From NCBI RefSeq assembly GCF_015714725.1, contig NZ_WBKM01000291.1:1-64000 (forward strand): DNA of 64,000 nucleotides. The letters are read 5' to 3'. Of the stretch, positions 1 through 64,000 are shown in pieces. The stretch's first letter is position 1; every line of letters begins with the position of its first letter. Below the pieces are notes generated by a model that saw only the letters and a list, made by a program, of their open reading frames with translations, had not been told where the DNA came from and did not search any database. Source of the stretch: Nostoc sp. WHI (GTDB lineage: Bacteria > Cyanobacteriota > Cyanobacteriia > Cyanobacteriales > Nostocaceae). The translations under genes and the position numbers were made by a program.

Positions 1-210
1 ATACTGCATCACCAGTATCATCGCCAACCGCCAAGGTGCTTGCGCTGGCTGACCGCGTTGCGGATAAAGTGCAGCGAAGTCTTCATCTTGATAAAAGACC
101 CCAAGTTCATCACGCAAGCGCATATATAAATTACCTTTTGGAAATGCGGCCTTGGCTACACGTACCGTTTCATCGGGAATAGGAGGAATTTCTTCAGGAT
201 GTAAGCACAT
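1..210 (-). CDS. IS1182-type transposase, N-terminal part (runs off left edge)
   Basis: The reverse strand from an ATG at 210 reads without a stop to the window edge, giving about 70 residues. It begins MCLHPEEIPPIPDE and continues with a KGNLYMRLRDELG stretch and a QRGQPAQAPWRL stretch. From memory these are the conserved opening of IS1182-type DDE transposases common in cyanobacteria. A GGAGG ribosome-binding site lies about 7 nt upstream of the ATG. The catalytic DDE residues are outside the window, so it cannot be said whether the element is intact. Its position just downstream of a truncated Rieske gene suggests that its insertion caused the truncation. The family call is from recognition only. 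Confidence 0.7.
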   Translation of the reverse strand, partial: MCLHPEEIPPIPDETVRVAKAAFPKGNLYMRLRDELGVFYQDEDFAALYPQRGQPAQAPWRLAMILVMQY

Positions 211-278
211 ATACTGCCTCCACAGGTATTTCTTCTAGTTTATTGATTATTGAGGCAGCTAACTTAATTTTTTTCTTT

Positions 279-327
279 CCGTGTATTACATGGGAAGGTA
301 GAATTACCCTTCCCATGTAATACACGG
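279..327. repeat. Perfect 20-bp inverted repeat near the IS end
   Basis: Bases 279-298 are exactly complementary to 308-327, with a 9-nt loop. The stem begins CCGTGTATTACATGG. It lies between the transposase start codon (210) and the truncated Rieske gene (347). It may be an internal or terminal structure of the IS, a palindromic insertion target, or a terminator. The sequence alone does not decide. Confidence 0.6.
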
Positions 328-346
328 TAAAATCGGCGTTTTTATG

Positions 347-958
347 TTAAGTAATGTTTCGCCAACAGTATCCGTTAACGGGCATATGGTGCAGTGCAAT
401 TATATGATAATGGTCATAAATGTTTTCCAGCACCCGTCGCACAGTGGTTTTGGTGTTTACACGAATACGCCAAGGCATATAGTTATGCTTCTCGTCTTCG
501 GCGGCAGAAAACTCCGGTAAAGGGAACAGAGGTGTCACAGAACCATACCATACCCAAATGTAACCATACTTTTCGGCAGTGTTATAAGTAACCTGACGAG
601 CTGTTGGCGGAACGTTTTCTATGTCAGGAATAGAAACACAGTTTCCAGAGTTATCGTAGCGCCAGTGATGAAACGGACATTGAATACAATCGTCTGTTAT
701 CTTACCCAGCGCCAGACTAGCACCCATATGCGAACAGTAAGCTTCCATGAGCACCGGTTGACCGTTTTGATCACGCCAAGCTACCAATTGCCGACCAAAT
801 AACTCAATTTGTTTGAGTTTTTTGCCCAAATCTTTGGAGGGCATAGCAACATACCAACTGGCGGCAAGATTTAATGGGTTTTTCTCGACAACGGCCGTCG
901 ATTTTGTTTGACTTTGCTGTGTGACTTTCTCAAAAATACCTGTCATTGATTTTGACAC
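347..958 (-). pseudogene. Rieske oxygenase alpha-subunit-like, C-terminally truncated
   Basis: A 203-residue product closely related to the next gene (1040-2110). It keeps the N-terminal Rieske [2Fe-2S] ligands (CSH, then 17 residues later CPFHH) and the first part of the catalytic domain, including a mononuclear-iron motif (D-x2-H-x4-H in ENIYDHYHIIALHH). The match to its paralog then stops at about residue 190, and the frame ends 13 residues later. The paralog has about 160 further residues. The missing portion abuts the IS1182-type element, so disruption by insertion is the likely cause. As it stands, most of the catalytic domain is missing, so it is probably inactive. It sits 81 bp downstream of the intact copy and was probably the last gene of the terpenoid operon. 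Confidence 0.75.
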
Positions 959-1039
959 CTATATATCTGAAGTAAAAAATGATGGGTTGTATTCTTCGCT
1001 TGAGCTACTTGAGCTAACTAGAGTAATTCGTTATTTTGT

Positions 1040-2110
1040 CTAAACTTCGACCTTATTCACCCAACTTTGATAGAATTCTCTGAACTTCAAGACACCCCGG
1101 TCGTGCTTGACATAAGCCCCGTCTCTGCGTAGCTTCATGGTATTCCAATGTTTTACATCCTCCCAAACACTAAGTTGGTTTTGCCAACCAAAAAACAGAT
1201 AGTAAAATATATTCAGCAAGAAGAAGCCAGATTTCTTGATCATGAACAACTCATGAAGGATTATTTGGTTTTCAGCCACCGGGGTAGTGCCAATCAGCGC
1301 CTTAACTGCTACTTCACCGTTGAGAAAAGATGTCCCTATATGTCCAGTAGGCCAGCTTTCTGTTCGATGTGAATAGTCAATACCCTTGAAACCTAGAACC
1401 TGGGCTATTGCACCTAGTGGCCCAACATAACTCTTGATTCTGGCTTCAATTAAGCTGCTAAACCAGGCTGCTTTTTTCAGGAGTGGTTCAAACTGTGGTG
1501 ATGAGTGCTGCTCATCAAGTATGGTAAGTTGAATGGAGTCACAGGGCAAGGTATGTACTGGGTCTAAATGATGAGAGTCATGGAGGTTTTCAACCAAGAG
1601 GGGCACCGTCCCTTTAGTGTTGAATGAAAAGCGCCAAGACATATAGTTATGCTTCTCATCTTCAGCGGCGGAATACTTTGGCAAAGGAAACAGAGGTGAT
1701 GAGGTACCATACCAGACCCAGATGTAACCATACCTTTCCTCTATGACATAAGTCGCCTGACGAGCCGTTGGGGGAATGTTTTCTATGTCAGGAATAGAAA
1801 CACAATTGCCTTCGTTATCGTAGCGCCAGTGATGAAACGGACATTGAATACAACCGTCTTTGACCTCACCAATTGCAAGACTTGCACCCATGTGCGAACA
1901 GTAACGCTCCATGATCACTGGTGTGCCATTTTTATCTCGCCAAGCTACCAAGTCCTGACCGAATAACTGTATGGCTTTTGGCTTTTTCCCCAACTCTTTG
2001 GAGAGCATAGCAACGTACCAGCTAGCGGCAAGATTTAGTGGATTTTTATCGACAACAGTTGCCGATTTTGTTTGATTGGACTGTGTACCTTTTTCAAGAA
2101 TGCTTGTCAT
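1040..2110 (-). CDS. Rieske non-heme iron oxygenase (aromatic-ring-hydroxylase alpha-subunit type)
   Basis: A 356-residue oxygenase. The N-terminal Rieske domain (about 25-130) has CSH and CPFHH ligands for a [2Fe-2S] cluster. The C-terminal catalytic domain carries a mononuclear-iron motif NLHDSHHLDPVH (D-x2-H-x4-H). Length and layout fit stand-alone oxygenases of the PaO/VanA kind, which take electrons from a separate ferredoxin or reductase; none is encoded nearby. The gene lies 176 bp downstream of the prenyltransferase in the same direction. A likely role is oxidation (hydroxylation, demethylation or desaturation) of the terpenoid made by the neighbours. The substrate cannot be read from sequence. 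A C-terminal hydrophobic stretch (about 295-310, FFLLNIFYYLFFGW) could associate with membrane. Confidence 0.85.
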   Translation of the reverse strand: MTSILEKGTQSNQTKSATVVDKNPLNLAASWYVAMLSKELGKKPKAIQLFGQDLVAWRDKNGTPVIMERYCSHMGASLAIGEVKDGCIQCPFHHWRYDNEGNCVSIPDIENIPPTARQATYVIEERYGYIWVWYGTSSPLFPLPKYSAAEDEKHNYMSWRFSFNTKGTVPLLVENLHDSHHLDPVHTLPCDSIQLTILDEQHSSPQFEPLLKKAAWFSSLIEARIKSYVGPLGAIAQVLGFKGIDYSHRTESWPTGHIGTSFLNGEVAVKALIGTTPVAENQIILHELFMIKKSGFFLLNIFYYLFFGWQNQLSVWEDVKHWNTMKLRRDGAYVKHDRGVLKFREFYQSWVNKVEV

Positions 2111-2286
2111 TTGTTTCTATTCTTTTAGGTATGTAGTGTTGTACTAAGCGTGAAAACTTTGACTTCGAGGTTAGTATTCGGCATTCCTGAAGCTAGGGAA
2201 TGATTTAGCACTTTAACCGTTGACGTTTTTTAATGAATCTTTCGTCAATCAGCAATGTCCTTCCCAGAGATAGAAAGCTTTTGACT

Positions 2287-3306
2287 TTAAAAAACAAAGG
2301 CCGGACTAATGAGCGCAATACAATACCACAAGGGGAACAGCGCGTAGGTAAGATTGTCAGCCTTTGGAGAGCGATAAAAGACAACTCGTGCAGCAATGAT
2401 CCAACAAACTACCCCCATTGCAATCTCCCACTGGGTAGTAGCCCAACTAAGGCCGATGGGCACCATCATTGTAAAATGGACAGTCAGTGGCAGAAATAGT
2501 GCAAAGCCCACGCAGATCAGAACTCTGGTTGCCGTTTCCCCATACACAAGGGGAAATGTCTTGCGGTTCATGAGGCGATCGCCTTCCATATCGCGGAGAT
2601 CCTGAAGCGGCATCAGTGGCATTATGGCGATCGCTATGACAATAATCCAACGCCAGGCATCTTGTGTAATCGGTGTCACCATTTGCCAAGCTCCTGCTAG
2701 TTGTGCAAGTGTGCCAAGTCCCATGATGAAGTTTTTACCGTACAAGTTCTTGTCCCACTTGCATTCGTTGTGCAAAATAGTACCTACTTGCCAGAGCAAC
2801 GCCCATTCTAGAGCTCCGAACCACCATCCGATTAGGGAATATAGAACCAAACAAATCGAGTACCGAATCTGCGCTCCTTCATAAGAGATGGCTCCAGAAG
2901 CAAGTGGGCGATCGGGTTTATTGATCCGGTCTTCTTCAAGGCCTCTTAATTGGTTCGACAAACAAAATGTGTAAATGTAGAACGCAAAAAACAGCACGCC
3001 GCGTCCCATGTAGATGAACAAGTCGCCGAAGGACCCAGAATTGACACTCCAAGCGGCGATCATAAATAACAGCGCAGGTACAATGGAGGCTGTAAGATCA
3101 CGCTTGGTAGTATGCCAAAATATTTGCGCTTCCCGAACTACCCTTTGCGTCCAGGGTCTTTCCTCGTTGTCAATAGGAGAGGTAACTGGCGATCGCATTG
3201 ATGGCGAAGTAGAGGTTTCTCCTGCTGACACTTGAATTGCAGGTATTAACTCTGTAGAGTTAGTTTGATTGAAGGAATCTAACATCTGAGCTTTTCCCGT
3301 TGTCAT
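2287..3306 (-). CDS. UbiA-superfamily prenyltransferase
   Basis: A 339-residue integral membrane protein with multiple hydrophobic helices. It carries both Mg2+/prenyl-diphosphate motifs of the UbiA family: NQLRGLEEDRINKPD (N-x3-D-like, about 120-135) and DLRDMEGDR (about 235-245). The family transfers a prenyl chain from a diphosphate donor to an aromatic or other acceptor. The first 60 residues are polar and probably cytoplasmic. It lies between a class II terpene cyclase (89 bp upstream) and a Rieske oxygenase. This fits a meroterpenoid order of prenylate, cyclise, oxidise. The acceptor and chain length are unknown. The general family is certain; the pathway is inferred from context. Confidence 0.85.
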   Translation of the reverse strand: MTTGKAQMLDSFNQTNSTELIPAIQVSAGETSTSPSMRSPVTSPIDNEERPWTQRVVREAQIFWHTTKRDLTASIVPALLFMIAAWSVNSGSFGDLFIYMGRGVLFFAFYIYTFCLSNQLRGLEEDRINKPDRPLASGAISYEGAQIRYSICLVLYSLIGWWFGALEWALLWQVGTILHNECKWDKNLYGKNFIMGLGTLAQLAGAWQMVTPITQDAWRWIIVIAIAIMPLMPLQDLRDMEGDRLMNRKTFPLVYGETATRVLICVGFALFLPLTVHFTMMVPIGLSWATTQWEIAMGVVCWIIAARVVFYRSPKADNLTYALFPLWYCIALISPAFVF

Positions 3307-3395
3307 AAATGTGATGCTAATTAAAACTTTGACTGTGAACGATTAGTTTGAGTAAATGAGTCAGCAATCGGCAGATTTTTGATATCCTTTTACTC

Positions 3396-5093
3396 CTAAA
3401 CGCCAAATCGATGCATCACTCCTACTACTGCTGAATACACTACCCGCACAGGTACATATAGCTCTTTGCACCACCATAACTTAGGCAGTTTACTACCGTA
3501 GTTAGCTGAAAAGTCATCAAAGTGTTGCCACAAGTAACCTATGCCTCTGTGAATTGCCCTTTTATAGGCTCGATGGTCTGATAGCTCTACCAAGTCTGGA
3601 ACTGACTGTAAAATCTGGAGGGCATAAGCTGTTTCTTCTAAAGTTGAGCTTGCCCCATAACCCCAACCACCATCACTGGTTGACTGAGTTTGCAAAACCC
3701 ATTCAATAGTCGGTTGCAACTTGTAGCGTAAGGAAAACTCTTCATGCTCTGCAATAGCCATGACAGCGCAAGCTGTGGCATAAAAAGGGCTGAGGTGATT
3801 TTTGTCTTCCCAAAAACCTCTACTATCTCTAAGGCTGTATACTAAGTTAACTACTCCTGTAATATTAGTAAGCAAGTTGCTCCGTGCAGAATCTGACAGG
3901 CTTAATAGTGCCGCCAGAACATGAGCATTGGCACTCACTGAAGTTCCCTTTTGTTGGTCATAACAAGCAAAATAATTCAGGCGATCGAAATGCACTAAGT
4001 ACTCCGTCGGAATCTCCACACCTAGTTTGTTGAGAGCCGCCATGACGATGCCAGTATTGTCTGAGTTGGTAAATATTTCTCCGAGAGCGCAGTTAAAGCT
4101 TACACCTTGATGTGTAAGGCTATCTTGGAGCGATCGCACCAATTTTTGTAACAGAGGTTGAGGAAAGTCTTTGTTAAGGTTAAAGCCACCTTGAGCTAAA
4201 TTGTATAAAACCCAAGCGCCCTCAAAGGTATCAATTGGATAAGCCGTAGGTACGGCACCTGTTGTGTCATCAAAAGCGCGATTGGATAAATAGGTTAACC
4301 ACTCACCACCAGCACTATCCCACTCTGGACTATAAATCAGGACGGCAGCTGTGGCAGCAGGGGAACAGCCATAACTACCATTCTTAGCTTGTTGTTGTTT
4401 TAAACCTTGGAAATCGAGAAAAGGAGCGAAAGCTTCTAAAGAAGAAATTAGGTTGGACTGACCGTTGTAAATTAACTTTGGATTATCAATCGACAACCTC
4501 TGTGAAGACAACTGCAATAGTTCGTCCTTTTTTGGAAACTCAAACACTACTCCTAGCTTTTCTAGTTCTCGTAGAAGATTAGGAACTAAGATTTCAATGT
4601 CAATGCTTTCCTGCTCTTTAACTGACCATTGGCAAAGAGCATGTTGGAGGTAAGCTTCAGCCTGCTTTGCAGCATAGCAAATCTGCTCTGTTTGCTCAGG
4701 AGCTTTCAGCAAGGCTAGGAGTGCGGCTAAAGTAGATACAAGCGTGTATGGAAATAGATCCCCCCATTTACCATCCACTGCTTGATGGATGAGAAGCCAT
4801 TTTAAAGAATCTGAAAAAGCAAGTTGTTGGGGGTTGTATTGGTCACGTACCATTGCCACCCAAGCAGCATCGTAAGCAGAAGCTGTTATTTCTCCACCAC
4901 CCCACTTCCCATCCAGATCAGCCGCCATTTCTTCTAGCAAAGCTAGTGCCATATCTCCTGGTTTGATGACTAAGGCACGCTCAGCAGTATCTATAGATGC
5001 TTTAACTGTTGAAGTTAGTAAAGTTCTCTTCGTTGATTTTTGAATTCGGGGTCTGAAGCTTTTAATGGTAATTGTATTCAGAGAATACAGCAT
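3396..5093 (-). CDS. Class II diterpene cyclase-like protein (copalyl-diphosphate-synthase type)
   Basis: A 565-residue soluble protein with the beta-gamma double-barrel length of bacterial class II terpene cyclases. Visible hallmarks are SAYDAAWVAMV near residue 65, QW-type repeats such as DGKWG, GFWED and GGWGYG, and the PTAYPIDTFEGAW and GTSVSANAHVLAAL segments. These enzymes start cyclisation by protonating a terminal double bond with the middle Asp of a DxDD motif. Here the aligned segment reads N-S-D-N (about 343-346). The middle Asp (D345) is kept but both flanking acids are Asn. There is no class I DDxxD domain. It is the first gene of the leftward unit and has a conserved promoter at 5229-5300. 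The substrate could be GGPP or a prenylated aromatic made by the UbiA protein. The start at 5093 is the first ATG; a later one is possible. Confidence 0.8.
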   Translation of the reverse strand: MLYSLNTITIKSFRPRIQKSTKRTLLTSTVKASIDTAERALVIKPGDMALALLEEMAADLDGKWGGGEITASAYDAAWVAMVRDQYNPQQLAFSDSLKWLLIHQAVDGKWGDLFPYTLVSTLAALLALLKAPEQTEQICYAAKQAEAYLQHALCQWSVKEQESIDIEILVPNLLRELEKLGVVFEFPKKDELLQLSSQRLSIDNPKLIYNGQSNLISSLEAFAPFLDFQGLKQQQAKNGSYGCSPAATAAVLIYSPEWDSAGGEWLTYLSNRAFDDTTGAVPTAYPIDTFEGAWVLYNLAQGGFNLNKDFPQPLLQKLVRSLQDSLTHQGVSFNCALGEIFTNSDNTGIVMAALNKLGVEIPTEYLVHFDRLNYFACYDQQKGTSVSANAHVLAALLSLSDSARSNLLTNITGVVNLVYSLRDSRGFWEDKNHLSPFYATACAVMAIAEHEEFSLRYKLQPTIEWVLQTQSTSDGGWGYGASSTLEETAYALQILQSVPDLVELSDHRAYKRAIHRGIGYLWQHFDDFSANYGSKLPKLWWCKELYVPVRVVYSAVVGVMHRFGV

Positions 5094-5619
5094 ATTTACT
5101 TTTCCTTAAACAGCAGGAAGAGAAAGTTCAAAGTGCATAAGTTCCCACTTTGGCTTCGATAGATAAATTTCCTTTTTAGAAAAACTTACATCAATTTGTT
5201 TGCTGCTTCTCACATTAGAGAGAGTTTATTAAATCCAAAGAAGTATTTATATTAAGAGTTGATTAACAGACCTCCTATACAAGTACGGTTACTTATATAT
5301 GTGGGTTACGATTCCTTTAACCTGATATTCAATCTAACTATGTGTAAAACTTCCAGGTTGCTTACTAATCGCTAATTTGGGAGCAAAACCAAATCTTCTG
5401 GTACGCTAAACAGTGGTTCTGATTTATTGTTACAAAATTTCATATTTTATAAAAGTTGTTTCTCAATTTTGAGATCACCATCAAATCACCCACGCAACAT
5501 ATCTTATTAAAAAATAATAAGATTTTCAGGCATAATAAATTCTGGTCTATTGGAAGCTTTTGTCCTCAACCAGTTCTTGTAATACAACCCAATTTACTAC
5601 ACCGACTTGCAAATGTTAC
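5094..5619. other. Intergenic region with leader of the terpene cyclase gene
   Basis: This spacer lies between a gene start (5093) and the 3' end of the leftward phosphatase gene (5620). Apart from the promoter at 5229-5300, I see only AT-rich sequence. No ORF or RNA gene is supportable. The predicted leader from promoter to cyclase ATG is about 145 nt. Confidence 0.5.
5229..5300 (-). promoter_or_regulatory. Conserved promoter with 26-bp palindrome, copy 3 (upstream of terpene cyclase)
   Basis: Read on the minus strand, an inverted repeat ATATATAAGT-N6-ACTTGTATAG (5300-5275) is followed after 20 nt by TAATAT and 8 nt later by CTTTGGATTTAA (5240-5229). The same elements occur at identical spacing at 6913-6984 (plus) and 32114-32185 (minus). 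The palindrome centre would lie at about -45 to -50 relative to a start downstream of TAATAT, a position typical for an activator site. One half-site here is less perfect than in the other copies. The regulator is unknown. Confidence 0.6.
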
Positions 5620-6591
5620 TTAATGAGCTATTTGCTGCACAGCCAGCATGGTAATATCATCAAACTGTGGTGCTTGATCAATATGATTGAACAAATTAGT
5701 TTTGATGCGCTCCAGTAAGTCAGATGGTGAAGAAACAGGCTGCTCCAGCAGTGATAGCAGTCGTTTAAGAGTAAAAAACTCACCTTTAGGGGCGCGAGCT
5801 TCTGTTACCCCGTCGGTATAGCCAATCAAGATGTCACCCTGTTCTAGCTGAACCTGGTGTATTTTAAACTTCGCATCCGTCATCATTCCCACAGCTGGCC
5901 CGGTAGATTTAAGACTCTCCTTTACTCCTTGGGAGTTGATAATAAAGAGAGGTTCATGTCCAGCATTAATGTAGGTCAGCGAGTTTGTTAAGGGATGCAG
6001 CACTCCAAAAAAGAGCGTGGCAAACATACCCATCTGAGCATGATTTTGGGTAATGTAGTTGTTTGTAAGTTCCACAGCTTTGAGTGCATTAATTTGGTCT
6101 AAACAAGTTGTAGAAAGTGTCTCAATTTCACAACAAAATAATTCGTCGTTGCTAACTATAGACAATCCGTATAAGCTAGTTTGTCCAGAAAAAACTCGGA
6201 TTAAGCTGCGGAACAAAGCCATAAATAATGCAGCACCCACACCCTTATCGCAAACATCAGCAATCACCAACCCCAAGTAGTCACCCGGAAGCATGAAAAC
6301 GTCGTAGAAGTCACCGGCTACCTGACGAGCTGGATAGAAACACGTTGCAATCTGGAAATTGGGCAATTTTGGTATTTCAGTGGGCAGAAAATCTATTTGA
6401 ATCTGCCTGCCTTTTTCTAGTTCATCGTCAAGCGCTTTTTTGGCCTTGGTAAGTTGATTGGTTTGCTGATTTATCAGACGTGTTGCTAGTTTATGAATGT
6501 GAGCTTGAGCTACTAATAATTGATGTATATCAATACCTTTGCCAAAATAAGAGCCAACAAAAATTTGGGCAAAAATGGCAAAATGACCCAT
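5620..6591 (-). CDS. SpoIIE/PP2C-type serine phosphatase
   Basis: A 323-residue protein. An N-terminal helical/coiled-coil part (about 25-75, rich in K/E/Q) leads into a PP2C-like SpoIIE domain (about 80-320). Metal-binding motifs are visible: AGDFYDVF, LVIADVCDKG, GYTDGVTEAR and FDDITML. Members dephosphorylate STAS-domain anti-anti-sigma proteins in partner-switching circuits. Two STAS proteins (16470, 19197) and an RsbW-like kinase (19909) occur in the rightward cluster. No receiver, GAF or PAS input domain is present in this frame, so the sensory input is either the short N-terminal region or a partner protein. The start at 6591 is the first ATG; the N-terminal ten residues are hydrophobic. 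Confidence 0.85.
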   Translation of the reverse strand: MGHFAIFAQIFVGSYFGKGIDIHQLLVAQAHIHKLATRLINQQTNQLTKAKKALDDELEKGRQIQIDFLPTEIPKLPNFQIATCFYPARQVAGDFYDVFMLPGDYLGLVIADVCDKGVGAALFMALFRSLIRVFSGQTSLYGLSIVSNDELFCCEIETLSTTCLDQINALKAVELTNNYITQNHAQMGMFATLFFGVLHPLTNSLTYINAGHEPLFIINSQGVKESLKSTGPAVGMMTDAKFKIHQVQLEQGDILIGYTDGVTEARAPKGEFFTLKRLLSLLEQPVSSPSDLLERIKTNLFNHIDQAPQFDDITMLAVQQIAH

Positions 6592-7372
6592 ACATAAGCG
6601 TTTAGCTTATAAGGTAGCTTGGAATATCAAACCCTTGATACTACGGACAATACGTTAAAAAACCTTGTGGGAAACCTTGAAGGAATTTTTAGGACTTATT
6701 GTTTTTGCCAAGCCTCAGAGAAAAGGGAGTTCAGATATCAACTCACCCTCGTAAATTGGCAAAGGTATTGTAAAGTCAGATAGTAATGCTTTCTTGCCTA
6801 ACATACTCTTAAAAAGAGCAATGTATGTCAGGATATTTTAATATAATTTTCTTAATCAAGAAATAATCTAAAGTTAAACCAGAGTTATCCAAGATTTAAA
6901 TATTTTGTAAAACTATACAAGTCGGCTCACTTGTATAGATAAGCTCATAAGTAATCTTTAATAGAACTGCACCTTTGGATTTAAGCAACGAACCGTAAAT
7001 TAAACATAAGACGAATCGAGGTTAACTGTGCTAGATACTTCTCAAAGGTTCTCGGCTTGGTAATCCTTAGCTTAACAAGCCAAGAAGGTGTTTAGACGGG
7101 CACATAGATTATTTTTCTATGCTTCATCTAAGCATATCAAGTTAAGCGTTAAAGTCTGCATTCCAAGGCACTCACTGATGCTTTGAAAAATACCATGAAA
7201 TAACTAATTAACCAAGACTTTTATCGCCACTGCTTTAGCCGAGTAGAGCTAGCGTATTGCAGCTTGGTACGTGTGGTTTGTGGTTGGACTTTGAAGTCTG
7301 AAGTTAACTGGATAGCAGTGAGTACTGCTTGCCAAAGTTTTAATCAAATTTGCCATTTGAGAGGACGAAAGT
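6592..7372. other. Divergent intergenic region upstream of phosphatase and VOC genes
   Basis: A 781-bp AT-rich spacer. Bases 6913-7026 form the promoter element homologous to the phnD upstream region. Downstream of it, up to 7372, lies a leader of about 380 nt with no ORF I can support. A weak inverted repeat (GGCTTG near 7054, CAAGCC near 7077) lies in this leader. No RNA gene is recognised. Confidence 0.5.
6913..6984 (+). promoter_or_regulatory. Conserved promoter with 26-bp palindrome, copy 1 (upstream of VOC gene)
   Basis: A perfect inverted repeat CTATACAAGT-N6-ACTTGTATAG (6913-6938) is followed by 20 nt, TAATAG (6959-6964), 8 nt and CTTTGGATTTAA (6973-6984). The spacing equals that of the copies at 5229-5300 and 32114-32185. 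Homology to the phnD copy extends to about 7026, covering about 114 nt with roughly 17 mismatches and one gap by eye. It points rightward to the gene at 7373. An activator-dependent promoter is the simplest reading. Confidence 0.7.
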
Positions 7373-8122
7373 ATGGCTACATTACAAAAAGCTCACGCTG
7401 TTGAACAAAAAGTTCCTTCTGCTCTAAGCAAAGATTTGAGGGGGGTTCATCATATAGGTCTCACCGTTGAGGATATGGGAAAAGCCCTTGAATTTTACAC
7501 TGAAGTATTAGGGGGAAAAATCATCATTCCCGAAATTGGTCTTGCTGGTGAGGTCATGCACAATACTCTGCTTCAAAAAGAGGAGATTGAAGCGATAGAA
7601 AAAGGAGTTGATCCAAAAAGCATTGGTATACCGAACCTAAGAGATGGTGAGGAGAATTTAGACATTTACTTTATTCAGTTTGATAACGTTGTCCTGGAAC
7701 TTCTACAATATAGAGATGCTTCAGCACAACCTAATGGCTCAGTTGCTTTTCCGGCGAAAAATCCTTATTCTAGCCCTGCTTTTGTAAATTCAATGCACAT
7801 CTCCTTTTATTTAAAAGATGATGTGAATGTTGATGAGTTTGTAAAAAATTTAGAAGCAGAGTGTCAAAAGCGTGGGATGGATCAGGTTCGGTGTAACCGC
7901 ATCGTTCGTCTTAAATCAGAAGAAGAAAGGAAAAACGCTAATCTTGAGTCCAATTCGTGCAAACTATTTGACCCTTCCTTCGGAGATTTTGAAGGATGGA
8001 CATTAGTTTACTTAAAAGGGCCTAACGGGGAGCAACTGGAATTTAATCAGGTGCTTCATAAAGCTAAAGTTCTTTTTGAAACTGCACAAGAGAATTTTCA
8101 AAAAGATAGGGTTGAAGTATAG
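7373..8122 (+). CDS. VOC-superfamily (glyoxalase/dioxygenase-fold) protein
   Basis: A 249-residue protein with two betaalphabetabetabeta halves. The first begins VHHIGLTVEDMGKALEFYTEVLGG (residues about 25-48). The second includes MHISFYL near 143 and GEQLEFNQV near 228. The four expected metal ligands of the VOC fold are therefore visible: H26/27, a Glu in VVLELLQY, the His in MHISF and the Glu in QLEFNQ. Such proteins include glyoxalases, extradiol dioxygenases and isomerases; which chemistry applies is not readable. An AGAGGACG ribosome-binding site precedes the ATG. It is the first gene of the rightward cluster, behind the conserved promoter at 6913-6984. Confidence 0.75.
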   Translation: MATLQKAHAVEQKVPSALSKDLRGVHHIGLTVEDMGKALEFYTEVLGGKIIIPEIGLAGEVMHNTLLQKEEIEAIEKGVDPKSIGIPNLRDGEENLDIYFIQFDNVVLELLQYRDASAQPNGSVAFPAKNPYSSPAFVNSMHISFYLKDDVNVDEFVKNLEAECQKRGMDQVRCNRIVRLKSEEERKNANLESNSCKLFDPSFGDFEGWTLVYLKGPNGEQLEFNQVLHKAKVLFETAQENFQKDRVEV

Positions 8123-8222
8123 AACTTGTTCGCTAGTAAATCTATGCGATCGCTTCTAACCTATGCATCAATGATTTGCATTTACCAAATTTTTACTTTA
8201 TAACAAACAGGAGCTAACTATC

Positions 8223-8789
8223 ATGCGCCAGCGAGTCAACTACTACAAGGAATTATCTGCTGACTATTCCAAACCTGGTCTAATTTCTAATGATTTAAAA
8301 GCAAAGCTTATTCAACAATCTGAAGAATTAATCACCAAAAAAGAAGCTACCTTGCCACAAATTGGATCTGATTACCCAGCAGAAAAAATAGAAGAAGAAA
8401 ATAAAGATTGGTGGCCTACTCATTGTGAGGCATTGAGACAAGGACGAGGCGACTTGCTAACAGGTGAATATCGTGATGATCTGGTTTATTTATGCCAAGA
8501 TGGACACTATTTTGGTTTGAAGGAACAACAAGAGCGAGAGATACATTGGTGGGCATTAATTGCACAACCAGGAGTCACCATGACCTGGCCAATTGTCATG
8601 TTTCATCACGAACATGTCTACTTTGAATGGAAGTGTTTAGATGATGAGACTAACGAAACTATTGCTAAGGGAAACGTGACCTTTGTTCGGCGTGGTCACA
8701 GAGGTGCTGTTTACTTAAAAACTGAGCAGTTGACCTTTTATCGTGACGTTTACGCACCTGATGAACTCGTAAGATTGATCAAAATCTAA
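8223..8789 (+). CDS. NTF2/SnoaL-like fold protein
   Basis: A 188-residue protein. The C-terminal 120 residues (from about WWPTHCEALRQGRGDLLTGEY) have the pattern of a SnoaL-like polyketide-cyclase/NTF2 fold: an initial helix, a beta-rich cone and conserved aromatic residues (HYFGLKEQ, IHWWALIAQP, MFHHEHVYFEW). Family members act as cyclases, isomerases, hydrolases or binding proteins. AGGAG lies 9 nt upstream of the ATG. It follows the VOC gene by 100 bp and is probably co-transcribed. A catalytic role cannot be assigned. The pair of histidines in FHHEH is a candidate active-site feature. Confidence 0.55.
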   Translation: MRQRVNYYKELSADYSKPGLISNDLKAKLIQQSEELITKKEATLPQIGSDYPAEKIEEENKDWWPTHCEALRQGRGDLLTGEYRDDLVYLCQDGHYFGLKEQQEREIHWWALIAQPGVTMTWPIVMFHHEHVYFEWKCLDDETNETIAKGNVTFVRRGHRGAVYLKTEQLTFYRDVYAPDELVRLIKI

Positions 8790-8921
8790 GCTACAGCCCC
8801 ACTCAAGGCTTCTGTCTTTATACTGTACCGATATCATCCGCAGTTTTTGGACGATTTACTCTACAACTGCGGGTGTAAATCGGCAAGGTTTAACTATATT
8901 AATAAAGGTAGCTAAGACGAT

Positions 8922-9572
8922 ATGACAATTACAACTAAAGGCAAAATTGGTGTACTCATTGCAGAGTATTTTGGTGAAGTTGAGTATCAACAATTTAACT
9001 ATTTTTTTCCTAAGCATGGATATAAGATCGAATACATCTCTAATCTTTTGGATCAGGATAAACTCACCTTCAAAGGTCAGGAATATATCTCAGAAGCAAC
9101 AGTTACAATTGATTTCAAGGATATTGAACCGACTGATTACAACGGCATTATCCTCATTGGTGGGTATGCAATGGATCGCCTACGATATCAAGTTACTCCT
9201 GCGCCTGGTCAACCCAACCAGTCCCCAGCTATAAAGTTTCTCCGTAAAGTTGTGACTGCAATGGATGCCAATAAATTGAAAGTTGGCACTATTTGCCATA
9301 GCCTGTGGTTGTTTTGCGCTGCTCCAGAACTTTTAAAGGGTCGCAAGGTTACCTGCATTCATAACATCATTGATGACGTAAGAAATGCTGGAGGAATCGT
9401 TATGTATGAGAATGGACAAACCCAAGCTACTTATGTTGATGCTAGCCTGATATCGGCACGACATCCTGGGGTTATTGATGAATTTCTAAGAGTATTTTTA
9501 AAGGAGCTTGAAAAGAGGGATGACTTAATGACAGCAGCTAGATCAAGACAGAGTTTACCAATACCCTCTTAA
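8922..9572 (+). CDS. DJ-1/PfpI-family protein (first paralog)
   Basis: A 216-residue protein of the DJ-1/PfpI class I glutamine-amidotransferase-like fold. The nucleophile elbow is clear (GTICHSLWLF, C125-H126) after the LIGGYAMDRLRY strand-turn. A Glu near residue 15-17 (LIAEYFGEVEYQ) matches the DJ-1 glutamate position. Known members are glyoxalase III/deglycases, chaperones, proteases and isonitrile hydratases. It is about 65% similar by eye to the paralog at 10265-10894. Both flank a sugar-phosphate isomerase-like gene. A role in handling a reactive carbonyl or amide intermediate is possible, but this is inference. Confidence 0.8.
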   Translation: MTITTKGKIGVLIAEYFGEVEYQQFNYFFPKHGYKIEYISNLLDQDKLTFKGQEYISEATVTIDFKDIEPTDYNGIILIGGYAMDRLRYQVTPAPGQPNQSPAIKFLRKVVTAMDANKLKVGTICHSLWLFCAAPELLKGRKVTCIHNIIDDVRNAGGIVMYENGQTQATYVDASLISARHPGVIDEFLRVFLKELEKRDDLMTAARSRQSLPIPS

Positions 9573-9600
9573 ACTATTTATTACGAGGAAAAAAGAGTGC

Positions 9601-10257
9601 ATGGCACAAATATATCAAAGCCCTTTTGACAATACAACTGTTATTACAACCACCCTCAAGCAAAACCTTACTCAGGCGATTGAATTAGTTTTAACAGAGA
9701 ACAAACAAGTACTAGAAAAAATCAGTTACTCTGCTATTGAACTATTCATGGGAGAAATTACGGGTGCAGAAAGAATATTTGTCACTGGAGAAGGCCGTAG
9801 CGGCTTAGTTATTCGTATGGTAGCGATGCGGCTGATACATTTAGGATATCAAATTAATGTTCTAAGTGATACTACTATATTATCGCTAAAAAAAAGCGAT
9901 CTACTCATTGCTTTTTCTGGTTCTGGTAGCACAAGTAGTGTGACAACGATGGCTGCAAAAGTTAAAAACATAGGTGCACACCTTGTTGTTGTAACTACTC
10001 AGCCAGAATCTGTTTTAGGAAAAATGGCTGATGTCTTGATCGAGATTAGAGCAGCAGCTAAACAAAGCAACAGTAATCAGCAGTCAAAACAGTTTAGTGA
10101 TTCTTTATTCGAGCAGTCTACACTGTTTTTGTTTGATGCAATATTTCATGTTTTGGCTGATAACTGGAACAATAGTGCAGACAGGATGTTGGCATTAGAC
10201 ACAAACATTATTCAATGTTTGTGTCACTTTTTAAAAATACAAAATACAACAACTTAG
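9601..10257 (+). CDS. hxlB: 6-phospho-3-hexuloisomerase-like SIS-domain protein
   Basis: A 218-residue single SIS-domain protein. The SIS phosphosugar-binding features are visible: VTGEGRSGLVIRMVAMRL (about 60-78), AFSGSGSTSSV (about 103-113) and VVVTTQPESVLGKMADV (about 127-143). The length and the GEGRSG start match bacterial and archaeal 6-phospho-3-hexuloisomerases (PHI/HxlB) of the ribulose-monophosphate pathway. No 3-hexulose-6-phosphate synthase (HxlA) is present in the window. The enzyme may therefore isomerise a different sugar phosphate in this cluster. It starts 29 bp after the first DJ-1 gene and ends 8 bp before the second, so the three are almost certainly co-transcribed. The PHI family call is firm; the substrate is open. 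Confidence 0.75.
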   Translation: MAQIYQSPFDNTTVITTTLKQNLTQAIELVLTENKQVLEKISYSAIELFMGEITGAERIFVTGEGRSGLVIRMVAMRLIHLGYQINVLSDTTILSLKKSDLLIAFSGSGSTSSVTTMAAKVKNIGAHLVVVTTQPESVLGKMADVLIEIRAAAKQSNSNQQSKQFSDSLFEQSTLFLFDAIFHVLADNWNNSADRMLALDTNIIQCLCHFLKIQNTTT

Positions 10258-10264
10258 GAACGTT

Positions 10265-10894
10265 ATGACAACCCAAACAAAAGGCAAAATTGGTGTACTC
10301 ATTGAAGAACACTTCGATGAAAGTGAATATCAACGCTTCAACATTTTTTTTCCAGAACATGGATATGAAGTAGAATATATTTCTAATCTTTGGAATCAAG
10401 AAAAACTCATTTTCAAGGGAAATGACCATACAGCAGAAGTAACCGTGACAGTAGATGTTAACAATATCAATCTGGCTGATTACAAAGGTATTCTTCTAAT
10501 TGGTGGGTATGCAATGGATAGACTGCGTTATCAAGTCCATCCTAAACCTGGCCAACCTAACCAATCCCCAGCAGTAGAATTTCTCCGCAAAGCTGTGAAA
10601 GCGATGGATACTGATAATTTGAAGATTGGCACAATTTGTCATAGTCTGTGGCTGTTTTGTGCAGATCCAAAACTTATAAAAGGTCGTAAGGTTACTTGCG
10701 CTCACAACATTATTTGTGATGTCGAAAATGCTGGAGGAATTGTTGTATACGAGGGGAATCAGACCCCAGGCGTTTATATTGATGGCAACCTTATCTCGTC
10801 ACAACACCCAGGAGTCGTCGAAGAATTTATGCAGGCATTCTTAGAGAAAATTGAAAATAAAAAACAGTTAACTACCCCCGCTATAGTAGGTTGA
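10265..10894 (+). CDS. DJ-1/PfpI-family protein (second paralog)
   Basis: A 209-residue paralog of 8922-9572. It has the same opening (KGKIGVLIEEHF), the GGYAMDRLRYQV loop and the nucleophile elbow GTICHSLWLFC. Both copies keep the Cys-His pair, so neither appears decayed. An AGGAACGTT ribosome-binding region overlaps the stop of the preceding SIS gene. The N- and C-terminal tails differ most between paralogs, suggesting an old duplication, perhaps a heteromer or two related substrates. Confidence 0.8.
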   Translation: MTTQTKGKIGVLIEEHFDESEYQRFNIFFPEHGYEVEYISNLWNQEKLIFKGNDHTAEVTVTVDVNNINLADYKGILLIGGYAMDRLRYQVHPKPGQPNQSPAVEFLRKAVKAMDTDNLKIGTICHSLWLFCADPKLIKGRKVTCAHNIICDVENAGGIVVYEGNQTPGVYIDGNLISSQHPGVVEEFMQAFLEKIENKKQLTTPAIVG

Positions 10895-10917
10895 GGCAGT
10901 AAAGCTCAAGCAGAAAA

Positions 10918-10989
10918 TTCAAAGATAAAGTGGCTGATGGAGTAGGAAAAACAACTATCTTATAAAATTAAGTGAACTTTATCTTTGAA
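10918..10989. repeat. 14-bp perfect inverted repeat with 44-nt loop
   Basis: TTCAAAGATAAAGT (10918-10931) is repeated in reverse complement at 10976-10989. It lies in the 259-bp gap between the second DJ-1 gene and the AGE epimerase gene. It could be a weak terminator or a processing structure. Nothing else is recognised in the gap. Confidence 0.45.
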
Positions 10990-11153
10990 CCTATGCCATT
11001 ATTGGGACAAAATGTTACCTTTGTTTGCTTTAACGACCAGGGCAAACGCACGTGATTTCTGAAATCATTGCGTGAACAAGGATATTGATGGAAAAAGGGT
11101 TCCTTTAATGATTTGAAAGTGAAATTTACTAAAAGACTAAAGAACATTTAGTT

Positions 11154-12995
11154 ATGGGACACATGCATTTCCCTTATTCAGATTTAATCGCTGGGTATGT
11201 TACTTACTACGACCCGGAGAATGACATTTTTGGTATTAAAACATCAGATGGTAGAGAATTCGATGCGGCATTGAGCCACATGACTTATGCCAAACTGGTG
11301 CAGAACTTAGAAGAACCTTACCCAGATGCGACTGGTGCAATGAGGTCAATGCTTGTGCCAGGTCGATATTTGTTTAGCTATGGAATTTTCTATCCCGATA
11401 GTTCTAAATTTGAAGCCAAACAAATTGTATTTGTCGGTAGAACGGAAAACGATTATGTTTTTGAGAAACCCCACTGGTGGGTAAATCAGATTCAATCGGT
11501 AGCAAGTTTTTACCTCAAAGCTCAGTTCGGGGAAGGAAAAATTGACTACCGCAACTATCGCACCGATCTGACTTTAGCCGGTGCCAAACAAACCTATAAT
11601 TACCGCCAAGAAACTGATACCATTTCGCGGATGGTGTATGGATTTGCCACTGCTTATATGTTGACTGGCGAAGATAAGTTTCTAGAAGCTGCCGAAAAAG
11701 GTAGCGAATATCTGCGTGAACATATGCGGTTTGTGGATTTAGATGAAGGGATTGTTTATTGGTATCATGGCATTGATGTGCAGAGCGATCGCTCCGTCTC
11801 GCCCTTCGGGCTGCGCGAACAGAAAATCTTTGCTTCTGAATTTGGTGATGACTATTACGCTATCCCAGCTTATGAGCAGATTTATGCTCTAGCCGGGCCG
11901 ATGCAAACTTACCGAATTACGGGCGATCCGCGCATTTTGAGCGACGCTGAATTAACAGTCAAGCTATTTGACGACTTTTTTCTCGATAAAAGTGAGCATG
12001 GCGGCTACTTCTCGCATATTGACCCCGTAACCTTAGACTCTCATAGCGATTCTTTAGGTAACAACAAAGCGAAAAAGAACTGGAATTCAGTTGGCGACCA
12101 TGCTCCAGCTTATTTGATTAATCTTTGGTTGGCTACCGGAAATCCGAAATATGCCAAGATGCTGGAGTATACTTTTGATGTGATCGCTAAACGTTTCCCC
12201 GATCCAGAAAATAGCCCCTTTGTTCAAGAACGGTTCCACGAAGATTGGACGGCTGATCCCGGTTGGGGATGGCAGCAAAACCGCGCTGTCATTGGTCACA
12301 ATCTCAAAATTGTCTGGAATCTGATGCGGATGTACAGTCTCAAATCCAAAGACGAGTATATTCAACTAGCAGAAAAAATTGCCGCGATCATGCCCGAAGT
12401 TGGTAGTGACCAACAGCGTGGCGGATGGTACGACGTGGTGGAACGCATTCTCGAACCTGGTCAAACTAATCACCGCTTCGTTTGGCACGATCGCAAAGCT
12501 TGGTGGCAGCAAGAACAAGCTATCTTAGCCTACCTAATCTTGGCAGGTTTACTGAAAAACGACGAATATCTGCGTTTGGCTCGTGAATCGGCTGCTTTTT
12601 ATAACGCTTGGTTTCTGGATAACGAAGATGGTGGTGTTTACTTTAACGTTCTCGCCAATGGTATTCCCTATCTAGTTAGTGGAAATGAGCGGCGCAAAGG
12701 TTCACACTCCATGAGTGCTTATCACTCCACCGAGTTGTGCTATCTGGCGGCTGTCTACACCAATCTCTTGATTCACAAGCATCCGATGGACTTTTACTTT
12801 AAACCTTTACCAGGAGCATTTCCCGATCATCTTCTGCGGGTGTCACCGGATATTTTACCCCCTGGAAGTATCAAGATTGGTGCTTGTGAAATCAATGGGG
12901 AAACTTACACCGACTTTGATGCCGAAAATTTGACAGTGAAGTTACCAGAAACATCAGAACAAATCAAAGTCAAGGTTCGGATTGTCCCTAATTAA
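11154..12995 (+). CDS. AGE-family (N-acylglucosamine 2-epimerase-like) epimerase/isomerase
   Basis: A 613-residue protein. About 110 N-terminal residues form a beta-rich domain (IAGYVTYYDPENDIFGIKTSDGREF) not found in typical 400-residue AGE enzymes. An (alpha/alpha)6-barrel follows from about residue 115 to 560, with recurring helices and AGE-like motifs: YRQETDTISRMVYGFA, GHNLKIVWNLMRM, KAWWQQEQAILAYLIL and GSHSMSAYHSTELCYLA. The family interconverts epimeric or aldo/keto sugars; some members are cellobiose epimerases. A possible catalytic His lies in GHNLK. A short dispersed repeat appears inserted in frame at 11785-11820. The position after a sugar-phosphate isomerase suggests modification of a sugar moiety. 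The exact reaction is unknown. Confidence 0.75.
   Translation: MGHMHFPYSDLIAGYVTYYDPENDIFGIKTSDGREFDAALSHMTYAKLVQNLEEPYPDATGAMRSMLVPGRYLFSYGIFYPDSSKFEAKQIVFVGRTENDYVFEKPHWWVNQIQSVASFYLKAQFGEGKIDYRNYRTDLTLAGAKQTYNYRQETDTISRMVYGFATAYMLTGEDKFLEAAEKGSEYLREHMRFVDLDEGIVYWYHGIDVQSDRSVSPFGLREQKIFASEFGDDYYAIPAYEQIYALAGPMQTYRITGDPRILSDAELTVKLFDDFFLDKSEHGGYFSHIDPVTLDSHSDSLGNNKAKKNWNSVGDHAPAYLINLWLATGNPKYAKMLEYTFDVIAKRFPDPENSPFVQERFHEDWTADPGWGWQQNRAVIGHNLKIVWNLMRMYSLKSKDEYIQLAEKIAAIMPEVGSDQQRGGWYDVVERILEPGQTNHRFVWHDRKAWWQQEQAILAYLILAGLLKNDEYLRLARESAAFYNAWFLDNEDGGVYFNVLANGIPYLVSGNERRKGSHSMSAYHSTELCYLAAVYTNLLIHKHPMDFYFKPLPGAFPDHLLRVSPDILPPGSIKIGACEINGETYTDFDAENLTVKLPETSEQIKVKVRIVPN
11785..11820. repeat. 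Short dispersed repeat inside the AGE gene
   Basis: A GCGATCGC HIP1 octamer is followed by a GC-rich hairpin-like run, TCTCGCCCTTCGGGCTGCG. This resembles Nostocales interspersed palindromes. It stays in frame and encodes SDRSVSPFGLRE between two ordinary AGE segments. Confidence 0.45.
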
Positions 12996-13023
12996 TAACA
13001 CGCGGTGTGCAACTTTCTCTCAA

Positions 13024-13110
13024 ACCTAACCCCCAACCCCTTCCCTACCAGGGAAGGGGAGCAAGATTCAAAGCCTCTCGACCTTTCGGGGAGAGGTTTG
13101 GAGAGGGGTT
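13024..13110. repeat. Dispersed ~87-bp repeat, intergenic copy
   Basis: This repeat begins ACCTAACCCCC and contains TTCCCT...AGGGAA and CCTCTC...GAGAGG palindromic parts. It is closely similar to 53265-53349, which lies inside an NRPS gene. It lies between the AGE and halogenase genes. A partial relative (GGGGAGGGGCTGGGGGAG) is at about 15067. Confidence 0.7.
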
Positions 13111-13169
13111 CTAAGAATAAGTCGCACATCGCGTTAATAACTGAGTAATTTATTCTAAGGATAAAAATC

Positions 13170-14654
13170 ATGTCTATTGTGCCAAGTTCTACACAAGTAT
13201 TGGTCATCGGTGGCGGCCCTGCTGGTTCTACTGCTGCTACTCTTTTGGTTCGTGAGGGCTTTGATGTGACGCTATTAGAGCGGGAAGTCTTTCCACGCTA
13301 TCACATTGGCGAATCCCTTTTGCCTGCTGCTTTGGAAATATTTGATCTGCTAGGTGTGCGTGAAAAAGTCGAAGCTCATGGTTTTCAACACAAACCTGGC
13401 GCTCATATAGATTGGAACTCTGAGGGATGGAATGTTAAATTTGAACGCTTAAACGAGAACCAAACCTACAGTTTTCAAGTTCGCCGCGACGAATTTGACC
13501 AATTGCTTTTGGAACACGCTAAAAGCCAAGGAGTAAAAGTCTTTGAGGGAACTGAAATCAAGAGTGTGTCTTTTGAGGGCGATCGACCCCGGAGTGCTAC
13601 TTGGTCTCAAACCGTTGGCGATCGCAATACTGGTGAAGTGTCTTTCGATTTTCTGATTGATGCGTCAGGTCGTGCTGGAGTTATGGCAACACAGTACCTC
13701 AAAAACCGCCACTTTCCTAGCACATTCCAGAACATTGCCACTTGGGGATACTGGAAGAATGCCGAAAGATTACCTGACGGTTTCGATGGTGCGTAGGCGT
13801 AGCCCGTCGTAGACATCGCTACCGTTACCGTTCCCGATGGCTGGATGTGGGCAATTCCACTTTCTGATCAAACAATGAGCGTGGGTGTGGTGATGCACAA
13901 GTCAACCTACAAACAAAAACGCAATGCATCATTGCAAGAATTGTATGCAGGAGCGATCGCAGATAGTCCCGTAGTCAAAAAAATGCTTGCACAAGCCGAG
14001 TTGGTTTCAGAAGTGAAAGTAGAGCAAGATTACTCTTACACAGCCGACAGTTTTTCTGGGCCAGGCTACTTCTTATTGGGAGACGCGGCGTGCTTTTTAG
14101 ATCCTTTGTTATCGACTGGTGTGCATTTAGCTATTTATAGCGCACTATTAGCAGCAGCCAGCCTAACTAGTTTGCAGCGTGGTGAAATCAAAGAGGAACA
14201 AGCAATAGGTTTCTTTGAAAAAAGTTTGAGTCAAGCTTACCTGCGCTTTATGATGCTGATCGGAGCCTTTTATGACAAGAACTGTCAATCGGAGAACTAT
14301 CTTTCAATGGGTCAAAAACTGACTCGGCTATCCTCCGACCAGGTTGTGGCGTTCATGCATCTAGCTTGTGGTACTGAAGATATGGCGGATGCTAAAAACC
14401 CCATACCCAACTCCGTCTTTGGAGAAATACCCCAGCAGTTGAGGGAGAGACTTAATATTTTACACAACCAACAGGTGTCCGATGACATTAAAGATAAAAG
14501 TAGCGATTTGCTCAAAATAAATGCCGAATTTTTCGAGGCTGTTGATGGTTTCTTATCACGAACAACACCAGGGGCGGGTGATGATTTATATGTAGTAACG
14601 CAACCAAGGCTAGGATTGGCACACACAAGGGTTCCTGCTCTACAGAATGTTTAA
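13170..14654 (+). pseudogene. Flavin-dependent halogenase, interrupted by a dispersed repeat
   Basis: The N-terminal part (13170-13796, 208 codons) has the FAD-binding GGGPAGS and the FPRYHIGESLLP segment of phenol/pyrrole-type flavin halogenases. The part from about 13820 to 14654 is in the same frame and carries the halogenase signature W-x-W-x-I-P (GWMWAIP) and GDAACFLDPLLSTGVH. Between them a 29-bp repeat (13791-13819) introduces two in-frame TAG codons at 13794 and 13800. Without it the reading frame would run through. The rest shows no decay, so the insertion is recent or the two halves are made separately from the ATG at 13845. Substrates of this group are activated aromatics, free or carrier-bound. 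Intact function would need readthrough or split assembly; I treat it as disrupted. Confidence 0.8.
13791..13819. repeat. 29-bp dispersed repeat that breaks the halogenase
   Basis: The run starts GCGTAGGCGTAGCCC and ends GACATCGC. It resembles a common Nostocales interspersed repeat type (GCGTAGGCGTAGCCCGCCG...). It contains the two TAG stops that split the halogenase reading frame. Confidence 0.6.
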
Positions 14655-14815
14655 AAGCTTTTGAAGGAGAAATTTCTCCTCTGCTCCTCTGCCGACTTCC
14701 ACCCAGCATTTTTGGGTTGGCAGAGTACTAGTAAGGCTACCGCGTACACATAAGTCTTTTAAAGTTACTGCATAACGTAGAGTAGGCTACTTTTAGCAGG
14801 TTAAGGTAAGGCATA

Positions 14816-15040
14816 AAAGGTGCAGGGCGATGCATCAAAGGTGCAGGGCGATGCATCAAAGGTGCACGTCGATGCATCAAAGGTGCAGGGCGATGCATCA
14901 AAGGTGCACGTCGATGCATCAAAGGTGCACGTCGATGCATCAAAGGTGCACGTCGATGCATCAAAGGTGCAGGGCGATGCATCAAAGGTGCAGGGCGATG
15001 CATCAAAGGTGCAAGTCGATGCATCAAAGGTGCAGGTCAA
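14816..15040. repeat. 21-bp tandem repeat array (10 full copies plus a partial)
   Basis: The unit AAAGGTGCA-NNNNN-GATGCATC-type sequence recurs every 21 bp from 14816 to 15025, with a partial copy to about 15040. Copies differ only in the middle: AGGGC (units 1, 2, 4, 8, 9), ACGTC (3, 5, 6, 7) and AAGTC (10). Each holds the palindrome GATGCATC. The period is a multiple of three, so several frames on both strands stay open. One plus-strand frame would encode a DASKVQG/DASKVHV heptad. No spacers differ as in CRISPR. No good ribosome-binding site marks an ORF. Confidence 0.9.
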
Positions 15041-15170
15041 GAGATTTGTGTACATCCTAGCCTAGTAGGGGAGGGGCTGGGGGAGAGGTCACGCAGAAAT
15101 CACAAGTAATTTACCGGACATGATATTAATCAATCCCCAATCCCTATTTCAAGCCAGTTCTCCATAAACA

Positions 15171-15287
15171 ATGAGTCAAGCGACAATATTTGAACGTTTC
15201 CCCAAACTGCAAATTGCAGGCGACATTCTCTGGAAACAAGAAAGTTTGATGTTTCATGGTTCCCATTCGCTTCCGTTGACATTTTAG
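15171..15287 (+). pseudogene. Cytochrome P450 C-terminal remnant
   Basis: A 38-codon frame contains ATIFERFPKLQIAGD, then WKQESLMFHGSHSLPLTF and a stop. The arrangement matches the last residues of bacterial P450s (LxxRFPxLxLA ... W ... F/MxGxxSLPVxF). No heme-binding FxxGxxxC segment precedes it. Together with the tandem array upstream, this suggests deletion of a P450 gene that once lay between the halogenase and the methyltransferase. Recognition is by motif only. Confidence 0.5.
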
Positions 15288-15352
15288 AGTAGCTCCTTAA
15301 GTTAGTAGGCAATTTTCATCATTCTGTTTTTGCAATTACTAGGAGAATAACA

Positions 15353-16399
15353 ATGACTCAAGCTACAATTAATAAGCTTCATAAACCACAAACAGATGGT
15401 ACAGAGGTTTGGGATGCGATCGTTGGTCTGCATACTTACCCAACTGTACTAGTTGCTCATGAACTGAAACTGTTTCTACTCTTAGCAGAAACGCCACGCA
15501 CTTTACCAGAAATTTGTCAGAGTTTTAACCTTGCGCCACGAGCAGCAGGAACGCTCTTATCTGTATGTGCATCTGTAGGTTTTATCGAATTAAAAGATGA
15601 GTACTACTCTCTGACAACCGTTGCCCAAGAGTATTTGCTAGAAACTAGCCCTACTTCTTTTTGTGGGTGGTTAGACATGATGATTGCTAACGCCAATTCT
15701 TTCTCCTTCGCCGGAATTAAGAAATCTATTTTGACAGATGCTCCGATTGTTTACGAGGGCGATTCTATCTACGAAGTTCACGAACAAGAAGATAAAGATC
15801 AAGTCACCCGCACCTTTACAAGAGGTATGCATTCTGCTAGTGTTGCTCCCGCTTTGGTGTGGCCTGAAACTCTAGACCTTTCTGACAATAGACAGATGCT
15901 GGATATTGCTGGGGGTTCTGGCGCTCACAGCATCGGTGCAACCCTGAAGTGGTCTAACTTGAAAGCGACAATTTTCGACATGGCGCCAGTGTGCGAAGTT
16001 ACTCAAGAGTATATTGCTGAGTATGGACTACTAGAGCAAATCAGCACTGAAGTTGGCGATATGTGGAATGATCCTTTCCCCTCTGCTGATTTGCACTTTT
16101 ATTCGCTGATTTATCATAATTACGACCTTGAAAAAAATCGTTTTCTGACAAAAAAAAGCTTTGATAGTTTAGAGCCTGGTGGACGCATAATCCTTCACCA
16201 GTGGCTATTTAACGATCGCCGCACAGGGCCATTAGGCACAGCAGGATACAATGTGATGATGCAGATATGGTGCGCTGGCGGACAAGAATATTCAGGTCTG
16301 GAGTTGTCTACCCTGCTTGCAGAAGCTGGGTTTGTTAATATTGAAATTAAACCAACATTTGGCTACTGGAGTATTGTAACTGGTCGAAAGCCAGAGTAG
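15353..16399 (+). CDS. SAM-dependent O-methyltransferase (dimerisation-domain type)
   Basis: A 348-residue methyltransferase. The N-terminal winged-helix dimerisation domain (about 15-100) includes LFLLLAETPRTLPEICQSF. The Rossmann SAM-binding domain has MLDIAGGSGAHSIGATL (about 181-197) and LEPGGRIILHQWLF. A candidate catalytic His lies in YSLIYHNYDLEKN. This is the layout of plant COMT-like and bacterial CrtF/TcmN-type O-methyltransferases that act on phenols or polyketides. An AGGAGAATAACA ribosome-binding site precedes the ATG. Its neighbours (halogenase, P450 remnant) support a tailoring role on an aromatic product. No substrate can be named. Confidence 0.8.
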   Translation: MTQATINKLHKPQTDGTEVWDAIVGLHTYPTVLVAHELKLFLLLAETPRTLPEICQSFNLAPRAAGTLLSVCASVGFIELKDEYYSLTTVAQEYLLETSPTSFCGWLDMMIANANSFSFAGIKKSILTDAPIVYEGDSIYEVHEQEDKDQVTRTFTRGMHSASVAPALVWPETLDLSDNRQMLDIAGGSGAHSIGATLKWSNLKATIFDMAPVCEVTQEYIAEYGLLEQISTEVGDMWNDPFPSADLHFYSLIYHNYDLEKNRFLTKKSFDSLEPGGRIILHQWLFNDRRTGPLGTAGYNVMMQIWCAGGQEYSGLELSTLLAEAGFVNIEIKPTFGYWSIVTGRKPE

Positions 16400-16469
16400 G
16401 CGATCGCGACTCAACCAGTGATGTGGGTTAAGATTGGCTCTAAGTACAATACCCTCAGGACTCTTAAAG

Positions 16470-16802
16470 ATGGAAATCAATACCCTGACAGTTGAAGAAG
16501 TAACCTTGGTAGAACTGGCAGGTGAAGTGGACACAAATACAGCACCTATGGTTCAGGAAAAGATTTTACCCCTAGCCCAGCCAGGTAGCAAGATTCTTTT
16601 GGATCTTACCAAGGTGCCCTATATGTCCAGTACTGGCTTGCGAATGTTGCTGCTGCTGTATCGTCAGACACACGCTCAAGACGGAAAACTGGTGCTGTTA
16701 GGGCTTTCGGAAGAGATTCAAGAGATTATGTCCGTGACAGGATTTCTCGATTTTTTTACAACTTGCAACACACTTGAGTCAGGATTAAAAGCACTCAAGT
16801 AG
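16470..16802 (+). CDS. STAS-domain anti-sigma factor antagonist
   Basis: About 110 residues when started at the ATG at 16470; a TTG 36 bp upstream is in frame but less likely. It shows the SpoIIAA/RsbV fold: MEINTLTVEEVTLVELAGEVD, ILLDLTKVPYMSSTGLRMLLLLYR and a C-terminal VTGFLDFFTTC. The serine in MSSTGLR is the site phosphorylated in this family. It probably pairs with the RsbW-like kinase at 19909 and the phosphatase at 5620. It lies between the methyltransferase (70 bp upstream) and GlgX. Confidence 0.85.
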   Translation: MEINTLTVEEVTLVELAGEVDTNTAPMVQEKILPLAQPGSKILLDLTKVPYMSSTGLRMLLLLYRQTHAQDGKLVLLGLSEEIQEIMSVTGFLDFFTTCNTLESGLKALK

Positions 16803-16820
16803 GGGACTGATACCAATTCT

Positions 16821-16860
16821 GGATTTTAGATTTTGGATTTTAGATTTTGGATTTTGGATT
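16821..16860. repeat. Heptanucleotide tandem repeat (STRR-like)
   Basis: Alternating GGATTTT and AGATTTT heptamers, about 5.7 copies, lie in the 229-bp gap before glgX. A similar run lies at 28442-28470. Seven-base tandem repeats are characteristic of heterocystous cyanobacteria. The rest of the gap shows nothing I can support. Confidence 0.75.
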
Positions 16861-17031
16861 AAAAGTCTTTACCACAAGGTTGTTGCAGGACATTTAAACA
16901 ATACTAACTATCCCAATTTGGGATGAAAACTAAGGACTGGATAAGAAGTTTCTTGCGCCAAACAAATGAAGTGAAAATTACTATTTCCCAATCCCTAATC
17001 TATTAAAAGCTAGTAACAAGAAGGATTTGGA

Positions 17032-19149
17032 ATGGAACGAATCGATATTCATCCCACCCATACTTACGATAAATTCAAACTGCGCCGTGGGCGACCATTT
17101 CCTTTTGGAGCCACTCTGGTACCGGGAGGTGTGAACTTTTCAATTTTTTCCAGTTACACCAAATCCTGTACGTTAGTACTTTTCAAAAAGCGCGCTCCTG
17201 AACCAATGGTAGAAATTCCGTTTCCCGATGAATTTCGCATTGGCAATGTCTTTTGCATGGTTGTATTTGATTTGGACTACGAAAACATCGAATACGGCTA
17301 CCGGATGGATGGGCCTTTTAATCCTAAAGAAGGTCACTGGTTTGATAAGAGCAAAATCCTTCTAGACCCTTACGCCAAAATCATTGGTGGTCGGGATGTT
17401 TGGGGAATTCCCGCAAACTGGAATGATATTTATCAGCATCGCGCCCGTTTAGCGTTCGACGACTTTGACTGGGAAGATGACCGACCTCTAGAAATCCCAC
17501 CGGAGGATCAGATTATCTATGAGATGCACGTCCGTGGCTTTACCCGCCATATTTCCTCTGGGGTGAAGCATCCGGGAACTTTTGCTGGTATCCGCGAAAA
17601 AATTCCTTACCTCAAAGAGTTGGGGGTCAATTGTATTGAATTGATGCCTGTTTATGAATTTGATGAATTTGAAAACAGCCGTCCCAAACCGGAAAGTGAG
17701 GAATTACTCTTAAATTACTGGGGCTATAGTACTGTGGGCTTTTTTGCCCCCAAGGCTGGTTATGCGACCACTGGCAAGTTCGGGATGCAGGTTGATGAGC
17801 TGAAAGCCCTCGTCAAAACACTGCATAAAAACGGCATTGAGGTGTTTCTGGATGTTGTCTTCAACCATACGGCGGAAGGAAATGAGCGTGGCCCGACAAT
17901 TTCTTTTCGGGGGATTGACAACAAAATATACTATATGATGACGCCGGATGGGTATTACTATAATTTCAGTGGCACTGGTAATACGCTCAACTGCAACAAC
18001 CCAATTGTTCGCAATATGGTGCTTGACTGCTTGCGCTACTGGGCAAGTGAATATCACATCGATGGCTTCCGCTTTGACCTGGCCTCGATTTTGGGGCGTG
18101 ATCCTTGGGGTGCGCCACTGGCTAACCCACCATTACTGGAATTGCTAGCATTTGACCCAATTTTAGCTAAGTGCAAACTAATTGCTGAGGCTTGGGATGC
18201 AGGCGGACTTTATCAAGTTGGCTCCTTCCCCGCTTTTGGTCGGTGGGCAGAGTGGAACGGCAAATATCGTGACGGGATTCGGAAATTCCTTAAGGGAGAT
18301 CCGGGCAGGGTAGGAGACATGGCACAACGGCTACAAGGTTCGCCAGACCTCTATGCTGGGGCGGGTCGTGGCCCTGCCACATCGATTAATTTTGTTACAG
18401 CCCATGACGGGTTTACCTTAACGGATTTGGTTTCTTATAACGAGAAGCACAACGAAGTTAACTGTGAAAACAACAATGATGGGTGTAACGATAACGACAG
18501 TTGGAATTGTGGTGCAGAAGGATGGACTGAGGATCAGGAAATTCTGACCTTACGCCAACGGCAGATGAAAAATGCGATCGCTATGCTAATGGTAAGTCAG
18601 GGTGTGCCGATGATTCTCATGGGCGATGAGATGGGGCGCTCTCAGTGTGGCAACAACAATACTTATTGCCACGACAATGAGTTGAACTGGCTAGACTGGA
18701 ATCTGTTGGAATTAAATGCCAACCTATTTCGATTCTTTAAACACTGCATTGCTTTCCGCAATGCTCACCCGATTCTGAGAAATCAGTACCATTTTCGCAA
18801 TGTAGATTATGTTGGTAGCGGCTATGCAGATATTACCTGGCATGGCACCCAAGCTTGGAATGCTGACTGGTCAACTCACAGTCGCACCCTGGCTTTTATG
18901 CTCTGTGGGAAACACGCCAAGGAAGGGACGGTTTCAGACAACTACATTTATGTGGCGATGAATATGCATCATCGAACGCATTGGTTTGAAATTCCCGGCT
19001 TACGAGACTCGATGAAATGGCATGTGTTTGCCAACACAGGTGTCACTCCACCGGAGGATATTTGGCAGCCTGGAAGGGAACCGATATTAGAAAATCAATC
19101 TGGATTAATTATAGGCGATCGCTCTGTGGTCATTCTGGTGGGCAAATGA
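17032..19149 (+). CDS. glgX: Glycogen debranching enzyme (isoamylase type, GH13)
   Basis: A 705-residue GH13 enzyme of GlgX/TreX type. The N-terminal CBM48-like domain (about 15-120) starts RRGRPFPFGATLVPGGVNFSIFS. The barrel follows with the conserved GH13 regions DVVFNHT (about 280), GFRFDLAS with the nucleophile Asp (about 345), LIAEAWDAGG with the acid Glu (about 385) and FVTAHDGFTLTD (about 460). It hydrolyses alpha-1,6 branches of glycogen in the cytosol. A ribosome-binding site (AAGGATTTGG) is just upstream. It is flanked by two STAS genes, which could mean that glycogen mobilisation is under the same partner-switching circuit. All catalytic residues appear present. Confidence 0.92.
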   Translation: MERIDIHPTHTYDKFKLRRGRPFPFGATLVPGGVNFSIFSSYTKSCTLVLFKKRAPEPMVEIPFPDEFRIGNVFCMVVFDLDYENIEYGYRMDGPFNPKEGHWFDKSKILLDPYAKIIGGRDVWGIPANWNDIYQHRARLAFDDFDWEDDRPLEIPPEDQIIYEMHVRGFTRHISSGVKHPGTFAGIREKIPYLKELGVNCIELMPVYEFDEFENSRPKPESEELLLNYWGYSTVGFFAPKAGYATTGKFGMQVDELKALVKTLHKNGIEVFLDVVFNHTAEGNERGPTISFRGIDNKIYYMMTPDGYYYNFSGTGNTLNCNNPIVRNMVLDCLRYWASEYHIDGFRFDLASILGRDPWGAPLANPPLLELLAFDPILAKCKLIAEAWDAGGLYQVGSFPAFGRWAEWNGKYRDGIRKFLKGDPGRVGDMAQRLQGSPDLYAGAGRGPATSINFVTAHDGFTLTDLVSYNEKHNEVNCENNNDGCNDNDSWNCGAEGWTEDQEILTLRQRQMKNAIAMLMVSQGVPMILMGDEMGRSQCGNNNTYCHDNELNWLDWNLLELNANLFRFFKHCIAFRNAHPILRNQYHFRNVDYVGSGYADITWHGTQAWNADWSTHSRTLAFMLCGKHAKEGTVSDNYIYVAMNMHHRTHWFEIPGLRDSMKWHVFANTGVTPPEDIWQPGREPILENQSGLIIGDRSVVILVGK

Positions 19150-19196
19150 AATTGCTCACGAATCAAAAGCTAATTACAAATTTAAAGGAGAAAATT

Positions 19197-19535
19197 ATGG
19201 CTTTCAACGCAACTCTAGAAATAAGTAACGATGTCGCTAAAATAACTTTGTCTGGAGAACTTGATGCATCTACAGCACCAGTATTTAAGGAGAAGGTAGA
19301 GGAAGCAGCAAGGCAAAATGTCAAACGTTTGGTTTTGCTAGTGCAAAACTTGGAATATATGTCCAGTGCGGGTTTAAGGGTGCTAATTTTTGCTAAACAA
19401 AAAATCGGAAACAAGGTTGTAATTTATATAGTCGGCGCTCAAGAAATGGTGAAAGATACTATTGAGAATACTGGCTTCCACTATAGTGTAGAAATGCTCA
19501 ATGAGTATAACGAACCTGAGATAGAACATGTTTAG
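19197..19535 (+). CDS. STAS-domain anti-sigma factor antagonist (second)
   Basis: 112 residues from the ATG at 19197, chosen because AAAGGAG lies 8 nt upstream; the frame itself is open further 5'. Features are ITLSGELDASTAPVFKEKV, VLLVQNLEYMSSAGLRVLIFAK and a C-terminal NTGFHYSVEM, with the phosphorylatable Ser in MSSAGLR. It follows glgX by 47 bp. It differs clearly from the STAS protein at 16470, so the kinase may have two client antagonists. The family assignment is firm. Confidence 0.87.
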   Translation: MAFNATLEISNDVAKITLSGELDASTAPVFKEKVEEAARQNVKRLVLLVQNLEYMSSAGLRVLIFAKQKIGNKVVIYIVGAQEMVKDTIENTGFHYSVEMLNEYNEPEIEHV

Positions 19536-19908
19536 GAAAGTCAAAATCTAAAAAATCCTTTGATTTTTTGGCGTTGTTGAATAGAAATGTAAATTAGTTT
19601 CCAGACACTCCAGACGCAGAGAGACCAAGAAGAAGTCCTTCATAGTGCGGTCTAAATAAATCAAAACTGCTATTCCAAACTCTTACTCTCTGCGTCTAAC
19701 CCTATTCTGTCACTCTCCGAAAAAATTTCCCATTTCTGAAATCTAGAGCTTTTATCTACCAAGGGTTCACACGATTTTTTTCTAATAACAAATACAACAC
19801 CCATTTTTTTCTAATAAGATAGCTTGTATTGATTACCTGATGAGGCTTATAGGAATTACCCTTTCGGAGAGTGACAGAACAGGGATAAATAACGACTCAT
19901 ACTTAATA
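19536..19908. other. Gap between STAS and kinase genes with MITE-like inverted repeat
   Basis: Just after the STAS stop, AAAAATC and GATTTTT (about 19551-19567) could form a weak terminator. Bases 19700-19722 and 19862-19884 are inverted repeats of 23 bp with one mismatch (TTTCGGAGAGTGACAGAA core). Between them TTTTTTTCTAATAA occurs twice. The right arm runs into the 5' end of the kinase reading frame. No other gene is seen. Confidence 0.5.
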
Positions 19909-20349
19909 ATGATGGAACTATTAACTGTACCAGATTCTTTGAATTCTTTAAAAGCGATCGCCGACTATGTGATGGCGGCGGCGGCGGCGGCTGGCTTAAA
20001 TAAAAAAGCCTCCTATAAATTGCGTTTGGCGGTGGACGAAATCGCCACTAATATCATCGTTTACGGCTATAAAGAAGCAGGTCACTCAGGAGTATTAGAT
20101 TTGCAAGCCGAATTCAACGAACAAACCCTAACAATCTCAATGGAAGATACTGGTGTACCTTATGACTCTAGCCAAACAGAAATCCCGAATGACCTAAATC
20201 AGCCATTGGAACAGCGACATATAGGTGGGTTGGGAGTGTATCTGGCTATTCATGGCGTTGATAAGTTCATCTATGAACGGGTTGGTAACCGGAATCGCAA
20301 CATTTTTGTTGTGAATAGAACTAGGATTACCCAAGCTGTTATTAGTTAG
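19909..20349 (+). CDS. RsbW-like serine kinase / anti-sigma factor (HATPase_c)
   Basis: 146 residues from the ATG at 19909. An in-frame ATG-to-19840 extension exists, but it passes through a MITE-like inverted repeat. GHKL ATP-binding motifs are visible: N-box AVDEIATNIIVYGY (about 40-53), G1 EDTGVPYD (about 79-86) and G2 GGLGVYLA (about 106-113). Such proteins phosphorylate STAS partners and sequester a sigma factor or other target. With the two STAS proteins and the SpoIIE phosphatase, this completes a partner-switching set within 15 kb. An alanine-rich stretch (YVMAAAAAAGL), encoded by a GGCGGCGGCGGCGG run, may be length-variable. Confidence 0.82.
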   Translation: MMELLTVPDSLNSLKAIADYVMAAAAAAGLNKKASYKLRLAVDEIATNIIVYGYKEAGHSGVLDLQAEFNEQTLTISMEDTGVPYDSSQTEIPNDLNQPLEQRHIGGLGVYLAIHGVDKFIYERVGNRNRNIFVVNRTRITQAVIS

Positions 20350-20405
20350 AGATGAAAGTCCTATGCAAATTAAATGTTTGACAGATGAGGAGGAGGTGTC
20401 TATAT

Positions 20406-21032
20406 TCAGATGTTGACATAATATAACGTATTGGCATGGCTCCCATTCTCGCCCATTTCATAAATGGTAATCTTTTGGATTGTACCTACAATATTTTTTG
20501 AAGTAAATACTTTAACAGTATTTATCATATATGCTTCGTCTTGAATTCGAGACTTATCGATACTTCTGCCCAAAGTAATATGAGGATAAAAGGCATCTCC
20601 AATATATCTATATCCATATTTAAAATAATTTTCTTTTTCTAAACTACTGTAGTTAATAGTGTCTTTTTGTCTATCTTCCTCTGTGAGATATATCGAATCT
20701 TTGAGCCGTTCAAAAACAAATATATGAGCCTCACCAAAGATTACATTTGGGCTTAATGTCAAAAAATACCAGCCAGGTGGCTGATATTCTAATTCAGACA
20801 AATTAAACTCTAAAGAGTATTTTTGCTGTGTACAATAATCACGCAGATCAGAAATCAAGTTAAGCCAATTAAAGTTATTTTTAAATCGACCTTGAAGAAG
20901 TGTAATGTGTGGTAGATTAAATTCAGTTCCCAATAAAGGGTGAAGTGGGCAAAAAGGCATTATTTTTTTCTGTAACTCCACAAGATATTGATTCATCTGG
21001 GGGCTTGGAACCATTGCAACACCAACTTTCAT
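20406..21032 (-). CDS. 2H phosphoesterase-superfamily protein at end of the phn locus
   Basis: 208 residues from the ATG at 21032, preceded by AGGTGA. Two H-x-T motifs define a 2H phosphoesterase: PHITLLQGRF (about 43-52) and YPHITLGRS (about 148-156). These enzymes hydrolyse 2',5' or cyclic nucleotide or sugar phosphates. The C-P lyase pathway ends in ribose 1,2-cyclic phosphate 5-phosphate, normally opened by PhnP, which is absent here. From established knowledge, 2H proteins (DUF1045) occur in some phn operons. A PhnP-replacing role is a reasonable inference. It lies on the same strand as phn genes, directly after the phnF remnant. Confidence 0.65.
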   Translation of the reverse strand: MKVGVAMVPSPQMNQYLVELQKKIMPFCPLHPLLGTEFNLPHITLLQGRFKNNFNWLNLISDLRDYCTQQKYSLEFNLSELEYQPPGWYFLTLSPNVIFGEAHIFVFERLKDSIYLTEEDRQKDTINYSSLEKENYFKYGYRYIGDAFYPHITLGRSIDKSRIQDEAYMINTVKVFTSKNIVGTIQKITIYEMGENGSHANTLYYVNI

Positions 21033-21040
21033 AGTTTCAC

Positions 21041-21376
21041 CTATAAACAAGAGACTTCTAAGGAAAAGCGTTCGCCTCTAAAACGACTAATTGTATACTC
21101 AAACAAGTAGTCATGCTGATCGCGAACTTGGCTCTTAGTAACTAGCAAAGGCACACTAGGGGAAATCTTTAGAAGTTTTGCCTCTTCTTTAGAAGCAACT
21201 TCAGTTTCAATCTGGATATGAGCACGTCGCGGCTGAATTCCATAATAGTTTTGTAACAAACTATATAAGGAGGTGGCTCTATAAATCAGCACTTCTAAGT
21301 CAGGAAATGTTTCTGAATTATCAATGTTTGAGTCAATATTAGTTTCTAGATTGATGTATTCAGTTAAATTAGTATA
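21041..21376 (-). pseudogene. phnF remnant (UTRA-domain C-terminus)
   Basis: The frame ends with about 83 residues (LIYRATSLYSLLQNYYGIQPRRAHIQ ... RGERFSLEVSCL) that match, residue for residue in large part, the C-terminus of the intact PhnF-like regulator at 32859-33635. Upstream the frame keeps a LETNI segment and then SETFPDL directly, so an internal stretch has been deleted. The DNA-binding N-terminus is missing. No start codon fits a functional protein. This is a decayed second copy. Confidence 0.75.
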
Positions 21377-21398
21377 TTATGTACTGAAAAACCTATTA

Positions 21399-21428
21399 GA
21401 CTAAGCCTTTGACTGATTCGGCTTAGTC
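21399..21428 (-). terminator. Hairpin downstream of phnM
   Basis: GACTAAGCC (21399-21407) pairs with GGCTTAGTC (21420-21428) across a 12-nt loop. It lies 87 bp beyond the phnM stop. On the minus strand it is followed by TAATAGGTTTTT. It is a plausible end of the phn transcript, though the T-run is not adjacent to the stem. Confidence 0.4.
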
Positions 21429-21514
21429 TCACATAGCTAAATCTCTACGGCCATTAATATCGTTATCTGTTACCTATGCATAAGTCCTGACTTACTCATC
21501 TAAACTTATTTAGA

Positions 21515-22657
21515 CTAAAAATCACAGATGTAAACCGCTTTCCCTGCTACCCAAGTTATTGCAACTTGAGGCAATCCATTCACAATTTCTACTGCTAATA
21601 AATCAGCCTGATTAGTCACTGAAATTTGTCCTCGATCGCTTAACTCTAAGGCTTGAGCAGGATTATGAGTAACTAAAGCGATCGCTTGCGGTAAATTTAA
21701 CTCGGAAATATCTAAAAGCCGGAATACAGCAGCAAGTAAAGTTCCAGGAGCATAATCAGAACATAAACAACTTGCAACTTGATGATGAACTGCCTCAATC
21801 GCTTTGATTGAGCCACTTTGACTTTGACCTCGCAGAATATTAGGGGCGCCAAAAATTGTGAACATTCCAGCAGCTTTAGCAGCTTTTGCTGTCTCTAAAT
21901 TGATGGGAAATTCACTTAATCGCACTCCCATATTTGCTATAGTCTGCACTCGTTCTGGGGTATCATCATCATGACTAGCAACTTGAACATTTTGATGCAA
22001 AGCTTTAGAAATCAAAGTCTCAATCCGTGACTTTGCACCTTCAGCATTTTGAACTTTATTATTTGCCATTGCCTCGGCTTCCGCAGCACTTTTCTTGTAA
22101 GTTCGAGAAATATAATTCTGATAAGCTTGTAAATCCTTAAATTGTCCTTGTCCCGGTGTATGATCCATCAAAGAAACTAAATGAATATATTTTTCAGCTA
22201 GCAAATTTAAAAGTATTGGTAAGCCAGTAGGATCAGTAATTTCGTAGCGACAATGGACACGATTATCAACTAGCGCATAGGGCTGGTAAGCATAAATTGA
22301 CTGCACAACTTGAGATGCAATATCATTATTCCGAACTCCTAATTCCTCATGAGCAAAAGAAATTGCATGAAAGGGAGTCGTAATCCCTGCCATTGCATTG
22401 CGTTTATCAATTTGTGCTACAGCAAAATTCATCGGGAATAAAGCACCAGGACGCGGTTCTATTTCCTTTTCAATGGCATCGCAGTGTAAATCAATCATCC
22501 CCGGCATCAGAATTTTACCATTTAAATCAATGGTTTTAGCGCCACGGGTAGATACTGGATTAATAGCAGCGATCGCGTCATCTTCTATAAGCAGTGAAGC
22601 ATCATCTAGTACCTCATCTGATAAAACAATCCGCGCATTTGTTAAATAAGTCCTCAT
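21515..22657 (-). CDS. phnM: Alpha-D-ribose 1-methylphosphonate 5-triphosphate diphosphohydrolase (PhnM)
   Basis: A 380-residue amidohydrolase, about the length of E. coli PhnM. It has an N-terminal composite domain, then the metal site MPGMIDLHCDAIEKEIEPRPGA (about 51-72), SHDDDTPERV (about 232-241) and CSDYAPGTLL near 304. PhnM removes pyrophosphate from the ribosyl-phosphonate triphosphate before PhnJ cleaves the C-P bond. It is the last core gene of the operon. The 310-bp gap from phnL suggests separate transcription or a lost gene between them. Confidence 0.92.
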   Translation of the reverse strand: MRTYLTNARIVLSDEVLDDASLLIEDDAIAAINPVSTRGAKTIDLNGKILMPGMIDLHCDAIEKEIEPRPGALFPMNFAVAQIDKRNAMAGITTPFHAISFAHEELGVRNNDIASQVVQSIYAYQPYALVDNRVHCRYEITDPTGLPILLNLLAEKYIHLVSLMDHTPGQGQFKDLQAYQNYISRTYKKSAAEAEAMANNKVQNAEGAKSRIETLISKALHQNVQVASHDDDTPERVQTIANMGVRLSEFPINLETAKAAKAAGMFTIFGAPNILRGQSQSGSIKAIEAVHHQVASCLCSDYAPGTLLAAVFRLLDISELNLPQAIALVTHNPAQALELSDRGQISVTNQADLLAVEIVNGLPQVAITWVAGKAVYICDF

Positions 22658-22967
22658 AACATTTACTAACTCTTTAAATTTTTCAGAACATTTAACGAAA
22701 TCACCGACAACATATCTCCCGCAATCTTCAATTATTTGCTAACGGGACTTAAACATTTTTAAGGCATAAACAAGCCTCAAACCCATATAGGGCAAGGAAA
22801 TATACCAAATGCTCTTCTTTTCACTTTCTTCTTTGCGCCTTTGCGCCTTTGCGTGAGACAAAAAATTATTTATGCAAGAGGTCTAATGTCAAAGTCTCTC
22901 TGCATATAAATTTGAGGCTTTTTTCTGGCTGCTTTTTGTCTAAGTCCCACTAACACCTAACATTCTC
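22658..22967. other. phnL-phnM gap
   Basis: A 310-bp spacer within an otherwise tight operon. It holds a run of TTTGCGCC-type repeats near 22830-22853, common in Nostocales intergenic DNA. I see no ORF or clear promoter. Confidence 0.5.
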
Positions 22968-23663
22968 TCAATTCGTAGGGACAAGAGTAATTTCAAAATC
23001 AGCTAACTCTTTAACTAGCTCTTGGTCATGGAAAATCGCTAAAATGCCAGTACCAGCTTTTTTAAGAGAGCGAATCATCTCAATAACTCGTGCAATTGAA
23101 ACCTGGTCAAGGCTAGCCGTAGGTTCATCTAGTAATAGCAAACGAGGATGAAGAATCATCGCCCGCGCTAAATTTACCCGTTGTTTCTCTCCACCCGAAA
23201 AAGTAGCTGGAGAGATTTCCCACAGTCTTTCTGGAAGCTTAATTTGACTTAATAAATCCTTAGCTTTGTCTATAGCTTCAATGCGTTCTATTCCTAAATC
23301 CAATAAAGGTTTGGCTACAACATCCACTGTGGATTGTCTAGGAAGACAGTGAAGAAATTGCGTAACAAAGCTAATTTCAGCCCGTCGAAGTTCTAAAATT
23401 TCACGTTCACTAACTTTTGCTAAATCCAGCCATTCACCATCATCTGTGTGATAATAAATTGCTCCTTTAGTAGGTAAATAAGTCCGATAAATACACTTCA
23501 AAAAACTAGATTTTCCAGTACCAGAAGCACCTGTTAAGGCAGTAAGTTTTCCTGCTCTCACTTCCAAGGAAACATTTTGAGCCGAAGGGATATGTTTTCG
23601 TTGTTCATGGAGGATAAAGCTTTTACTTAACCCTTCTGTGCGTAAAATGAGATTTGAATACAT
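22968..23663 (-). CDS. phnL: ABC-type protein PhnL of the C-P lyase system
   Basis: An ATPase of about 231 residues from the ATG at 23663 (AAGGTG 8 nt upstream; a GTG 9 bp earlier is in frame). It has Walker A GASGTGKSS, signature FSGGEKQRVNLARA, Walker B LLLLDEPTASLD and a switch His in AIFHDQ. PhnL resembles transporter ATPases. In E. coli it is needed for phosphonate use with PhnGHIJ, and PhnI with its partners makes the ribosyl triphosphate. It starts 13 nt after phnK. Confidence 0.9.
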   Translation of the reverse strand: MYSNLILRTEGLSKSFILHEQRKHIPSAQNVSLEVRAGKLTALTGASGTGKSSFLKCIYRTYLPTKGAIYYHTDDGEWLDLAKVSEREILELRRAEISFVTQFLHCLPRQSTVDVVAKPLLDLGIERIEAIDKAKDLLSQIKLPERLWEISPATFSGGEKQRVNLARAMILHPRLLLLDEPTASLDQVSIARVIEMIRSLKKAGTGILAIFHDQELVKELADFEITLVPTN

Positions 23664-23676
23664 GTTTTTCACCTTC

Positions 23677-24507
23677 TTATAAAGCAGAAGTTACTAACTG
23701 CTGAGTATAACTATGCTGAGGGTCTTCGAGTATTTGATCAGTTAAACCTGATTCGACAATTCGACCATATTTCATCACAATAGTCCGTGATGATAAAAGG
23801 CGAATAACTCCTAAATCGTGAGTAACAACAATCATTGCAATTCTCAATTTTTGCTGAAGTTCTAGAATTAAATCTAGGATTTTTGCCTGAACAGATAAAT
23901 CTAATCCAGTTGTTACTTCATCAAGAAATAATAACGGTGGTTCTGTAGCTAAAGCACGAGCAATTTGGACGCGCTGTTGCATTCCTCCAGAAAAGTTTTT
24001 GGGTAATTCATCAATACGTTCAATTAGGAATTCAGTGCGGGTAAGAAGTTTTTGAGAGCGTTGACGTATTTCTCTATAATCCAATACATCGCTCATTAAT
24101 AACCGTTCAGCAATATTTCCTCCAGCCGACACATGAAAGTTTAAGCCTAAGTGAGGGTTTTGATAAACCATGCCAAACTTATGATTTTTCAACCATCTAG
24201 CTTGAGCAGGATTCAAGGCAAATAAGTCAAAATTTCTGTCCTTATCAAAAAACTTGGCACTGCCTTGGGTAGGAATTTGGTCAAAATATAGCATCTTTAC
24301 TAAAGTGGACTTGCCACTTCCAGATTCTCCCATAATTCCCAGAATTTCGCCCTGATAAAGGTCAAAAGAAATATCTAAAGCAGCAACAATACTTCCACAA
24401 TAAGGACAAATATTCGTATTAGTTTCTGGCCCAGTTGAAGAAAGACATTTTGGGCAACCAGAACCGTATATTTTTGTCAAATCACGAACTTGTAGAATCT
24501 TGTTCAT
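23677..24507 (-). CDS. phnK: ABC-type protein PhnK with a four-cysteine insertion
   Basis: A 276-residue ATPase with Walker A GESGSGKST, signature FSGGMQQRVQIARA and Walker B LLFLDEVTTGLDLS. PhnK binds the PhnGHIJ core complex. After the first strand (DLTKIYGSG) it carries an insertion CPKCLSSTGPETNTNICPYC, a four-cysteine zinc-ribbon-like pattern that E. coli PhnK lacks. This accounts for its extra length over the usual ~250. Coupled to phnL. Confidence 0.9.
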   Translation of the reverse strand: MNKILQVRDLTKIYGSGCPKCLSSTGPETNTNICPYCGSIVAALDISFDLYQGEILGIMGESGSGKSTLVKMLYFDQIPTQGSAKFFDKDRNFDLFALNPAQARWLKNHKFGMVYQNPHLGLNFHVSAGGNIAERLLMSDVLDYREIRQRSQKLLTRTEFLIERIDELPKNFSGGMQQRVQIARALATEPPLLFLDEVTTGLDLSVQAKILDLILELQQKLRIAMIVVTHDLGVIRLLSSRTIVMKYGRIVESGLTDQILEDPQHSYTQQLVTSAL

Positions 24508-24536
24508 AGGAAGAGTTTAGAATTAGGAATTTAGAA

Positions 24537-25268
24537 TTAATCCTTAAATAGATTACCTAAATAGGTAGCCTGTAAAGGAGTTTCTTTAACAGTTTCACCA
24601 ATTTTTTCAACGCGATAGGCTTTGGCATTGGGGCGAGAACTGACGATTTTTTCCAGGCGATCGCCTACAAAATATAGACCAACTCCGTCATCAGCTGCAT
24701 AACCATCATCTAGTAACTCTTCAGATAACAGCCGATGATAAGCTAGTCTTCTTTCTGGCTCTCTATCATAGTGAGGACAGTGGCTACCTTTTAGGAAACC
24801 GAGACACTTTACTGGGTTGTTCAGCGAGCCTGGAGCATAGGCACTAATTCCTGCTTCAAACCAGCACATCGAACCCGCACTCAAGCCACAAAGAATAATG
24901 CCTTTTTCCCAAGCTTCTCTGAGAATTTTATCTAGTTCCCATTCTCGCCAAAGCGCAATTAAATTTTTGGGGCTGCCTCCTCCTACATAAATAATGTTTT
25001 GCTCTAGCACAAAAGCTTTAAGGTCGGTAGCTGGTGGGTTAAACAACGACAAATGAGAGGGAGTGCAGGATAATTTTCCAAAGGTTGAATAGAACTCGAC
25101 GATGTAGTGATCAGAATCACCGCTAGCTGTCGGGACAAAGCAAACTCGCGGCTTTTGTTTGTCCACCAGTCCCAAAATGTATTTGTCTAACAGAAAGTTT
25201 TTGGGTTCCATTGAAAAGCCGCCTCCACCCATTGCAAATATTTGTTTGAGGGGAAGATTGTTACTCAT
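24537..25268 (-). CDS. Peptidase S51 (PepE/cyanophycinase-like) within the phn operon
   Basis: About 243 residues from the ATG at 25268; a TTG 15 bp upstream also fits. It shows the class I glutamine-amidotransferase-like S51 fold: QIFAMGGGGFS, IIYVGGGSPKNLIALWR and nucleophile elbow CGLSAGSMCWF (Ser in G-x-S-A-G). S51 enzymes cleave Asp-Xaa dipeptides or beta-aspartyl bonds. It is placed between phnJ (31 bp) and phnK (29 bp), in the same direction, so it is transcribed with them. It is not a known C-P lyase component; a link to N-aspartyl or amide phosphonates is speculative. The family call is firm. Confidence 0.8.
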   Translation of the reverse strand: MSNNLPLKQIFAMGGGGFSMEPKNFLLDKYILGLVDKQKPRVCFVPTASGDSDHYIVEFYSTFGKLSCTPSHLSLFNPPATDLKAFVLEQNIIYVGGGSPKNLIALWREWELDKILREAWEKGIILCGLSAGSMCWFEAGISAYAPGSLNNPVKCLGFLKGSHCPHYDREPERRLAYHRLLSEELLDDGYAADDGVGLYFVGDRLEKIVSSRPNAKAYRVEKIGETVKETPLQATYLGNLFKD

Positions 25269-25299
25269 ATTGAGAGTTTGCAACTGAAGTTGATGTTCT

Positions 25300-26256
25300 T
25301 TATTTTTTATTCTTTATACTCAATGTTACATCGCAGTAGTCGCTATCAGAACATTGATAAACTTTTTCTCCTATGTTACTGATAACTTCATCCAGAAAAG
25401 TAGTGGTAGAAGCACACCTAGAACAAGCACGGCGATGACCTTTTTCATCAGTAAAATCTTCTACTCGAAAGGGAATATCACTAAAGGAAAGAGGTTGAGC
25501 AGTGGTATAAGGAGGTACTGCATAAATTTTCTTTTCTCTCCCAGCCCCGAATAGATACAAGCATTCAGATTGGTGCAGTTTTGGCACATCAAAACGGGGA
25601 ATTGGTGAAGGATCAATTACATAAAATCCGTTAATACGTGTGGGATAGCGGTGAGAGATAGTAATTTCAGAAAATTTTACCATGTCCTCATATAACTTCA
25701 CCCAAAGACGCGCATAATCTCCCTCACTATGCATGATTTTACGCTTTTCTTCACTCGCTTCTACAATTACTAAAGGATCAGGATAGGGAACTTGCAGAAC
25801 TAAAATTTGCCCAAGCTTTAAAGGAATTTCTGGAATGCGATGGCGCGTTTGAATTAGGGTTGCTTCTTGGGTGTGCTTAGTTAGTTTTATTCCTGGACAA
25901 GTTGTAGTAGTAAATTTACGAATATTGACGGCATTAACAGAATCATCACTTCCCTGATCTATAACTTTGAAAGTATCATCAGCACCAATTAGGGAGAGAC
26001 TAATTTGTAATCCGCCTGTGCCGAATCCCCTGGCAATTGGCATCTCGCGGGAGGCGTAGGGGACTTGGTAACCAGGAATAGCAACAGCTTTGAGGAGACT
26101 ACGGCGAATCTCTTTTTTGGCCTCTTCATCTAGAAAGCCAAACTGATAAGCATAAGCATTCTTTTGAGATACATAAATGCCATTTTTTTGTTCTGTAAAT
26201 ACCGATTTTTCTATTTCTAAATTCTGGTTGGTTAAAGATTGTGCTTGTGGTTTCAT
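25300..26256 (-). CDS. phnJ: C-P lyase, radical SAM enzyme PhnJ
   Basis: 318 residues with an N-terminal extension of about 35 over E. coli PhnJ. It includes KAVAIPGYQVPYASREMP, where the Gly of AIPGYQ corresponds to the known glycyl-radical residue, and FGAGREKKIYAVPP. The Fe-S ligands CSRC...CSDSDYC lie near the C-terminus; the last Cys corresponds to the thiyl-radical cysteine. The spacing reads C-x2-C-x20-C-x5-C, against x21 in E. coli. It cleaves the C-P bond of ribosyl 1-phosphonate 5-phosphate. Its ATG overlaps the phnI stop by 4 bp. Confidence 0.95.
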   Translation of the reverse strand: MKPQAQSLTNQNLEIEKSVFTEQKNGIYVSQKNAYAYQFGFLDEEAKKEIRRSLLKAVAIPGYQVPYASREMPIARGFGTGGLQISLSLIGADDTFKVIDQGSDDSVNAVNIRKFTTTTCPGIKLTKHTQEATLIQTRHRIPEIPLKLGQILVLQVPYPDPLVIVEASEEKRKIMHSEGDYARLWVKLYEDMVKFSEITISHRYPTRINGFYVIDPSPIPRFDVPKLHQSECLYLFGAGREKKIYAVPPYTTAQPLSFSDIPFRVEDFTDEKGHRRACSRCASTTTFLDEVISNIGEKVYQCSDSDYCDVTLSIKNKK

Positions 26257-27350
26257 TTCTCATTTTTGTAATTATTTTGAGTAGTACGAAGCCTATCTAA
26301 GTCAGATTGAAAGGTGACATAGTGCGGCATTTTGTAGTGGGAAGCAAAACCCATTGACTCAATGCCGTCGATATGCAGAAGGACAAATTCGGGGTCTTCA
26401 GAGGGGTTACTAGGGCCTTGTTTTATGCCTTTTTGGAGGGCGCGGTCTAAAATAGCCATAGCGATCGCTTTTACTTCGTTATGCCCAAAACAAGCTCCAT
26501 ATCCTAACCCAAAGGTAGGTTTACCTTTATTTTCATCCAGTTCATACATAGCGATGACTTCACATTCCGTCATCAGTACCTCTCCAATTTCAATTAATTC
26601 CCCTGTGATGGGATGTGGTAATTGAACTGGCAGATAACCGACTCGTAACTCGGCAACAGTGGGGTGAATATCGCCGTAGCCGCGCATATTAGAATAGGCG
26701 ATGCTTAAGATAGAACCTGTCTCCGCACGTGCCATTGTTGCTAATGCCGCAGAACGTGAAACTGGGAAAATTAGGGGTTCCCGTGTAATATCAAACGGTG
26801 GTTGATAACATTCAATAATTGGTGGTAATAGCCCTTCCTGACGTAAGCTATCTAATACCTTAGGAAAGGTAGTCGGTAATATTTCTTCTGGTGTTTCTTT
26901 TAGCCAAGTTTTAGCTATTTTACGAAATTGCTCGGGCGATTCATCTAGCAGTTCAAAGCGAAATAAACGCTGTAAATAATCCGATGTCGGCCCCAACATC
27001 TGCCCACCAGGAATATCCTTAAATGCGGCAGAAATGCGACGGATAAGACGCATGCTTTTGCCATTATGCAAAGGAGTTTCACCTAATCGAGGACGAGTTG
27101 AACGATAAGCCCTCAAATAGAAAGCGGCTTCTAGAGTATCACCAGCACTTTGCTTAATTGCTAGTGAGGCTAAATCTGGATGATACAAGCCTCCTTCTGA
27201 TAAAACTCGACTATGTAAAAAGTGCAATTGATGACGAATTGTTTCTAAAGATAGGGGAGACTCGGTGCTATTTCGTGTTCGCAAGTAGTCTAGTAATTTA
27301 ATTGCTTCTTCGATAGCCGTTTCGCCGCCTTTAATCGCAATGTAACCCAT
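26253..27350 (-). CDS. phnI: C-P lyase core subunit PhnI
   Basis: 365 residues, matching the usual length. It begins MGYIAIKGGETAIEEA and contains VARAETGSI-like MARAETGSILSIAYSNMRGYGDIHPTVAELRVG and EVLMTECEVIAMYEL. PhnI is the nucleosidase/transferase that links phosphonate to ribose triphosphate with PhnG, PhnH and PhnL. Translationally coupled to phnJ. Confidence 0.95.
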   Translation of the reverse strand: MGYIAIKGGETAIEEAIKLLDYLRTRNSTESPLSLETIRHQLHFLHSRVLSEGGLYHPDLASLAIKQSAGDTLEAAFYLRAYRSTRPRLGETPLHNGKSMRLIRRISAAFKDIPGGQMLGPTSDYLQRLFRFELLDESPEQFRKIAKTWLKETPEEILPTTFPKVLDSLRQEGLLPPIIECYQPPFDITREPLIFPVSRSAALATMARAETGSILSIAYSNMRGYGDIHPTVAELRVGYLPVQLPHPITGELIEIGEVLMTECEVIAMYELDENKGKPTFGLGYGACFGHNEVKAIAMAILDRALQKGIKQGPSNPSEDPEFVLLHIDGIESMGFASHYKMPHYVTFQSDLDRLRTTQNNYKNEK

Positions 27351-27391
27351 GTCAGAATTTTTAAGAAGAATGTAGAAGTCAGAATTCAGTA

Positions 27392-27985
27392 TCAGTTAAT
27401 GAAGGTTTGAGTATCAGTGAAATCATGCAGTTTGATTTGAGTAGTTCTCGGTAATGCCATAATACAAGTTGAATCTACCAGAATCATGTCTACTCCCAAG
27501 GGAAAATTTTCTACCCAATTTTCACGAAGCACAAACCATAATGGATGAAACCCAGCGAGATGAATAAGGCGCGTTTTTTTGATGCCAGCCCCTGATAATT
27601 GAAATGATATATTTCCGAGATTAAGTGCTGTTGCTTGAAGTATTAAAGTAGCTCCTTTTTCTGGGTTAGACAATTCTCCTAAGTTAAGAGATAAATTCAT
27701 GTTAGGCGGATTAGTAGCATCTTTAATTACAAATTTTGCAGTTTCTTCACAGGCTATAGGTGCTTGGAGGAGATAGCGATCGCTCTTATCTACCAACCCA
27801 TCTTGATCACTCCAACTTACGGTTTTATCGAGCAGCGTTGCTAATACTCCCACCAAAGCTGAAGACCTTCCTAAATACTGGCTTAAATCAGCAATTTCTC
27901 CCGGCAAACTCATACAATGCAACAAATTACGAAAAATTTTTTGTTGACTTTCTCCTTGCCAGATAGCTTCAATCTTCAGCATCAT
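27392..27985 (-). CDS. phnH: C-P lyase core subunit PhnH
   Basis: 197 residues. Features are the MSLPGEIADL segment, TLLDKTVSWSD and the C-terminal GVDMILVDSTCIMALPRTT. PhnH is a structural partner in the PhnGHI(J) complex with a PLP-transferase-like fold. Its start lies inside the phnG 3' end (17-bp overlap). Gene order G-H-I-J is as in E. coli. Confidence 0.92.
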   Translation of the reverse strand: MMLKIEAIWQGESQQKIFRNLLHCMSLPGEIADLSQYLGRSSALVGVLATLLDKTVSWSDQDGLVDKSDRYLLQAPIACEETAKFVIKDATNPPNMNLSLNLGELSNPEKGATLILQATALNLGNISFQLSGAGIKKTRLIHLAGFHPLWFVLRENWVENFPLGVDMILVDSTCIMALPRTTQIKLHDFTDTQTFIN

Positions 27986-28436
27986 CTTTCTCCTGGCTGA
28001 GTAAAGAAAAATTTACTTTAGTTTTTGCCAACATTGCACCTTGTTGTAGTTCTTCCCAAGCACGTTTTTCTATGCCTTGTTGAATTAAATCTGCAACTCT
28101 TTGCCAACCAGGTAATTGATGAGCTATCACCGCATCACATATAGCTAAAGCTACAGCTAAGTCAGCAGAATCACTCATTACTTGAGCTGCACCTTCAAAG
28201 TTTTCATTGCTTGAATTGGTGAGTTCTATCCATGCACTTGCTATAGGAATTTCTCCTAAGTAGTATGGTTCATGAAACACCCCATCTTCCATTTGCAGCA
28301 AACTCAAGCCAGCTTGGGGTAAAGATTTATAGTTTACTTGCCAACCAGAAATTAAATCTTCTGCTAAAGATTGCAGCTTTTCAGGTGAATAAGCAGTTAA
28401 AGCTTTAATCCAAAGGCTCCGAGAAGGAATTGTCAT
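27969..28436 (-). CDS. phnG: C-P lyase core subunit PhnG
   Basis: 155 residues, the expected size. It shows MLQMEDGVFHEPYYLGEIPIASAWIEL (as QMEDGVFHEPYYLGE) and SDSADLAVALAICDAVI, typical of PhnG. It follows the second phnE gene by 78 bp, a gap that contains a heptamer repeat. Confidence 0.92.
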   Translation of the reverse strand: MTIPSRSLWIKALTAYSPEKLQSLAEDLISGWQVNYKSLPQAGLSLLQMEDGVFHEPYYLGEIPIASAWIELTNSSNENFEGAAQVMSDSADLAVALAICDAVIAHQLPGWQRVADLIQQGIEKRAWEELQQGAMLAKTKVNFSLLSQEKDDAED

Positions 28437-28441
28437 TCTAC

Positions 28442-28470
28442 TTTGGATTTTGGATTTTAGATTTTGGATT
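28442..28470. repeat. Heptanucleotide tandem repeat (four copies)
   Basis: TTTGGAT, TTTGGAT, TTTAGAT, TTTGGAT lie between phnE and phnG. The same type occurs at 16821-16860. Confidence 0.65.
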
Positions 28471-28514
28471 GTCCCGACGACTTTCAGTCGCTTGTTCTGA
28501 GAGCTTTGTTTTGG

Positions 28515-29309
28515 TCATGAAAGTTTACTTCTTAACAAAGCGGAAAGGTAATCAATGGCAACGATTGTAATAATAATGATCAGAATTAAAGCACCGGCTT
28601 GGTCATATTGGAAAAAGCGCAAATTGGCGTTTAACTCTAAACCAATTCCTCCCGCTCCTACCAATCCTAATACTGTTGCAACTCTGACATTTCGGTCAAA
28701 AATGTAAAGCGTGTAACCAACTACCTCTTGAAGAATTGAAGGCCAAGCTGCAAACATAACGACCTGAAGAAAGTTAGCACCAGTAGCATTAATTGCTTCA
28801 TAAATTCCTGGATTAACTCGCTCCATACTCTCAGAAAAAAATTTTGTTAAGAATCCTGATGTATGTAACCCTAAAGCTAAAACTCCAGGTAAAGGCCCAA
28901 GCCCTAAAGCAGCTACAAATATTAGGGCTAATACTAGATCTGGTAATGCCAATAAGAAAGTCAGTAACTCTCGCACGGTGCGATAAATCAAGGGATGAGG
29001 AGAAATATTTTTGGCAGCAAGTGGGGTAAAGATAACACTAATCACAAAAGCTAACACTGTTCCCCAAAGTGCGATCGCTAAAGTTTGTCCCATCAATCCT
29101 AGATACTTAACCAAATCAGTGAAATTAGGCGATCGATACCGTCCTAGATATTCAAAAATATCGCTAAAACCCCAGAGTAAAGTTGTAAATGAAATCTCCA
29201 AATGGACAATTACTAATCCGACAAAAATTAACAACAATCCCAACCACAGGAAAACTAAATTTGCAGGCTTTTTCGGCAATGGGGGGAGTTGAGAAGTTTT
29301 AAATACCAT
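28515..29309 (-). CDS. phnE: Phosphonate ABC transporter permease PhnE (second copy)
   Basis: A 264-residue MetI-type permease with about six membrane segments. The cytoplasmic-loop region is TLLAALPDLVLALIF...-like (LLALPDLVLALIFVAALGLGPLPGVLAL), followed by FFSESMERVNPGIYEAINATGA, the ATPase-contact loop, and VLGLVGAGGIGLEL. It lies 2 bp downstream of the other phnE. The two probably form a heterodimeric channel. Confidence 0.9.
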   Translation of the reverse strand: MVFKTSQLPPLPKKPANLVFLWLGLLLIFVGLVIVHLEISFTTLLWGFSDIFEYLGRYRSPNFTDLVKYLGLMGQTLAIALWGTVLAFVISVIFTPLAAKNISPHPLIYRTVRELLTFLLALPDLVLALIFVAALGLGPLPGVLALGLHTSGFLTKFFSESMERVNPGIYEAINATGANFLQVVMFAAWPSILQEVVGYTLYIFDRNVRVATVLGLVGAGGIGLELNANLRFFQYDQAGALILIIIITIVAIDYLSALLRSKLS

Positions 29310-29311
29310 CT

Positions 29312-30115
29312 TTAAATCACCCGCGATCGTAATTGGTTAGATAATCTATCTAGGACGGTTACAGCGAGATAAACTGACACTATAATCATCATTAATTGAC
29401 TGTAGTTAAACAGTCGAATAGATGACACTAACTCATATCCAATTCCTCCAGCACCTACCAAACCAACAATTGTTGCTGAACGCACATTATGGTCAAGAAT
29501 GTAGAGAAGTGTGCCAATTAAATCGGGGAAAGCTTGAGGAAGCATTGCAAAAGTTATTAACTGTAACCAACTCGCACCTGTTGATATTACCCCTTCAATA
29601 GACTTGGGATCTACCACCTCAATACTTTCAGCAAAAAACTTTGCCATAAAGCCAGTGGTAACAAAAGTAAGTGCCATTATTCCAGGTAATGCACCCAATC
29701 CTACAGCTGAGACAAATACCAATGCCCATACCACTTCTGGTAAAGCACGCATTAGAGAAAGTAAGTTGCGGCTGATGTGGTAAACGACCGGATTGGGACT
29801 ACTATTGCGAGCTGCAAGTATTCCTAAAGGTAGGCTCAGAATCAGAGAAAAAGTTGTGCTTAAAAAGGCAATTTCTAAAGTTTCCAACATTTTTGTTCCG
29901 AGAGTTGGAAAATAATCCCAATCAGGAACAGCGAATAACTGTCGGATAAATTCAAACAATTTTCCTGTAGATTGAAAAATCCTCACTAAATCCACTTCCA
30001 CAATAGTAGCGTTACTGCCAAGAGCTAGCAAAATAACTAACACTAAAGCAACCAGTGAAAGAGGAGGTAGACCATCAGGACTTGGCCAACGCCATTTCCA
30101 TGTTAAAGTTTTCAT
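29312..30115 (-). CDS. phnE: Phosphonate ABC transporter permease PhnE (first copy)
   Basis: A 267-residue permease with the same layout as its neighbour: an N-terminal membrane segment, RALPEVVWALVFVSAVGLGALPGIMAL, FFAESIEVVDPKSIEGVISTGA and IVGLVGAGGIGYEL. Its start overlaps the phnC 3' end by 41 bp, indicating translational coupling. Confidence 0.9.
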   Translation of the reverse strand: MKTLTWKWRWPSPDGLPPLSLVALVLVILLALGSNATIVEVDLVRIFQSTGKLFEFIRQLFAVPDWDYFPTLGTKMLETLEIAFLSTTFSLILSLPLGILAARNSSPNPVVYHISRNLLSLMRALPEVVWALVFVSAVGLGALPGIMALTFVTTGFMAKFFAESIEVVDPKSIEGVISTGASWLQLITFAMLPQAFPDLIGTLLYILDHNVRSATIVGLVGAGGIGYELVSSIRLFNYSQLMMIIVSVYLAVTVLDRLSNQLRSRVI

Positions 30116-30866
30116 CTAAACTTCCATCCGCACGTCGATAAATGGTTTCCAAAATCTCTTGTTGATGAAATAATTCCCCAGCTGTACCGTCAAAGACGAC
30201 GTGACCCTGATTAATGCCAATAATCCGCTCGGCAAACTGTATAGCCAAGCCAACTTGGTGTAAGCTAGCAACAACAGTAACCCCATCTTTTTGGCAAATT
30301 CCTTGCAGCAATTTCATAATTTCTTCGGAGGTTACTGGGTCGAGACTCGCTACAGGTTCATCTGCTAAAATTACTGCTGGTTGTTGAGCTAAGACACGAG
30401 CGATCGCTACTCGCTGCTGCTGACCTCCAGACAATCTACTAGCACGATTCCAGGCTTTTTCTGTCAAATCTACCCGCGCTAATGCCCAATGGGCTATTTC
30501 ATAGTCTTTTTTTGGGAACAAGTAAACTAAGCTTTCCCACCAAGAACGGTGATAAAGTCTTCCAGTGAGGACGTTTATCATTACGTTTAACCGACCCACC
30601 AGATTAAATTGTTGAAAGACCATGCCAACTTGAGCGCGAAGGCGACGTAAATTTTCTGTTGTAAGTTGACAATTGGCAATGATAATTTCACCGCTACTAG
30701 GGGTTTCTAAACCATTCAAAAGACGCAAAAGTGTAGATTTACCTGCACCTGAAGGCCCTAAAATAACTGTGAATTCACCTGAATTGATTGTCAGTGTTGT
30801 AGGATGTAGAGCTTGAAAGCCATTTTCATAGCGTTTACTAACTTGTTTAATTTGTATCAAAGACAT
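30075..30866 (-). CDS. phnC: Phosphonate ABC transporter ATPase PhnC
   Basis: About 263 residues from the ATG at 30866; an upstream TTG adds six residues. It has Walker A GPSGAGKST, Q-loop GMVFQQFNLV, signature LSGGQQQRVAIARV, Walker B VILADEPVASLD and switch SLHQ. It energises phosphonate import with PhnD and the two PhnE proteins. Confidence 0.93.
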   Translation of the reverse strand: MSLIQIKQVSKRYENGFQALHPTTLTINSGEFTVILGPSGAGKSTLLRLLNGLETPSSGEIIIANCQLTTENLRRLRAQVGMVFQQFNLVGRLNVMINVLTGRLYHRSWWESLVYLFPKKDYEIAHWALARVDLTEKAWNRASRLSGGQQQRVAIARVLAQQPAVILADEPVASLDPVTSEEIMKLLQGICQKDGVTVVASLHQVGLAIQFAERIIGINQGHVVFDGTAGELFHQQEILETIYRRADGSLDENFNMEMALAKS

Positions 30867-30983
30867 AAGAACTTCAAAATTCAAAATGTTTGCGTAGCGT
30901 CTTGTAAAGAAGAAATGTCATCCTTGAGCATGGTTTGATTAAGCAAGTGAAACTTAATAATTTTGTCCACTTGCTTAAGGAAA

Positions 30984-31913
30984 TTACTTAAGTAATTGTT
31001 GGCGTCCTAGTCCCAAATCCTTAACCATATCTCGGATTGGTTGATAGTCACTAGGAATAGCAGAATCGTAACGCAGAAGATCACCGTAGCCAGTTACCTT
31101 AATTTCTTTGTGGGCATTTAAAATAGCTTCCCGAATTTTATTTTTCGTGGCTGCATCCAAGTCATTCCGGTATGTTAGAGGAGAACCAGGTAAGGGGTTA
31201 GAAGAAAGCAGAATACGATTGCTTTGTTTGGTAATTAACCCTTGAGAAAGCATCTTTTCGTAGGTGATGTCGTTGTCAGCTGCTGCATCTACTGTTTTGT
31301 TTTTAACTGCTAGTTCAGCAGCATCATGAGAACCAGCATAAGTCAGTTTACCGAAAAACTCTTGAGGCATCTTACCCGTGCTTTTCTTAACTATATAGCT
31401 GGGTACTAATGCTCCAGAAGTAGAAGCTGGATAGACAAAAGCAACATTTTTACCTTTTAAATCTTTCAGAGATTTGGCTGGAGAATCACCAGGCACAACA
31501 AATATACTCTTGTATGTAGATTGACCATTCTTACGAACACCTACTGCAAAAGCTTCTGCCCCTGCTTCTTGCTGGGCTAGCACATAAGATAACGGCCCAA
31601 ACCAAGCGACATCTACCCGGTCTTTTCTCATAGCTTCAATCACACCTGCATAGTCAGTAGCAGTGAAGACTTTGACAGAGCGACCAAGTTTTTTCTCCAA
31701 ATAGACTCGCATTGGCTCAAATTTTTGCACCATTTCTTGGTTATTTTCAGCAGGAATTAATCCCAAAACAATGGGACGGTTTTGAGCCGAAGCCACTGGT
31801 AAGTTGAATTGACCTTGCAGCAACGAGCTTATTGCTTGATGGCTGACCTGACTCCCAACTGCTAAAGAGGATAGCAAGACTGCAATGGTAGTTATATATT
31901 TTCTGCGAAACAT
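30984..31913 (-). CDS. phnD: Phosphonate-binding protein PhnD
   Basis: About 309 residues from the ATG at 31913, preceded by TTTGGAG. A signal peptide (MFRRKYITTIAVLLSSLAVG) is followed by a periplasmic binding domain. It shows LGLIPAENNQEMVQKFEPM near residue 48, DVAWFGPLSYVLAQQEAGAEAF and YPASTSGALVPSYI, typical of PhnD/PtxB. It is the first gene of the leftward operon, behind the conserved promoter at 32114-32185. The ligand (phosphonate, phosphite or phosphate ester) cannot be read. Confidence 0.92.
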   Translation of the reverse strand: MFRRKYITTIAVLLSSLAVGSQVSHQAISSLLQGQFNLPVASAQNRPIVLGLIPAENNQEMVQKFEPMRVYLEKKLGRSVKVFTATDYAGVIEAMRKDRVDVAWFGPLSYVLAQQEAGAEAFAVGVRKNGQSTYKSIFVVPGDSPAKSLKDLKGKNVAFVYPASTSGALVPSYIVKKSTGKMPQEFFGKLTYAGSHDAAELAVKNKTVDAAADNDITYEKMLSQGLITKQSNRILLSSNPLPGSPLTYRNDLDAATKNKIREAILNAHKEIKVTGYGDLLRYDSAIPSDYQPIRDMVKDLGLGRQQLLK

Positions 31914-32858
31914 GATTAAAATCTCCAAATTAAGTGAAATAGTTTAAGTTAACTAAGGCATTGATTTTTTGGCTAAACCCATCAAATCTGGCGCTTATCT
32001 ACTATCGAATTAAGCTTGTTAAGTCAGAGGTCATACTATGGAGCAGGAACCGTTGATAACCATGCGAAAGTTGTTACCTCGATTTGTCTTATGTTCAATC
32101 TACAGTTCGTTTCTTAAATTCAAAGGGGCAGTTATATTAAAAGTTACTTATGAGCTGAACTATACAAGCTACTCTACTTGTATAGAGTGAATTGGCTTGT
32201 AAACATAACGATTCGAGTAGCTACGCTACAGTTAAGGAAATTTATCTGTTGAGGCGGGCAGAGAGGGGGAGAAAAAAGGCTTAACTGAAGCGTATTGGCT
32301 TAAAAATGGTGTTTCCTAGCCTGATCTTTGACTAAATTTTAAGCATTATTGCTTATTGACAAATGGTTAATGACCTAATCTTGTGATCGATGATAAAGTT
32401 CCGATTTGATTTTTGAAAACATACTGAGATTGAAAAGCCCGATTTATCTAAAATCTTATTCAAAACTTTTTAAGATATTAACCAAAATTTAATTTATTTT
32501 TATAAATTTGTTAATAATTTATTGTTAATCTCAGCATAAATCTAAATAGATAATAACATTTGAATTTTAGAGCTTTATGTATCCTTTATCCAAAATAGGA
32601 TTCAAAAGTTCTAAAGGTATCTTTTGGGAACCATTTTAGATGAAATAGCAGTATAAGCCCTAAAAAGCAAAGTTTTCAGTTTGATTTTAATTCATTTATT
32701 AGCATAAATGAATCCGTAGAAACCGTTTTAGTCAATAAACACAACAGTTACGCTCCAGATCCTGTCAACCATTAGAAGAATATCTGATAAAAAGAGTAGA
32801 TCATAAAAAGTACAGGTAACTAAGAAAAGTTTGATTATTGAATTAGAATGGTATCTTC
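31914..32858. other. Divergent phnD-phnF intergenic region
   Basis: 945 bp. Bases 32073-32185 hold the promoter element homologous to that of the VOC gene. The rest (32190-32858) is very AT-rich, with no ORF or RNA gene I can support. The phnF start has only a weak ribosome-binding site. The length is unusual for a divergent pair and may hide small RNAs. Confidence 0.5.
32114..32185 (-). promoter_or_regulatory. Conserved promoter with 26-bp palindrome, copy 2 (upstream of phnD)
   Basis: On the minus strand CTATACAAGT-N6-GCTTGTATAG (32185-32160; one mismatch between the arms) is followed by 20 nt, TAATAT (32139-32134), 8 nt and CTTTGAATTTAA (32125-32114). Order and spacing are identical to 6913-6984 and 5229-5300. 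It lies about 200 bp upstream of phnD. Confidence 0.7.
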
Positions 32859-33635
32859 ATGAAGTCTATAAAGCAACAGCAAAAAGGTGAATCGCTTTAC
32901 CATCAAATAGCTGAAAAGCTAATTGCAGATATCCAAGCTGGAGATTATCTTCCGGGCGATCGCTTACCTTCAGAAAACGAGTTAGCCGCACACTACGGTG
33001 TTCATCGCTTTACCGCTCGCATGGCAATTACATCTGTAGTTGAACAAGATTTAGTATATAGAATACAAGGGCGCGGTGCTTTTGTAAAAGAACAAAAAAT
33101 TGATTATTCTCTCAACTTTAAAACTAACTTTACTCAAAGTTTGCTCAACTTAGGCTATCTTCCCTGCATCCAAATCCTTAGTAGCAAAATTATTAATGCC
33201 AGTGAACAACTTGCCAATTTACTAGAAACTAATATCGGAAATTCTCTATTCCAAGTAAAATTTCTCCGCGTGGCATCGCTGACAATGACGGATACTACTG
33301 TACCCGAATGGAATCCTTTATGTATCAGTGTTTCTTATTTACTCTCAGAAAAATTTCCCGACTTACCTATACTGATTTATAAGTCTCAATCTCTCTACAG
33401 TTTGCTGCGAAATCACTATGGGATTGAGCCACGTCGTACTCGTACTCAGATTGAAACCCAGGCGGCTTACAAAGAAGAAGCGAAACTTTTAAAAATTCCC
33501 TCTGGTGCACCAATGCTAACAACTAAAAGCCAAGTTTGTGACCAGCATGACCACTTATTTGAATACACAGTCACTCATTTTCGGGGCGATCGATTTACTT
33601 TTGAAGTTTCTTGTTCACCGCAGGTAACAACTTGA
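32859..33635 (+). CDS. phnF: GntR/HutC-family transcriptional regulator PhnF
   Basis: 258 residues. The N-terminal GntR winged helix (about 10-78) has LYHQIAEKLIADIQAGDYLPGDRLPSENELAAHYGVHRFTARMAI, and RIQGRGAFV ends it. The C-terminal UTRA ligand domain (about 95-255) has SLYSLLRNHYGIEPRR and EYTVTHFRGDRFTFEV. PhnF proteins repress phn operons. It is divergent from phnD and so probably acts on this intergenic region. HutC-type regulators favour GT-N-TA-N-AC sites; the palindrome arms (TTGTATAG) match only part of that. Confidence 0.87.
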   Translation: MKSIKQQQKGESLYHQIAEKLIADIQAGDYLPGDRLPSENELAAHYGVHRFTARMAITSVVEQDLVYRIQGRGAFVKEQKIDYSLNFKTNFTQSLLNLGYLPCIQILSSKIINASEQLANLLETNIGNSLFQVKFLRVASLTMTDTTVPEWNPLCISVSYLLSEKFPDLPILIYKSQSLYSLLRNHYGIEPRRTRTQIETQAAYKEEAKLLKIPSGAPMLTTKSQVCDQHDHLFEYTVTHFRGDRFTFEVSCSPQVTT

Positions 33636-33919
33636 GTAGAGGTTTGAGATTCAAGAGTAACTCGATGACCCAGTTGCTCTAGTCGCTTGACCAGTCTTCT
33701 AATCATAGAGTTGGGGATGTGGCGATCGCCAGTGCTGGGTGGCAGCAAGTAAAGATCAACCTGAGCCGATCGTCTGGAATTTTATCGTGGTCTCGTTGAA
33801 CCAAGAATCCCCGTCGATTTATCGCGGGGAGTGTCAAATCTCCAATTTAATCAATGGATGGGCTTCATACCTCAGCCCATCCTACCGCGCTTCTTGAATG
33901 CAAACGACATTCTTCGTTC
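33636..33919. other. Gap with decayed coding-like segment and IS end
   Basis: On the minus strand about 33580-33780 reads an open frame (LPPSTGDRHIPNSMIRRL ... LEQLGHRVTLE) that looks like a protein fragment, but I do not recognise its family and it lacks a start. The IS200/IS605-type end at 33803-33836 follows. Nothing else is seen. Confidence 0.35.
33803..33836 (+). mobile_element. IS200/IS605-type right-end hairpin remnant
   Basis: AAGAATCCCCG and CGGGGAGTGTCAA surround a short loop. This is the form of the subterminal hairpin of cyanobacterial IS200/IS605 elements. An inverted, closely similar end lies at 34454-34495. No tnpA or tnpB reading frame adjoins it. Confidence 0.5.
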
Positions 33920-34291
33920 TTATATCTGTTCGCAGCTTGTGGTAAGTTCTACATTGTAGAAAGTCCCTGGTTTGGGCTTAATTGAACGCAACTCCTGGAT
34001 AAAAGCATTAAATCTTGTATTGCTTGTGCCGAAGCCAGCTTCAGCACAAGCAGATAAACCTCCTTCGATGGGAATAGGAGATCCGACTCTGGGACTATAT
34101 ACAATAAATTTATCGACGGTGCTAGTGCCGACTGCAAACCCGATAACCTGGCGAATTGTTCGCAAAGCGGCATTATCTAAGGAACCACCAATACTGCCAA
34201 TACTGATATTAACCGCACGACTTTCAGCTACAGCCGGCGCACTAATCGACAATGCTGCCCCGACAATCATTAAACATGTGAACTTCTTCAT
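33920..34291 (-). CDS. Small secreted protein of unknown function
   Basis: 123 residues from the ATG at 34291, chosen for GGAGAGG upstream. A clear signal peptide (MKKFTCLMIVGAALSISAPAVA) predicts export to the periplasm or outside. The mature part is about 100 residues with two Cys, one in LSACAEAGFG and one in ELTTSCEQI, which could form a disulfide. I do not recognise the family. It is flanked by oppositely oriented IS200/IS605-type end remnants, so it may be an acquired island gene. Confidence 0.6.
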   Translation of the reverse strand: MKKFTCLMIVGAALSISAPAVAESRAVNISIGSIGGSLDNAALRTIRQVIGFAVGTSTVDKFIVYSPRVGSPIPIEGGLSACAEAGFGTSNTRFNAFIQELRSIKPKPGTFYNVELTTSCEQI

Positions 34292-35146
34292 TTTCCTCTC
34301 CTCCAAAAAATTGAAAAACTAATAATTAGGTTTCGACATGGATGAAGTACATCAGAGACTTTGCCATGTAAGGTTTTAGATATCTGTTGTACCTCACTCG
34401 ACTGAAAACCTATGTAGGTAAAAATGTGGAATACTTATTTATTATACTGTCATGTTGACACTCCCCGCCCTAAAGGGAACGGGGATTCTTAGTTCATTGA
34501 CGTGCCTTAAAATTATCTATCTTTGCGGCAATACTTAAACCTGATACCCGTTCAATAGAACAAAATATCGAGTCTAATTTAAATAATTCCAGTGGGCTTC
34601 ATCTCCCTAAGCGTTAGAGAACTATTTCTCTAGTTCCGGTATGCCCTACCGTACTTTTTCCAATCAATAAATAGTGTGTTCACTGGTTTTAATGCTCGTT
34701 GGCATTAAGGCTTTTTTTATCGTGGCGTTTCGCTACCCACTATCCATTATTTTTTCCTAGCCAGTCGTTTTGGGGTTGGTTATCCATTTGTGCTAGCGGT
34801 TACTCTACCTGTGGCATTATTAAATTGTACCCTCAAATGGTTGTATGTGTCTAGAGAAAAATATTTTCTGGGGTATGTGGTGCTGTGCTTAATAGTGCAG
34901 AAAACTTTCCGGCCTCTCAAGTTGAGAACACAGTGACACGGAAGAACTCAATTTGTTGCTCTATCTGCGTTCGTTTTTTTAGTGAAGCAGTGGCAGGTGG
35001 AGGACTTTTTCGAGGTAAGGTAGCTAATGGGGGAATTGGGAGACGTTGATAACACAACCGTTCAATAATTTACTAAACTTTAGTAACTACCATAAAACTA
35101 CCGGAAGAAGCAAATTTCCTTTCTTCAAATCCCACTAGTTAGGCAG
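34292..35146. other. Long gap between secreted protein and MFS gene
   Basis: 855 bp without a supportable gene. It contains the IS200/IS605-type end at 34454-34495. The sequence just right of it (to about 34950) lies where the element body would be expected but has no intact frame. It is probably decayed mobile DNA. Confidence 0.45.
34454..34495 (-). mobile_element. IS200/IS605-type right-end hairpin remnant (inverted)
   Basis: GTTGACACTCCCCG, a short CCCTAAAGGG palindrome and CGGGGATTCTTAG form a hairpin that is the reverse-complement counterpart of 33803-33836. Orientation implies an element body at higher coordinates, now lost or decayed. Confidence 0.55.
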
Positions 35147-36466
35147 TTACCTTTTTTCCTGGTATACCTCTTCCTCATCGTAGTCTGACAAGAGAATTTC
35201 AACATCACGCAAATTATTGATGGCATATCCACCCAAACCAATCATTAATAAACCTAGTGAAGAGATAGTATACAATAATGCTATTCCCGAACCACTACCA
35301 GTCCCGACTAACCATCCAAATAAGGGCATGAGATGACCTCCCGGCATCATTGCTGGTTGAAAAACTTTGTCAGCAAGTGACCCAGCTATTAAGATAGCGA
35401 TCGCTGAAACACATTGCTGAATTGTAGAAAGGGTGGCAAATACTCGACCTTGATCGTAGGGCTTGACTTTTGTCAATAAAATCGATGTGTTGGAACTTAT
35501 GAGTAAAGGAAAGTTTACGGAAGAAAAAAATTGGGCGGGTAGCCAAATTTGTAAACCTTGAGCTAAACCAAAAATCGTTTTACTAACACCAGCCCCCACC
35601 ATTCCTAAGAGAAAACCATGAATCCGGGGCTGAAAACCGCCCCAAATACTTAACAGTGAAGCTCCAATTACACCACCAATTCCAGCAGCAGAAGAGATGC
35701 TACCTAAAGCAGTAGCATCATTACCTGTACGTGCCAAAATCATGGGTGCGTATAATGTTCTACCAATATCGTGAAAAAACCAAAACAACGCTCCAGTAAT
35801 AGTCATAGCTAGCAAACTAGGGCGTGTGAGAAGATAGCGAAATCCAAAGGTAATTTGCCAAAAAAAACCTTTATGGTCTTGGTCTTTCAGATTGCGATCG
35901 CTAAATTTTGGTTGATATATAGGTATTTTTAATAGAATAGTTATGGCTACTACAAAACTAAGAAGATCGATAATCAAAATGCCACTAAAATCAATCAGAG
36001 GATAGAGAAAACCTGAAAGAGCAGGAGCAATAGTTATGGAACTATAATGCAGGGCGGAATTCATTGTAGTTGCACGGGTATAGTGCTTTTTAGATACTAA
36101 AGTGGACATGGTGGCTGAATATGCCAATTCTTGAATTTCACTAAAAGCTGCGTTGACAGCACTCGATACATAAAAATGCCAAATTTGCAAATTATCAGTG
36201 AGATATAAACAAAGAATAATAACAGTCGATACAGCTGCGACTGTATCAGCAATCATCATCAAAAACTTGCGGTTAGCATGATCTATAATTAGCCCAGCAA
36301 CTAAAGTCATGAAGATGCTAGGTAGAAATGTAAAAAATCCCAAAAGTGCTAATGTAGTTACTTGATTAGTCTGTTCCCAAAGCCAAATTGTAATGGCAAA
36401 ACTAGTCATATAACTACCGATAGTCGAAATTATTTGACCAAGCCAAATAATAGTAAAGTTACGCAT
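35147..36466 (-). CDS. MFS exporter (EntS-like), probable siderophore/peptide efflux
   Basis: A 439-residue membrane protein with about 12 hydrophobic segments. The first is IIWLGQIISTIGSYMTSFAI, the MFS_3/EntS family opening. GLIIDHANRKFLMMIAD is the conserved loop 2-3 motif. It lies downstream of the NRPS genes on the same strand, after the thioesterase-bearing subunit. EntS-type proteins export siderophores such as enterobactin. Export of the NRPS product across the inner membrane is the natural inference. Confidence 0.82.
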   Translation of the reverse strand: MRNFTIIWLGQIISTIGSYMTSFAITIWLWEQTNQVTTLALLGFFTFLPSIFMTLVAGLIIDHANRKFLMMIADTVAAVSTVIILCLYLTDNLQIWHFYVSSAVNAAFSEIQELAYSATMSTLVSKKHYTRATTMNSALHYSSITIAPALSGFLYPLIDFSGILIIDLLSFVVAITILLKIPIYQPKFSDRNLKDQDHKGFFWQITFGFRYLLTRPSLLAMTITGALFWFFHDIGRTLYAPMILARTGNDATALGSISSAAGIGGVIGASLLSIWGGFQPRIHGFLLGMVGAGVSKTIFGLAQGLQIWLPAQFFSSVNFPLLISSNTSILLTKVKPYDQGRVFATLSTIQQCVSAIAILIAGSLADKVFQPAMMPGGHLMPLFGWLVGTGSGSGIALLYTISSLGLLMIGLGGYAINNLRDVEILLSDYDEEEVYQEKR

Positions 36467-36501
36467 ATTAAAATAATTCGTAATTCGTAATTAAGTTTTT
36501 T

Positions 36502-36604
36502 GGCGTTGCTGATTGCAGTATGAATTTTGTTTCGCGCAAAGGCGCAAAGAATTTAAATTTTCTATTGTTAAAACATTAACTTTCATACCTAATTCAGCAA
36601 CGCC
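36502..36604. mobile_element. MITE-like element, copy 1
   Basis: A 103-bp element bounded by imperfect terminal inverted repeats (GGCGTTGCTGATT at left, AATTCAGCAACGCC at right). The interior has GTTTCGCGCAAAGGCGCAAAG. It is strongly similar to 46612-46720. It has no coding capacity. It lies between the MFS and NRPS genes. Confidence 0.7.
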
Positions 36605-36758
36605 AGTTTTTTAACGGGGGGTTTAGACTCCGCTACAAAACTTACAGCTTTCAGAAGCGGGAGACTTAAACCTCCAAAATTAGTTAAAAAAGTAAATATA
36701 TTTTTAGGTGTGTGGCACGTTTCCACACACCTAAGATGCTCGTTAACAAATAATAAAT

Positions 36759-39700
36759 TTACTGAGCTTTATCTAAACAATATTTTAATTTTTCTGCTAA
36801 AACTTTGACGTTAGGTTCAGCTAGAATTGTGCCATGTTCACCTGGAATAACATGAACATCTAAAGGCTGAGAAGTAAAGTGGCTCCAATCTAAATTAGGC
36901 TCAATTATATTTGCGCTCATCTGCTCATTTTTATCAATAGATAGTTGCTGCTCGGCTTGAAATAATGTAATTTGCCCAGGATAAAATTTAGCTACATAGT
37001 CCATCAAAGCTCTTTTATGACTTTTAGTAACTTGCAAATAAGCGCGAATTTGCTGTAATCCGATATCTGGAGGTACAAAATTAGCTTGTTTCATCATATC
37101 TAGAACATAGTTCAACTGCTTTTCTGGCTCAAATTCTCGGAGAGTTACTTCTGAAATCAACAAGTCCTTACCAAAAAATTTAGCTGTAGCTATAGCGATA
37201 TCAGCTAACAATTGAGCATCATTAACTTTATTATTCTGAAATTTATTAATAACAATTGGTGGTTTGGTATCTAATAAAGCAAGCAAAGCAACTTTCTCTC
37301 CTTGCTGTTGTAGCTGTATAGCCATTTCCAAAGCTATTAACCCTCCCATAGACCATCCACCTAATAGATAAGGGCTTTGTGGTTGTATGTTACGCAATGC
37401 TTGAATGTAGGAACTTGCCATGTCTTCTATTCGATGGTAAGGTTCACATTCTCCATAGAATCCTGGTGATTCTAAACCGTACAAAGGTTGCTCTCTACCT
37501 AAATGACTTGCCAAGTTATAGTAACAAATTACATTTCCCCCACTAGGATGAACACAGAAAAAAGGTTTCTTGCTACCCAAAGGCTGAATAGGTACTAAAG
37601 GCAGCCAAGATTTTGATTCCGGCTGCTGGCGAAGAATAGCGGCTAGATGCTCAATTGTAGGCTCTTGTAATAAATCAGATAACGCTATTTTTCGCTGAAA
37701 ATGCTTTTCAATTTGAGCAACTAAACGCACTGCTAAAAGTGAATGTCCACCGATATCAAAAAAGTTATCTTTTACCCCTATTGGGCGCACTTGCAAAAGT
37801 TCTTCCCAAATATGTTTAAGTTGAAGTTCCAGCCCTTCACGCGGGGCTACAAAAGAATTTTCTGATTTTGAATTTAGGAAATCGGGATTTGGTAATGCTT
37901 TCCGATCTACTTTACCATTGGGCGTTAGTGGCAAGGTTTTTAACCGGATAAATACGCCAGGTAGCATATATTCTGGTAGTTTATTTCTAAGAAAATTACG
38001 CCAATCTTGAATAGTTGTAGATATATCTTTACGTGGTACTATATAAGCCACAAGTCGTTGATTGCCTGTCTCATCTTCTCGCAACAACACTACAGCTTGT
38101 TGAATGCTGGGATGTTGGCATAGTACTGCCTCAATTTCTCCTAATTCAATTCGGAAACCCCGAATCTTAATTTGGTTATCAATTCTGCCTAAAAATTCTA
38201 GATTGCCATCTGCTTGATAGCGTACTAAATCGCCAGTTTTATATAGCTTTGCTTCTTGCTGTTGGCTAAAAGGATGAGAAATAAATCGCTCGGCTGTCAG
38301 TTCTGGCTGATTTAAATAACCTCGCGCTAGACAATCACCACCAATATAAAGTTCACCAGGTACACCAATAGGTACAGGTTGTAACTGTGAGTCTAAAACA
38401 TAAACCTGCGTGTTGGCGATCGCTTTCCCTAAAGGCACAGTTTGAGAATTCAAATCAATCTCCTCAACCTGATAAGTTAATACCCCAACTGTCGTTTCTG
38501 TAGGCCCATAATGATTTAAAATCTTGCAATCAGGGGCAAATTGTTGAATCTTTTTAATTAATTCCCAATTGCAAGCTTCTCCTCCTAAAATCAACCGCGC
38601 TTTTGGTAGTAAATCTTGAGTAGAATCAGTCAGTAATGCCTCTAGATGGGAAGGTACAATCTTCAAACAATCAATTTGATGCTGACGGCAATAATCAGCT
38701 AACGCCTGTCCATTGGTAGTACGTTCAGTTGAGATAATATGCAAGCAACCACCACTACACAAAGCAGCGAAGATAACTGTGTTACCCAAATCCGCCGCTA
38801 AAGTTGAGACTAATGCAAAACTTGCACCAGTTGGTAGGTCTAATATTTGTTGAATACTGTATAGGTAATTGAGGATTTGGCGATGTTCAATCGCTACTCC
38901 TTTGGGCTTACCTGTAGAGCCAGAAGTATAGATGGTGTAAGCTAAGTTTTCACCTGTGACATTACTAAGTGGATTGTCATGGCTTTGGCTAGTAATTTCT
39001 TTTTCATCTGTGTCTAAATACAGAACAATAGGAACGCTAAGTGCAGGGTGTTGCTGTTGAATGGTACTATTAGTTAACAATATCTGTACTTGAGCATCTT
39101 GTAGCCGCCCTATCAAGTTGGATGTGGGAAAGCTCGGATCTAATGGTAAATATGCACCACCTGCTTTGAGAATGCCGAGGATTGCTACAATTGCTTCTAA
39201 CGTTCGCTCCATGCAGATAGCGACGATTGTTTCTGGTTTAACGCCCTGTTGTTGTAGGTAATGGGCGATTTGATTGGCGCGACAATTAAGTTCGGTGTAT
39301 GTAAGTTGTTGCTGCTCAAATACAACAGCAATATTGTTAGGGGTGCTTTTTACTTGCGCCTCGAAGAGTTGGTGAATTAATTTGTCTTGGGGAAAATCTG
39401 TTTGAGTATTGTTGAATTCATATAGTAATCGCTGGCGATCGCATTCTGTGAGAATATCCAATTGACTAATACTAAGTTCTGGATTAGCGATCGCACTTTC
39501 TACCAAAGTCTGCAAATGTCCAGCAAAGCGTTGCATATCCTCTGCTTTAAACAAGTTAGCATTATAATGCAGTGCTGCTAACAAAATATCTTCTTGCTGA
39601 ATCGATAATTTAACGTTGAATCTTTCTGTGCAGACATACTGCTGGTAGAGGGAAAATGATACTTCCTCAGCAGAGTACTTTACTGATTGCTCTTGAAAAT

Positions 39701-40730
39701 CAAAACTAAATGGAAACCAAGATAACTCTGCTAATTTTTCCCATGTAAAATACTCCTGCCATTGAGATATATCCTGTGTCCCTTGAGTAACCTGCATTAA
39801 TATATCAGAAAATTTGCAGTCTGCTTGCAAACTACATTGCAGTGGTAAATATTTGGCAAATAAACCAATTGCTGTCTCTAACTCTTGGTATTGACGACCA
39901 TTATACCCTTTGCCAACAATCATATTTGGCTGTTGGGTAAATCGCCAAAGTAGCACTAACCAGCAAGCTAACCAAAATGTAGAGGTTTCTGTACTGTATT
40001 GCTGAGTCAGCTTTTCAATTTTGGTGATTGCACTTTGAGAAATTTTACATTCAACAGAGTTAACTATAAATGATTCTGAATCAGCTAATGATTTAGACGT
40101 AAAAGGCAATTTAACATGAGGAAAATTTGAAAAATCCTGTTGAGTCCAATAGTTTTCATCGGCTAATTCATTATCTTCTAACAATTGATTCTGCCATTCT
40201 GAAAACTGTACATACTGCACAACTTCCTCTAATTCTTCACCTTTGTAAAAATATGCAATTTCCTTTATTAAATTCTGAAGTGAGCAAGCATCGGCACAAA
40301 GGGCGGATATAGTAAGTAATAAAATCTGCTTTGTTGCTGATAGGCTGATTAAGCAAGCTTGTAATAAAGATCCTTGTTCAAGTTGCAAAAATTGGACTCT
40401 TTCTTGCTCGAATAGACTATTAATTTCTGACTTTTGCTGTTGTGTATCCCAACTACTAAGATTAACTTCATGCCAAACAAATTTACTTTCATCTGCTATC
40501 ACCTGTAGAGGTGTAGCTATACCCTTGGGACGGATAAATTTTGTCCGAAGTATTTCGTGTCGATTAATAAGTTTCTCTAAAGCAGCTTGCAGAATTTCTG
40601 TATTTATGTTGCCTTCTAGAGAAATTGCACCTTGAACACAATAAGCAGAGTTATCTTTTTGTAACTCCCAAAGATGTTTTTGTTGGGGTGAAAGTCGAAA
40701 ACCATTAATCACTTTTTCTTCTAACTGCAT
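36759..40730 (-). CDS. NRPS subunit: interface(C-like)-A(Asp)-T-TE, terminal module
   Basis: 1323 residues. A condensation-superfamily domain (about 8-440) has SALCADACS where active C domains have HHxxxDG, so both His are lost. This matches the 'interface' domains that partner Asp beta-hydroxylases. The adenylation domain (about 455-960) gives a specificity code of D-L-T-K-I-G-H-V-G, the Asp type. The carrier domain has FFDIGGHSLLAV near 1010. The thioesterase has GGWSMGG near 1140 and a C-terminal GEHGTIL histidine. It follows the fused hydroxylase protein at 40851-46595, so it should carry beta-hydroxy-Asp and release the peptide by hydrolysis or cyclisation. Confidence 0.88.
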   Translation of the reverse strand: MQLEEKVINGFRLSPQQKHLWELQKDNSAYCVQGAISLEGNINTEILQAALEKLINRHEILRTKFIRPKGIATPLQVIADESKFVWHEVNLSSWDTQQQKSEINSLFEQERVQFLQLEQGSLLQACLISLSATKQILLLTISALCADACSLQNLIKEIAYFYKGEELEEVVQYVQFSEWQNQLLEDNELADENYWTQQDFSNFPHVKLPFTSKSLADSESFIVNSVECKISQSAITKIEKLTQQYSTETSTFWLACWLVLLWRFTQQPNMIVGKGYNGRQYQELETAIGLFAKYLPLQCSLQADCKFSDILMQVTQGTQDISQWQEYFTWEKLAELSWFPFSFDFQEQSVKYSAEEVSFSLYQQYVCTERFNVKLSIQQEDILLAALHYNANLFKAEDMQRFAGHLQTLVESAIANPELSISQLDILTECDRQRLLYEFNNTQTDFPQDKLIHQLFEAQVKSTPNNIAVVFEQQQLTYTELNCRANQIAHYLQQQGVKPETIVAICMERTLEAIVAILGILKAGGAYLPLDPSFPTSNLIGRLQDAQVQILLTNSTIQQQHPALSVPIVLYLDTDEKEITSQSHDNPLSNVTGENLAYTIYTSGSTGKPKGVAIEHRQILNYLYSIQQILDLPTGASFALVSTLAADLGNTVIFAALCSGGCLHIISTERTTNGQALADYCRQHQIDCLKIVPSHLEALLTDSTQDLLPKARLILGGEACNWELIKKIQQFAPDCKILNHYGPTETTVGVLTYQVEEIDLNSQTVPLGKAIANTQVYVLDSQLQPVPIGVPGELYIGGDCLARGYLNQPELTAERFISHPFSQQQEAKLYKTGDLVRYQADGNLEFLGRIDNQIKIRGFRIELGEIEAVLCQHPSIQQAVVLLREDETGNQRLVAYIVPRKDISTTIQDWRNFLRNKLPEYMLPGVFIRLKTLPLTPNGKVDRKALPNPDFLNSKSENSFVAPREGLELQLKHIWEELLQVRPIGVKDNFFDIGGHSLLAVRLVAQIEKHFQRKIALSDLLQEPTIEHLAAILRQQPESKSWLPLVPIQPLGSKKPFFCVHPSGGNVICYYNLASHLGREQPLYGLESPGFYGECEPYHRIEDMASSYIQALRNIQPQSPYLLGGWSMGGLIALEMAIQLQQQGEKVALLALLDTKPPIVINKFQNNKVNDAQLLADIAIATAKFFGKDLLISEVTLREFEPEKQLNYVLDMMKQANFVPPDIGLQQIRAYLQVTKSHKRALMDYVAKFYPGQITLFQAEQQLSIDKNEQMSANIIEPNLDWSHFTSQPLDVHVIPGEHGTILAEPNVKVLAEKLKYCLDKAQ

Positions 40731-40800
40731 TTTTTATTTAACCTCTCTTAACTTAATATCTTGACTTACTCAAACAATAGCCGAATAGAATAATTTTCAG

Positions 40801-40828
40801 GTAGGGGCAATTCATGAATTGCCCCTAC
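40801..40828. repeat. Perfect 28-bp palindrome
   Basis: GTAGGGGCAATTCA and its exact reverse complement lie back to back in the 120-bp gap between two NRPS genes. It could be a dispersed repeat or a transcript-attenuating hairpin. Confidence 0.65.
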
Positions 40829-40850
40829 AGCGCGTAGTTTTACCTAAGTA

Positions 40851-43800
40851 CTAAATATTTTGAGCATTGACAATTTCGCCCATTGCTACGACAATTTTTC
40901 GCGCTCCCACAAAGGAATTGCGCGCGTGTGCAGCTAGCATATTGTCGAGCATTAACACATCCCCTTTATGCCAAGGGAAAGTAATCTCAGCTTGCTTGTA
41001 AACAGCACTAATTTTGTCAATTACTGATTGTTCAATTGGTGTACCATCACCGTAATAAACATTTCGCGGTAGGTTGTCTTCGTCAAATAACGACAACAGA
41101 GATTCGCGTACTGATGTATCTAAATAAGCAATATGATGTAACTGAATTTGATTAAAAAACACCCATTCACCTGTTTTAGGATGTTTAGCGATCGCTTGCC
41201 GAATTTCTCTAGTTTTTAAACCGCCGTCTGCTTTCCATTCCCACTCAATTCCATTCTGAAAACAAAACTTTTCTACTGCTGATTTGTCAGTGGTATGAAA
41301 GAAATCTTGCCAACCAACATCTAGCCCTTCTGTGTAGTTACGGACATACATTAATTTCTTTTGAGCAAGTTTTTCTCTAATTTGATCATCTAATAACTGA
41401 TAAACTTTTCGACAATCAACAACTGGTGTTTCTCCACCTTCTGGCGCTGGTTGTACACAGTAAAACCAAATTTTCATTGGCCATCTGTGAATATGGGAGC
41501 TTTCATTGTGGAATAAAATCGCTTTATCTGCTGGATAAGGAGTAGAACCGTAGACTTTCCCACCTAATCCTTCACGGGGTAAATCGCCATATTCACCAAA
41601 TAATTCTGGACAAATAGCTTGAGCAAAGTTTTCAAAATTAGCTACTGAATTGAGATTAAATCCTCGAAAAAGGATAGCACCATGTTTAAGTAAATTAGTT
41701 TCGATAAATTGGCGATCGCTTTTAGCCCAATCGCTTACATCGAGGTCAGAAACATTCGGTTGGCAAAGTAAAGGTAAAGTTTCTCCTGCTTGGAGATAAT
41801 CAGTTTTGACTAATTTCTCTTGAGCCAAACTGATTGCTTTTGGCTTGACCGTTTTGAATTTTTGAAAGTTAACCGCTTGACGTTTTGTTTGTTCGCTAAT
41901 TTGTTGTTTTCTTTCGTCTGGAGTAATCATTTCTAAAGAGTTAATCTTGGTATCTGGCTGTGTCACAATGTTATTCAGGAGGCTGATAAAATTACTAGAC
42001 ATCCGAGCGATCGCATCAGTATCAAACAAATCTGTTTTATATTTCCAGCCAAGGGAAATTTTCTCTTCTGTTTCTACCGCAAATAAAGCTAAATCAAATT
42101 TTGACTGTCCATCTTCAACTTCCAAAGGATGTAATGTTAAATTAGAAAGTTCAATCTCTGGTGTTGGGGTATTCTGCAAAACAAACAATACTTGAAACAG
42201 AGGATTTTGCTGTAACCCTCCCTCTGGGCGTAACTCTTCTACCAGTTTCTCAAATGGCAAATCTTGGTAAGCGTAAGCTTGTAAAGTCACTTCGCGCACT
42301 CGCTGCAATAACTCTCGAAAATTAGGATTACCGCGCATATCTGTACGTAAAACTAATAGGTTAATAAAAAAACCAATTAGTAATTCAGTTTTACTCTGAT
42401 TACGATTAGCAATATCAGTACCGACAACAATATCATCTTGATTGGTATAGCGATAAAGTAAAGTTTGCAAACCTGCCAGTAAAGTCATAAACAAAGTGAC
42501 ATTTTCCTGGCGAGTGAGTTCTTGAATTTTCTGCGATAGTTCTACGGTTAATTCAAAATCGTAAGTAGCACCCTCAAAACTAGGAATCTCTGGTTGAGAT
42601 TGTCGTGTGGGTAACTTCAATGTCGGTAAATTACCTCCTAATAACTGTTGTTTCCAATAAGCTAATTGAGTTTCTAAAACTTCTCCTTGTAACCATTGAT
42701 GTTGCCATACAGCAAAGTCAGCATACTGAATTTTTAAGGATGGAAGCGGGGAAGGTTTACCAGCACAGAAGGCTTCGTATAAAGTTGCGAGTTCTTGAAT
42801 TAACACTCCTATTGACCAAGCATCAGAGATAATGTGATGCATCGTTAGCAGCAGCACATATTCTTTCTGACTTAACTGTAGTAGCTTGATGCGTAGCAAC
42901 GGGCAACAACTTAAGTCAAAAGGCTGCAATTCTTCCTCAGTTGCTAATAGTTGCACTTGGGCTGCTTGCTCTATAGGTTCGAGTGCTTGCAAATCTACAA
43001 TTGGCAATGGCAAATTCAAGCTAGGAGTAATAACTTGAATTGGTTGCCCTTCTACAGCAACAAAATAAGTTCGCAAAACTTCATGCCGTTGGACAACTTC
43101 ATTGAAACTACTTTCTAAGGCGGCTATATCAAGTACACCAATGAGGTGAACAGGCGCAGACATATTGTAAAGAGGGCTGTTTGGCATTAGCTGACTGACA
43201 AACCACAGCCGTTGTTGAGCGAAGGAGAGGGGTAAATCTCTATTCCGAGAAACAGGTTCAATAGGAGGATATTTAATAATTTGTGCAGTCTGCAACTGTG
43301 TATTGATGCTTTGGGCTAACTCAGCAATAGTGGGTGATGCAAATAACCAACTTAACGGCACTTCCGAATTGAATGCGTCTCTTACCCGTGACATCACTTG
43401 AGTTGCTAGCAGCGAGTGTCCTCCGAGTTCAAAGAAATTATCGTAAATACCAACTCGCTCTATTTTCAGCACTTGCGACCAAATTTGCGCCAGCATTTCC
43501 TCAATGGGTGTGCGTGGGGCAACAAATTTTTCTAGCAGAGTGCTGTCTAACTCTGGTTTTGGCAGGATGCGGTGGTCTATTTTACCGTTGGGAGTCAGGG
43601 GTAAGGATTCCAGCAGTACAATAGCACTTGGTATCATGTACTCTGGTAGCTTTGCCTTCAGAAAGTGACGCAGTTCTGAGACTGTGGGAGATTGTTCCAC
43701 CTTTGACACTATATAAGCCACTAAACGTTTGTCGCCCGGTTCATCCTCTCTTACTACCACCACCTTTTCCCACACGCCTGGGTGTTGCGCCAGTAATGCC

Positions 43801-46595
43801 TCAATTTCTCCCAACTCAATGCGAAAGCCCCGAATCTTGACTTGGTTATCTATGCGTCCTAAATACTCTAACTCGCCATTGGGCAGATAACGTGCCTTAT
43901 CTCCTGTTTTGTACAGTCGTGCTTGGGGGTTCTTGCTAAAAGGATTAGAGATAAACCGTTGTTGTGTCAATTCGGGACGATTTAGATAACCACGCGCTAC
44001 CCCAGCACCACCAACGTACATCTCACCAGAAACGCCAATTGGTACTGGCTGTTTATGTTCATCTAGCACATACACTTGTAAGTCGGGAATTGGACGACCT
44101 ATTACACTTGCCGTACCATGCAAATCGGCTTTACTCAAGGGGCGATAGGTAACGTGTACAGTGGTTTCCGTAATCCCGTACATATTTACCAATTGGGGCA
44201 TCTGGTCGCCGTGGCGTTCAAACCAAGGCTGCAAACTCTTGAGTTCTAAGGCTTCTCCACCGAAAATTACTAGGCGTAAGTTCAAGTTGTCAATAGTCGC
44301 GATGGCGTTCCGCCCAGCGTAGCTGATCGCCTGTTCTACTTTAATTAACTGACGGAAGGCTGAAGGAGTTTGATTGAGAATTGTGACTTTTTCTTGACAC
44401 AATAATTCATAAAAGGATTTGGGCGATCGCGTCACTAAGTATGGCACTACCACTAGTCGTCCACCATACAGCAATGCACCCCAAATTTCCCATACGGAGA
44501 AGTCGAAGGCGTATGAATGGAACAGTGTCCACACATCATCTTGATTGAAGTGATACCAAGAGTTTGTCGCTGCAAACAGACGTACTACATTAGAGTGATT
44601 GACTAAAACGCCCTTGGGTTTACCTGTTGAGCCAGAGGTGTAGATGACGTAGGCAAGGTGGGAAGAATTGAAAGTTTGAGATTTATAATTTGAGATATGA
44701 GATTGAATAATTTCCCAATCTGCATCAAGGCAGAGAACTTTGGCTTGATGGGCGGGAAGTTTTTTTAATAGGTGCTTTTGGGTTAATAATACCTGTACTT
44801 GGGCATCTTCCACCATGAAAGCTAGGCGTTCTTGGGGATAGGTAGGGTCTAGGGGAACGTAAGCACCACCAGCTTTGAGAATACCCAATAAACCTACCAC
44901 CATTTCTAGCGATCGCTCTATGCAAATCCCAACTAATACTTCTGGTTTTACCCCCAGAGTTTGCAAATAGTGTGCTAGTTGGTTAGCTTGTTGATTTAAT
45001 TCGCGGTAAGTTAACTGCTGCTGTTCAAATATTATAGCGATCGCATCAGGTGTTTTTTCTGCTTGTAGTTCAATTAACTGATGAATACACAAATTCTCTG
45101 TCCAGTCTGTTTGAGTATCATTCCACTCCACAAGCAGTTGATGTTGTTCAGATGCGGTTAATAATGGTAACTCAGAGAGCTTGGCTTGAGGATTAGCAAC
45201 AATACCAGAAAGCAAGTTCTGGAAATGCTTGATCATTCGTGCAATTGTAGCTGGCTCAAATAATTCAGTACTGTACTCTAAACTCCCAATAATTTCGCCA
45301 TCGGTTTCTGCCAAGGAAAGATGTAAATCAAATGCAGCTGTTTGATTTTCGTCATCCACCATGCTTAAAGTTAAATCAGGTAACTCCAGAGCTTGCATAG
45401 GTGTATTCTGGAGTTGAAAAACAACCTGAAACAGAGGGTTGTAGCTGAGGTTGCGCTCTGGTTTAATTTCTTCTACTAATTTTTCAAAAGGAAAATCTTG
45501 GTGGGCATAAGCTCCTAATGTCACCTCGCGTACTTTAACTAGCAACTCTCGAAATGTTGGGTTTCCACTTAGCTCAGTACGCAACACCAAAGAGTTGACA
45601 AAAAAACCAATGAGTTTTTCAATCTCGCCTCGGTTACGATTGGCAATAGGCGAACCAATGCATATATCATCTTGACCCGTGTAGCGGTGCAATAAAACTT
45701 TAAAAGCCGCTAGCAAGGTCATAAACAGAGTTACCCCTTCACTGCGACTTAGGGAATGTAACGCCTTAGTTAAATCTTGTGGTAAAACAAACGATTGAGT
45801 CGCACCTCGAAAACTGGGAATTGCTGGTCGTGGTCGGTCAGTAGGTAGGCGCAGCATGGAAAGATTATCTAGTTGCTGCTTCCAGTAAGCTAGCTGAGTA
45901 TCCCAAACCTGACCTTGTAGGCGCTGTCGTTGCCAAACTGCAAAGTCGGGGTATTGAATTGACAATTCTGGTAGAGGCGACTGTTTGGCATTAGAAAAAG
46001 CTGGATAGAGTGCAGCTAATTCATCTACTAGCACCCCCATCGACCAAGCATCAGAGATTATGTGATGCATTGTAAACAACATCACATATTCTGTCTGACT
46101 CAGATGTAATAATCTCACCCGTAATAACGACCCCTGCACCAAGTCAAAGGGAAGAAGCGACTCTTGATTAATTAACTGATTTACTTCTTGCTCTTGCGTT
46201 AACGATGGTATGCCGCACAAATCAACCACAGATACTTTCAAGCTCAAAGATGAAGCAATGATTTGAACTGGTTTGCCATCTACAGAAGTAAATGTAGTTC
46301 GTAGAGCTTCATGCCGTCTAATAATTTCATTGATGCTTTGTTCTAGTGCCGTTACGTTTAGCTTACCTTGCGATCGCACAGCACCAGAAATGTTATAAAA
46401 GGGGTTCCCTGGTTGCAGTTGTTCGATTAACCATAGCCTCTCTTGAGCGAAAGATAAAGGAAAAGAGTTAGATTCTCGACTTTGGGCTGGGATAATTGTG
46501 GGTGCAACTTTTTCTGTTTGCTGGTTCAGGCGTTGGAGTAGTAGTTCGCGCTTTTCAGGAGAAAGAGCCGCAATTCGGTTAGTAAGGTCTGTCAT
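40851..46595 (-). CDS. NRPS subunit: C-A(Thr)-T-C-TauD/SyrP hydroxylase fusion
   Basis: 1914 residues from the ATG at 46595 (GAGGGAGA upstream; the frame is open 60 bp further into a MITE). Domains: C (about 35-480, MHHIISDAWS), A (about 495-1010; code D-F-W-N-I-G-M-V-H, Thr), T (FFELGGHSLLATQ), second C (about 1110-1560, again HHIISDAWS) and a C-terminal Fe(II)/2-oxoglutarate hydroxylase (about 1590-1914). The hydroxylase has H-x-E in FHNESSHIH and the distal His and Arg in AHARNSFVGARK. Similar SyrP-like enzymes hydroxylate carrier-bound Asp. The second C condenses Thr onto Asp of the next subunit. A repeat insertion lies in the A domain at 44299-44330. Confidence 0.88.
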   Translation of the reverse strand: MTDLTNRIAALSPEKRELLLQRLNQQTEKVAPTIIPAQSRESNSFPLSFAQERLWLIEQLQPGNPFYNISGAVRSQGKLNVTALEQSINEIIRRHEALRTTFTSVDGKPVQIIASSLSLKVSVVDLCGIPSLTQEQEVNQLINQESLLPFDLVQGSLLRVRLLHLSQTEYVMLFTMHHIISDAWSMGVLVDELAALYPAFSNAKQSPLPELSIQYPDFAVWQRQRLQGQVWDTQLAYWKQQLDNLSMLRLPTDRPRPAIPSFRGATQSFVLPQDLTKALHSLSRSEGVTLFMTLLAAFKVLLHRYTGQDDICIGSPIANRNRGEIEKLIGFFVNSLVLRTELSGNPTFRELLVKVREVTLGAYAHQDFPFEKLVEEIKPERNLSYNPLFQVVFQLQNTPMQALELPDLTLSMVDDENQTAAFDLHLSLAETDGEIIGSLEYSTELFEPATIARMIKHFQNLLSGIVANPQAKLSELPLLTASEQHQLLVEWNDTQTDWTENLCIHQLIELQAEKTPDAIAIIFEQQQLTYRELNQQANQLAHYLQTLGVKPEVLVGICIERSLEMVVGLLGILKAGGAYVPLDPTYPQERLAFMVEDAQVQVLLTQKHLLKKLPAHQAKVLCLDADWEIIQSHISNYKSQTFNSSHLAYVIYTSGSTGKPKGVLVNHSNVVRLFAATNSWYHFNQDDVWTLFHSYAFDFSVWEIWGALLYGGRLVVVPYLVTRSPKSFYELLCQEKVTILNQTPSAFRQLIKVEQAISYAGRNAIATIDNLNLRLVIFGGEALELKSLQPWFERHGDQMPQLVNMYGITETTVHVTYRPLSKADLHGTASVIGRPIPDLQVYVLDEHKQPVPIGVSGEMYVGGAGVARGYLNRPELTQQRFISNPFSKNPQARLYKTGDKARYLPNGELEYLGRIDNQVKIRGFRIELGEIEALLAQHPGVWEKVVVVREDEPGDKRLVAYIVSKVEQSPTVSELRHFLKAKLPEYMIPSAIVLLESLPLTPNGKIDHRILPKPELDSTLLEKFVAPRTPIEEMLAQIWSQVLKIERVGIYDNFFELGGHSLLATQVMSRVRDAFNSEVPLSWLFASPTIAELAQSINTQLQTAQIIKYPPIEPVSRNRDLPLSFAQQRLWFVSQLMPNSPLYNMSAPVHLIGVLDIAALESSFNEVVQRHEVLRTYFVAVEGQPIQVITPSLNLPLPIVDLQALEPIEQAAQVQLLATEEELQPFDLSCCPLLRIKLLQLSQKEYVLLLTMHHIISDAWSIGVLIQELATLYEAFCAGKPSPLPSLKIQYADFAVWQHQWLQGEVLETQLAYWKQQLLGGNLPTLKLPTRQSQPEIPSFEGATYDFELTVELSQKIQELTRQENVTLFMTLLAGLQTLLYRYTNQDDIVVGTDIANRNQSKTELLIGFFINLLVLRTDMRGNPNFRELLQRVREVTLQAYAYQDLPFEKLVEELRPEGGLQQNPLFQVLFVLQNTPTPEIELSNLTLHPLEVEDGQSKFDLALFAVETEEKISLGWKYKTDLFDTDAIARMSSNFISLLNNIVTQPDTKINSLEMITPDERKQQISEQTKRQAVNFQKFKTVKPKAISLAQEKLVKTDYLQAGETLPLLCQPNVSDLDVSDWAKSDRQFIETNLLKHGAILFRGFNLNSVANFENFAQAICPELFGEYGDLPREGLGGKVYGSTPYPADKAILFHNESSHIHRWPMKIWFYCVQPAPEGGETPVVDCRKVYQLLDDQIREKLAQKKLMYVRNYTEGLDVGWQDFFHTTDKSAVEKFCFQNGIEWEWKADGGLKTREIRQAIAKHPKTGEWVFFNQIQLHHIAYLDTSVRESLLSLFDEDNLPRNVYYGDGTPIEQSVIDKISAVYKQAEITFPWHKGDVLMLDNMLAAHARNSFVGARKIVVAMGEIVNAQNI
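44299..44330. repeat. 32-bp repeat insertion inside an NRPS adenylation domain
   Basis: A GCGAT...ATCGC-bounded repeat stays in frame and encodes AISYAGRNAIA between the PSAFRQLI and LRLVIFGGEA motifs. The homologous A domain at 61928 lacks it. It lies in a surface loop region between core motifs. Confidence 0.5.
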
Positions 46596-46611
46596 GGTTT
46601 TCGTTCTCCCT

Positions 46612-46720
46612 CGTTGCTGATTGCAGTATGAATTTTGTTTCGCGCAAAGGCGCAAAGACGCGAAGAATTTAAATTTTAGATTTCAATACTTAATATTTCA
46701 TCCCTTAATTCAGCAACGCC
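46612..46720. mobile_element. MITE-like element, copy 2, overlapping an NRPS 3' end
   Basis: A 109-bp relative of 36502-36604 with the same interior and right terminal repeat. Its right end supplies the last 14 or so codons and the stop of the NRPS gene 46676-49966 (GVAELRDEILSIEI). It lies in the gap between two NRPS genes. Confidence 0.65.
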
Positions 46721-49700
46721 AATATTTTCAGCACTGAGAATAGATGGGATTTGGTCTTCTGGCATTTGTTCTAGTTCTGCTAACATCTGCTCTAGTAATT
46801 CGTTATCTGCCTGCTCTAGCTGTTTTTCAGCAATAATTATTGCTAACTCGGCGATTGTAGGAGTTGCTAACATTTGGCGTAAAGATAGTTCCAACCCAAA
46901 AGCGTTATAAAGCCGAGAAGTAACCTGGGTTAACAGCAGAGAATGTCCCCCTAAATCAAAAAAGTTGTCGTGGATGCCAATTTTCTCTAATCCCAAAACC
47001 TCACTCCAAATTACTGCTACCATTTGCTCAACTTCAGTACGAGGTGGTACAAATGTTGCTTCTAATTCTGGTCTGACTTGTTCCGGTGCAGGTAAGGCTT
47101 TACGGTCAACTTTACCGTTAGATGTTATGGGTAGGGTCTTCAGCATCACAAAGACTGCTGGCACCATATAATCAGGTAACTTTTGTTTGAGGAAGTCACG
47201 TAAATTACTGGATTTGGGAATTTCTAATTTTGAATTGGGAACTACATAACCGATAAGGTGTTGATTACCAGATTCATCCTCATGAGCCACAACTACACTG
47301 TTATAAATAGCTGGATGTCGGCTCAAAACAGCCTCTATTTCTCCTAGTTCTACACGGAAGCCACGAATTTTAACTTGATGATCGATTCTTCCCAAATATT
47401 CAATATTTCCGTTGGGTAAATAGCGGGCTAAATCTCCAGTTTTATATAGGCGTGGCGATCGCAACTTGTCAAAGGGATTATCAATAAACTTCTCGGCTGT
47501 CAATTCTGGCTGATTTATATAACCCCTAGCTAATCCAGCACCACCAATATACAGTTCACCGGGCACACCAATTGGTACAACCTGCAACTGCGAATCTAAA
47601 ACATAAACTTGCGTATTGGCGATCGCTTTACCCAGTGGTACAGTCTGAGAACTCAAATCAATCTGCTCAACCCGATAAGTTAATACCCCTACTGTTGTTT
47701 CTGTAGGTCCGTAATGATTGAAAATCATGCAATCAGGAGCAAATTGTTGTACCTTTTTAATTAACTCCCAACTGCAAGTCTCCCCTCCTAAAATCAATCG
47801 CGCCTTGGGTAATAAATCTGAAGTAGATGGGGAAGTTAGGAGTACTTCTAGGTGTGAAGGTACAATCTTCAGACAATCAATCGGATGTTGACGGCAGTAA
47901 TCAGCTAATGCTTGTCCATTAGTTGCACACTCACCTGAGATGATATGCAAACAACCACCACTACACAAAGCCGGGAAAATAGCTGTATTGCCCAAATCTG
48001 CCGCCAAGGTGGAAACCAATGCAAAGCTTGCACCTGTTGGCAATTTTAACCTTTGTTGAATACTGTGCAGGTAATTGAGAATTTGCTGATGTTCAATTGT
48101 TATTCCCTTGGGCTTGCCTGTGGAGCCAGAGGTGTAGATAATGTAAGCTAAGTTTTCTGTTGTGACGTTGCTTAGTAGATTTTCATGACTTTGGCTGGTA
48201 ATTTTTTCCTCAGCTGTGTCTAAACAAAGTACTATAGGTGTGCTGAGTGCGGAGTGCTGCTGTTGAATAGCACTATTAGTTAACAATACCTGTGCCTGAG
48301 CATCCTGTAACCGCTCTATCAAACTGGCTGTGGGAAAATTAGGGTCTAATGGTAGATATGCACCACCTGCTTTGAGTATACCAAGAATGGCTATAATTGC
48401 CTCTAGTGAGCGTTCTAAGCAGATAGCAACAACTGTTTCGGGTTTGACTCCCAACTGTTGCAGATAGTGTGCTAGTTGGTTAGCTCGTTGATTCAGTTCG
48501 GTGTAGGTGAGTTGTTGACTTTCATAGACAACGGCGATGTGATTCGGGTAGCTTTCTACTTCTGCTTCAAATAGTTGGTGGATGAGTTTGTCTCGCTCAA
48601 AATCTGTTTGGGTGTTGTTGAATCCATACAGTAGTTGCTGGCGTTCTCTTGCAGTGAGAATATCCAACTGACTAATGCTCATATCGGGATTAGCGATCGC
48701 GCTTTCTAACAATCTCTCAAATTGTGCTGCCAAACTCTGAATATTTTCAGCCGTAAATAGATGAGCATCATAATAAAAATCTAGTTGAAGATCATCTTTG
48801 TAAATACAAGATAAGTTCAGTTTAAACTTATCTAAATAAAAATTAATTTGGGAAATAGACCAAATAATATTTTTGCTAACTTGTTCAATACTTATTTGGT
48901 AAAAATCAAAACCAAACGGTAATGGCTGAAAAACTGATTGCTCATTAAAATTCTTAATTTGTTCCCAGTGATAATATTCCTGCCATTGATTAGCCTCTCT
49001 ACTATTATCTATTATTTGTTGTGTTACCTGACTAATTGTTTGTTTATTGTCTAATTTAACCTGAAATGGCAAGTATTTAGTTAATAATCCAATGCTTGGT
49101 TGTAAATCTTGATATCTCCTACCATCAAAAGCCGTACCAATTATGAATTCTGCATTACCTGTTAGTCTCCAAAGCAGAGTTTGCCAACAAGCAAGTAAAA
49201 GCTTTTCTAAAGAAAATTCATGTTTTTCAACAAACTTGTTAATACTTTCTTCTAGAGTTGGATTCATCTTTATACTAATAATTTGCGGTTGATATTCCTT
49301 GAATTTAATAATTTCTTTTTCCCAAGCTAGCTTAACATTTATCCCAATACTAACATTTTGTTGCTGCCAATAAGTTTTACCAATTTCTCCATCTGCTGTT
49401 GTCAGTAATTCATTTTGCCATTCAGCAATATCTACATATTGCAACGGTTCTTTAGCTATCTCCTCTGATTGTAAACAAGCTCTATAAGAACGGCTGATTT
49501 CATCAACTAAATTTTGTACCGATGTAACATCAGAACAAAGCGCAGGTAAGCAGAGCAGCATGATTTGTTGATTGGCCGATAGTAATAACAAAGATATATG
49601 TAACAGCGACCCTTGTTCAAAATTAAAAGATTTAACTTTTAATTGTTGAAAAACCTCGTCAACCTTTGTTTGTCGTGCTTGTAAACTCAACTGGCTTAAA

Positions 49701-49966
49701 TCTAATTCACTATGCCATGATATATTTCCTTCGCCAATTATTTGCAGAGGTATTGTTAGCCCAGGCAATGTTTTAAAATTTGTGCGGAGTATTTCATGGC
49801 GATTAACAACTTGCTCAATCGCTACTTTAAGAATTTTGCGGTTGAGATTACCTTGAATCATTACAGCTAATTGAATACGGTAAGTTTGAGGATTATCAAT
49901 TTGCTGCAACTGCCATAGATATTTTTGTTGTGGAGATAGTTGATAACCTTCAAGTGTTTCTTGCAT
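46676..49966 (-). CDS. NRPS subunit: interface(C-like)-A(Asp)-T
   Basis: 1096 residues. A condensation-like domain (about 5-440) has PALCSDVTS in place of HHxxxDG, matching the interface domains of beta-hydroxy-Asp siderophore synthetases. The adenylation domain (about 455-960) has the same Asp code as 36759 (D-L-T-K-I-G-H-V-G). The carrier domain has FFDLGGHSLLLTQ near 1015. There is no TE or E domain. The free hydroxylase gene directly upstream (50195-51250) probably acts on Asp loaded here. The real condensation domain for this residue is at the C-terminus of 51271-57309. The extreme C-terminus comes from a MITE. Confidence 0.88.
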   Translation of the reverse strand: MQETLEGYQLSPQQKYLWQLQQIDNPQTYRIQLAVMIQGNLNRKILKVAIEQVVNRHEILRTNFKTLPGLTIPLQIIGEGNISWHSELDLSQLSLQARQTKVDEVFQQLKVKSFNFEQGSLLHISLLLLSANQQIMLLCLPALCSDVTSVQNLVDEISRSYRACLQSEEIAKEPLQYVDIAEWQNELLTTADGEIGKTYWQQQNVSIGINVKLAWEKEIIKFKEYQPQIISIKMNPTLEESINKFVEKHEFSLEKLLLACWQTLLWRLTGNAEFIIGTAFDGRRYQDLQPSIGLLTKYLPFQVKLDNKQTISQVTQQIIDNSREANQWQEYYHWEQIKNFNEQSVFQPLPFGFDFYQISIEQVSKNIIWSISQINFYLDKFKLNLSCIYKDDLQLDFYYDAHLFTAENIQSLAAQFERLLESAIANPDMSISQLDILTARERQQLLYGFNNTQTDFERDKLIHQLFEAEVESYPNHIAVVYESQQLTYTELNQRANQLAHYLQQLGVKPETVVAICLERSLEAIIAILGILKAGGAYLPLDPNFPTASLIERLQDAQAQVLLTNSAIQQQHSALSTPIVLCLDTAEEKITSQSHENLLSNVTTENLAYIIYTSGSTGKPKGITIEHQQILNYLHSIQQRLKLPTGASFALVSTLAADLGNTAIFPALCSGGCLHIISGECATNGQALADYCRQHPIDCLKIVPSHLEVLLTSPSTSDLLPKARLILGGETCSWELIKKVQQFAPDCMIFNHYGPTETTVGVLTYRVEQIDLSSQTVPLGKAIANTQVYVLDSQLQVVPIGVPGELYIGGAGLARGYINQPELTAEKFIDNPFDKLRSPRLYKTGDLARYLPNGNIEYLGRIDHQVKIRGFRVELGEIEAVLSRHPAIYNSVVVAHEDESGNQHLIGYVVPNSKLEIPKSSNLRDFLKQKLPDYMVPAVFVMLKTLPITSNGKVDRKALPAPEQVRPELEATFVPPRTEVEQMVAVIWSEVLGLEKIGIHDNFFDLGGHSLLLTQVTSRLYNAFGLELSLRQMLATPTIAELAIIIAEKQLEQADNELLEQMLAELEQMPEDQIPSILSAENIGVAELRDEILSIEI

Positions 49967-50120
49967 ATTTTTAGCCTTGACATAATTTTTTGAAGAAGAA
50001 GTCAGAAGTCAGAATTCTGTCTGATAAAAAGCTTACGCAGAGAAAAGAAAAAACTTTAAGTACGTGGGCAAGAATAAATCAAACTATATTACGCAATATA
50101 AAATTAATTCAATTGGCTCG

Positions 50121-50165
50121 TAGTAAGGGCTTTAGCCCTTAAAAGTAGGGCTAAAGCCCTTACTA
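50121..50165. repeat. Palindromic repeat upstream of the 46676-49966 NRPS gene
   Basis: TAGTAAGGGCTTTAGCCCT and its near-exact inverted copy lie in the 228-bp gap between the hydroxylase and NRPS genes. The long stem (about 19 bp) may be a dispersed repeat or a hairpin that reduces downstream expression. No other feature is seen in the gap. Confidence 0.65.
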
Positions 50166-50194
50166 CAAACCTTTAATTATCCATGCCAACTTAC

Positions 50195-51250
50195 TTACTG
50201 GTTAATCAGTTTGTGGTTGAATGGTTCAGCCATGCCTACTATTACTTTTCTACTGCCCTGAAATGGGTTGCGTCCGTGAGCAACTAAAATATTGTCGAGT
50301 AGTAAAATATCACCTGATTTCCAAGGAAAAACTACTGTTTCTTGGGCATAAGCTGCACGAATTTCTTCTAATACTGAAGTTTCAATCGTACAGCCATCAC
50401 CATAATAAGTATTGTGAGGTAAATCTTCTTCTAAAAACTCTGCTAATAATGCTTTACGGATTGTAGTTTCTAAACTTGTGACATGAAAGAAAGCAGCATG
50501 ATTAAACCAAGATGTTACACTTGTAACTGGATGTTTAACGACGGCTGGACGAACTTGGCGAGTTCTGAGGCGGTTGCTATCTTTCCATTCAAATTCAATA
50601 GCATTGCTACGGCAATACTGTTCTACAACAGTTTTCTCTGTAGTTTGAAATACGTTTTGCCAAGGTAGTCCAAATCCATCGTTATAATTGCGAACATATA
50701 ATACTTGTTTTTTGATAAATTGTTCGCAAATCTGAGGAGAAAGACGCTCAAAAGTCTTTTGACAATCAGCAATTGGTGTTTCTCCTCCCTGCTGGGCTAC
50801 TGTCAGACAACAAAAGTATATTTTTTGTGGCCAAGTTAAACAATATGTACTTTCATTATGGAGAAAAATACTTTCTTCAGCAGGATAATCGGTGGAAGTG
50901 TATATTTTAGTATCTACCTCGTGACGTGGCGATGAGCGATCGCAATAACTCATCGGTTCTCCCTTGGCAGTTACTTTAATAAACTGGTCTAATTGATCTG
51001 CTGTGTTGATATTAAAATCTCGAAAGAGTAAGGCTCTATTTTTAAGTAAAAGCTCCTCGATTATCTCTTGATTTTTGCTTGCCCACTCTATAAGATTGAC
51101 ATTTGCTACAGCAGGCTGAACTATTAAAGGAATATGTTTGCTATTAGAAAAATAGCTTGTCCGAATTAATTCTACTGGTGAAATTTTGACAGCTTTACGG
51201 TTAATTTCTAACTTTTTTAAACTTAATTGTTCGATTTTATGATTGTTCAT
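50195..51250 (-). CDS. Stand-alone TauD/SyrP-type Asp beta-hydroxylase
   Basis: 351 residues of the Fe(II)/2-oxoglutarate TauD superfamily. Iron ligands are H131 and E133 (FLHNESTYC) and H325 (VAHGRNPF), with R334 for 2-oxoglutarate. It is clearly homologous to the hydroxylase fused to 40851-46595. It lies 20 bp downstream of the 51271 NRPS gene and upstream of an interface-A(Asp)-T subunit. Stand-alone hydroxylases of this group work with interface domains to make beta-hydroxy-Asp, an iron ligand. The specific residue hydroxylated is inferred from the A-domain code. Confidence 0.85.
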   Translation of the reverse strand: MNNHKIEQLSLKKLEINRKAVKISPVELIRTSYFSNSKHIPLIVQPAVANVNLIEWASKNQEIIEELLLKNRALLFRDFNINTADQLDQFIKVTAKGEPMSYCDRSSPRHEVDTKIYTSTDYPAEESIFLHNESTYCLTWPQKIYFCCLTVAQQGGETPIADCQKTFERLSPQICEQFIKKQVLYVRNYNDGFGLPWQNVFQTTEKTVVEQYCRSNAIEFEWKDSNRLRTRQVRPAVVKHPVTSVTSWFNHAAFFHVTSLETTIRKALLAEFLEEDLPHNTYYGDGCTIETSVLEEIRAAYAQETVVFPWKSGDILLLDNILVAHGRNPFQGSRKVIVGMAEPFNHKLINQ

Positions 51251-51270
51251 CAGAAGTTTCTCCTTGATGA

Positions 51271-54200
51271 TTATGAACGATGGGCAGACTGACGTTTAAT
51301 GTTCTTTAACATTTGGATATTAGCTACTTCTATTTCTTTAGCTTTAACTGTTTTATGGAGTTTTTCAGCTTGAGCAAAGTTGGCTGCGATCGCATCAATT
51401 TTCAGGTCGGCTGTAGTCACAATTTCTTTCAGAAGTTCTTGCCAATGACCGACCATGCGAGTAATTGTGTCAGCAAAAAATAAGTCTGTACTGTACTCAA
51501 AACAGCCGCTAATTCCTTCTGGTGTCTCTACTAAGAAAAGCCCCAAATCATACTCAGATGTTCCGTTATGAATATCTAAAGATTGCAATGTTAAACTCGG
51601 TAATTCTAAAGTTCCTAATGGAGCATTTTGGAGAACAAACCATACTTGAAATAAAGGTAAATGATTTTGCTGCCGTTCTGGTCGCAGTTGCTCAACAATT
51701 TTTTCAAATGGCAAGTCTTGATGAGCGTAAGCGCCTAAAGTAACTTCCCGTACCCGTCTTAATAATTCACAAAAGCTCGGATTTTCGGATAAGTCAGTGC
51801 GTAAAACTAGCGTGTTAACAAAGAAACCAATCAATTTTTCAATTTCAGCGCGATTGCGGTTAGCGATGGGAGAACCAACTCGGATATCAACTTGCCTTGA
51901 ATAGCAATATAATAAGGTTTTAAAAGCTGCCAACAGTGTCATAAACAAAGTTACTCCCTCTTGTTGACTCAGCAGTTGTAACTGTTTGGTCAAATCTAGC
52001 GGTAGCAAAAAGTTTTCCACTTTAGCTTGATAGCTTTGTTGTGCAGGGCGAGGTCGGTCTATGGGTAACTGTAAAGGCGGCAGATTTTGACCTAGTTGGT
52101 TTTCCCAATAAGTCAGTTGTTTTTGTAACACTTCTCCTTGCAACCATTGACGCTGCCAAACCGCAAAATCAACATACTGAATCGGCAATGGTGGTAGTGG
52201 TGAGGGCTTCCCTGCACAAAAGGCTGTGTACAGTCCGGCAAGTTCCTCCAACCACACACCCATCGACCAACCATCGGAGACTATGTGATGCAGACTTAAC
52301 AGCAGTATGTACTCTGTTTGATCTAACCATAGTAAGGTGGTTCGCAATAATGGCCCTTGAGTTAAGTCGAAGGGGGATTTTGCTTCTTCAGTGGCTATTT
52401 GTAAGGCTTTTACCTTTCGTTGCTGTTCATCTATGCGGCGTAGGTCTATTACTGGTAAGTTAATAGTTAGGGTAGGAGCGATCGCTATTGTCGGTTCCCC
52501 TAGTATTACAGGAAATGTCATCCGCAAAGCTTCATGTCGCCGCACTATTTCATTAATGCTTTGTTCAAGGGCAGCAATATCCAGATCACCTGTGACTTTT
52601 AAGGCTTCTGCGTCATTGTATATAGAGTTGTCTGGTGCTAGCTGACACAAAAACCATAGTCGTTGTTGAGCAAAAGAGAGAGGTAATTTCTCATCTCGTG
52701 ACACGCTTAAAAATGTTGGAGTCTGTAAACCTTGCTGTGTCTTGATTTCTTTGTCGATAGCTTCAGACAAGCTGGCAATGGTAGGAGACTCAAACAAACA
52801 GCGCAGGGGCAATTCAATCTGGAATGCTTCGCGCACACGAGAGATTACCTGTGTTGCTAGTAGAGAATGCCCTCCTAACTCAAAGAAATTGTTGCTAATA
52901 CCAATCTTGTCTACTCCTAAAACCTGAGTCCAAATTCCGATGAGCATCTCTTGGATAGGAGTTTGTGCAGTTACATCTTTGGCTGCTGGCTCGTCGGCTC
53001 GAATTGTTTCAAGTGCTGGTAGAGATAGGCGATCTATTTTGCCGTTGGGTGTCAGGGGTAAAGCATCCAGCAATACAAAAGCCGATGGCACCATGTATTC
53101 TGGCAATTTTGACTGTAAATAGTGGCGTAGTTGTGGTACTAATTCACGAGCCACTTTCCCTTGTAGGGGATTATTGGCGTAAGTCTGCCAAGGACGGGGA
53201 GAATCAAGTTGCTTTAGAATAGACATCTCTGGAAAAGATTTAGAAACCTTAAATTCACGCGCAGACCTAACCCCCCTACCCCCCTTCCCTACAAGGGAAG
53301 GGGGAATTAAAGCCTCTCTCCGCTTCGGGGAGAGGTTTGGAGAGGGGTCATGCATTTCTGTGGAAATGCTCTGTTTTTGTTGCAACAGAACGTCATAGCT
53401 GCCATCTGCGTGAGCTGCTGACCAACTGATGTCCACAGAGTAAGGTAAGATTTCGCTTAATGTCCAAAAATCTTCTGGTTCAACTCCCATATTAAGAGCG
53501 ATCGCCCTTAAAACCGAACGGAGTTCACCGACTGTTGTATATGCTGTCTCCAGCTTGAGCAATTCTACAGACTTGACTTCTGTTACTAATCGTGCATTAG
53601 GTACGCGACACAGCCTCAATATTTCTGGCTGGGTTGATTCTAGTAACTCGATGAGAGCATTTAGCGTTAAGCCTTGCTGCTGCCAGTCTAACCAAGTCAC
53701 ATCTGTTGGAGTGCTAACTCGACTGCCAACATGAAGAATCACATCATAACGGAACTTGCTTAGTTCGTTATTGTAGCGCCCCTGCTTAGGTAGAATTTCT
53801 ACATTTGTAATCTGCGGTAGATATTGAGACAATGCCAGGAAAAAGGCGGGATCAATTACCAATTCTTCCTCTTGAGCGAGGCGTTTTTGCACCTGCTGTT
53901 GCACTTGGGCAGTAGATAAGGAATCGCTAGCTGAATGCAGGATAACTGCCGTGTGAAATGCTTCTAGTAGCGGTAGACTACGTACATCCCCGACGAAGAT
54001 AGCTCCCCCTGGTTTTACTACCTCCACTGCACCTGCGATCGCACGTAACAAATAATCGATGCTAGGAAAGTACTGGATAACTGAGTTAATAATTATTGTG
54101 TCGTAAGTTGCTGCTGACAAACCTGCAAAGTTATCTGCCATTCTTTGACTTAGAGTTACCTGCGATAGATGATGCTCCGGTATTTCGAGGACTTTTTGGA

Positions 54201-57200
54201 TGTAGTGTAAAGCAGCTTGAGAAAAATCCGTGCCTTGGTATTGGGTACAGCTAGGTGCAATCCGAAATAAGATTAAACCAGTACCGCAACCGATTTCTAA
54301 TACTCGATTTGGTTTGAGTGAGAGGATACGCTCAACTGTGTTGTTTAGCCAAACTTGCATTTCCTCGGCTGGAATGGGCAAATCAGTGTAACTGCTGTTC
54401 CAGCCAGTAATATTAAACGTGGGATTTTGGTTTAAGGAGATTCGTTGATAACTATCTGCCTCAGAATCATAAACTATCTGCCACTGGGATATCTGCTCAG
54501 TTTCCCATTGTGACTTTTGTGATTGTTCCCCCGTACCTTGATATTGGGTATTTTGTACCACATAACTTACCAAGCGCTTCTGATCAAACGCATCCGCTTG
54601 CGCCACCACCGCAGCTGTTTGCACTGCTGGGTGTTGATTAAGAGTAGCTTCAATTTCCCCTAATTCCACTCGATAGCCGCGAATTTTCTCTTGGTAGTCA
54701 ATTCGACCGAGAAATTCCACGTTGCCATCAGGTAGCCAGCAAGTTAAGTCTCCGGTTTTGTAAAGGCGACTTTCTATCTTCTCAAAAGGGTTGATAATGA
54801 ATCGTTGTGCGGTTAAATCGGGACGGTTCAGGTAGCCTTGAGCTAAACCAGCGCCGCCAATGTATAATTCACCAGGAACCCCAATCGGCACGGGTTGCAA
54901 GTGGGAGTCTAAAATATAAAACTGCGTATTGGCAAAAGGACGACCAATCGGTACTAAGCGATCGCTCGCTAAATCTCCTATAGTTTCAAAATAGGAACTA
55001 TCAATAGTAGCTTCAGTTAAGCCAAAGGAATTAATCAGCCTGGTTTGGGAACCGCAAAAGCTGCGGAATTTAGAGTATTCTGATCCGTACCAGCTATCAG
55101 AACCGCAGATAAGCAGCTGCATAAATTCGAGGTGCTGTCCGCTTTGCTCTAGATATTGCACCAAGTTTCGCAACACAGCCGGTACAAATTCCGCACAGTC
55201 TACTTTTTCCTGAAGCATCAACGCATAAAGTTTCTGGGGTTCTAGCAGAAATTCACGGGGACATAAAACCAGTTTTCCCCCAGAACACAAAGCGCGAATC
55301 AAATCTCCGGCAAATACATCGAAGGCGAAGCTAGCCATCTGCAAATGACAACTAGCACTAGAACGCAGTTGGTAAGCATCCTCCCAAGCTAGATAGGCAT
55401 TGACTAGGCTGCTATGCTGAATCTTTACGCCCTTAGATTTTCCCGTGGAACCGGAAGTGTAAATAACGTAAGCCAAATCAGAAGGCTCTGGCTGTGAGAT
55501 TTGATTTAAAACTGGTAGAGTTTCCCAATCTGTATCCAAACACAAAACTTTGGCGCTATGCACAGGAAGAGAGTTTAACAGTTTTTCCTGAGTCAACAAC
55601 ACCTGCACTTGAGCGTCTTCGAGCATAAATGCTAAACGCTCTTGGGGATAAGCAGAATCAAGGGGTAAGTATGCTCCTCCAGCTTTCAGGACTGCCAAGG
55701 GTGCAATGATCATATTCAAGGAACGCTCAATGCAAATCCCTACCAGTTTTCCGGGTGCAACTCCCAGAGTTTGTAAATAAACAGTAAGTTTATTGACTTT
55801 ATCTAATAACTGTGCATAGGTAAGTTGCTGGTCAGCAAAAACCACAGCGATCGCATCTGGGGTACGAATTGCCTGTTGCTCGAATAACTGGTGAATACAT
55901 TGCTCAGTCTGAGATTGAGAATTTTCTCTAGAAGAATTTTGATTAAATTCCACCAACAATTGATGTTGTTCTGCTGGTGTGAGCATGGGTAACTCTGCTA
56001 AACGGGCTGTGGGATGAGTTATCATACCCGTCAGCAAAGTTTGTAAATGCCCTAACATCCGAGCGATCGCCTCATGCTCAAATCGGCGGATATCATACCA
56101 CAGTTCTAATCTCAGGGCTTGATCTGGTATCACCAACAAACTCAAAGTCTCATTGGTTTTTTCAAAAGACTGGCTGCTTTGCACTTTCAGGCTATCTACT
56201 CCCAGAGCGATCGCCGCATCAACTGGATAGTTTTCCAGTACATAGCCAATCTCGAACAAAGGTAAACCCCGGCTCACCTCACTCCACCCTTGCACCTGTA
56301 CCAGTGGGCTGTACTCATACTGGATGATTTCTATCTGGTGATTTTGCAACTCTAAAAGCCAAGGTAACAACAAAGCATCTGGCAATATCTGCACACGGAA
56401 TGGCAGAGTATTGACAAATAATCCTACCATCGACTCTACCCCCGGCAAGGTAGCAGGGCGACCAGAAGAGGTGCTGCCAAAAATAATATCTGACTCGCCA
56501 CTGTAGCGACTCAAAAGCAACGCCCAAGCCCCCTGCACCAACGTATTAATAGTTAACTGGTGCTGTCGAGCTAGTGACTGTAAGGCGGCTGTAGTTTCTG
56601 TTGATAGCTCAATTTGTTGGCGATCGTAGTCTTCATCTTGGCTGGGCAAGATACCAGGAGCGCGGTCAACTTGCAAAATAGTCGGTTTACTAAAGCCCTT
56701 GAGTGTCTTTCGCCAGAACGCCTCAGCTTGCTTTAGATCCTGCTGCTGCAACCAAGTAATGTAATCCCGATAAGGACGTGGTTGTTCTAAGTATAAATTT
56801 TGCCCTTGACAAAATGCCGGATAAAAGGCATAAACTTCCTTAAAAACCAATGACTCAGACCAGCCATCTAATAGCAGATGGTGACTACTCCAAACAAACT
56901 GATAAGTATCTTCACTGAGACGGAACAAATTTAACCGAATTAGCGGCGCTTGGGACAGTTCAAAACCGTGCTGGCGATCTGTTTGTAAAAAAGCTTCCAG
57001 CCGCTTTTGTTGTTCCTGTGAACAGAATTCTCGCAAATCCTGCTCTTCCCAAGGAAGTTGCACATCCTCGTACACAACTTGATATGGTTTTTCTAAATCT
57101 TGCCAAAAGAATCCAGTCCGCAAAATTGGATGTCGGTCAACCACCTGTTTCCAAGCTTGTTGAAATGCCAAAACATTCAATTCACCTTGGAGAGTCCAAC

Positions 57201-57309
57201 TAAACTGCTCAAAGTAGACCCCTGATTGGGGAGCATAGATTGTATGGAACAGCAAACCTTGCTGTAGGTGTGAAAGTTCGTAGATATCTTTTAGATTTGC
57301 TACATTCAT
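51271..57309 (-). CDS. NRPS subunit: C-A(Orn)-MT-T-C
   Basis: 2012 residues. The first C domain (about 8-450, SSHHLLLDGWS) has the YELSHLQQGLLFHT opening of domains that accept a D-configured donor, matching the upstream epimerase. The A domain (about 475-870) has the code D-V-G-E-I-G-S-I-D, known for ornithine. An N-methyltransferase is inserted (about 905-1290, VLEIGCGTGLILF). A dispersed repeat encodes about 28 residues at 1320-1349, then come the remaining A-domain end, a carrier (FFELGGHSLLATQ) and a final C domain (LHHIVSDGWS). That C domain would join N-methyl-Orn to Asp of 46676-49966. The start overlaps the upstream stop by 4 bp. Confidence 0.88.
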   Translation of the reverse strand: MNVANLKDIYELSHLQQGLLFHTIYAPQSGVYFEQFSWTLQGELNVLAFQQAWKQVVDRHPILRTGFFWQDLEKPYQVVYEDVQLPWEEQDLREFCSQEQQKRLEAFLQTDRQHGFELSQAPLIRLNLFRLSEDTYQFVWSSHHLLLDGWSESLVFKEVYAFYPAFCQGQNLYLEQPRPYRDYITWLQQQDLKQAEAFWRKTLKGFSKPTILQVDRAPGILPSQDEDYDRQQIELSTETTAALQSLARQHQLTINTLVQGAWALLLSRYSGESDIIFGSTSSGRPATLPGVESMVGLFVNTLPFRVQILPDALLLPWLLELQNHQIEIIQYEYSPLVQVQGWSEVSRGLPLFEIGYVLENYPVDAAIALGVDSLKVQSSQSFEKTNETLSLLVIPDQALRLELWYDIRRFEHEAIARMLGHLQTLLTGMITHPTARLAELPMLTPAEQHQLLVEFNQNSSRENSQSQTEQCIHQLFEQQAIRTPDAIAVVFADQQLTYAQLLDKVNKLTVYLQTLGVAPGKLVGICIERSLNMIIAPLAVLKAGGAYLPLDSAYPQERLAFMLEDAQVQVLLTQEKLLNSLPVHSAKVLCLDTDWETLPVLNQISQPEPSDLAYVIYTSGSTGKSKGVKIQHSSLVNAYLAWEDAYQLRSSASCHLQMASFAFDVFAGDLIRALCSGGKLVLCPREFLLEPQKLYALMLQEKVDCAEFVPAVLRNLVQYLEQSGQHLEFMQLLICGSDSWYGSEYSKFRSFCGSQTRLINSFGLTEATIDSSYFETIGDLASDRLVPIGRPFANTQFYILDSHLQPVPIGVPGELYIGGAGLAQGYLNRPDLTAQRFIINPFEKIESRLYKTGDLTCWLPDGNVEFLGRIDYQEKIRGYRVELGEIEATLNQHPAVQTAAVVAQADAFDQKRLVSYVVQNTQYQGTGEQSQKSQWETEQISQWQIVYDSEADSYQRISLNQNPTFNITGWNSSYTDLPIPAEEMQVWLNNTVERILSLKPNRVLEIGCGTGLILFRIAPSCTQYQGTDFSQAALHYIQKVLEIPEHHLSQVTLSQRMADNFAGLSAATYDTIIINSVIQYFPSIDYLLRAIAGAVEVVKPGGAIFVGDVRSLPLLEAFHTAVILHSASDSLSTAQVQQQVQKRLAQEEELVIDPAFFLALSQYLPQITNVEILPKQGRYNNELSKFRYDVILHVGSRVSTPTDVTWLDWQQQGLTLNALIELLESTQPEILRLCRVPNARLVTEVKSVELLKLETAYTTVGELRSVLRAIALNMGVEPEDFWTLSEILPYSVDISWSAAHADGSYDVLLQQKQSISTEMHDPSPNLSPKRREALIPPSLVGKGGRGVRSAREFKVSKSFPEMSILKQLDSPRPWQTYANNPLQGKVARELVPQLRHYLQSKLPEYMVPSAFVLLDALPLTPNGKIDRLSLPALETIRADEPAAKDVTAQTPIQEMLIGIWTQVLGVDKIGISNNFFELGGHSLLATQVISRVREAFQIELPLRCLFESPTIASLSEAIDKEIKTQQGLQTPTFLSVSRDEKLPLSFAQQRLWFLCQLAPDNSIYNDAEALKVTGDLDIAALEQSINEIVRRHEALRMTFPVILGEPTIAIAPTLTINLPVIDLRRIDEQQRKVKALQIATEEAKSPFDLTQGPLLRTTLLWLDQTEYILLLSLHHIVSDGWSMGVWLEELAGLYTAFCAGKPSPLPPLPIQYVDFAVWQRQWLQGEVLQKQLTYWENQLGQNLPPLQLPIDRPRPAQQSYQAKVENFLLPLDLTKQLQLLSQQEGVTLFMTLLAAFKTLLYCYSRQVDIRVGSPIANRNRAEIEKLIGFFVNTLVLRTDLSENPSFCELLRRVREVTLGAYAHQDLPFEKIVEQLRPERQQNHLPLFQVWFVLQNAPLGTLELPSLTLQSLDIHNGTSEYDLGLFLVETPEGISGCFEYSTDLFFADTITRMVGHWQELLKEIVTTADLKIDAIAANFAQAEKLHKTVKAKEIEVANIQMLKNIKRQSAHRS
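53265..53349. repeat. Dispersed ~85-bp repeat inside an NRPS gene
   Basis: It is closely similar to the intergenic copy at 13024-13110 (ACCTAACCCCC, TTCCCT...AGGGAA, CCTCTC...GAGAGG). It remains in frame and encodes the low-complexity DPSPNLSPKRREALIPPSL segment between the methyltransferase and the end of the A domain. Confidence 0.75.
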
Positions 57310-60300
57310 AGAGCCGACCTCCGACCGACTTGGTTGAGTTTAGCTAGTAATTTGTCAAAATCTTTTTGGCCGATTTTGGCGGCTGAAAAATCTGAAGGAG
57401 TGTAACTACCAGAATCGGCAGATTTACAGGAAGCAATTAGCGATCGCAATACCTCCACAAACCCTTGGGCTAAATTCTCCACCGTACTTTGGCGATGTAT
57501 GGCTTTGCTATAAGTCCAATCCATCTGAAGTTGGTTGTTAGTAATCAAACAGTCAATTTCAATTAGATAGGAACGAATTGCCAGAGGACTTTGAACTGAG
57601 CCGATGGACTCAGGAGCGATCGCTAAGAGTTCGGACTGAGCCATACCAATATCAAACTGACCCAAGTAATTAAAACTCACTTCTGGTTGCAGCCTTTGAG
57701 CAATTTCCTCTGAGCTTAGATAGCACAACAAGCCATAACCAATTCCCTGATTGGGGATGCAACGCAGTTGTTCTTTAACTGTCTTCAGCACCTCTACTAC
57801 ATCGTCAACGTCTCCTAAATCTAGGGATACCGGAAAGACAGATGTAAACCAACCGACAGTGCGGGACAAATCTACATTTTCAAACAGTTCCTCGCGTCCG
57901 TGACCTTCCAAGTCAACTAAAAGTGAAGTTTTTCCAGTCCAGTTAGCAAAAGCTTGCCCTAAAGCAGTTAGCAATACCTCATTGATTTGAGTGCGGTAAG
58001 CGGTTGGAACTTCTTGCAGTAAAGCTTGAGTTTCTGCCACATTCAGAGCAACTGATACTATATCAGCCGACTCCACGGTGTTAACTCCAGCCGAAAAATC
58101 TATCGGTAGAGGAGAAACCTGTTTTTCACCTTGTGCTAACCAGTAGTCAAGTTCTTGTTGCAATGTTGCTGAGTGTCCATACTCCACCAATCGTTTAGCC
58201 CAGTACTGAAACGAAGTACTCTTAGCAGGAAGTTGGATTGTTTGTCCTTGGCTCAATTGAGTGTAAAGTGTTTGAAAATCTTCTAGCAAAATTCGCCAAG
58301 AAACACCATCAACTACTAAGTGATGGATGATAAACAGTAGACGGCTAGGTTGATTTTTACCTAAGTCAAACAGTGCAACTTTCACCAACGCGCCTGTTGA
58401 GAGATTGAGGCTCGCTTGTAATTGTGTAGCGATCGCTGTAATTTGAGATTGTTGCTCTGTTGTGGATAATCCTGATAAATCTACTTGCAAAAAAGGCACT
58501 TCTGCATCACAACTAGCATTCACCTGCTGCCAACCTGCATCTGTTTGTGTAAACTGCAACCGCAGAGCATCATGGTGTATAAGCAACTGCTGCACAACTT
58601 GCTGCAACAACTCTGGCTTAATAGTTTGGTGTAATACTAAGAAATTTGCTTGGTTATAGTGGTAAGGTTGAGCAAAATTCTCTGCAAAGAACCAGTGTTG
58701 AATTGGTGTTAGAGGTAAAGCACCTGTAACTAAACCTTGCTCTGCTTGTACCGCCTGAGTTGTACCAACAACCGTGGCTAATTCTGCGATCGTTTGGTAT
58801 TGAAATAATTGCTTCGGTGTTAGTTGCAACCCTTGTTGGTTAGCTTTACCAACAACTTGGATACTGATAATCGAATCGCCGCCAAGTTCAAAGAAATTAT
58901 CATAAATGCCTACCTGTTTCACACCCAGTACTTCAGACCAAATTTGCACTAAGGCTGCTTCTACTGCATTTTGTGCAGCCGCAAAAGTTGCTTCTAACTC
59001 TGGTCTAAGATTGTCAGGAATTGGTAATGCCCGCCGATCTATTTTGCCGTTCGCACTCACAGGCAAACAATCCAGGATTACAAAGGCAGAAGGCACCATA
59101 TGATTAGGCAGTTTTTCTTTGAGAAACTGACGTAAACTGCTGATGGATAAATTTGATTTGCCAGCAGGTACGACATAAGCAACTAAACGCTTGTTACCCG
59201 GTTGGTCTTCTCGCACCAGTGCTACAGCCGCTTCTACCTCTGGATGGCGGCTCAAAATAGATTCCACTTCTGCCAATTCCACCCGAAAGCCACGTATTTT
59301 TACCTGATGGTCAATCCGTCCCAGGTATTCAATATCGCCATTGGGCAGGTATCGAGCGATATCCCCTGTTTTATAAAGGCGTTGCGATGTCTGCTCAAAG
59401 GGGTGAGGAATAAACTTTTGTGCTGTCAAATCAGGGCGTTGATAGTAACCCTTAGCCAATCCTGCACCACCAATATGCAACTCTCCCGGTACGCCTATCG
59501 GTACTGGCTGTAAGTATGAATCGAGGATGTAAACTTGCTGTCTAGCAAATGGACGACCAATCGGTACTAAGCGATTGCCAGATAAGTCAGCGATGGTATT
59601 TTGGAAATACGTTGTATCAATCGTGGCTTCAGTCACTCCATAGGAGTGAACCAGTCTGGTATTGACACCGCATAAACTCTGAATTGCTTGATGTTCCTGC
59701 ACATACCAAGTATCAGAACCGACAATCAAAAGCTGCATAAAGTCAAGACATTGCCCTGTTTCCTGGAGATATTTGCACAGATTCCTGAGAACAGCAGGTA
59801 CAAACTCTGCACAGTCAACTTGTTGTTGACGCATCAATTGATAAAGTTTGGCTGGTGCTAATAGTAAGTCTCTTGGGCATAAAACTAGCTTCGCCCTAGA
59901 ACACAACGCTCGTACTAGATTGCCGGCAAACACATCAAAAGAGAAACTTGCCATTTGCAAATGAGAAGTAGCTAGCGATCGCAATTCGTAAGCTTCTTCC
60001 CAAGCAAAATAGGCATTTACCAAGCTGCTGTGAGCCACCATTACTCCTTTTGGCTGAGATGTGGTGCCAGAGGTGTAGATGATATATGCCAGTGCAGCGA
60101 GATTTGTCTGGGGATTTGTCTGCGAGTGTTGTTGAATAATTTGCCAATCGCTATCTAGGCAGATAACTTTGGCACTGTGTGCGGGTAAATTTTGGACTAA
60201 CTGTTCCTGAGTCAGCAATATACTTACTTGTGCATCTGCCAGCATAAAAGCCAACCGCTCTTGGGGATAAGCTGGGTCTAGTGGCACATAAGCGCCGCCT

Positions 60301-61931
60301 GCTTTGAGGATGCCGAGAATACCAACTATCATCTCTAGGCAACATTCCATGCAGATACCGATGAGTGCATCTGGTGGTATGCCCAAAAATTGTAAATAAT
60401 TTGCTACTTGGTTGGCTCGTTGGTTAAGTTCGCCATAAGTTAGTTGTGTGTCTTCAAAAACTATTGCCACAGCGTCAGGAGTGCGTTCTGCCTGGGCTGC
60501 AAATAGTTGATGAATACACAAATTAACTTCCGTGTCAAGAGATTCTGTCCAAGTTGTCTGAGTACCACTCCATTCCACCAGCAGTTGATGTCGTTCAGTA
60601 GCGCTCAAAAATGTCAACTCTGAAAGCCTTGCTTGCGGATTGGCAACAATACTATAAAGCAAGTTCTCGAAATGCTCAATCATCCGGGCGATCGTGGACG
60701 GATCAAACAGTTCGGTACTGTACTCGATTGTTCCAGTTAGTTCTTGTTCTCCTACATATACATCTAAGCTCAAATCAAACTGTGCCGTGCCACTTTCTAC
60801 TGATATTGGTTTTAGGGTTAAGTCTCCTAACTGTAAAGTGGGCATCGGTTGATTGTGTAGGGCAAACCACACTTGGAACAATGGGTTACGGCTTAAATCT
60901 CTTTCTGGTTGTAGTTCATCTACCAGCTTCTCAAACGGGAGATCCTGATGAGCATAAGCCGCTAAAGTCATCTCGCGGACTCTGTTAATTAGCTCCTGAA
61001 AACTGGGATTACCATCAACCTGGGTACGTAGCACTAAGGTGTTAACAAAAAGTCCGATAATATCTTCGCTTTCAGCCCAAGTGCGGTTAGCGATCGCTGA
61101 ACCAACTACAATATCATCCTGACCTGTATATCGATAAAGCAAGGTATTAAATCCTGCCAGCAGAGTCATAAATAAGGTAACTCCTGCTTGCTGGCTAAAA
61201 GCTGTCAGTGCTTTCGCTAAATCCTGGGGAATTTTCCACGTTTGGGTCGCTCCCCGAAAGGTTTGGAGTGCCGTTCGCGGTCTATCTGTGGGCAATTGTA
61301 ATGTAGTTAGCTGCTCAAGTTGCTGTTTCCAATAGGCTAGTTGGTTTTCCAGCACTTCTCCCTGCAACCACTCCTGCTGCCAGACGCTAAAATCTGCATA
61401 CTGGAGTTGTAAATCTGCAAGTGGCGAGGGTTTGCCAACCAGAAAAGCTCTGTAGAGAGTTGCCAATTCTTGCAGTAATACGCCGACAGACCAACCATCA
61501 GTAATAGTGTGATGCATGGTCAGCAGCAGTATATACTCTTGTAGACCAAGCCGCAACAACTTCACCCGCATCAGTGGAGATTCAGAGAAAACAAAGGGGC
61601 GCTGCGCTTCTTCGGTAGCTAATTTTTGTGCCTGAGTCTCTCGCTCATCCTCTGGTAAATTCTGTAAATTTATGAGTGGCAAGCTGAAAGAGATGCTGGG
61701 GGCGATCGCTTGTACGGGTTGTCCATTCACCGCAATCAACGAAGTTCGTAATGCTTCGTGTCGCCGAATAATTTCTTGAAAGCTTTGCTCTAGAACGGTT
61801 ACATCTAGTTGACCACTCAAGCGGACGGCAAAGGGCAAGTTATAAAATGCGCTACCAGGCTCTAGCTGTTCGAGGAACCACAGCCGTCTCTGGGCAAAAG
61901 ATGCAGGGAAAGCAAATACTTCTGTTGTCAT
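57306..61931 (-). CDS. NRPS subunit: C-A(Orn)-T-E
   Basis: 1541 residues. The C domain (about 5-440, MHHTITDGWS) is followed by an A domain (about 465-970) with the code D-V-G-E-I-G-S-I-D (ornithine). A carrier with FFELGGDSIISIQ, the DSI form typical before epimerases, leads to an epimerisation domain (about 1075-1520, IHHLVVDGVSWRILLED). It should deliver D-Orn. Both ends overlap neighbouring genes by 4 bp (ATGA), indicating coupled translation. Confidence 0.9.
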   Translation of the reverse strand: MTTEVFAFPASFAQRRLWFLEQLEPGSAFYNLPFAVRLSGQLDVTVLEQSFQEIIRRHEALRTSLIAVNGQPVQAIAPSISFSLPLINLQNLPEDERETQAQKLATEEAQRPFVFSESPLMRVKLLRLGLQEYILLLTMHHTITDGWSVGVLLQELATLYRAFLVGKPSPLADLQLQYADFSVWQQEWLQGEVLENQLAYWKQQLEQLTTLQLPTDRPRTALQTFRGATQTWKIPQDLAKALTAFSQQAGVTLFMTLLAGFNTLLYRYTGQDDIVVGSAIANRTWAESEDIIGLFVNTLVLRTQVDGNPSFQELINRVREMTLAAYAHQDLPFEKLVDELQPERDLSRNPLFQVWFALHNQPMPTLQLGDLTLKPISVESGTAQFDLSLDVYVGEQELTGTIEYSTELFDPSTIARMIEHFENLLYSIVANPQARLSELTFLSATERHQLLVEWSGTQTTWTESLDTEVNLCIHQLFAAQAERTPDAVAIVFEDTQLTYGELNQRANQVANYLQFLGIPPDALIGICMECCLEMIVGILGILKAGGAYVPLDPAYPQERLAFMLADAQVSILLTQEQLVQNLPAHSAKVICLDSDWQIIQQHSQTNPQTNLAALAYIIYTSGTTSQPKGVMVAHSSLVNAYFAWEEAYELRSLATSHLQMASFSFDVFAGNLVRALCSRAKLVLCPRDLLLAPAKLYQLMRQQQVDCAEFVPAVLRNLCKYLQETGQCLDFMQLLIVGSDTWYVQEHQAIQSLCGVNTRLVHSYGVTEATIDTTYFQNTIADLSGNRLVPIGRPFARQQVYILDSYLQPVPIGVPGELHIGGAGLAKGYYQRPDLTAQKFIPHPFEQTSQRLYKTGDIARYLPNGDIEYLGRIDHQVKIRGFRVELAEVESILSRHPEVEAAVALVREDQPGNKRLVAYVVPAGKSNLSISSLRQFLKEKLPNHMVPSAFVILDCLPVSANGKIDRRALPIPDNLRPELEATFAAAQNAVEAALVQIWSEVLGVKQVGIYDNFFELGGDSIISIQVVGKANQQGLQLTPKQLFQYQTIAELATVVGTTQAVQAEQGLVTGALPLTPIQHWFFAENFAQPYHYNQANFLVLHQTIKPELLQQVVQQLLIHHDALRLQFTQTDAGWQQVNASCDAEVPFLQVDLSGLSTTEQQSQITAIATQLQASLNLSTGALVKVALFDLGKNQPSRLLFIIHHLVVDGVSWRILLEDFQTLYTQLSQGQTIQLPAKSTSFQYWAKRLVEYGHSATLQQELDYWLAQGEKQVSPLPIDFSAGVNTVESADIVSVALNVAETQALLQEVPTAYRTQINEVLLTALGQAFANWTGKTSLLVDLEGHGREELFENVDLSRTVGWFTSVFPVSLDLGDVDDVVEVLKTVKEQLRCIPNQGIGYGLLCYLSSEEIAQRLQPEVSFNYLGQFDIGMAQSELLAIAPESIGSVQSPLAIRSYLIEIDCLITNNQLQMDWTYSKAIHRQSTVENLAQGFVEVLRSLIASCKSADSGSYTPSDFSAAKIGQKDFDKLLAKLNQVGRRSAL

Positions 61932-64000
61932 GGCGATTGGATCTCCTTTGCTTCAGGCTGGAGAGAAGACAGCTTGACACGATGAGCATCTCGTGCAATG
62001 CGAGTCGGAACTACCACAGGCTTTTGAGTATTCTGTGCCTTAGCAATCTCTGGCGAGAGTGTGGCGATCGTGGGTAGCTCAAACAAGCGATGTAAGGGTA
62101 ATTCCACCTGGAAGGCTCGGCGGATTTTAGAAATCACTTGCGTTGCTAGCAGAGAATGTCCACCCAATTCAAAGAAATTATCGTGGATACCAACCTGCGA
62201 TAAGCCCAGAACTTCAGCCCAAATTTTGGCTAAGGTTTCCTCAAGGGGATTTCGTGGCAGCGCTGCTTGATTGTCTGGCTCTAATAAGGGAATTTCAGGA
62301 ACAGGCAAAGCACGACGATCAAGTTTACCGTTGGATGTCAGTGGCAAAGCATCTAAAAATACAATCGCTGATGGCACCATGTAATTGGGCAGCTTTTGCT
62401 TGAGAAAATCACGCAGATTATGAGGAAATTCGCGATCGCCAACAACATAAGCAACCAGTCGGCGATCGCTTGGTTGATCTTCTCGAACGATAACCACAGC
62501 CTCCTGTACGCCAGGTACTTGTTTGAGAAGAAAGGCAATTTCTCCTAACTCAATGCGGAAACCACGAATTTTCACTTGTTGATCAATACGACCTAAGTAT
62601 TCAATATCACCATTAGGTAAATAACGTGCTAAATCGCCTGTTTTATAAACTCTTGTAGGGTTGCTTCCAAAGGAATGATTAATAAAACGTTCATTAGTCA
62701 ATTCATGACGATTAAGATAGCCTTGTGCCACACCAGCACCACCAACGTAAATCTCCCCAGGTACACCAATTGGTACTAATTGTCTATTTTGGTCTAACAA
62801 ATAAACCTGTAAGTCTGGAATGGGACGACCAATTAAACTTCTTGTGTGATCAAGATCAGCTTTAGTCAAAAGACGATAGGTAACGTGTACGGTAGTCTCT
62901 GTGATGCCGTACATATTGACTAATTGTGGTGCTTGATCGCCGTGACGGTCAAACCAAGGCTTTAAGCTATGAATTTCTAATGCTTCGCCACCAAATATTA
63001 CCAGACGCAAGGCAAGTGGCTTGGTGGTATGACTTGCTTGCTCTTCTGCACAAATCAATTGCCGAAATGCAGAGGGAGTTTGATTGAGAACTGTTACTTG
63101 CTCTTTATAAAGTAAGTTGTAAAAAGCATCTGGTGAGCGACTAATCCAGTAAGGAACTACTACAAGTCTTCCACCATAAAGAAGAGCGCCCCATATTTCC
63201 CACACGGAGAAATCAAAAGCATAGGAGTGAAATAATGTCCAAACATCTTGCTGATTAAAGTTAAACCATTCATCAGTTGTTGCAAATAAACGGACAGCAT
63301 TTGAGTGATTCACCAAAACACCTTTGGGTTGACCCGTGGAGCCAGAAGTGTAGATGACGTAAGCTAAGTTTGAGCAATTTTGGTGATGCGCTGGCGGATT
63401 TTCTTTTGACTCTGAATTAGAAATTTCCTGCCAATCTGTATCTAGACAAATAACTTTAGAACTATGTTTTGGCAAGCGCGAGATTAGAGATTCTTGAGTT
63501 AACAAAATCGGAGGTTTAGCATCCTCAAGCATGAATGCTAAACGTTCTGTGGGATAGTCAGGGTCAAGGGGTAAATATGCTCCTCCAGCTTTGAGAATCC
63601 CTAAAAGTCCCACCACAATTTCTAGCGATCGCTCTACACAAATTCCCACCAAAGTATCTGCAATAACTCCCATTTTTTGCAGACGGTGAGCTAATTGATT
63701 AGCGTGCTGATTTAACTCTTGGTAAGTTAATTTTTGCTCTTCAAAAACTACTGCAATAGCATCTGGTGTTTTTTCTACTTGCTGCTCAAATAGTTGATGT
63801 AGACAAACATTCTGAGGAGAAGCTACTTGAGTTTGATTCCATTCCACCAATAGCTGATGTTTTTCTGCGGCTGTAAGCAATGACAATTCCTGAAGACAAG
63901 CCTCTGGATGAGTTACCATGTCTGCAAGCAGAGTTTGTAAATGTCCCAACATCCGCGCGCTCGCTTGCGGCTCGAAACGGTGGCGATCGGAGAAAATATT
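61928..64000 (-). CDS. NRPS subunit, partial: (C)-A(Thr)-T, runs off right edge
   Basis: The frame is open to the window edge, so the internal ATG at 63952 is not the start. The first visible residues (RFEPQASARMLGHLQTLL) are the end of a C domain. The A domain follows with the code D-F-W-N-I-G-M-V-H (threonine), highly similar to that of 40851-46595. A carrier (FFELGGHSLLATQVI) and a short basic tail end the protein. The C-terminus overlaps the next gene by 4 bp. Upstream modules lie outside the window, so the start of the peptide is unknown. Confidence 0.88.
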   Translation of the reverse strand, partial: NIFSDRHRFEPQASARMLGHLQTLLADMVTHPEACLQELSLLTAAEKHQLLVEWNQTQVASPQNVCLHQLFEQQVEKTPDAIAVVFEEQKLTYQELNQHANQLAHRLQKMGVIADTLVGICVERSLEIVVGLLGILKAGGAYLPLDPDYPTERLAFMLEDAKPPILLTQESLISRLPKHSSKVICLDTDWQEISNSESKENPPAHHQNCSNLAYVIYTSGSTGQPKGVLVNHSNAVRLFATTDEWFNFNQQDVWTLFHSYAFDFSVWEIWGALLYGGRLVVVPYWISRSPDAFYNLLYKEQVTVLNQTPSAFRQLICAEEQASHTTKPLALRLVIFGGEALEIHSLKPWFDRHGDQAPQLVNMYGITETTVHVTYRLLTKADLDHTRSLIGRPIPDLQVYLLDQNRQLVPIGVPGEIYVGGAGVAQGYLNRHELTNERFINHSFGSNPTRVYKTGDLARYLPNGDIEYLGRIDQQVKIRGFRIELGEIAFLLKQVPGVQEAVVIVREDQPSDRRLVAYVVGDREFPHNLRDFLKQKLPNYMVPSAIVFLDALPLTSNGKLDRRALPVPEIPLLEPDNQAALPRNPLEETLAKIWAEVLGLSQVGIHDNFFELGGHSLLATQVISKIRRAFQVELPLHRLFELPTIATLSPEIAKAQNTQKPVVVPTRIARDAHRVKLSSLQPEAKEIQSP

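Follow-up and report, generated by a model that had tools for sequence, protein, structure and literature searches.

A rigid promoter module before phosphonate, VOC and terpenoid genes suggests a phosphorus-related regulon in some filamentous cyanobacteria

Phosphonate breakdown is usually regarded as plain phosphorus scavenging, and cyanobacterial diterpenoid clusters of the tolypodiol type contain a prenyltransferase, a terpene cyclase and oxygenases. Concerning regulation, the part of PMC1906773 used here describes the Pho boxes of SphR as 8-bp boxes in tandem with 3-bp linkers and places phn genes under Pho boxes in some cyanobacteria, and the part used of PMC4494728 gives GTMTAKAC as the canonical HutC operator. 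According to the portion consulted of PMC9846622, in Nodularia under P limitation the phn genes are mostly up and phnF is not.

The DNA analysed here (the window) comprises 64,000 nucleotides of Nostoc sp. WHI, contig NZ_WBKM01000291.1. It has the prenyltransferase, terpene cyclase and oxygenases in common with tolypodiol-type clusters, for which no phosphonate-linked promoter is mentioned in the consulted part of PMC8073705. Its promoter module may resemble the Pho regulon in an 11-bp direct repeat, at module columns 33 and 44, that fits the SphR box profile (PMC1906773, the part used), but the putative boxes of the module are low-scoring and stop some 30 bp short of the proposed −10, and diterpene, DXS, metK and porin genes are among the module's targets. 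The likeness to PhnF/HutC systems lies in the PhnF equivalog beside the window operon and in the module arm ACTTGTATAG, similar to ACTTGTCTAG of the type-1 locus, whereas the module has two inverted arms with a 6-bp gap, stands far upstream of the proposed −10 and precedes several operons, not one. The type-1 phn locus of Nostocaceae (e.g. G000:C50; G-numbers denote genomes) also contains C-P lyase and a PhnF gene, with a Pho-box-like repeat beside the likely operator, but its PhnJ is 52–56% identical and its GntR about 30–33%, and no module was found in the type-1 loci scanned.

Three sites in the window, one before each of a terpene cyclase, a VOC and a phn unit, had been claimed in the sequence-only reading to share one order of elements. 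Their coordinates and strands (Table 1) were confirmed, and the spacing was base-exact at all three: a 26-bp palindrome, 20 nt, TAATAT or TAATAG, 8 nt and CTTTGRATTTAA. The left arm of copy 1 (site 5300) departs from the consensus at two bases and the right arm of copy 3 (site 32185) at one. Each copy points to the gene of its unit, as had been stated, the distance from palindrome start to ORF start being 207 nt for copy 1 (ORF 3396–5093(−)), 460 nt for copy 2 (ORF 7373–8122(+)) and 257 nt for copy 3 (ORF 30984–31928(−)). At copy 2, a 46-aa ORF precedes ORF 7373–8122(+). None of the three window modules overlaps an ORF of at least 100 aa.

Table 1. Positions of the promoter modules and of the genes around them in the window.
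Feature	Position	Strand	Remark
Module copy 1	5202..5300	-	palindrome 5275-5300; proposed -10 ~5212-5217
Module copy 2	6913..7011	+	palindrome 6913-6938; proposed -10 ~6996-7001
Module copy 3	32087..32185	-	palindrome 32160-32185; proposed -10 ~32097-32102
Second, shorter Rieske ORF	347-958		
Rieske oxygenase	1040..2110	-	
UbiA prenyltransferase	2287..3306	-	downstream of cyclase
Class II diterpene cyclase-like gene (copalyl diphosphate synthase relatives)	3396..5093	-	first gene after copy 1
SpoIIE-type phosphatase, partner-switch set	5620..6591	-	
VOC operon (putative)	7373..20349	+	after copy 2
Type-2 phn operon D C E E G H I J (S51 peptidase) K L M	21515..31928	-	after copy 3
PhnF-like GntR/UTRA regulator	32859..33635	+	candidate palindrome binder

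The genes following copy 2, an enzyme cluster, appear to form one operon, in the order VOC, a 188-aa protein, DJ-1/PfpI, SIS (HxlB), DJ-1/PfpI, AGE epimerase, halogenase (two ORFs), methyltransferase, STAS, isoamylase/GlgX-like, STAS and HATPase. Relatives of the VOC protein (46–49%) occur on rhizobial plasmids; of two such places examined, one has an unrelated neighbourhood and the other no annotation. A plasmid origin of the region was rejected: the first 25 kb of the window has matches in 13 plasmid records, but these are confined to an end resembling IS1182, a repeat of 245 bp, a stretch of 150 bp and the AGE gene, the latter at 72.6% and in an otherwise different cluster of Nostoc sp. C052. 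The window contains a C-P lyase operon (phnG to phnM plus phnCDE), with D, C, E, G, H, L and M above the NCBIfam cut-offs, K under its cut-off, I and J above the Pfam cut-offs, and the second E matched only as a transporter permease. Phosphonate biosynthesis was also rejected: of the seven module genomes, G193 alone has a PEP-mutase family match above the cut-off, at a distance of 6.8 Mb from the cluster, and 11 of 14 control genomes have one as well.

The specificity of the module was assessed with a matrix trained on 10 sites from G082 and G193, which represent two other genera, the genus of the window being left out. The three sites came first, second and third in the window, with scores of 109.2, 97.8 and 73.8; the next-best score, 0.7, was that of the 6913 palindrome read on its other strand, and the maximum among 100 simulated windows was 1.3. 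The whole-genome scan that had been suggested was run with profile R1, partly built from the window sites, under stricter filters for the assembly search, and at E ≤ 0.01 it returned these three sites only in the 8.56-Mb assembly.

Altogether, 27 module copies were found in seven genomes of five genera, one of them of another family; 11 of the 27 lie outside the training set of the profile (E 3.8e-16 to 8.4e-4). Nostoc mirabile CHAB5784, which has a cyclase unit, and Iningainema tapete BLCC-T55 are among the carriers. The modules are related by descent, and for this reason neither the copies nor their columns are independent. The units behind them, assigned for 25 of the 27, start with phnD (7), the VOC operon (6), OprB-SLH porins (4) or diterpene cyclase (3), with one module each for DXS, metK, MocA, SpoIIE and an MFS-phn unit. 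A general metK element was rejected: columns 41–98 matched before metK in G356 (4.5e-6) and G279 (5e-5), of one genus, and among 30 metK loci examined (117 of 120 genomes with a match) the element was seen at G279 only.

A scatter of the motif over many unrelated places, which would speak against a regulon, was not seen: all 21 palindromes with at most two mismatches in the seven genomes fall inside modules, whereas those with three mismatches do so in 3 of 34 cases, the other 31 comparing with 29 for the reversed control pattern. No further full copy was found in these genomes, and in the family of G419 modules were present in one of 19 genomes, G419 itself. Thirteen more family genomes gave one partial profile match each (E 3e-4 to 9.3e-3), and these weak matches are taken as chance; they outnumber the rough E-value expectation, and many genomes of the order have similar ones. 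A match in G256 (6.6e-5) was discarded as a module, being a palindrome-like stretch followed by unrelated sequence. With the same module before the same kinds of unit in other genera, the predicted regulon joining phosphonate use with terpenoid genes, proposed before from the window, is well supported by the comparison of sequences.

Shared descent only, with a promoter recently copied by recombination or as a repeat and no common regulator implied, would agree with the 85% identity of sites 6913 and 32185 across 110 bp, a likeness that goes past the 72 bp of blocks noted earlier. It is nevertheless quite improbable, considering that the blocks are kept while the intervening bases and the flanks vary (13 non-redundant sites), that the copies persist in five genera, one of them of another family, and that an ORF of at least 240 aa begins 125–591 nt from the palindrome start in 24 of the 27 modules. 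A repeat or MITE was rejected: when site 6913 was compared at the DNA level to the whole assembly, it recovered itself and site 32185 only.

Concerning the anatomy of the module, sequence conservation delimits a unit of about 90–110 bp with the palindrome, CATAA...TTAATA, CTTTGGATTTAA and TAnnnT, the rigid order of blocks being palindrome, CATAAnTAnnnTTTAATA, CTTTGGATTTAA and TAnnnT. The sequence-only reading took TAATAT as the −10, with a class II activator of CRP/FNR or LuxR type on the palindrome. Given that −10, the position and symmetry of the palindrome would suit such an activator, and the TTAA within the TAATAT block is strongly conserved. However, just 5 of 22 modules have T at the last position of TAATAT, while in TAnnnT, at columns 83–88 and 37 columns downstream of the TAATAT block, the three fixed letters T, A and T are kept in 17, 20 and 20 of 22 modules, respectively, and in all 13 of the first set. 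By conservation, the true −10 is probably this TAnnnT, of sigma70 type, which would put transcription initiation some 95 nt from where the palindrome begins and centre the palindrome near −83 and not near −45; the class II geometry of CRP/FNR has the palindrome about 42 bp before the start, over the −35. Besides, a Pfam scan of 60 cluster proteins, covering those encoded in the clusters, found the GntR/UTRA proteins as the sole DNA-binding regulators. This part of the earlier proposal is not borne out by conservation and is probably wrong, and a class II activator is considered unlikely.

The fixed spacing of ATTTAA-N11-TAnnnT could also be read by an alternative sigma factor, freed by the partner-switch set (SpoIIE, two STAS and HATPase) and recognizing the CTTTGGATTTAA/TAnnnT half. 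This set is found in the VOC operons of G000, G116, G082, G193, G083, G419 and Microseira, and the relative of the SpoIIE-type phosphatase in G419 carries its own module. But there is no sigma gene among the 60 scanned proteins, the −10 looks sigma70-type, the palindrome is left unexplained and Microseira has the set without the module, all of which makes this interpretation rather improbable. Weighing against the preferred regulon as well, the core VOC operon of Microseira wollei stands without module and no phn gene was found within the 14 kb examined. A cis-acting RNA leader common to the units is very improbable: the phn and VOC leaders share short stretches past column 94, but no Rfam family was found in positions 1–35000 of the window, the consensus fold of nine leaders gave −0.24 kcal/mol with seven pairs, and among 25 leaders folded singly z was below −2 in three and below −2.5 in none.

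As to the protein on the palindrome, the suggestion that PhnF is the only evident regulator agrees with the Pfam scan, and the window protein passes the PhnF equivalog TIGR02325 (165.9 versus a cut-off of 156.8); GntR and UTRA domains are present in the relatives scanned. A relative of at least 65% occurs in all seven module genomes, although in G083 it is just a 67-aa piece at contig ends. Relatives of at least 52% occur in 8 of 217 family genomes, six of them with modules, a co-occurrence confounded by the location of this gene, within or next to the same cluster. In G094 and G095 the GntR gene is present and the full module absent; G094 (53% GntR, type-2 phn) has module columns 14–56 upstream of phnD (18.0 versus a control maximum of 12.3 in 500), while the half-module of G095 gets no further than roughly the 99% control level (3.4 versus 4.0). 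Upstream of the distant type-1 GntR genes, TTGTCTAGACATCTAGAT was found in 12 of 13 examined and a variant in the 13th (36 places listed). Each module arm agrees with ACTTGTCTAGAC in 10 of 12 positions, a level that 0.16% of 5000 shuffled arms attained. The module palindrome has the form GT-N6-AC, unlike the HutC operator GTMTAKAC, and neither GTMTAKAC nor an TCTAGACA-type site was found at any of the three window modules.

The direct repeat was scored for Pho boxes over 22 modules, at spacings 8–15, with the table in the part used of PMC1906773. The best mean tandem pair lay at columns 33/44, at the best spacing, 11, and was reached by 2 of 2000 column permutations. Single modules scored 2.1 to 11.3, versus 13.8 to 17.6 at type-1 loci, and two of the 22 exceeded the 95% control point (8.4); the best forward pair lay away from column 33 in four, and a reverse-strand pair outscored the forward one in six. 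The intervening blocks may represent tandem Pho boxes of SphR, a proposal weaker than that for PhnF.

Taken at somewhat better than even confidence, the preferred reading is that the shared sequence represents a composite promoter, about 95 bp long, which would define one regulon. The palindrome would be bound by the PhnF-like GntR protein encoded beside the phn operon, acting as phosphonate sensor, and SphR would use the direct repeat as a tandem Pho box; in this way a lack of phosphate and a phosphonate signal would be read jointly. Ordinary phn loci of cyanobacteria, which have a Pho-box-like repeat next to the likely PhnF operator, may combine the two signals in a similar manner. The output would be uptake (OprB-SLH porin, PhnCDE), C-P lyase and the VOC/AGE/partner-switch operon, plus diterpenoid genes in three genomes. 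A tentative and rather doubtful extension is that the phosphonate-sensing PhnF relative has come to govern the pathways of a natural-product supercluster. A phosphonate, which a partner organism might release, would then be a cue for diterpenoid production, in G193 with additional MEP and methyl-donor genes, and for C-P lyase, beyond its use as phosphorus food.

The results suggest that one phosphorus-related signal controls phn, the VOC cluster and terpenoid genes in some filamentous cyanobacteria. The module offers a sequence signature for locating more regulon members, and low phosphate plus phosphonate would be a testable inducer for silent terpenoid clusters. One rigid promoter type would couple phosphonate breakdown to secondary-metabolite enzymes across genera, so a nutrient regulator has apparently been co-opted to govern the supply of terpenoids.

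The element order and spacing that the sequence-only reading had described at three sites of the window were borne out by direct reading and by alignment. The sites at 6913 and 32185 are 85% identical over 110 bp, so conservation extends beyond the 72 bp then delimited. The perfect palindrome occurs once in the window strain's assembly (8,562,728 bases, 390 contigs). A 99-nt profile (R1), based on sequence only and built on 16 sites including the three of the window, matched in that assembly, at E ≤ 0.01, those three sites and no others. As the training of R1 took in the window sites, a cleaner test was a matrix built solely from G082 (Iningainema tapete BLCC-T55) and G193, with 10 sites between them. 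It gave the window sites scores of 109.2, 97.8 and 73.8, the next-best in the window being 0.7 and the maximum in 100 simulated windows 1.3.

Profile searches were run over 217 genomes of the family and 388 sampled from the order (overlapping sets). Strong matches to the promoter module appeared in seven genomes: G000, the window strain (three), G116, Nostoc mirabile CHAB5784 (three), G147 (one), G082 (three), G193 (eight, all within 53 kb), G083, Centralia_MAG_434 (three, plus one at 8.4e-4), and G419, the only one of 19 genomes of another family to carry modules (four, plus one at 2.4e-4). The modules total 27, of which 16 were in the model training and 11 were new. They almost certainly constitute a real regulon.

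Units downstream of the promoter modules, with the genomes in which each is preceded by a module
Unit	Genomes	Coordinates	Remarks
phnD	G000, G116, G147, G082, G193, G083, G419	window module 32185 (-), phn operon 21515-31928 (-)	
VOC operon	G000, G116, G082, G193, G083, G419	window module 6913 (+), operon 7373-20349 (+)	
OprB-SLH porin	G082, G193 (two), G083		one G193 module tentative: 1.2 kb from porin, overlapping ORFs of 103 and 112 aa
Diterpene cyclase	G000, G116, G193	window module 5300 (-), gene 3396-5093 (-)	G116 module on a separate contig (C3), DXR and DXS genes further along
DXS	G193	L021:607-12718	same strand after DXS: terpene synthase, P450, polyprenyl synthetase, cytidylate kinase, IspG, DXR, IspH
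MocA-type oxidoreductase	G193		
SAM synthetase (metK) + MTHFR	G193		
SpoIIE	G419		
MFS transporter, then phnG, H, I, J	G419		module overlaps opposite-strand ORF of 110 aa
None assigned	G083	C109	~0.95 kb to contig end
None assigned	G419	C87:253	target would fall past contig

Among 13 non-redundant sites, the well-kept columns, numbered from the palindrome start, were those of the arms (1-9 and 16-25) together with 31-37 (CTCATAA), 43-53 (TTTTAATAnAA), 60-71 (CTTTGGATTTAA), 74-76 (AAC) and 83-88 (TAAATT-like). In the TAnnnT of columns 83-88, T, A and T were invariant in all 13 sites, and over 22 modules they were kept in 17, 20 and 20 cases (the G419 rows being shifted one base). The -10 had been placed earlier at TAATAT, an assignment that conservation does not support, as its sixth base is T in five of the 22 modules, compared with the kept TAnnnT. 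From this column conservation, it is quite probable that the -10 lies downstream, at columns 83-88, with a predicted start near column 95 that would give window leaders of ~112, 365 and 162 nt.

The G419 rows have one base fewer between the TTAATA and CTTTG blocks, with the ATTTAA-to-TAnnnT distance unchanged. Since the loss falls between blocks and leaves the core spacing intact, it suggests that the module consists of two rigid halves, one upstream and regulatory, the other a core promoter. The core half (columns 58-98) was seen without palindrome upstream of metK in G356 and G279, genomes of one genus (L082:6741-6781 (+) and L083:7051-7091 (-)), which agrees with the two-halves reading; metK is also a full-module target in G193. 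In another genome, G256, a palindrome-like TTATACAAGT-N6-ACTTATACAA (L084:5872 (-); profile match 6.6e-5) has unrelated sequence behind it.

Concerning the binder of the palindrome, a PhnF-like GntR/UTRA protein above the NCBIfam PhnF cut-off is encoded at 32859-33635 of the window. Relatives of at least 52% were found in eight of the 217 family genomes, namely six with modules plus G094 and G095; that of G083 is a 67-aa piece at contig ends, and G419 has one at 65%. The gene travels along with the cluster, which counts against co-occurrence as proof. The ordinary phn operon is accompanied by distant GntR proteins (30-33%), 13 of whose genes, with loci, were examined out of 36 places listed. 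Twelve of them have TTGTCTAGACATCTAGAT upstream and the thirteenth CATCTAGACATCTAGATG, with a Pho-box-like tandem repeat (13.8 to 17.6) just ahead of that string in all 13. Of 12 positions, 10 agree between ACTTGTCTAGAC and the module arm ACTTGTATAGAT, a likeness that 0.16% of 5000 shuffled arms attain. The R-x-T-x-R of the recognition helix is common to all eight proteins aligned. The palindrome differs from the canonical GTMTAKAC site. The operator and co-occurrence evidence is suggestive, short of proof, and the PhnF-like protein is a somewhat likely candidate for the binder.

The second PhnF-like GntR gene of the window (21044-21319) is a fragment compared with G116, 66% to the intact one, with longer copies in G116 and G147; the comparison with G116 revealed no porin ORF between this fragment and phnM in the window. 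The window SpoIIE ORF (5620-6591, 323 aa) is shorter than that of G116 (540 aa), and a 245-bp repeat at 6531-6775, present also on Nostoc plasmids (~85%), overlaps its start. The flavin halogenase is in two ORFs (13170-14654), being one ORF of 488 aa in G116. No breaks were seen in the phn ORFs or their module in the window sequence read. A SIS protein (9601-10257) exceeds the cut-off for the 6-phospho-3-hexuloisomerase HxlB (186.2 versus 160), with no HxlA partner among the cluster proteins scanned.

A possible Pho box was scored with the boxes in Table 1 of PMC1906773. Over 22 modules, which are not independent, tandem pairs had their best mean score, 5.0, at columns 33 and 44, against -3.8 for the next column. 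This mean was reached by 2 of 2000 column permutations, and among spacings of 8-15 the best was 11, followed by 10 (2.9). Single-module scores were modest (2.1 to 11.3), two of 22 exceeding the 95% control point of 8.4; the best forward pair was elsewhere than column 33 in four modules, and a reverse-strand pair was better in six. Expression evidence comes solely from Nodularia, in whose ordinary phn locus P limitation raised most phn genes and not phnF (PMC9846622). An SphR input to the modules is conceivable, somewhat short of an even chance.

Relatives of phnJ occur in 47 of 217 genomes, with the type 2 (window-like) copy (77-100%) in nine and the type 1 (ordinary) copy (52-56%) in 40, both being present in G000 and G116; the window phnI and phnJ are above Pfam cut-offs. 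The ordinary C-P lyase operon of the window strain (G000:C50, L169:1373-11006) has its own PhnF gene, a Pho-box-like repeat and a putative GTCTAGAC operator. Four genomes have type 2 phn without a full module. Upstream of phnD, G094 keeps columns 14-56 (18.0 versus a maximum of 12.3 in 500 controls); the half-module of G095 is weak (3.4 versus a 99% control point of 4.0), and G184 and G190 scored -4.4 and -5.5 on the one strand covered upstream of phnC.

VOC at a level of at least 74% is in five of the 217 family genomes (G000, G116, G082, G193 and G083). The tie between VOC and phn is not universal, since the core VOC operon of Microseira wollei stands without a module, and with no phn in the 14 kb examined. 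Its start codon is preceded, ~30 nt ahead, by GATCTAGACA (L178:3477-3483), like the type 1 PhnF operator, and similar strings are found at other places of that locus.

Among the papers that searches of the open PMC library listed, judged by titles and abstract openings, none described this promoter or a phosphonate-terpenoid regulon, which is weak evidence of novelty as subscription papers were mostly outside scope. In G193, the cyclase gene (L022:6427-8121) is followed 52 bases on, on the same strand, by a phnM homologue (8173-9369), so that phosphonate and terpenoid genes probably form one operon in this genome.
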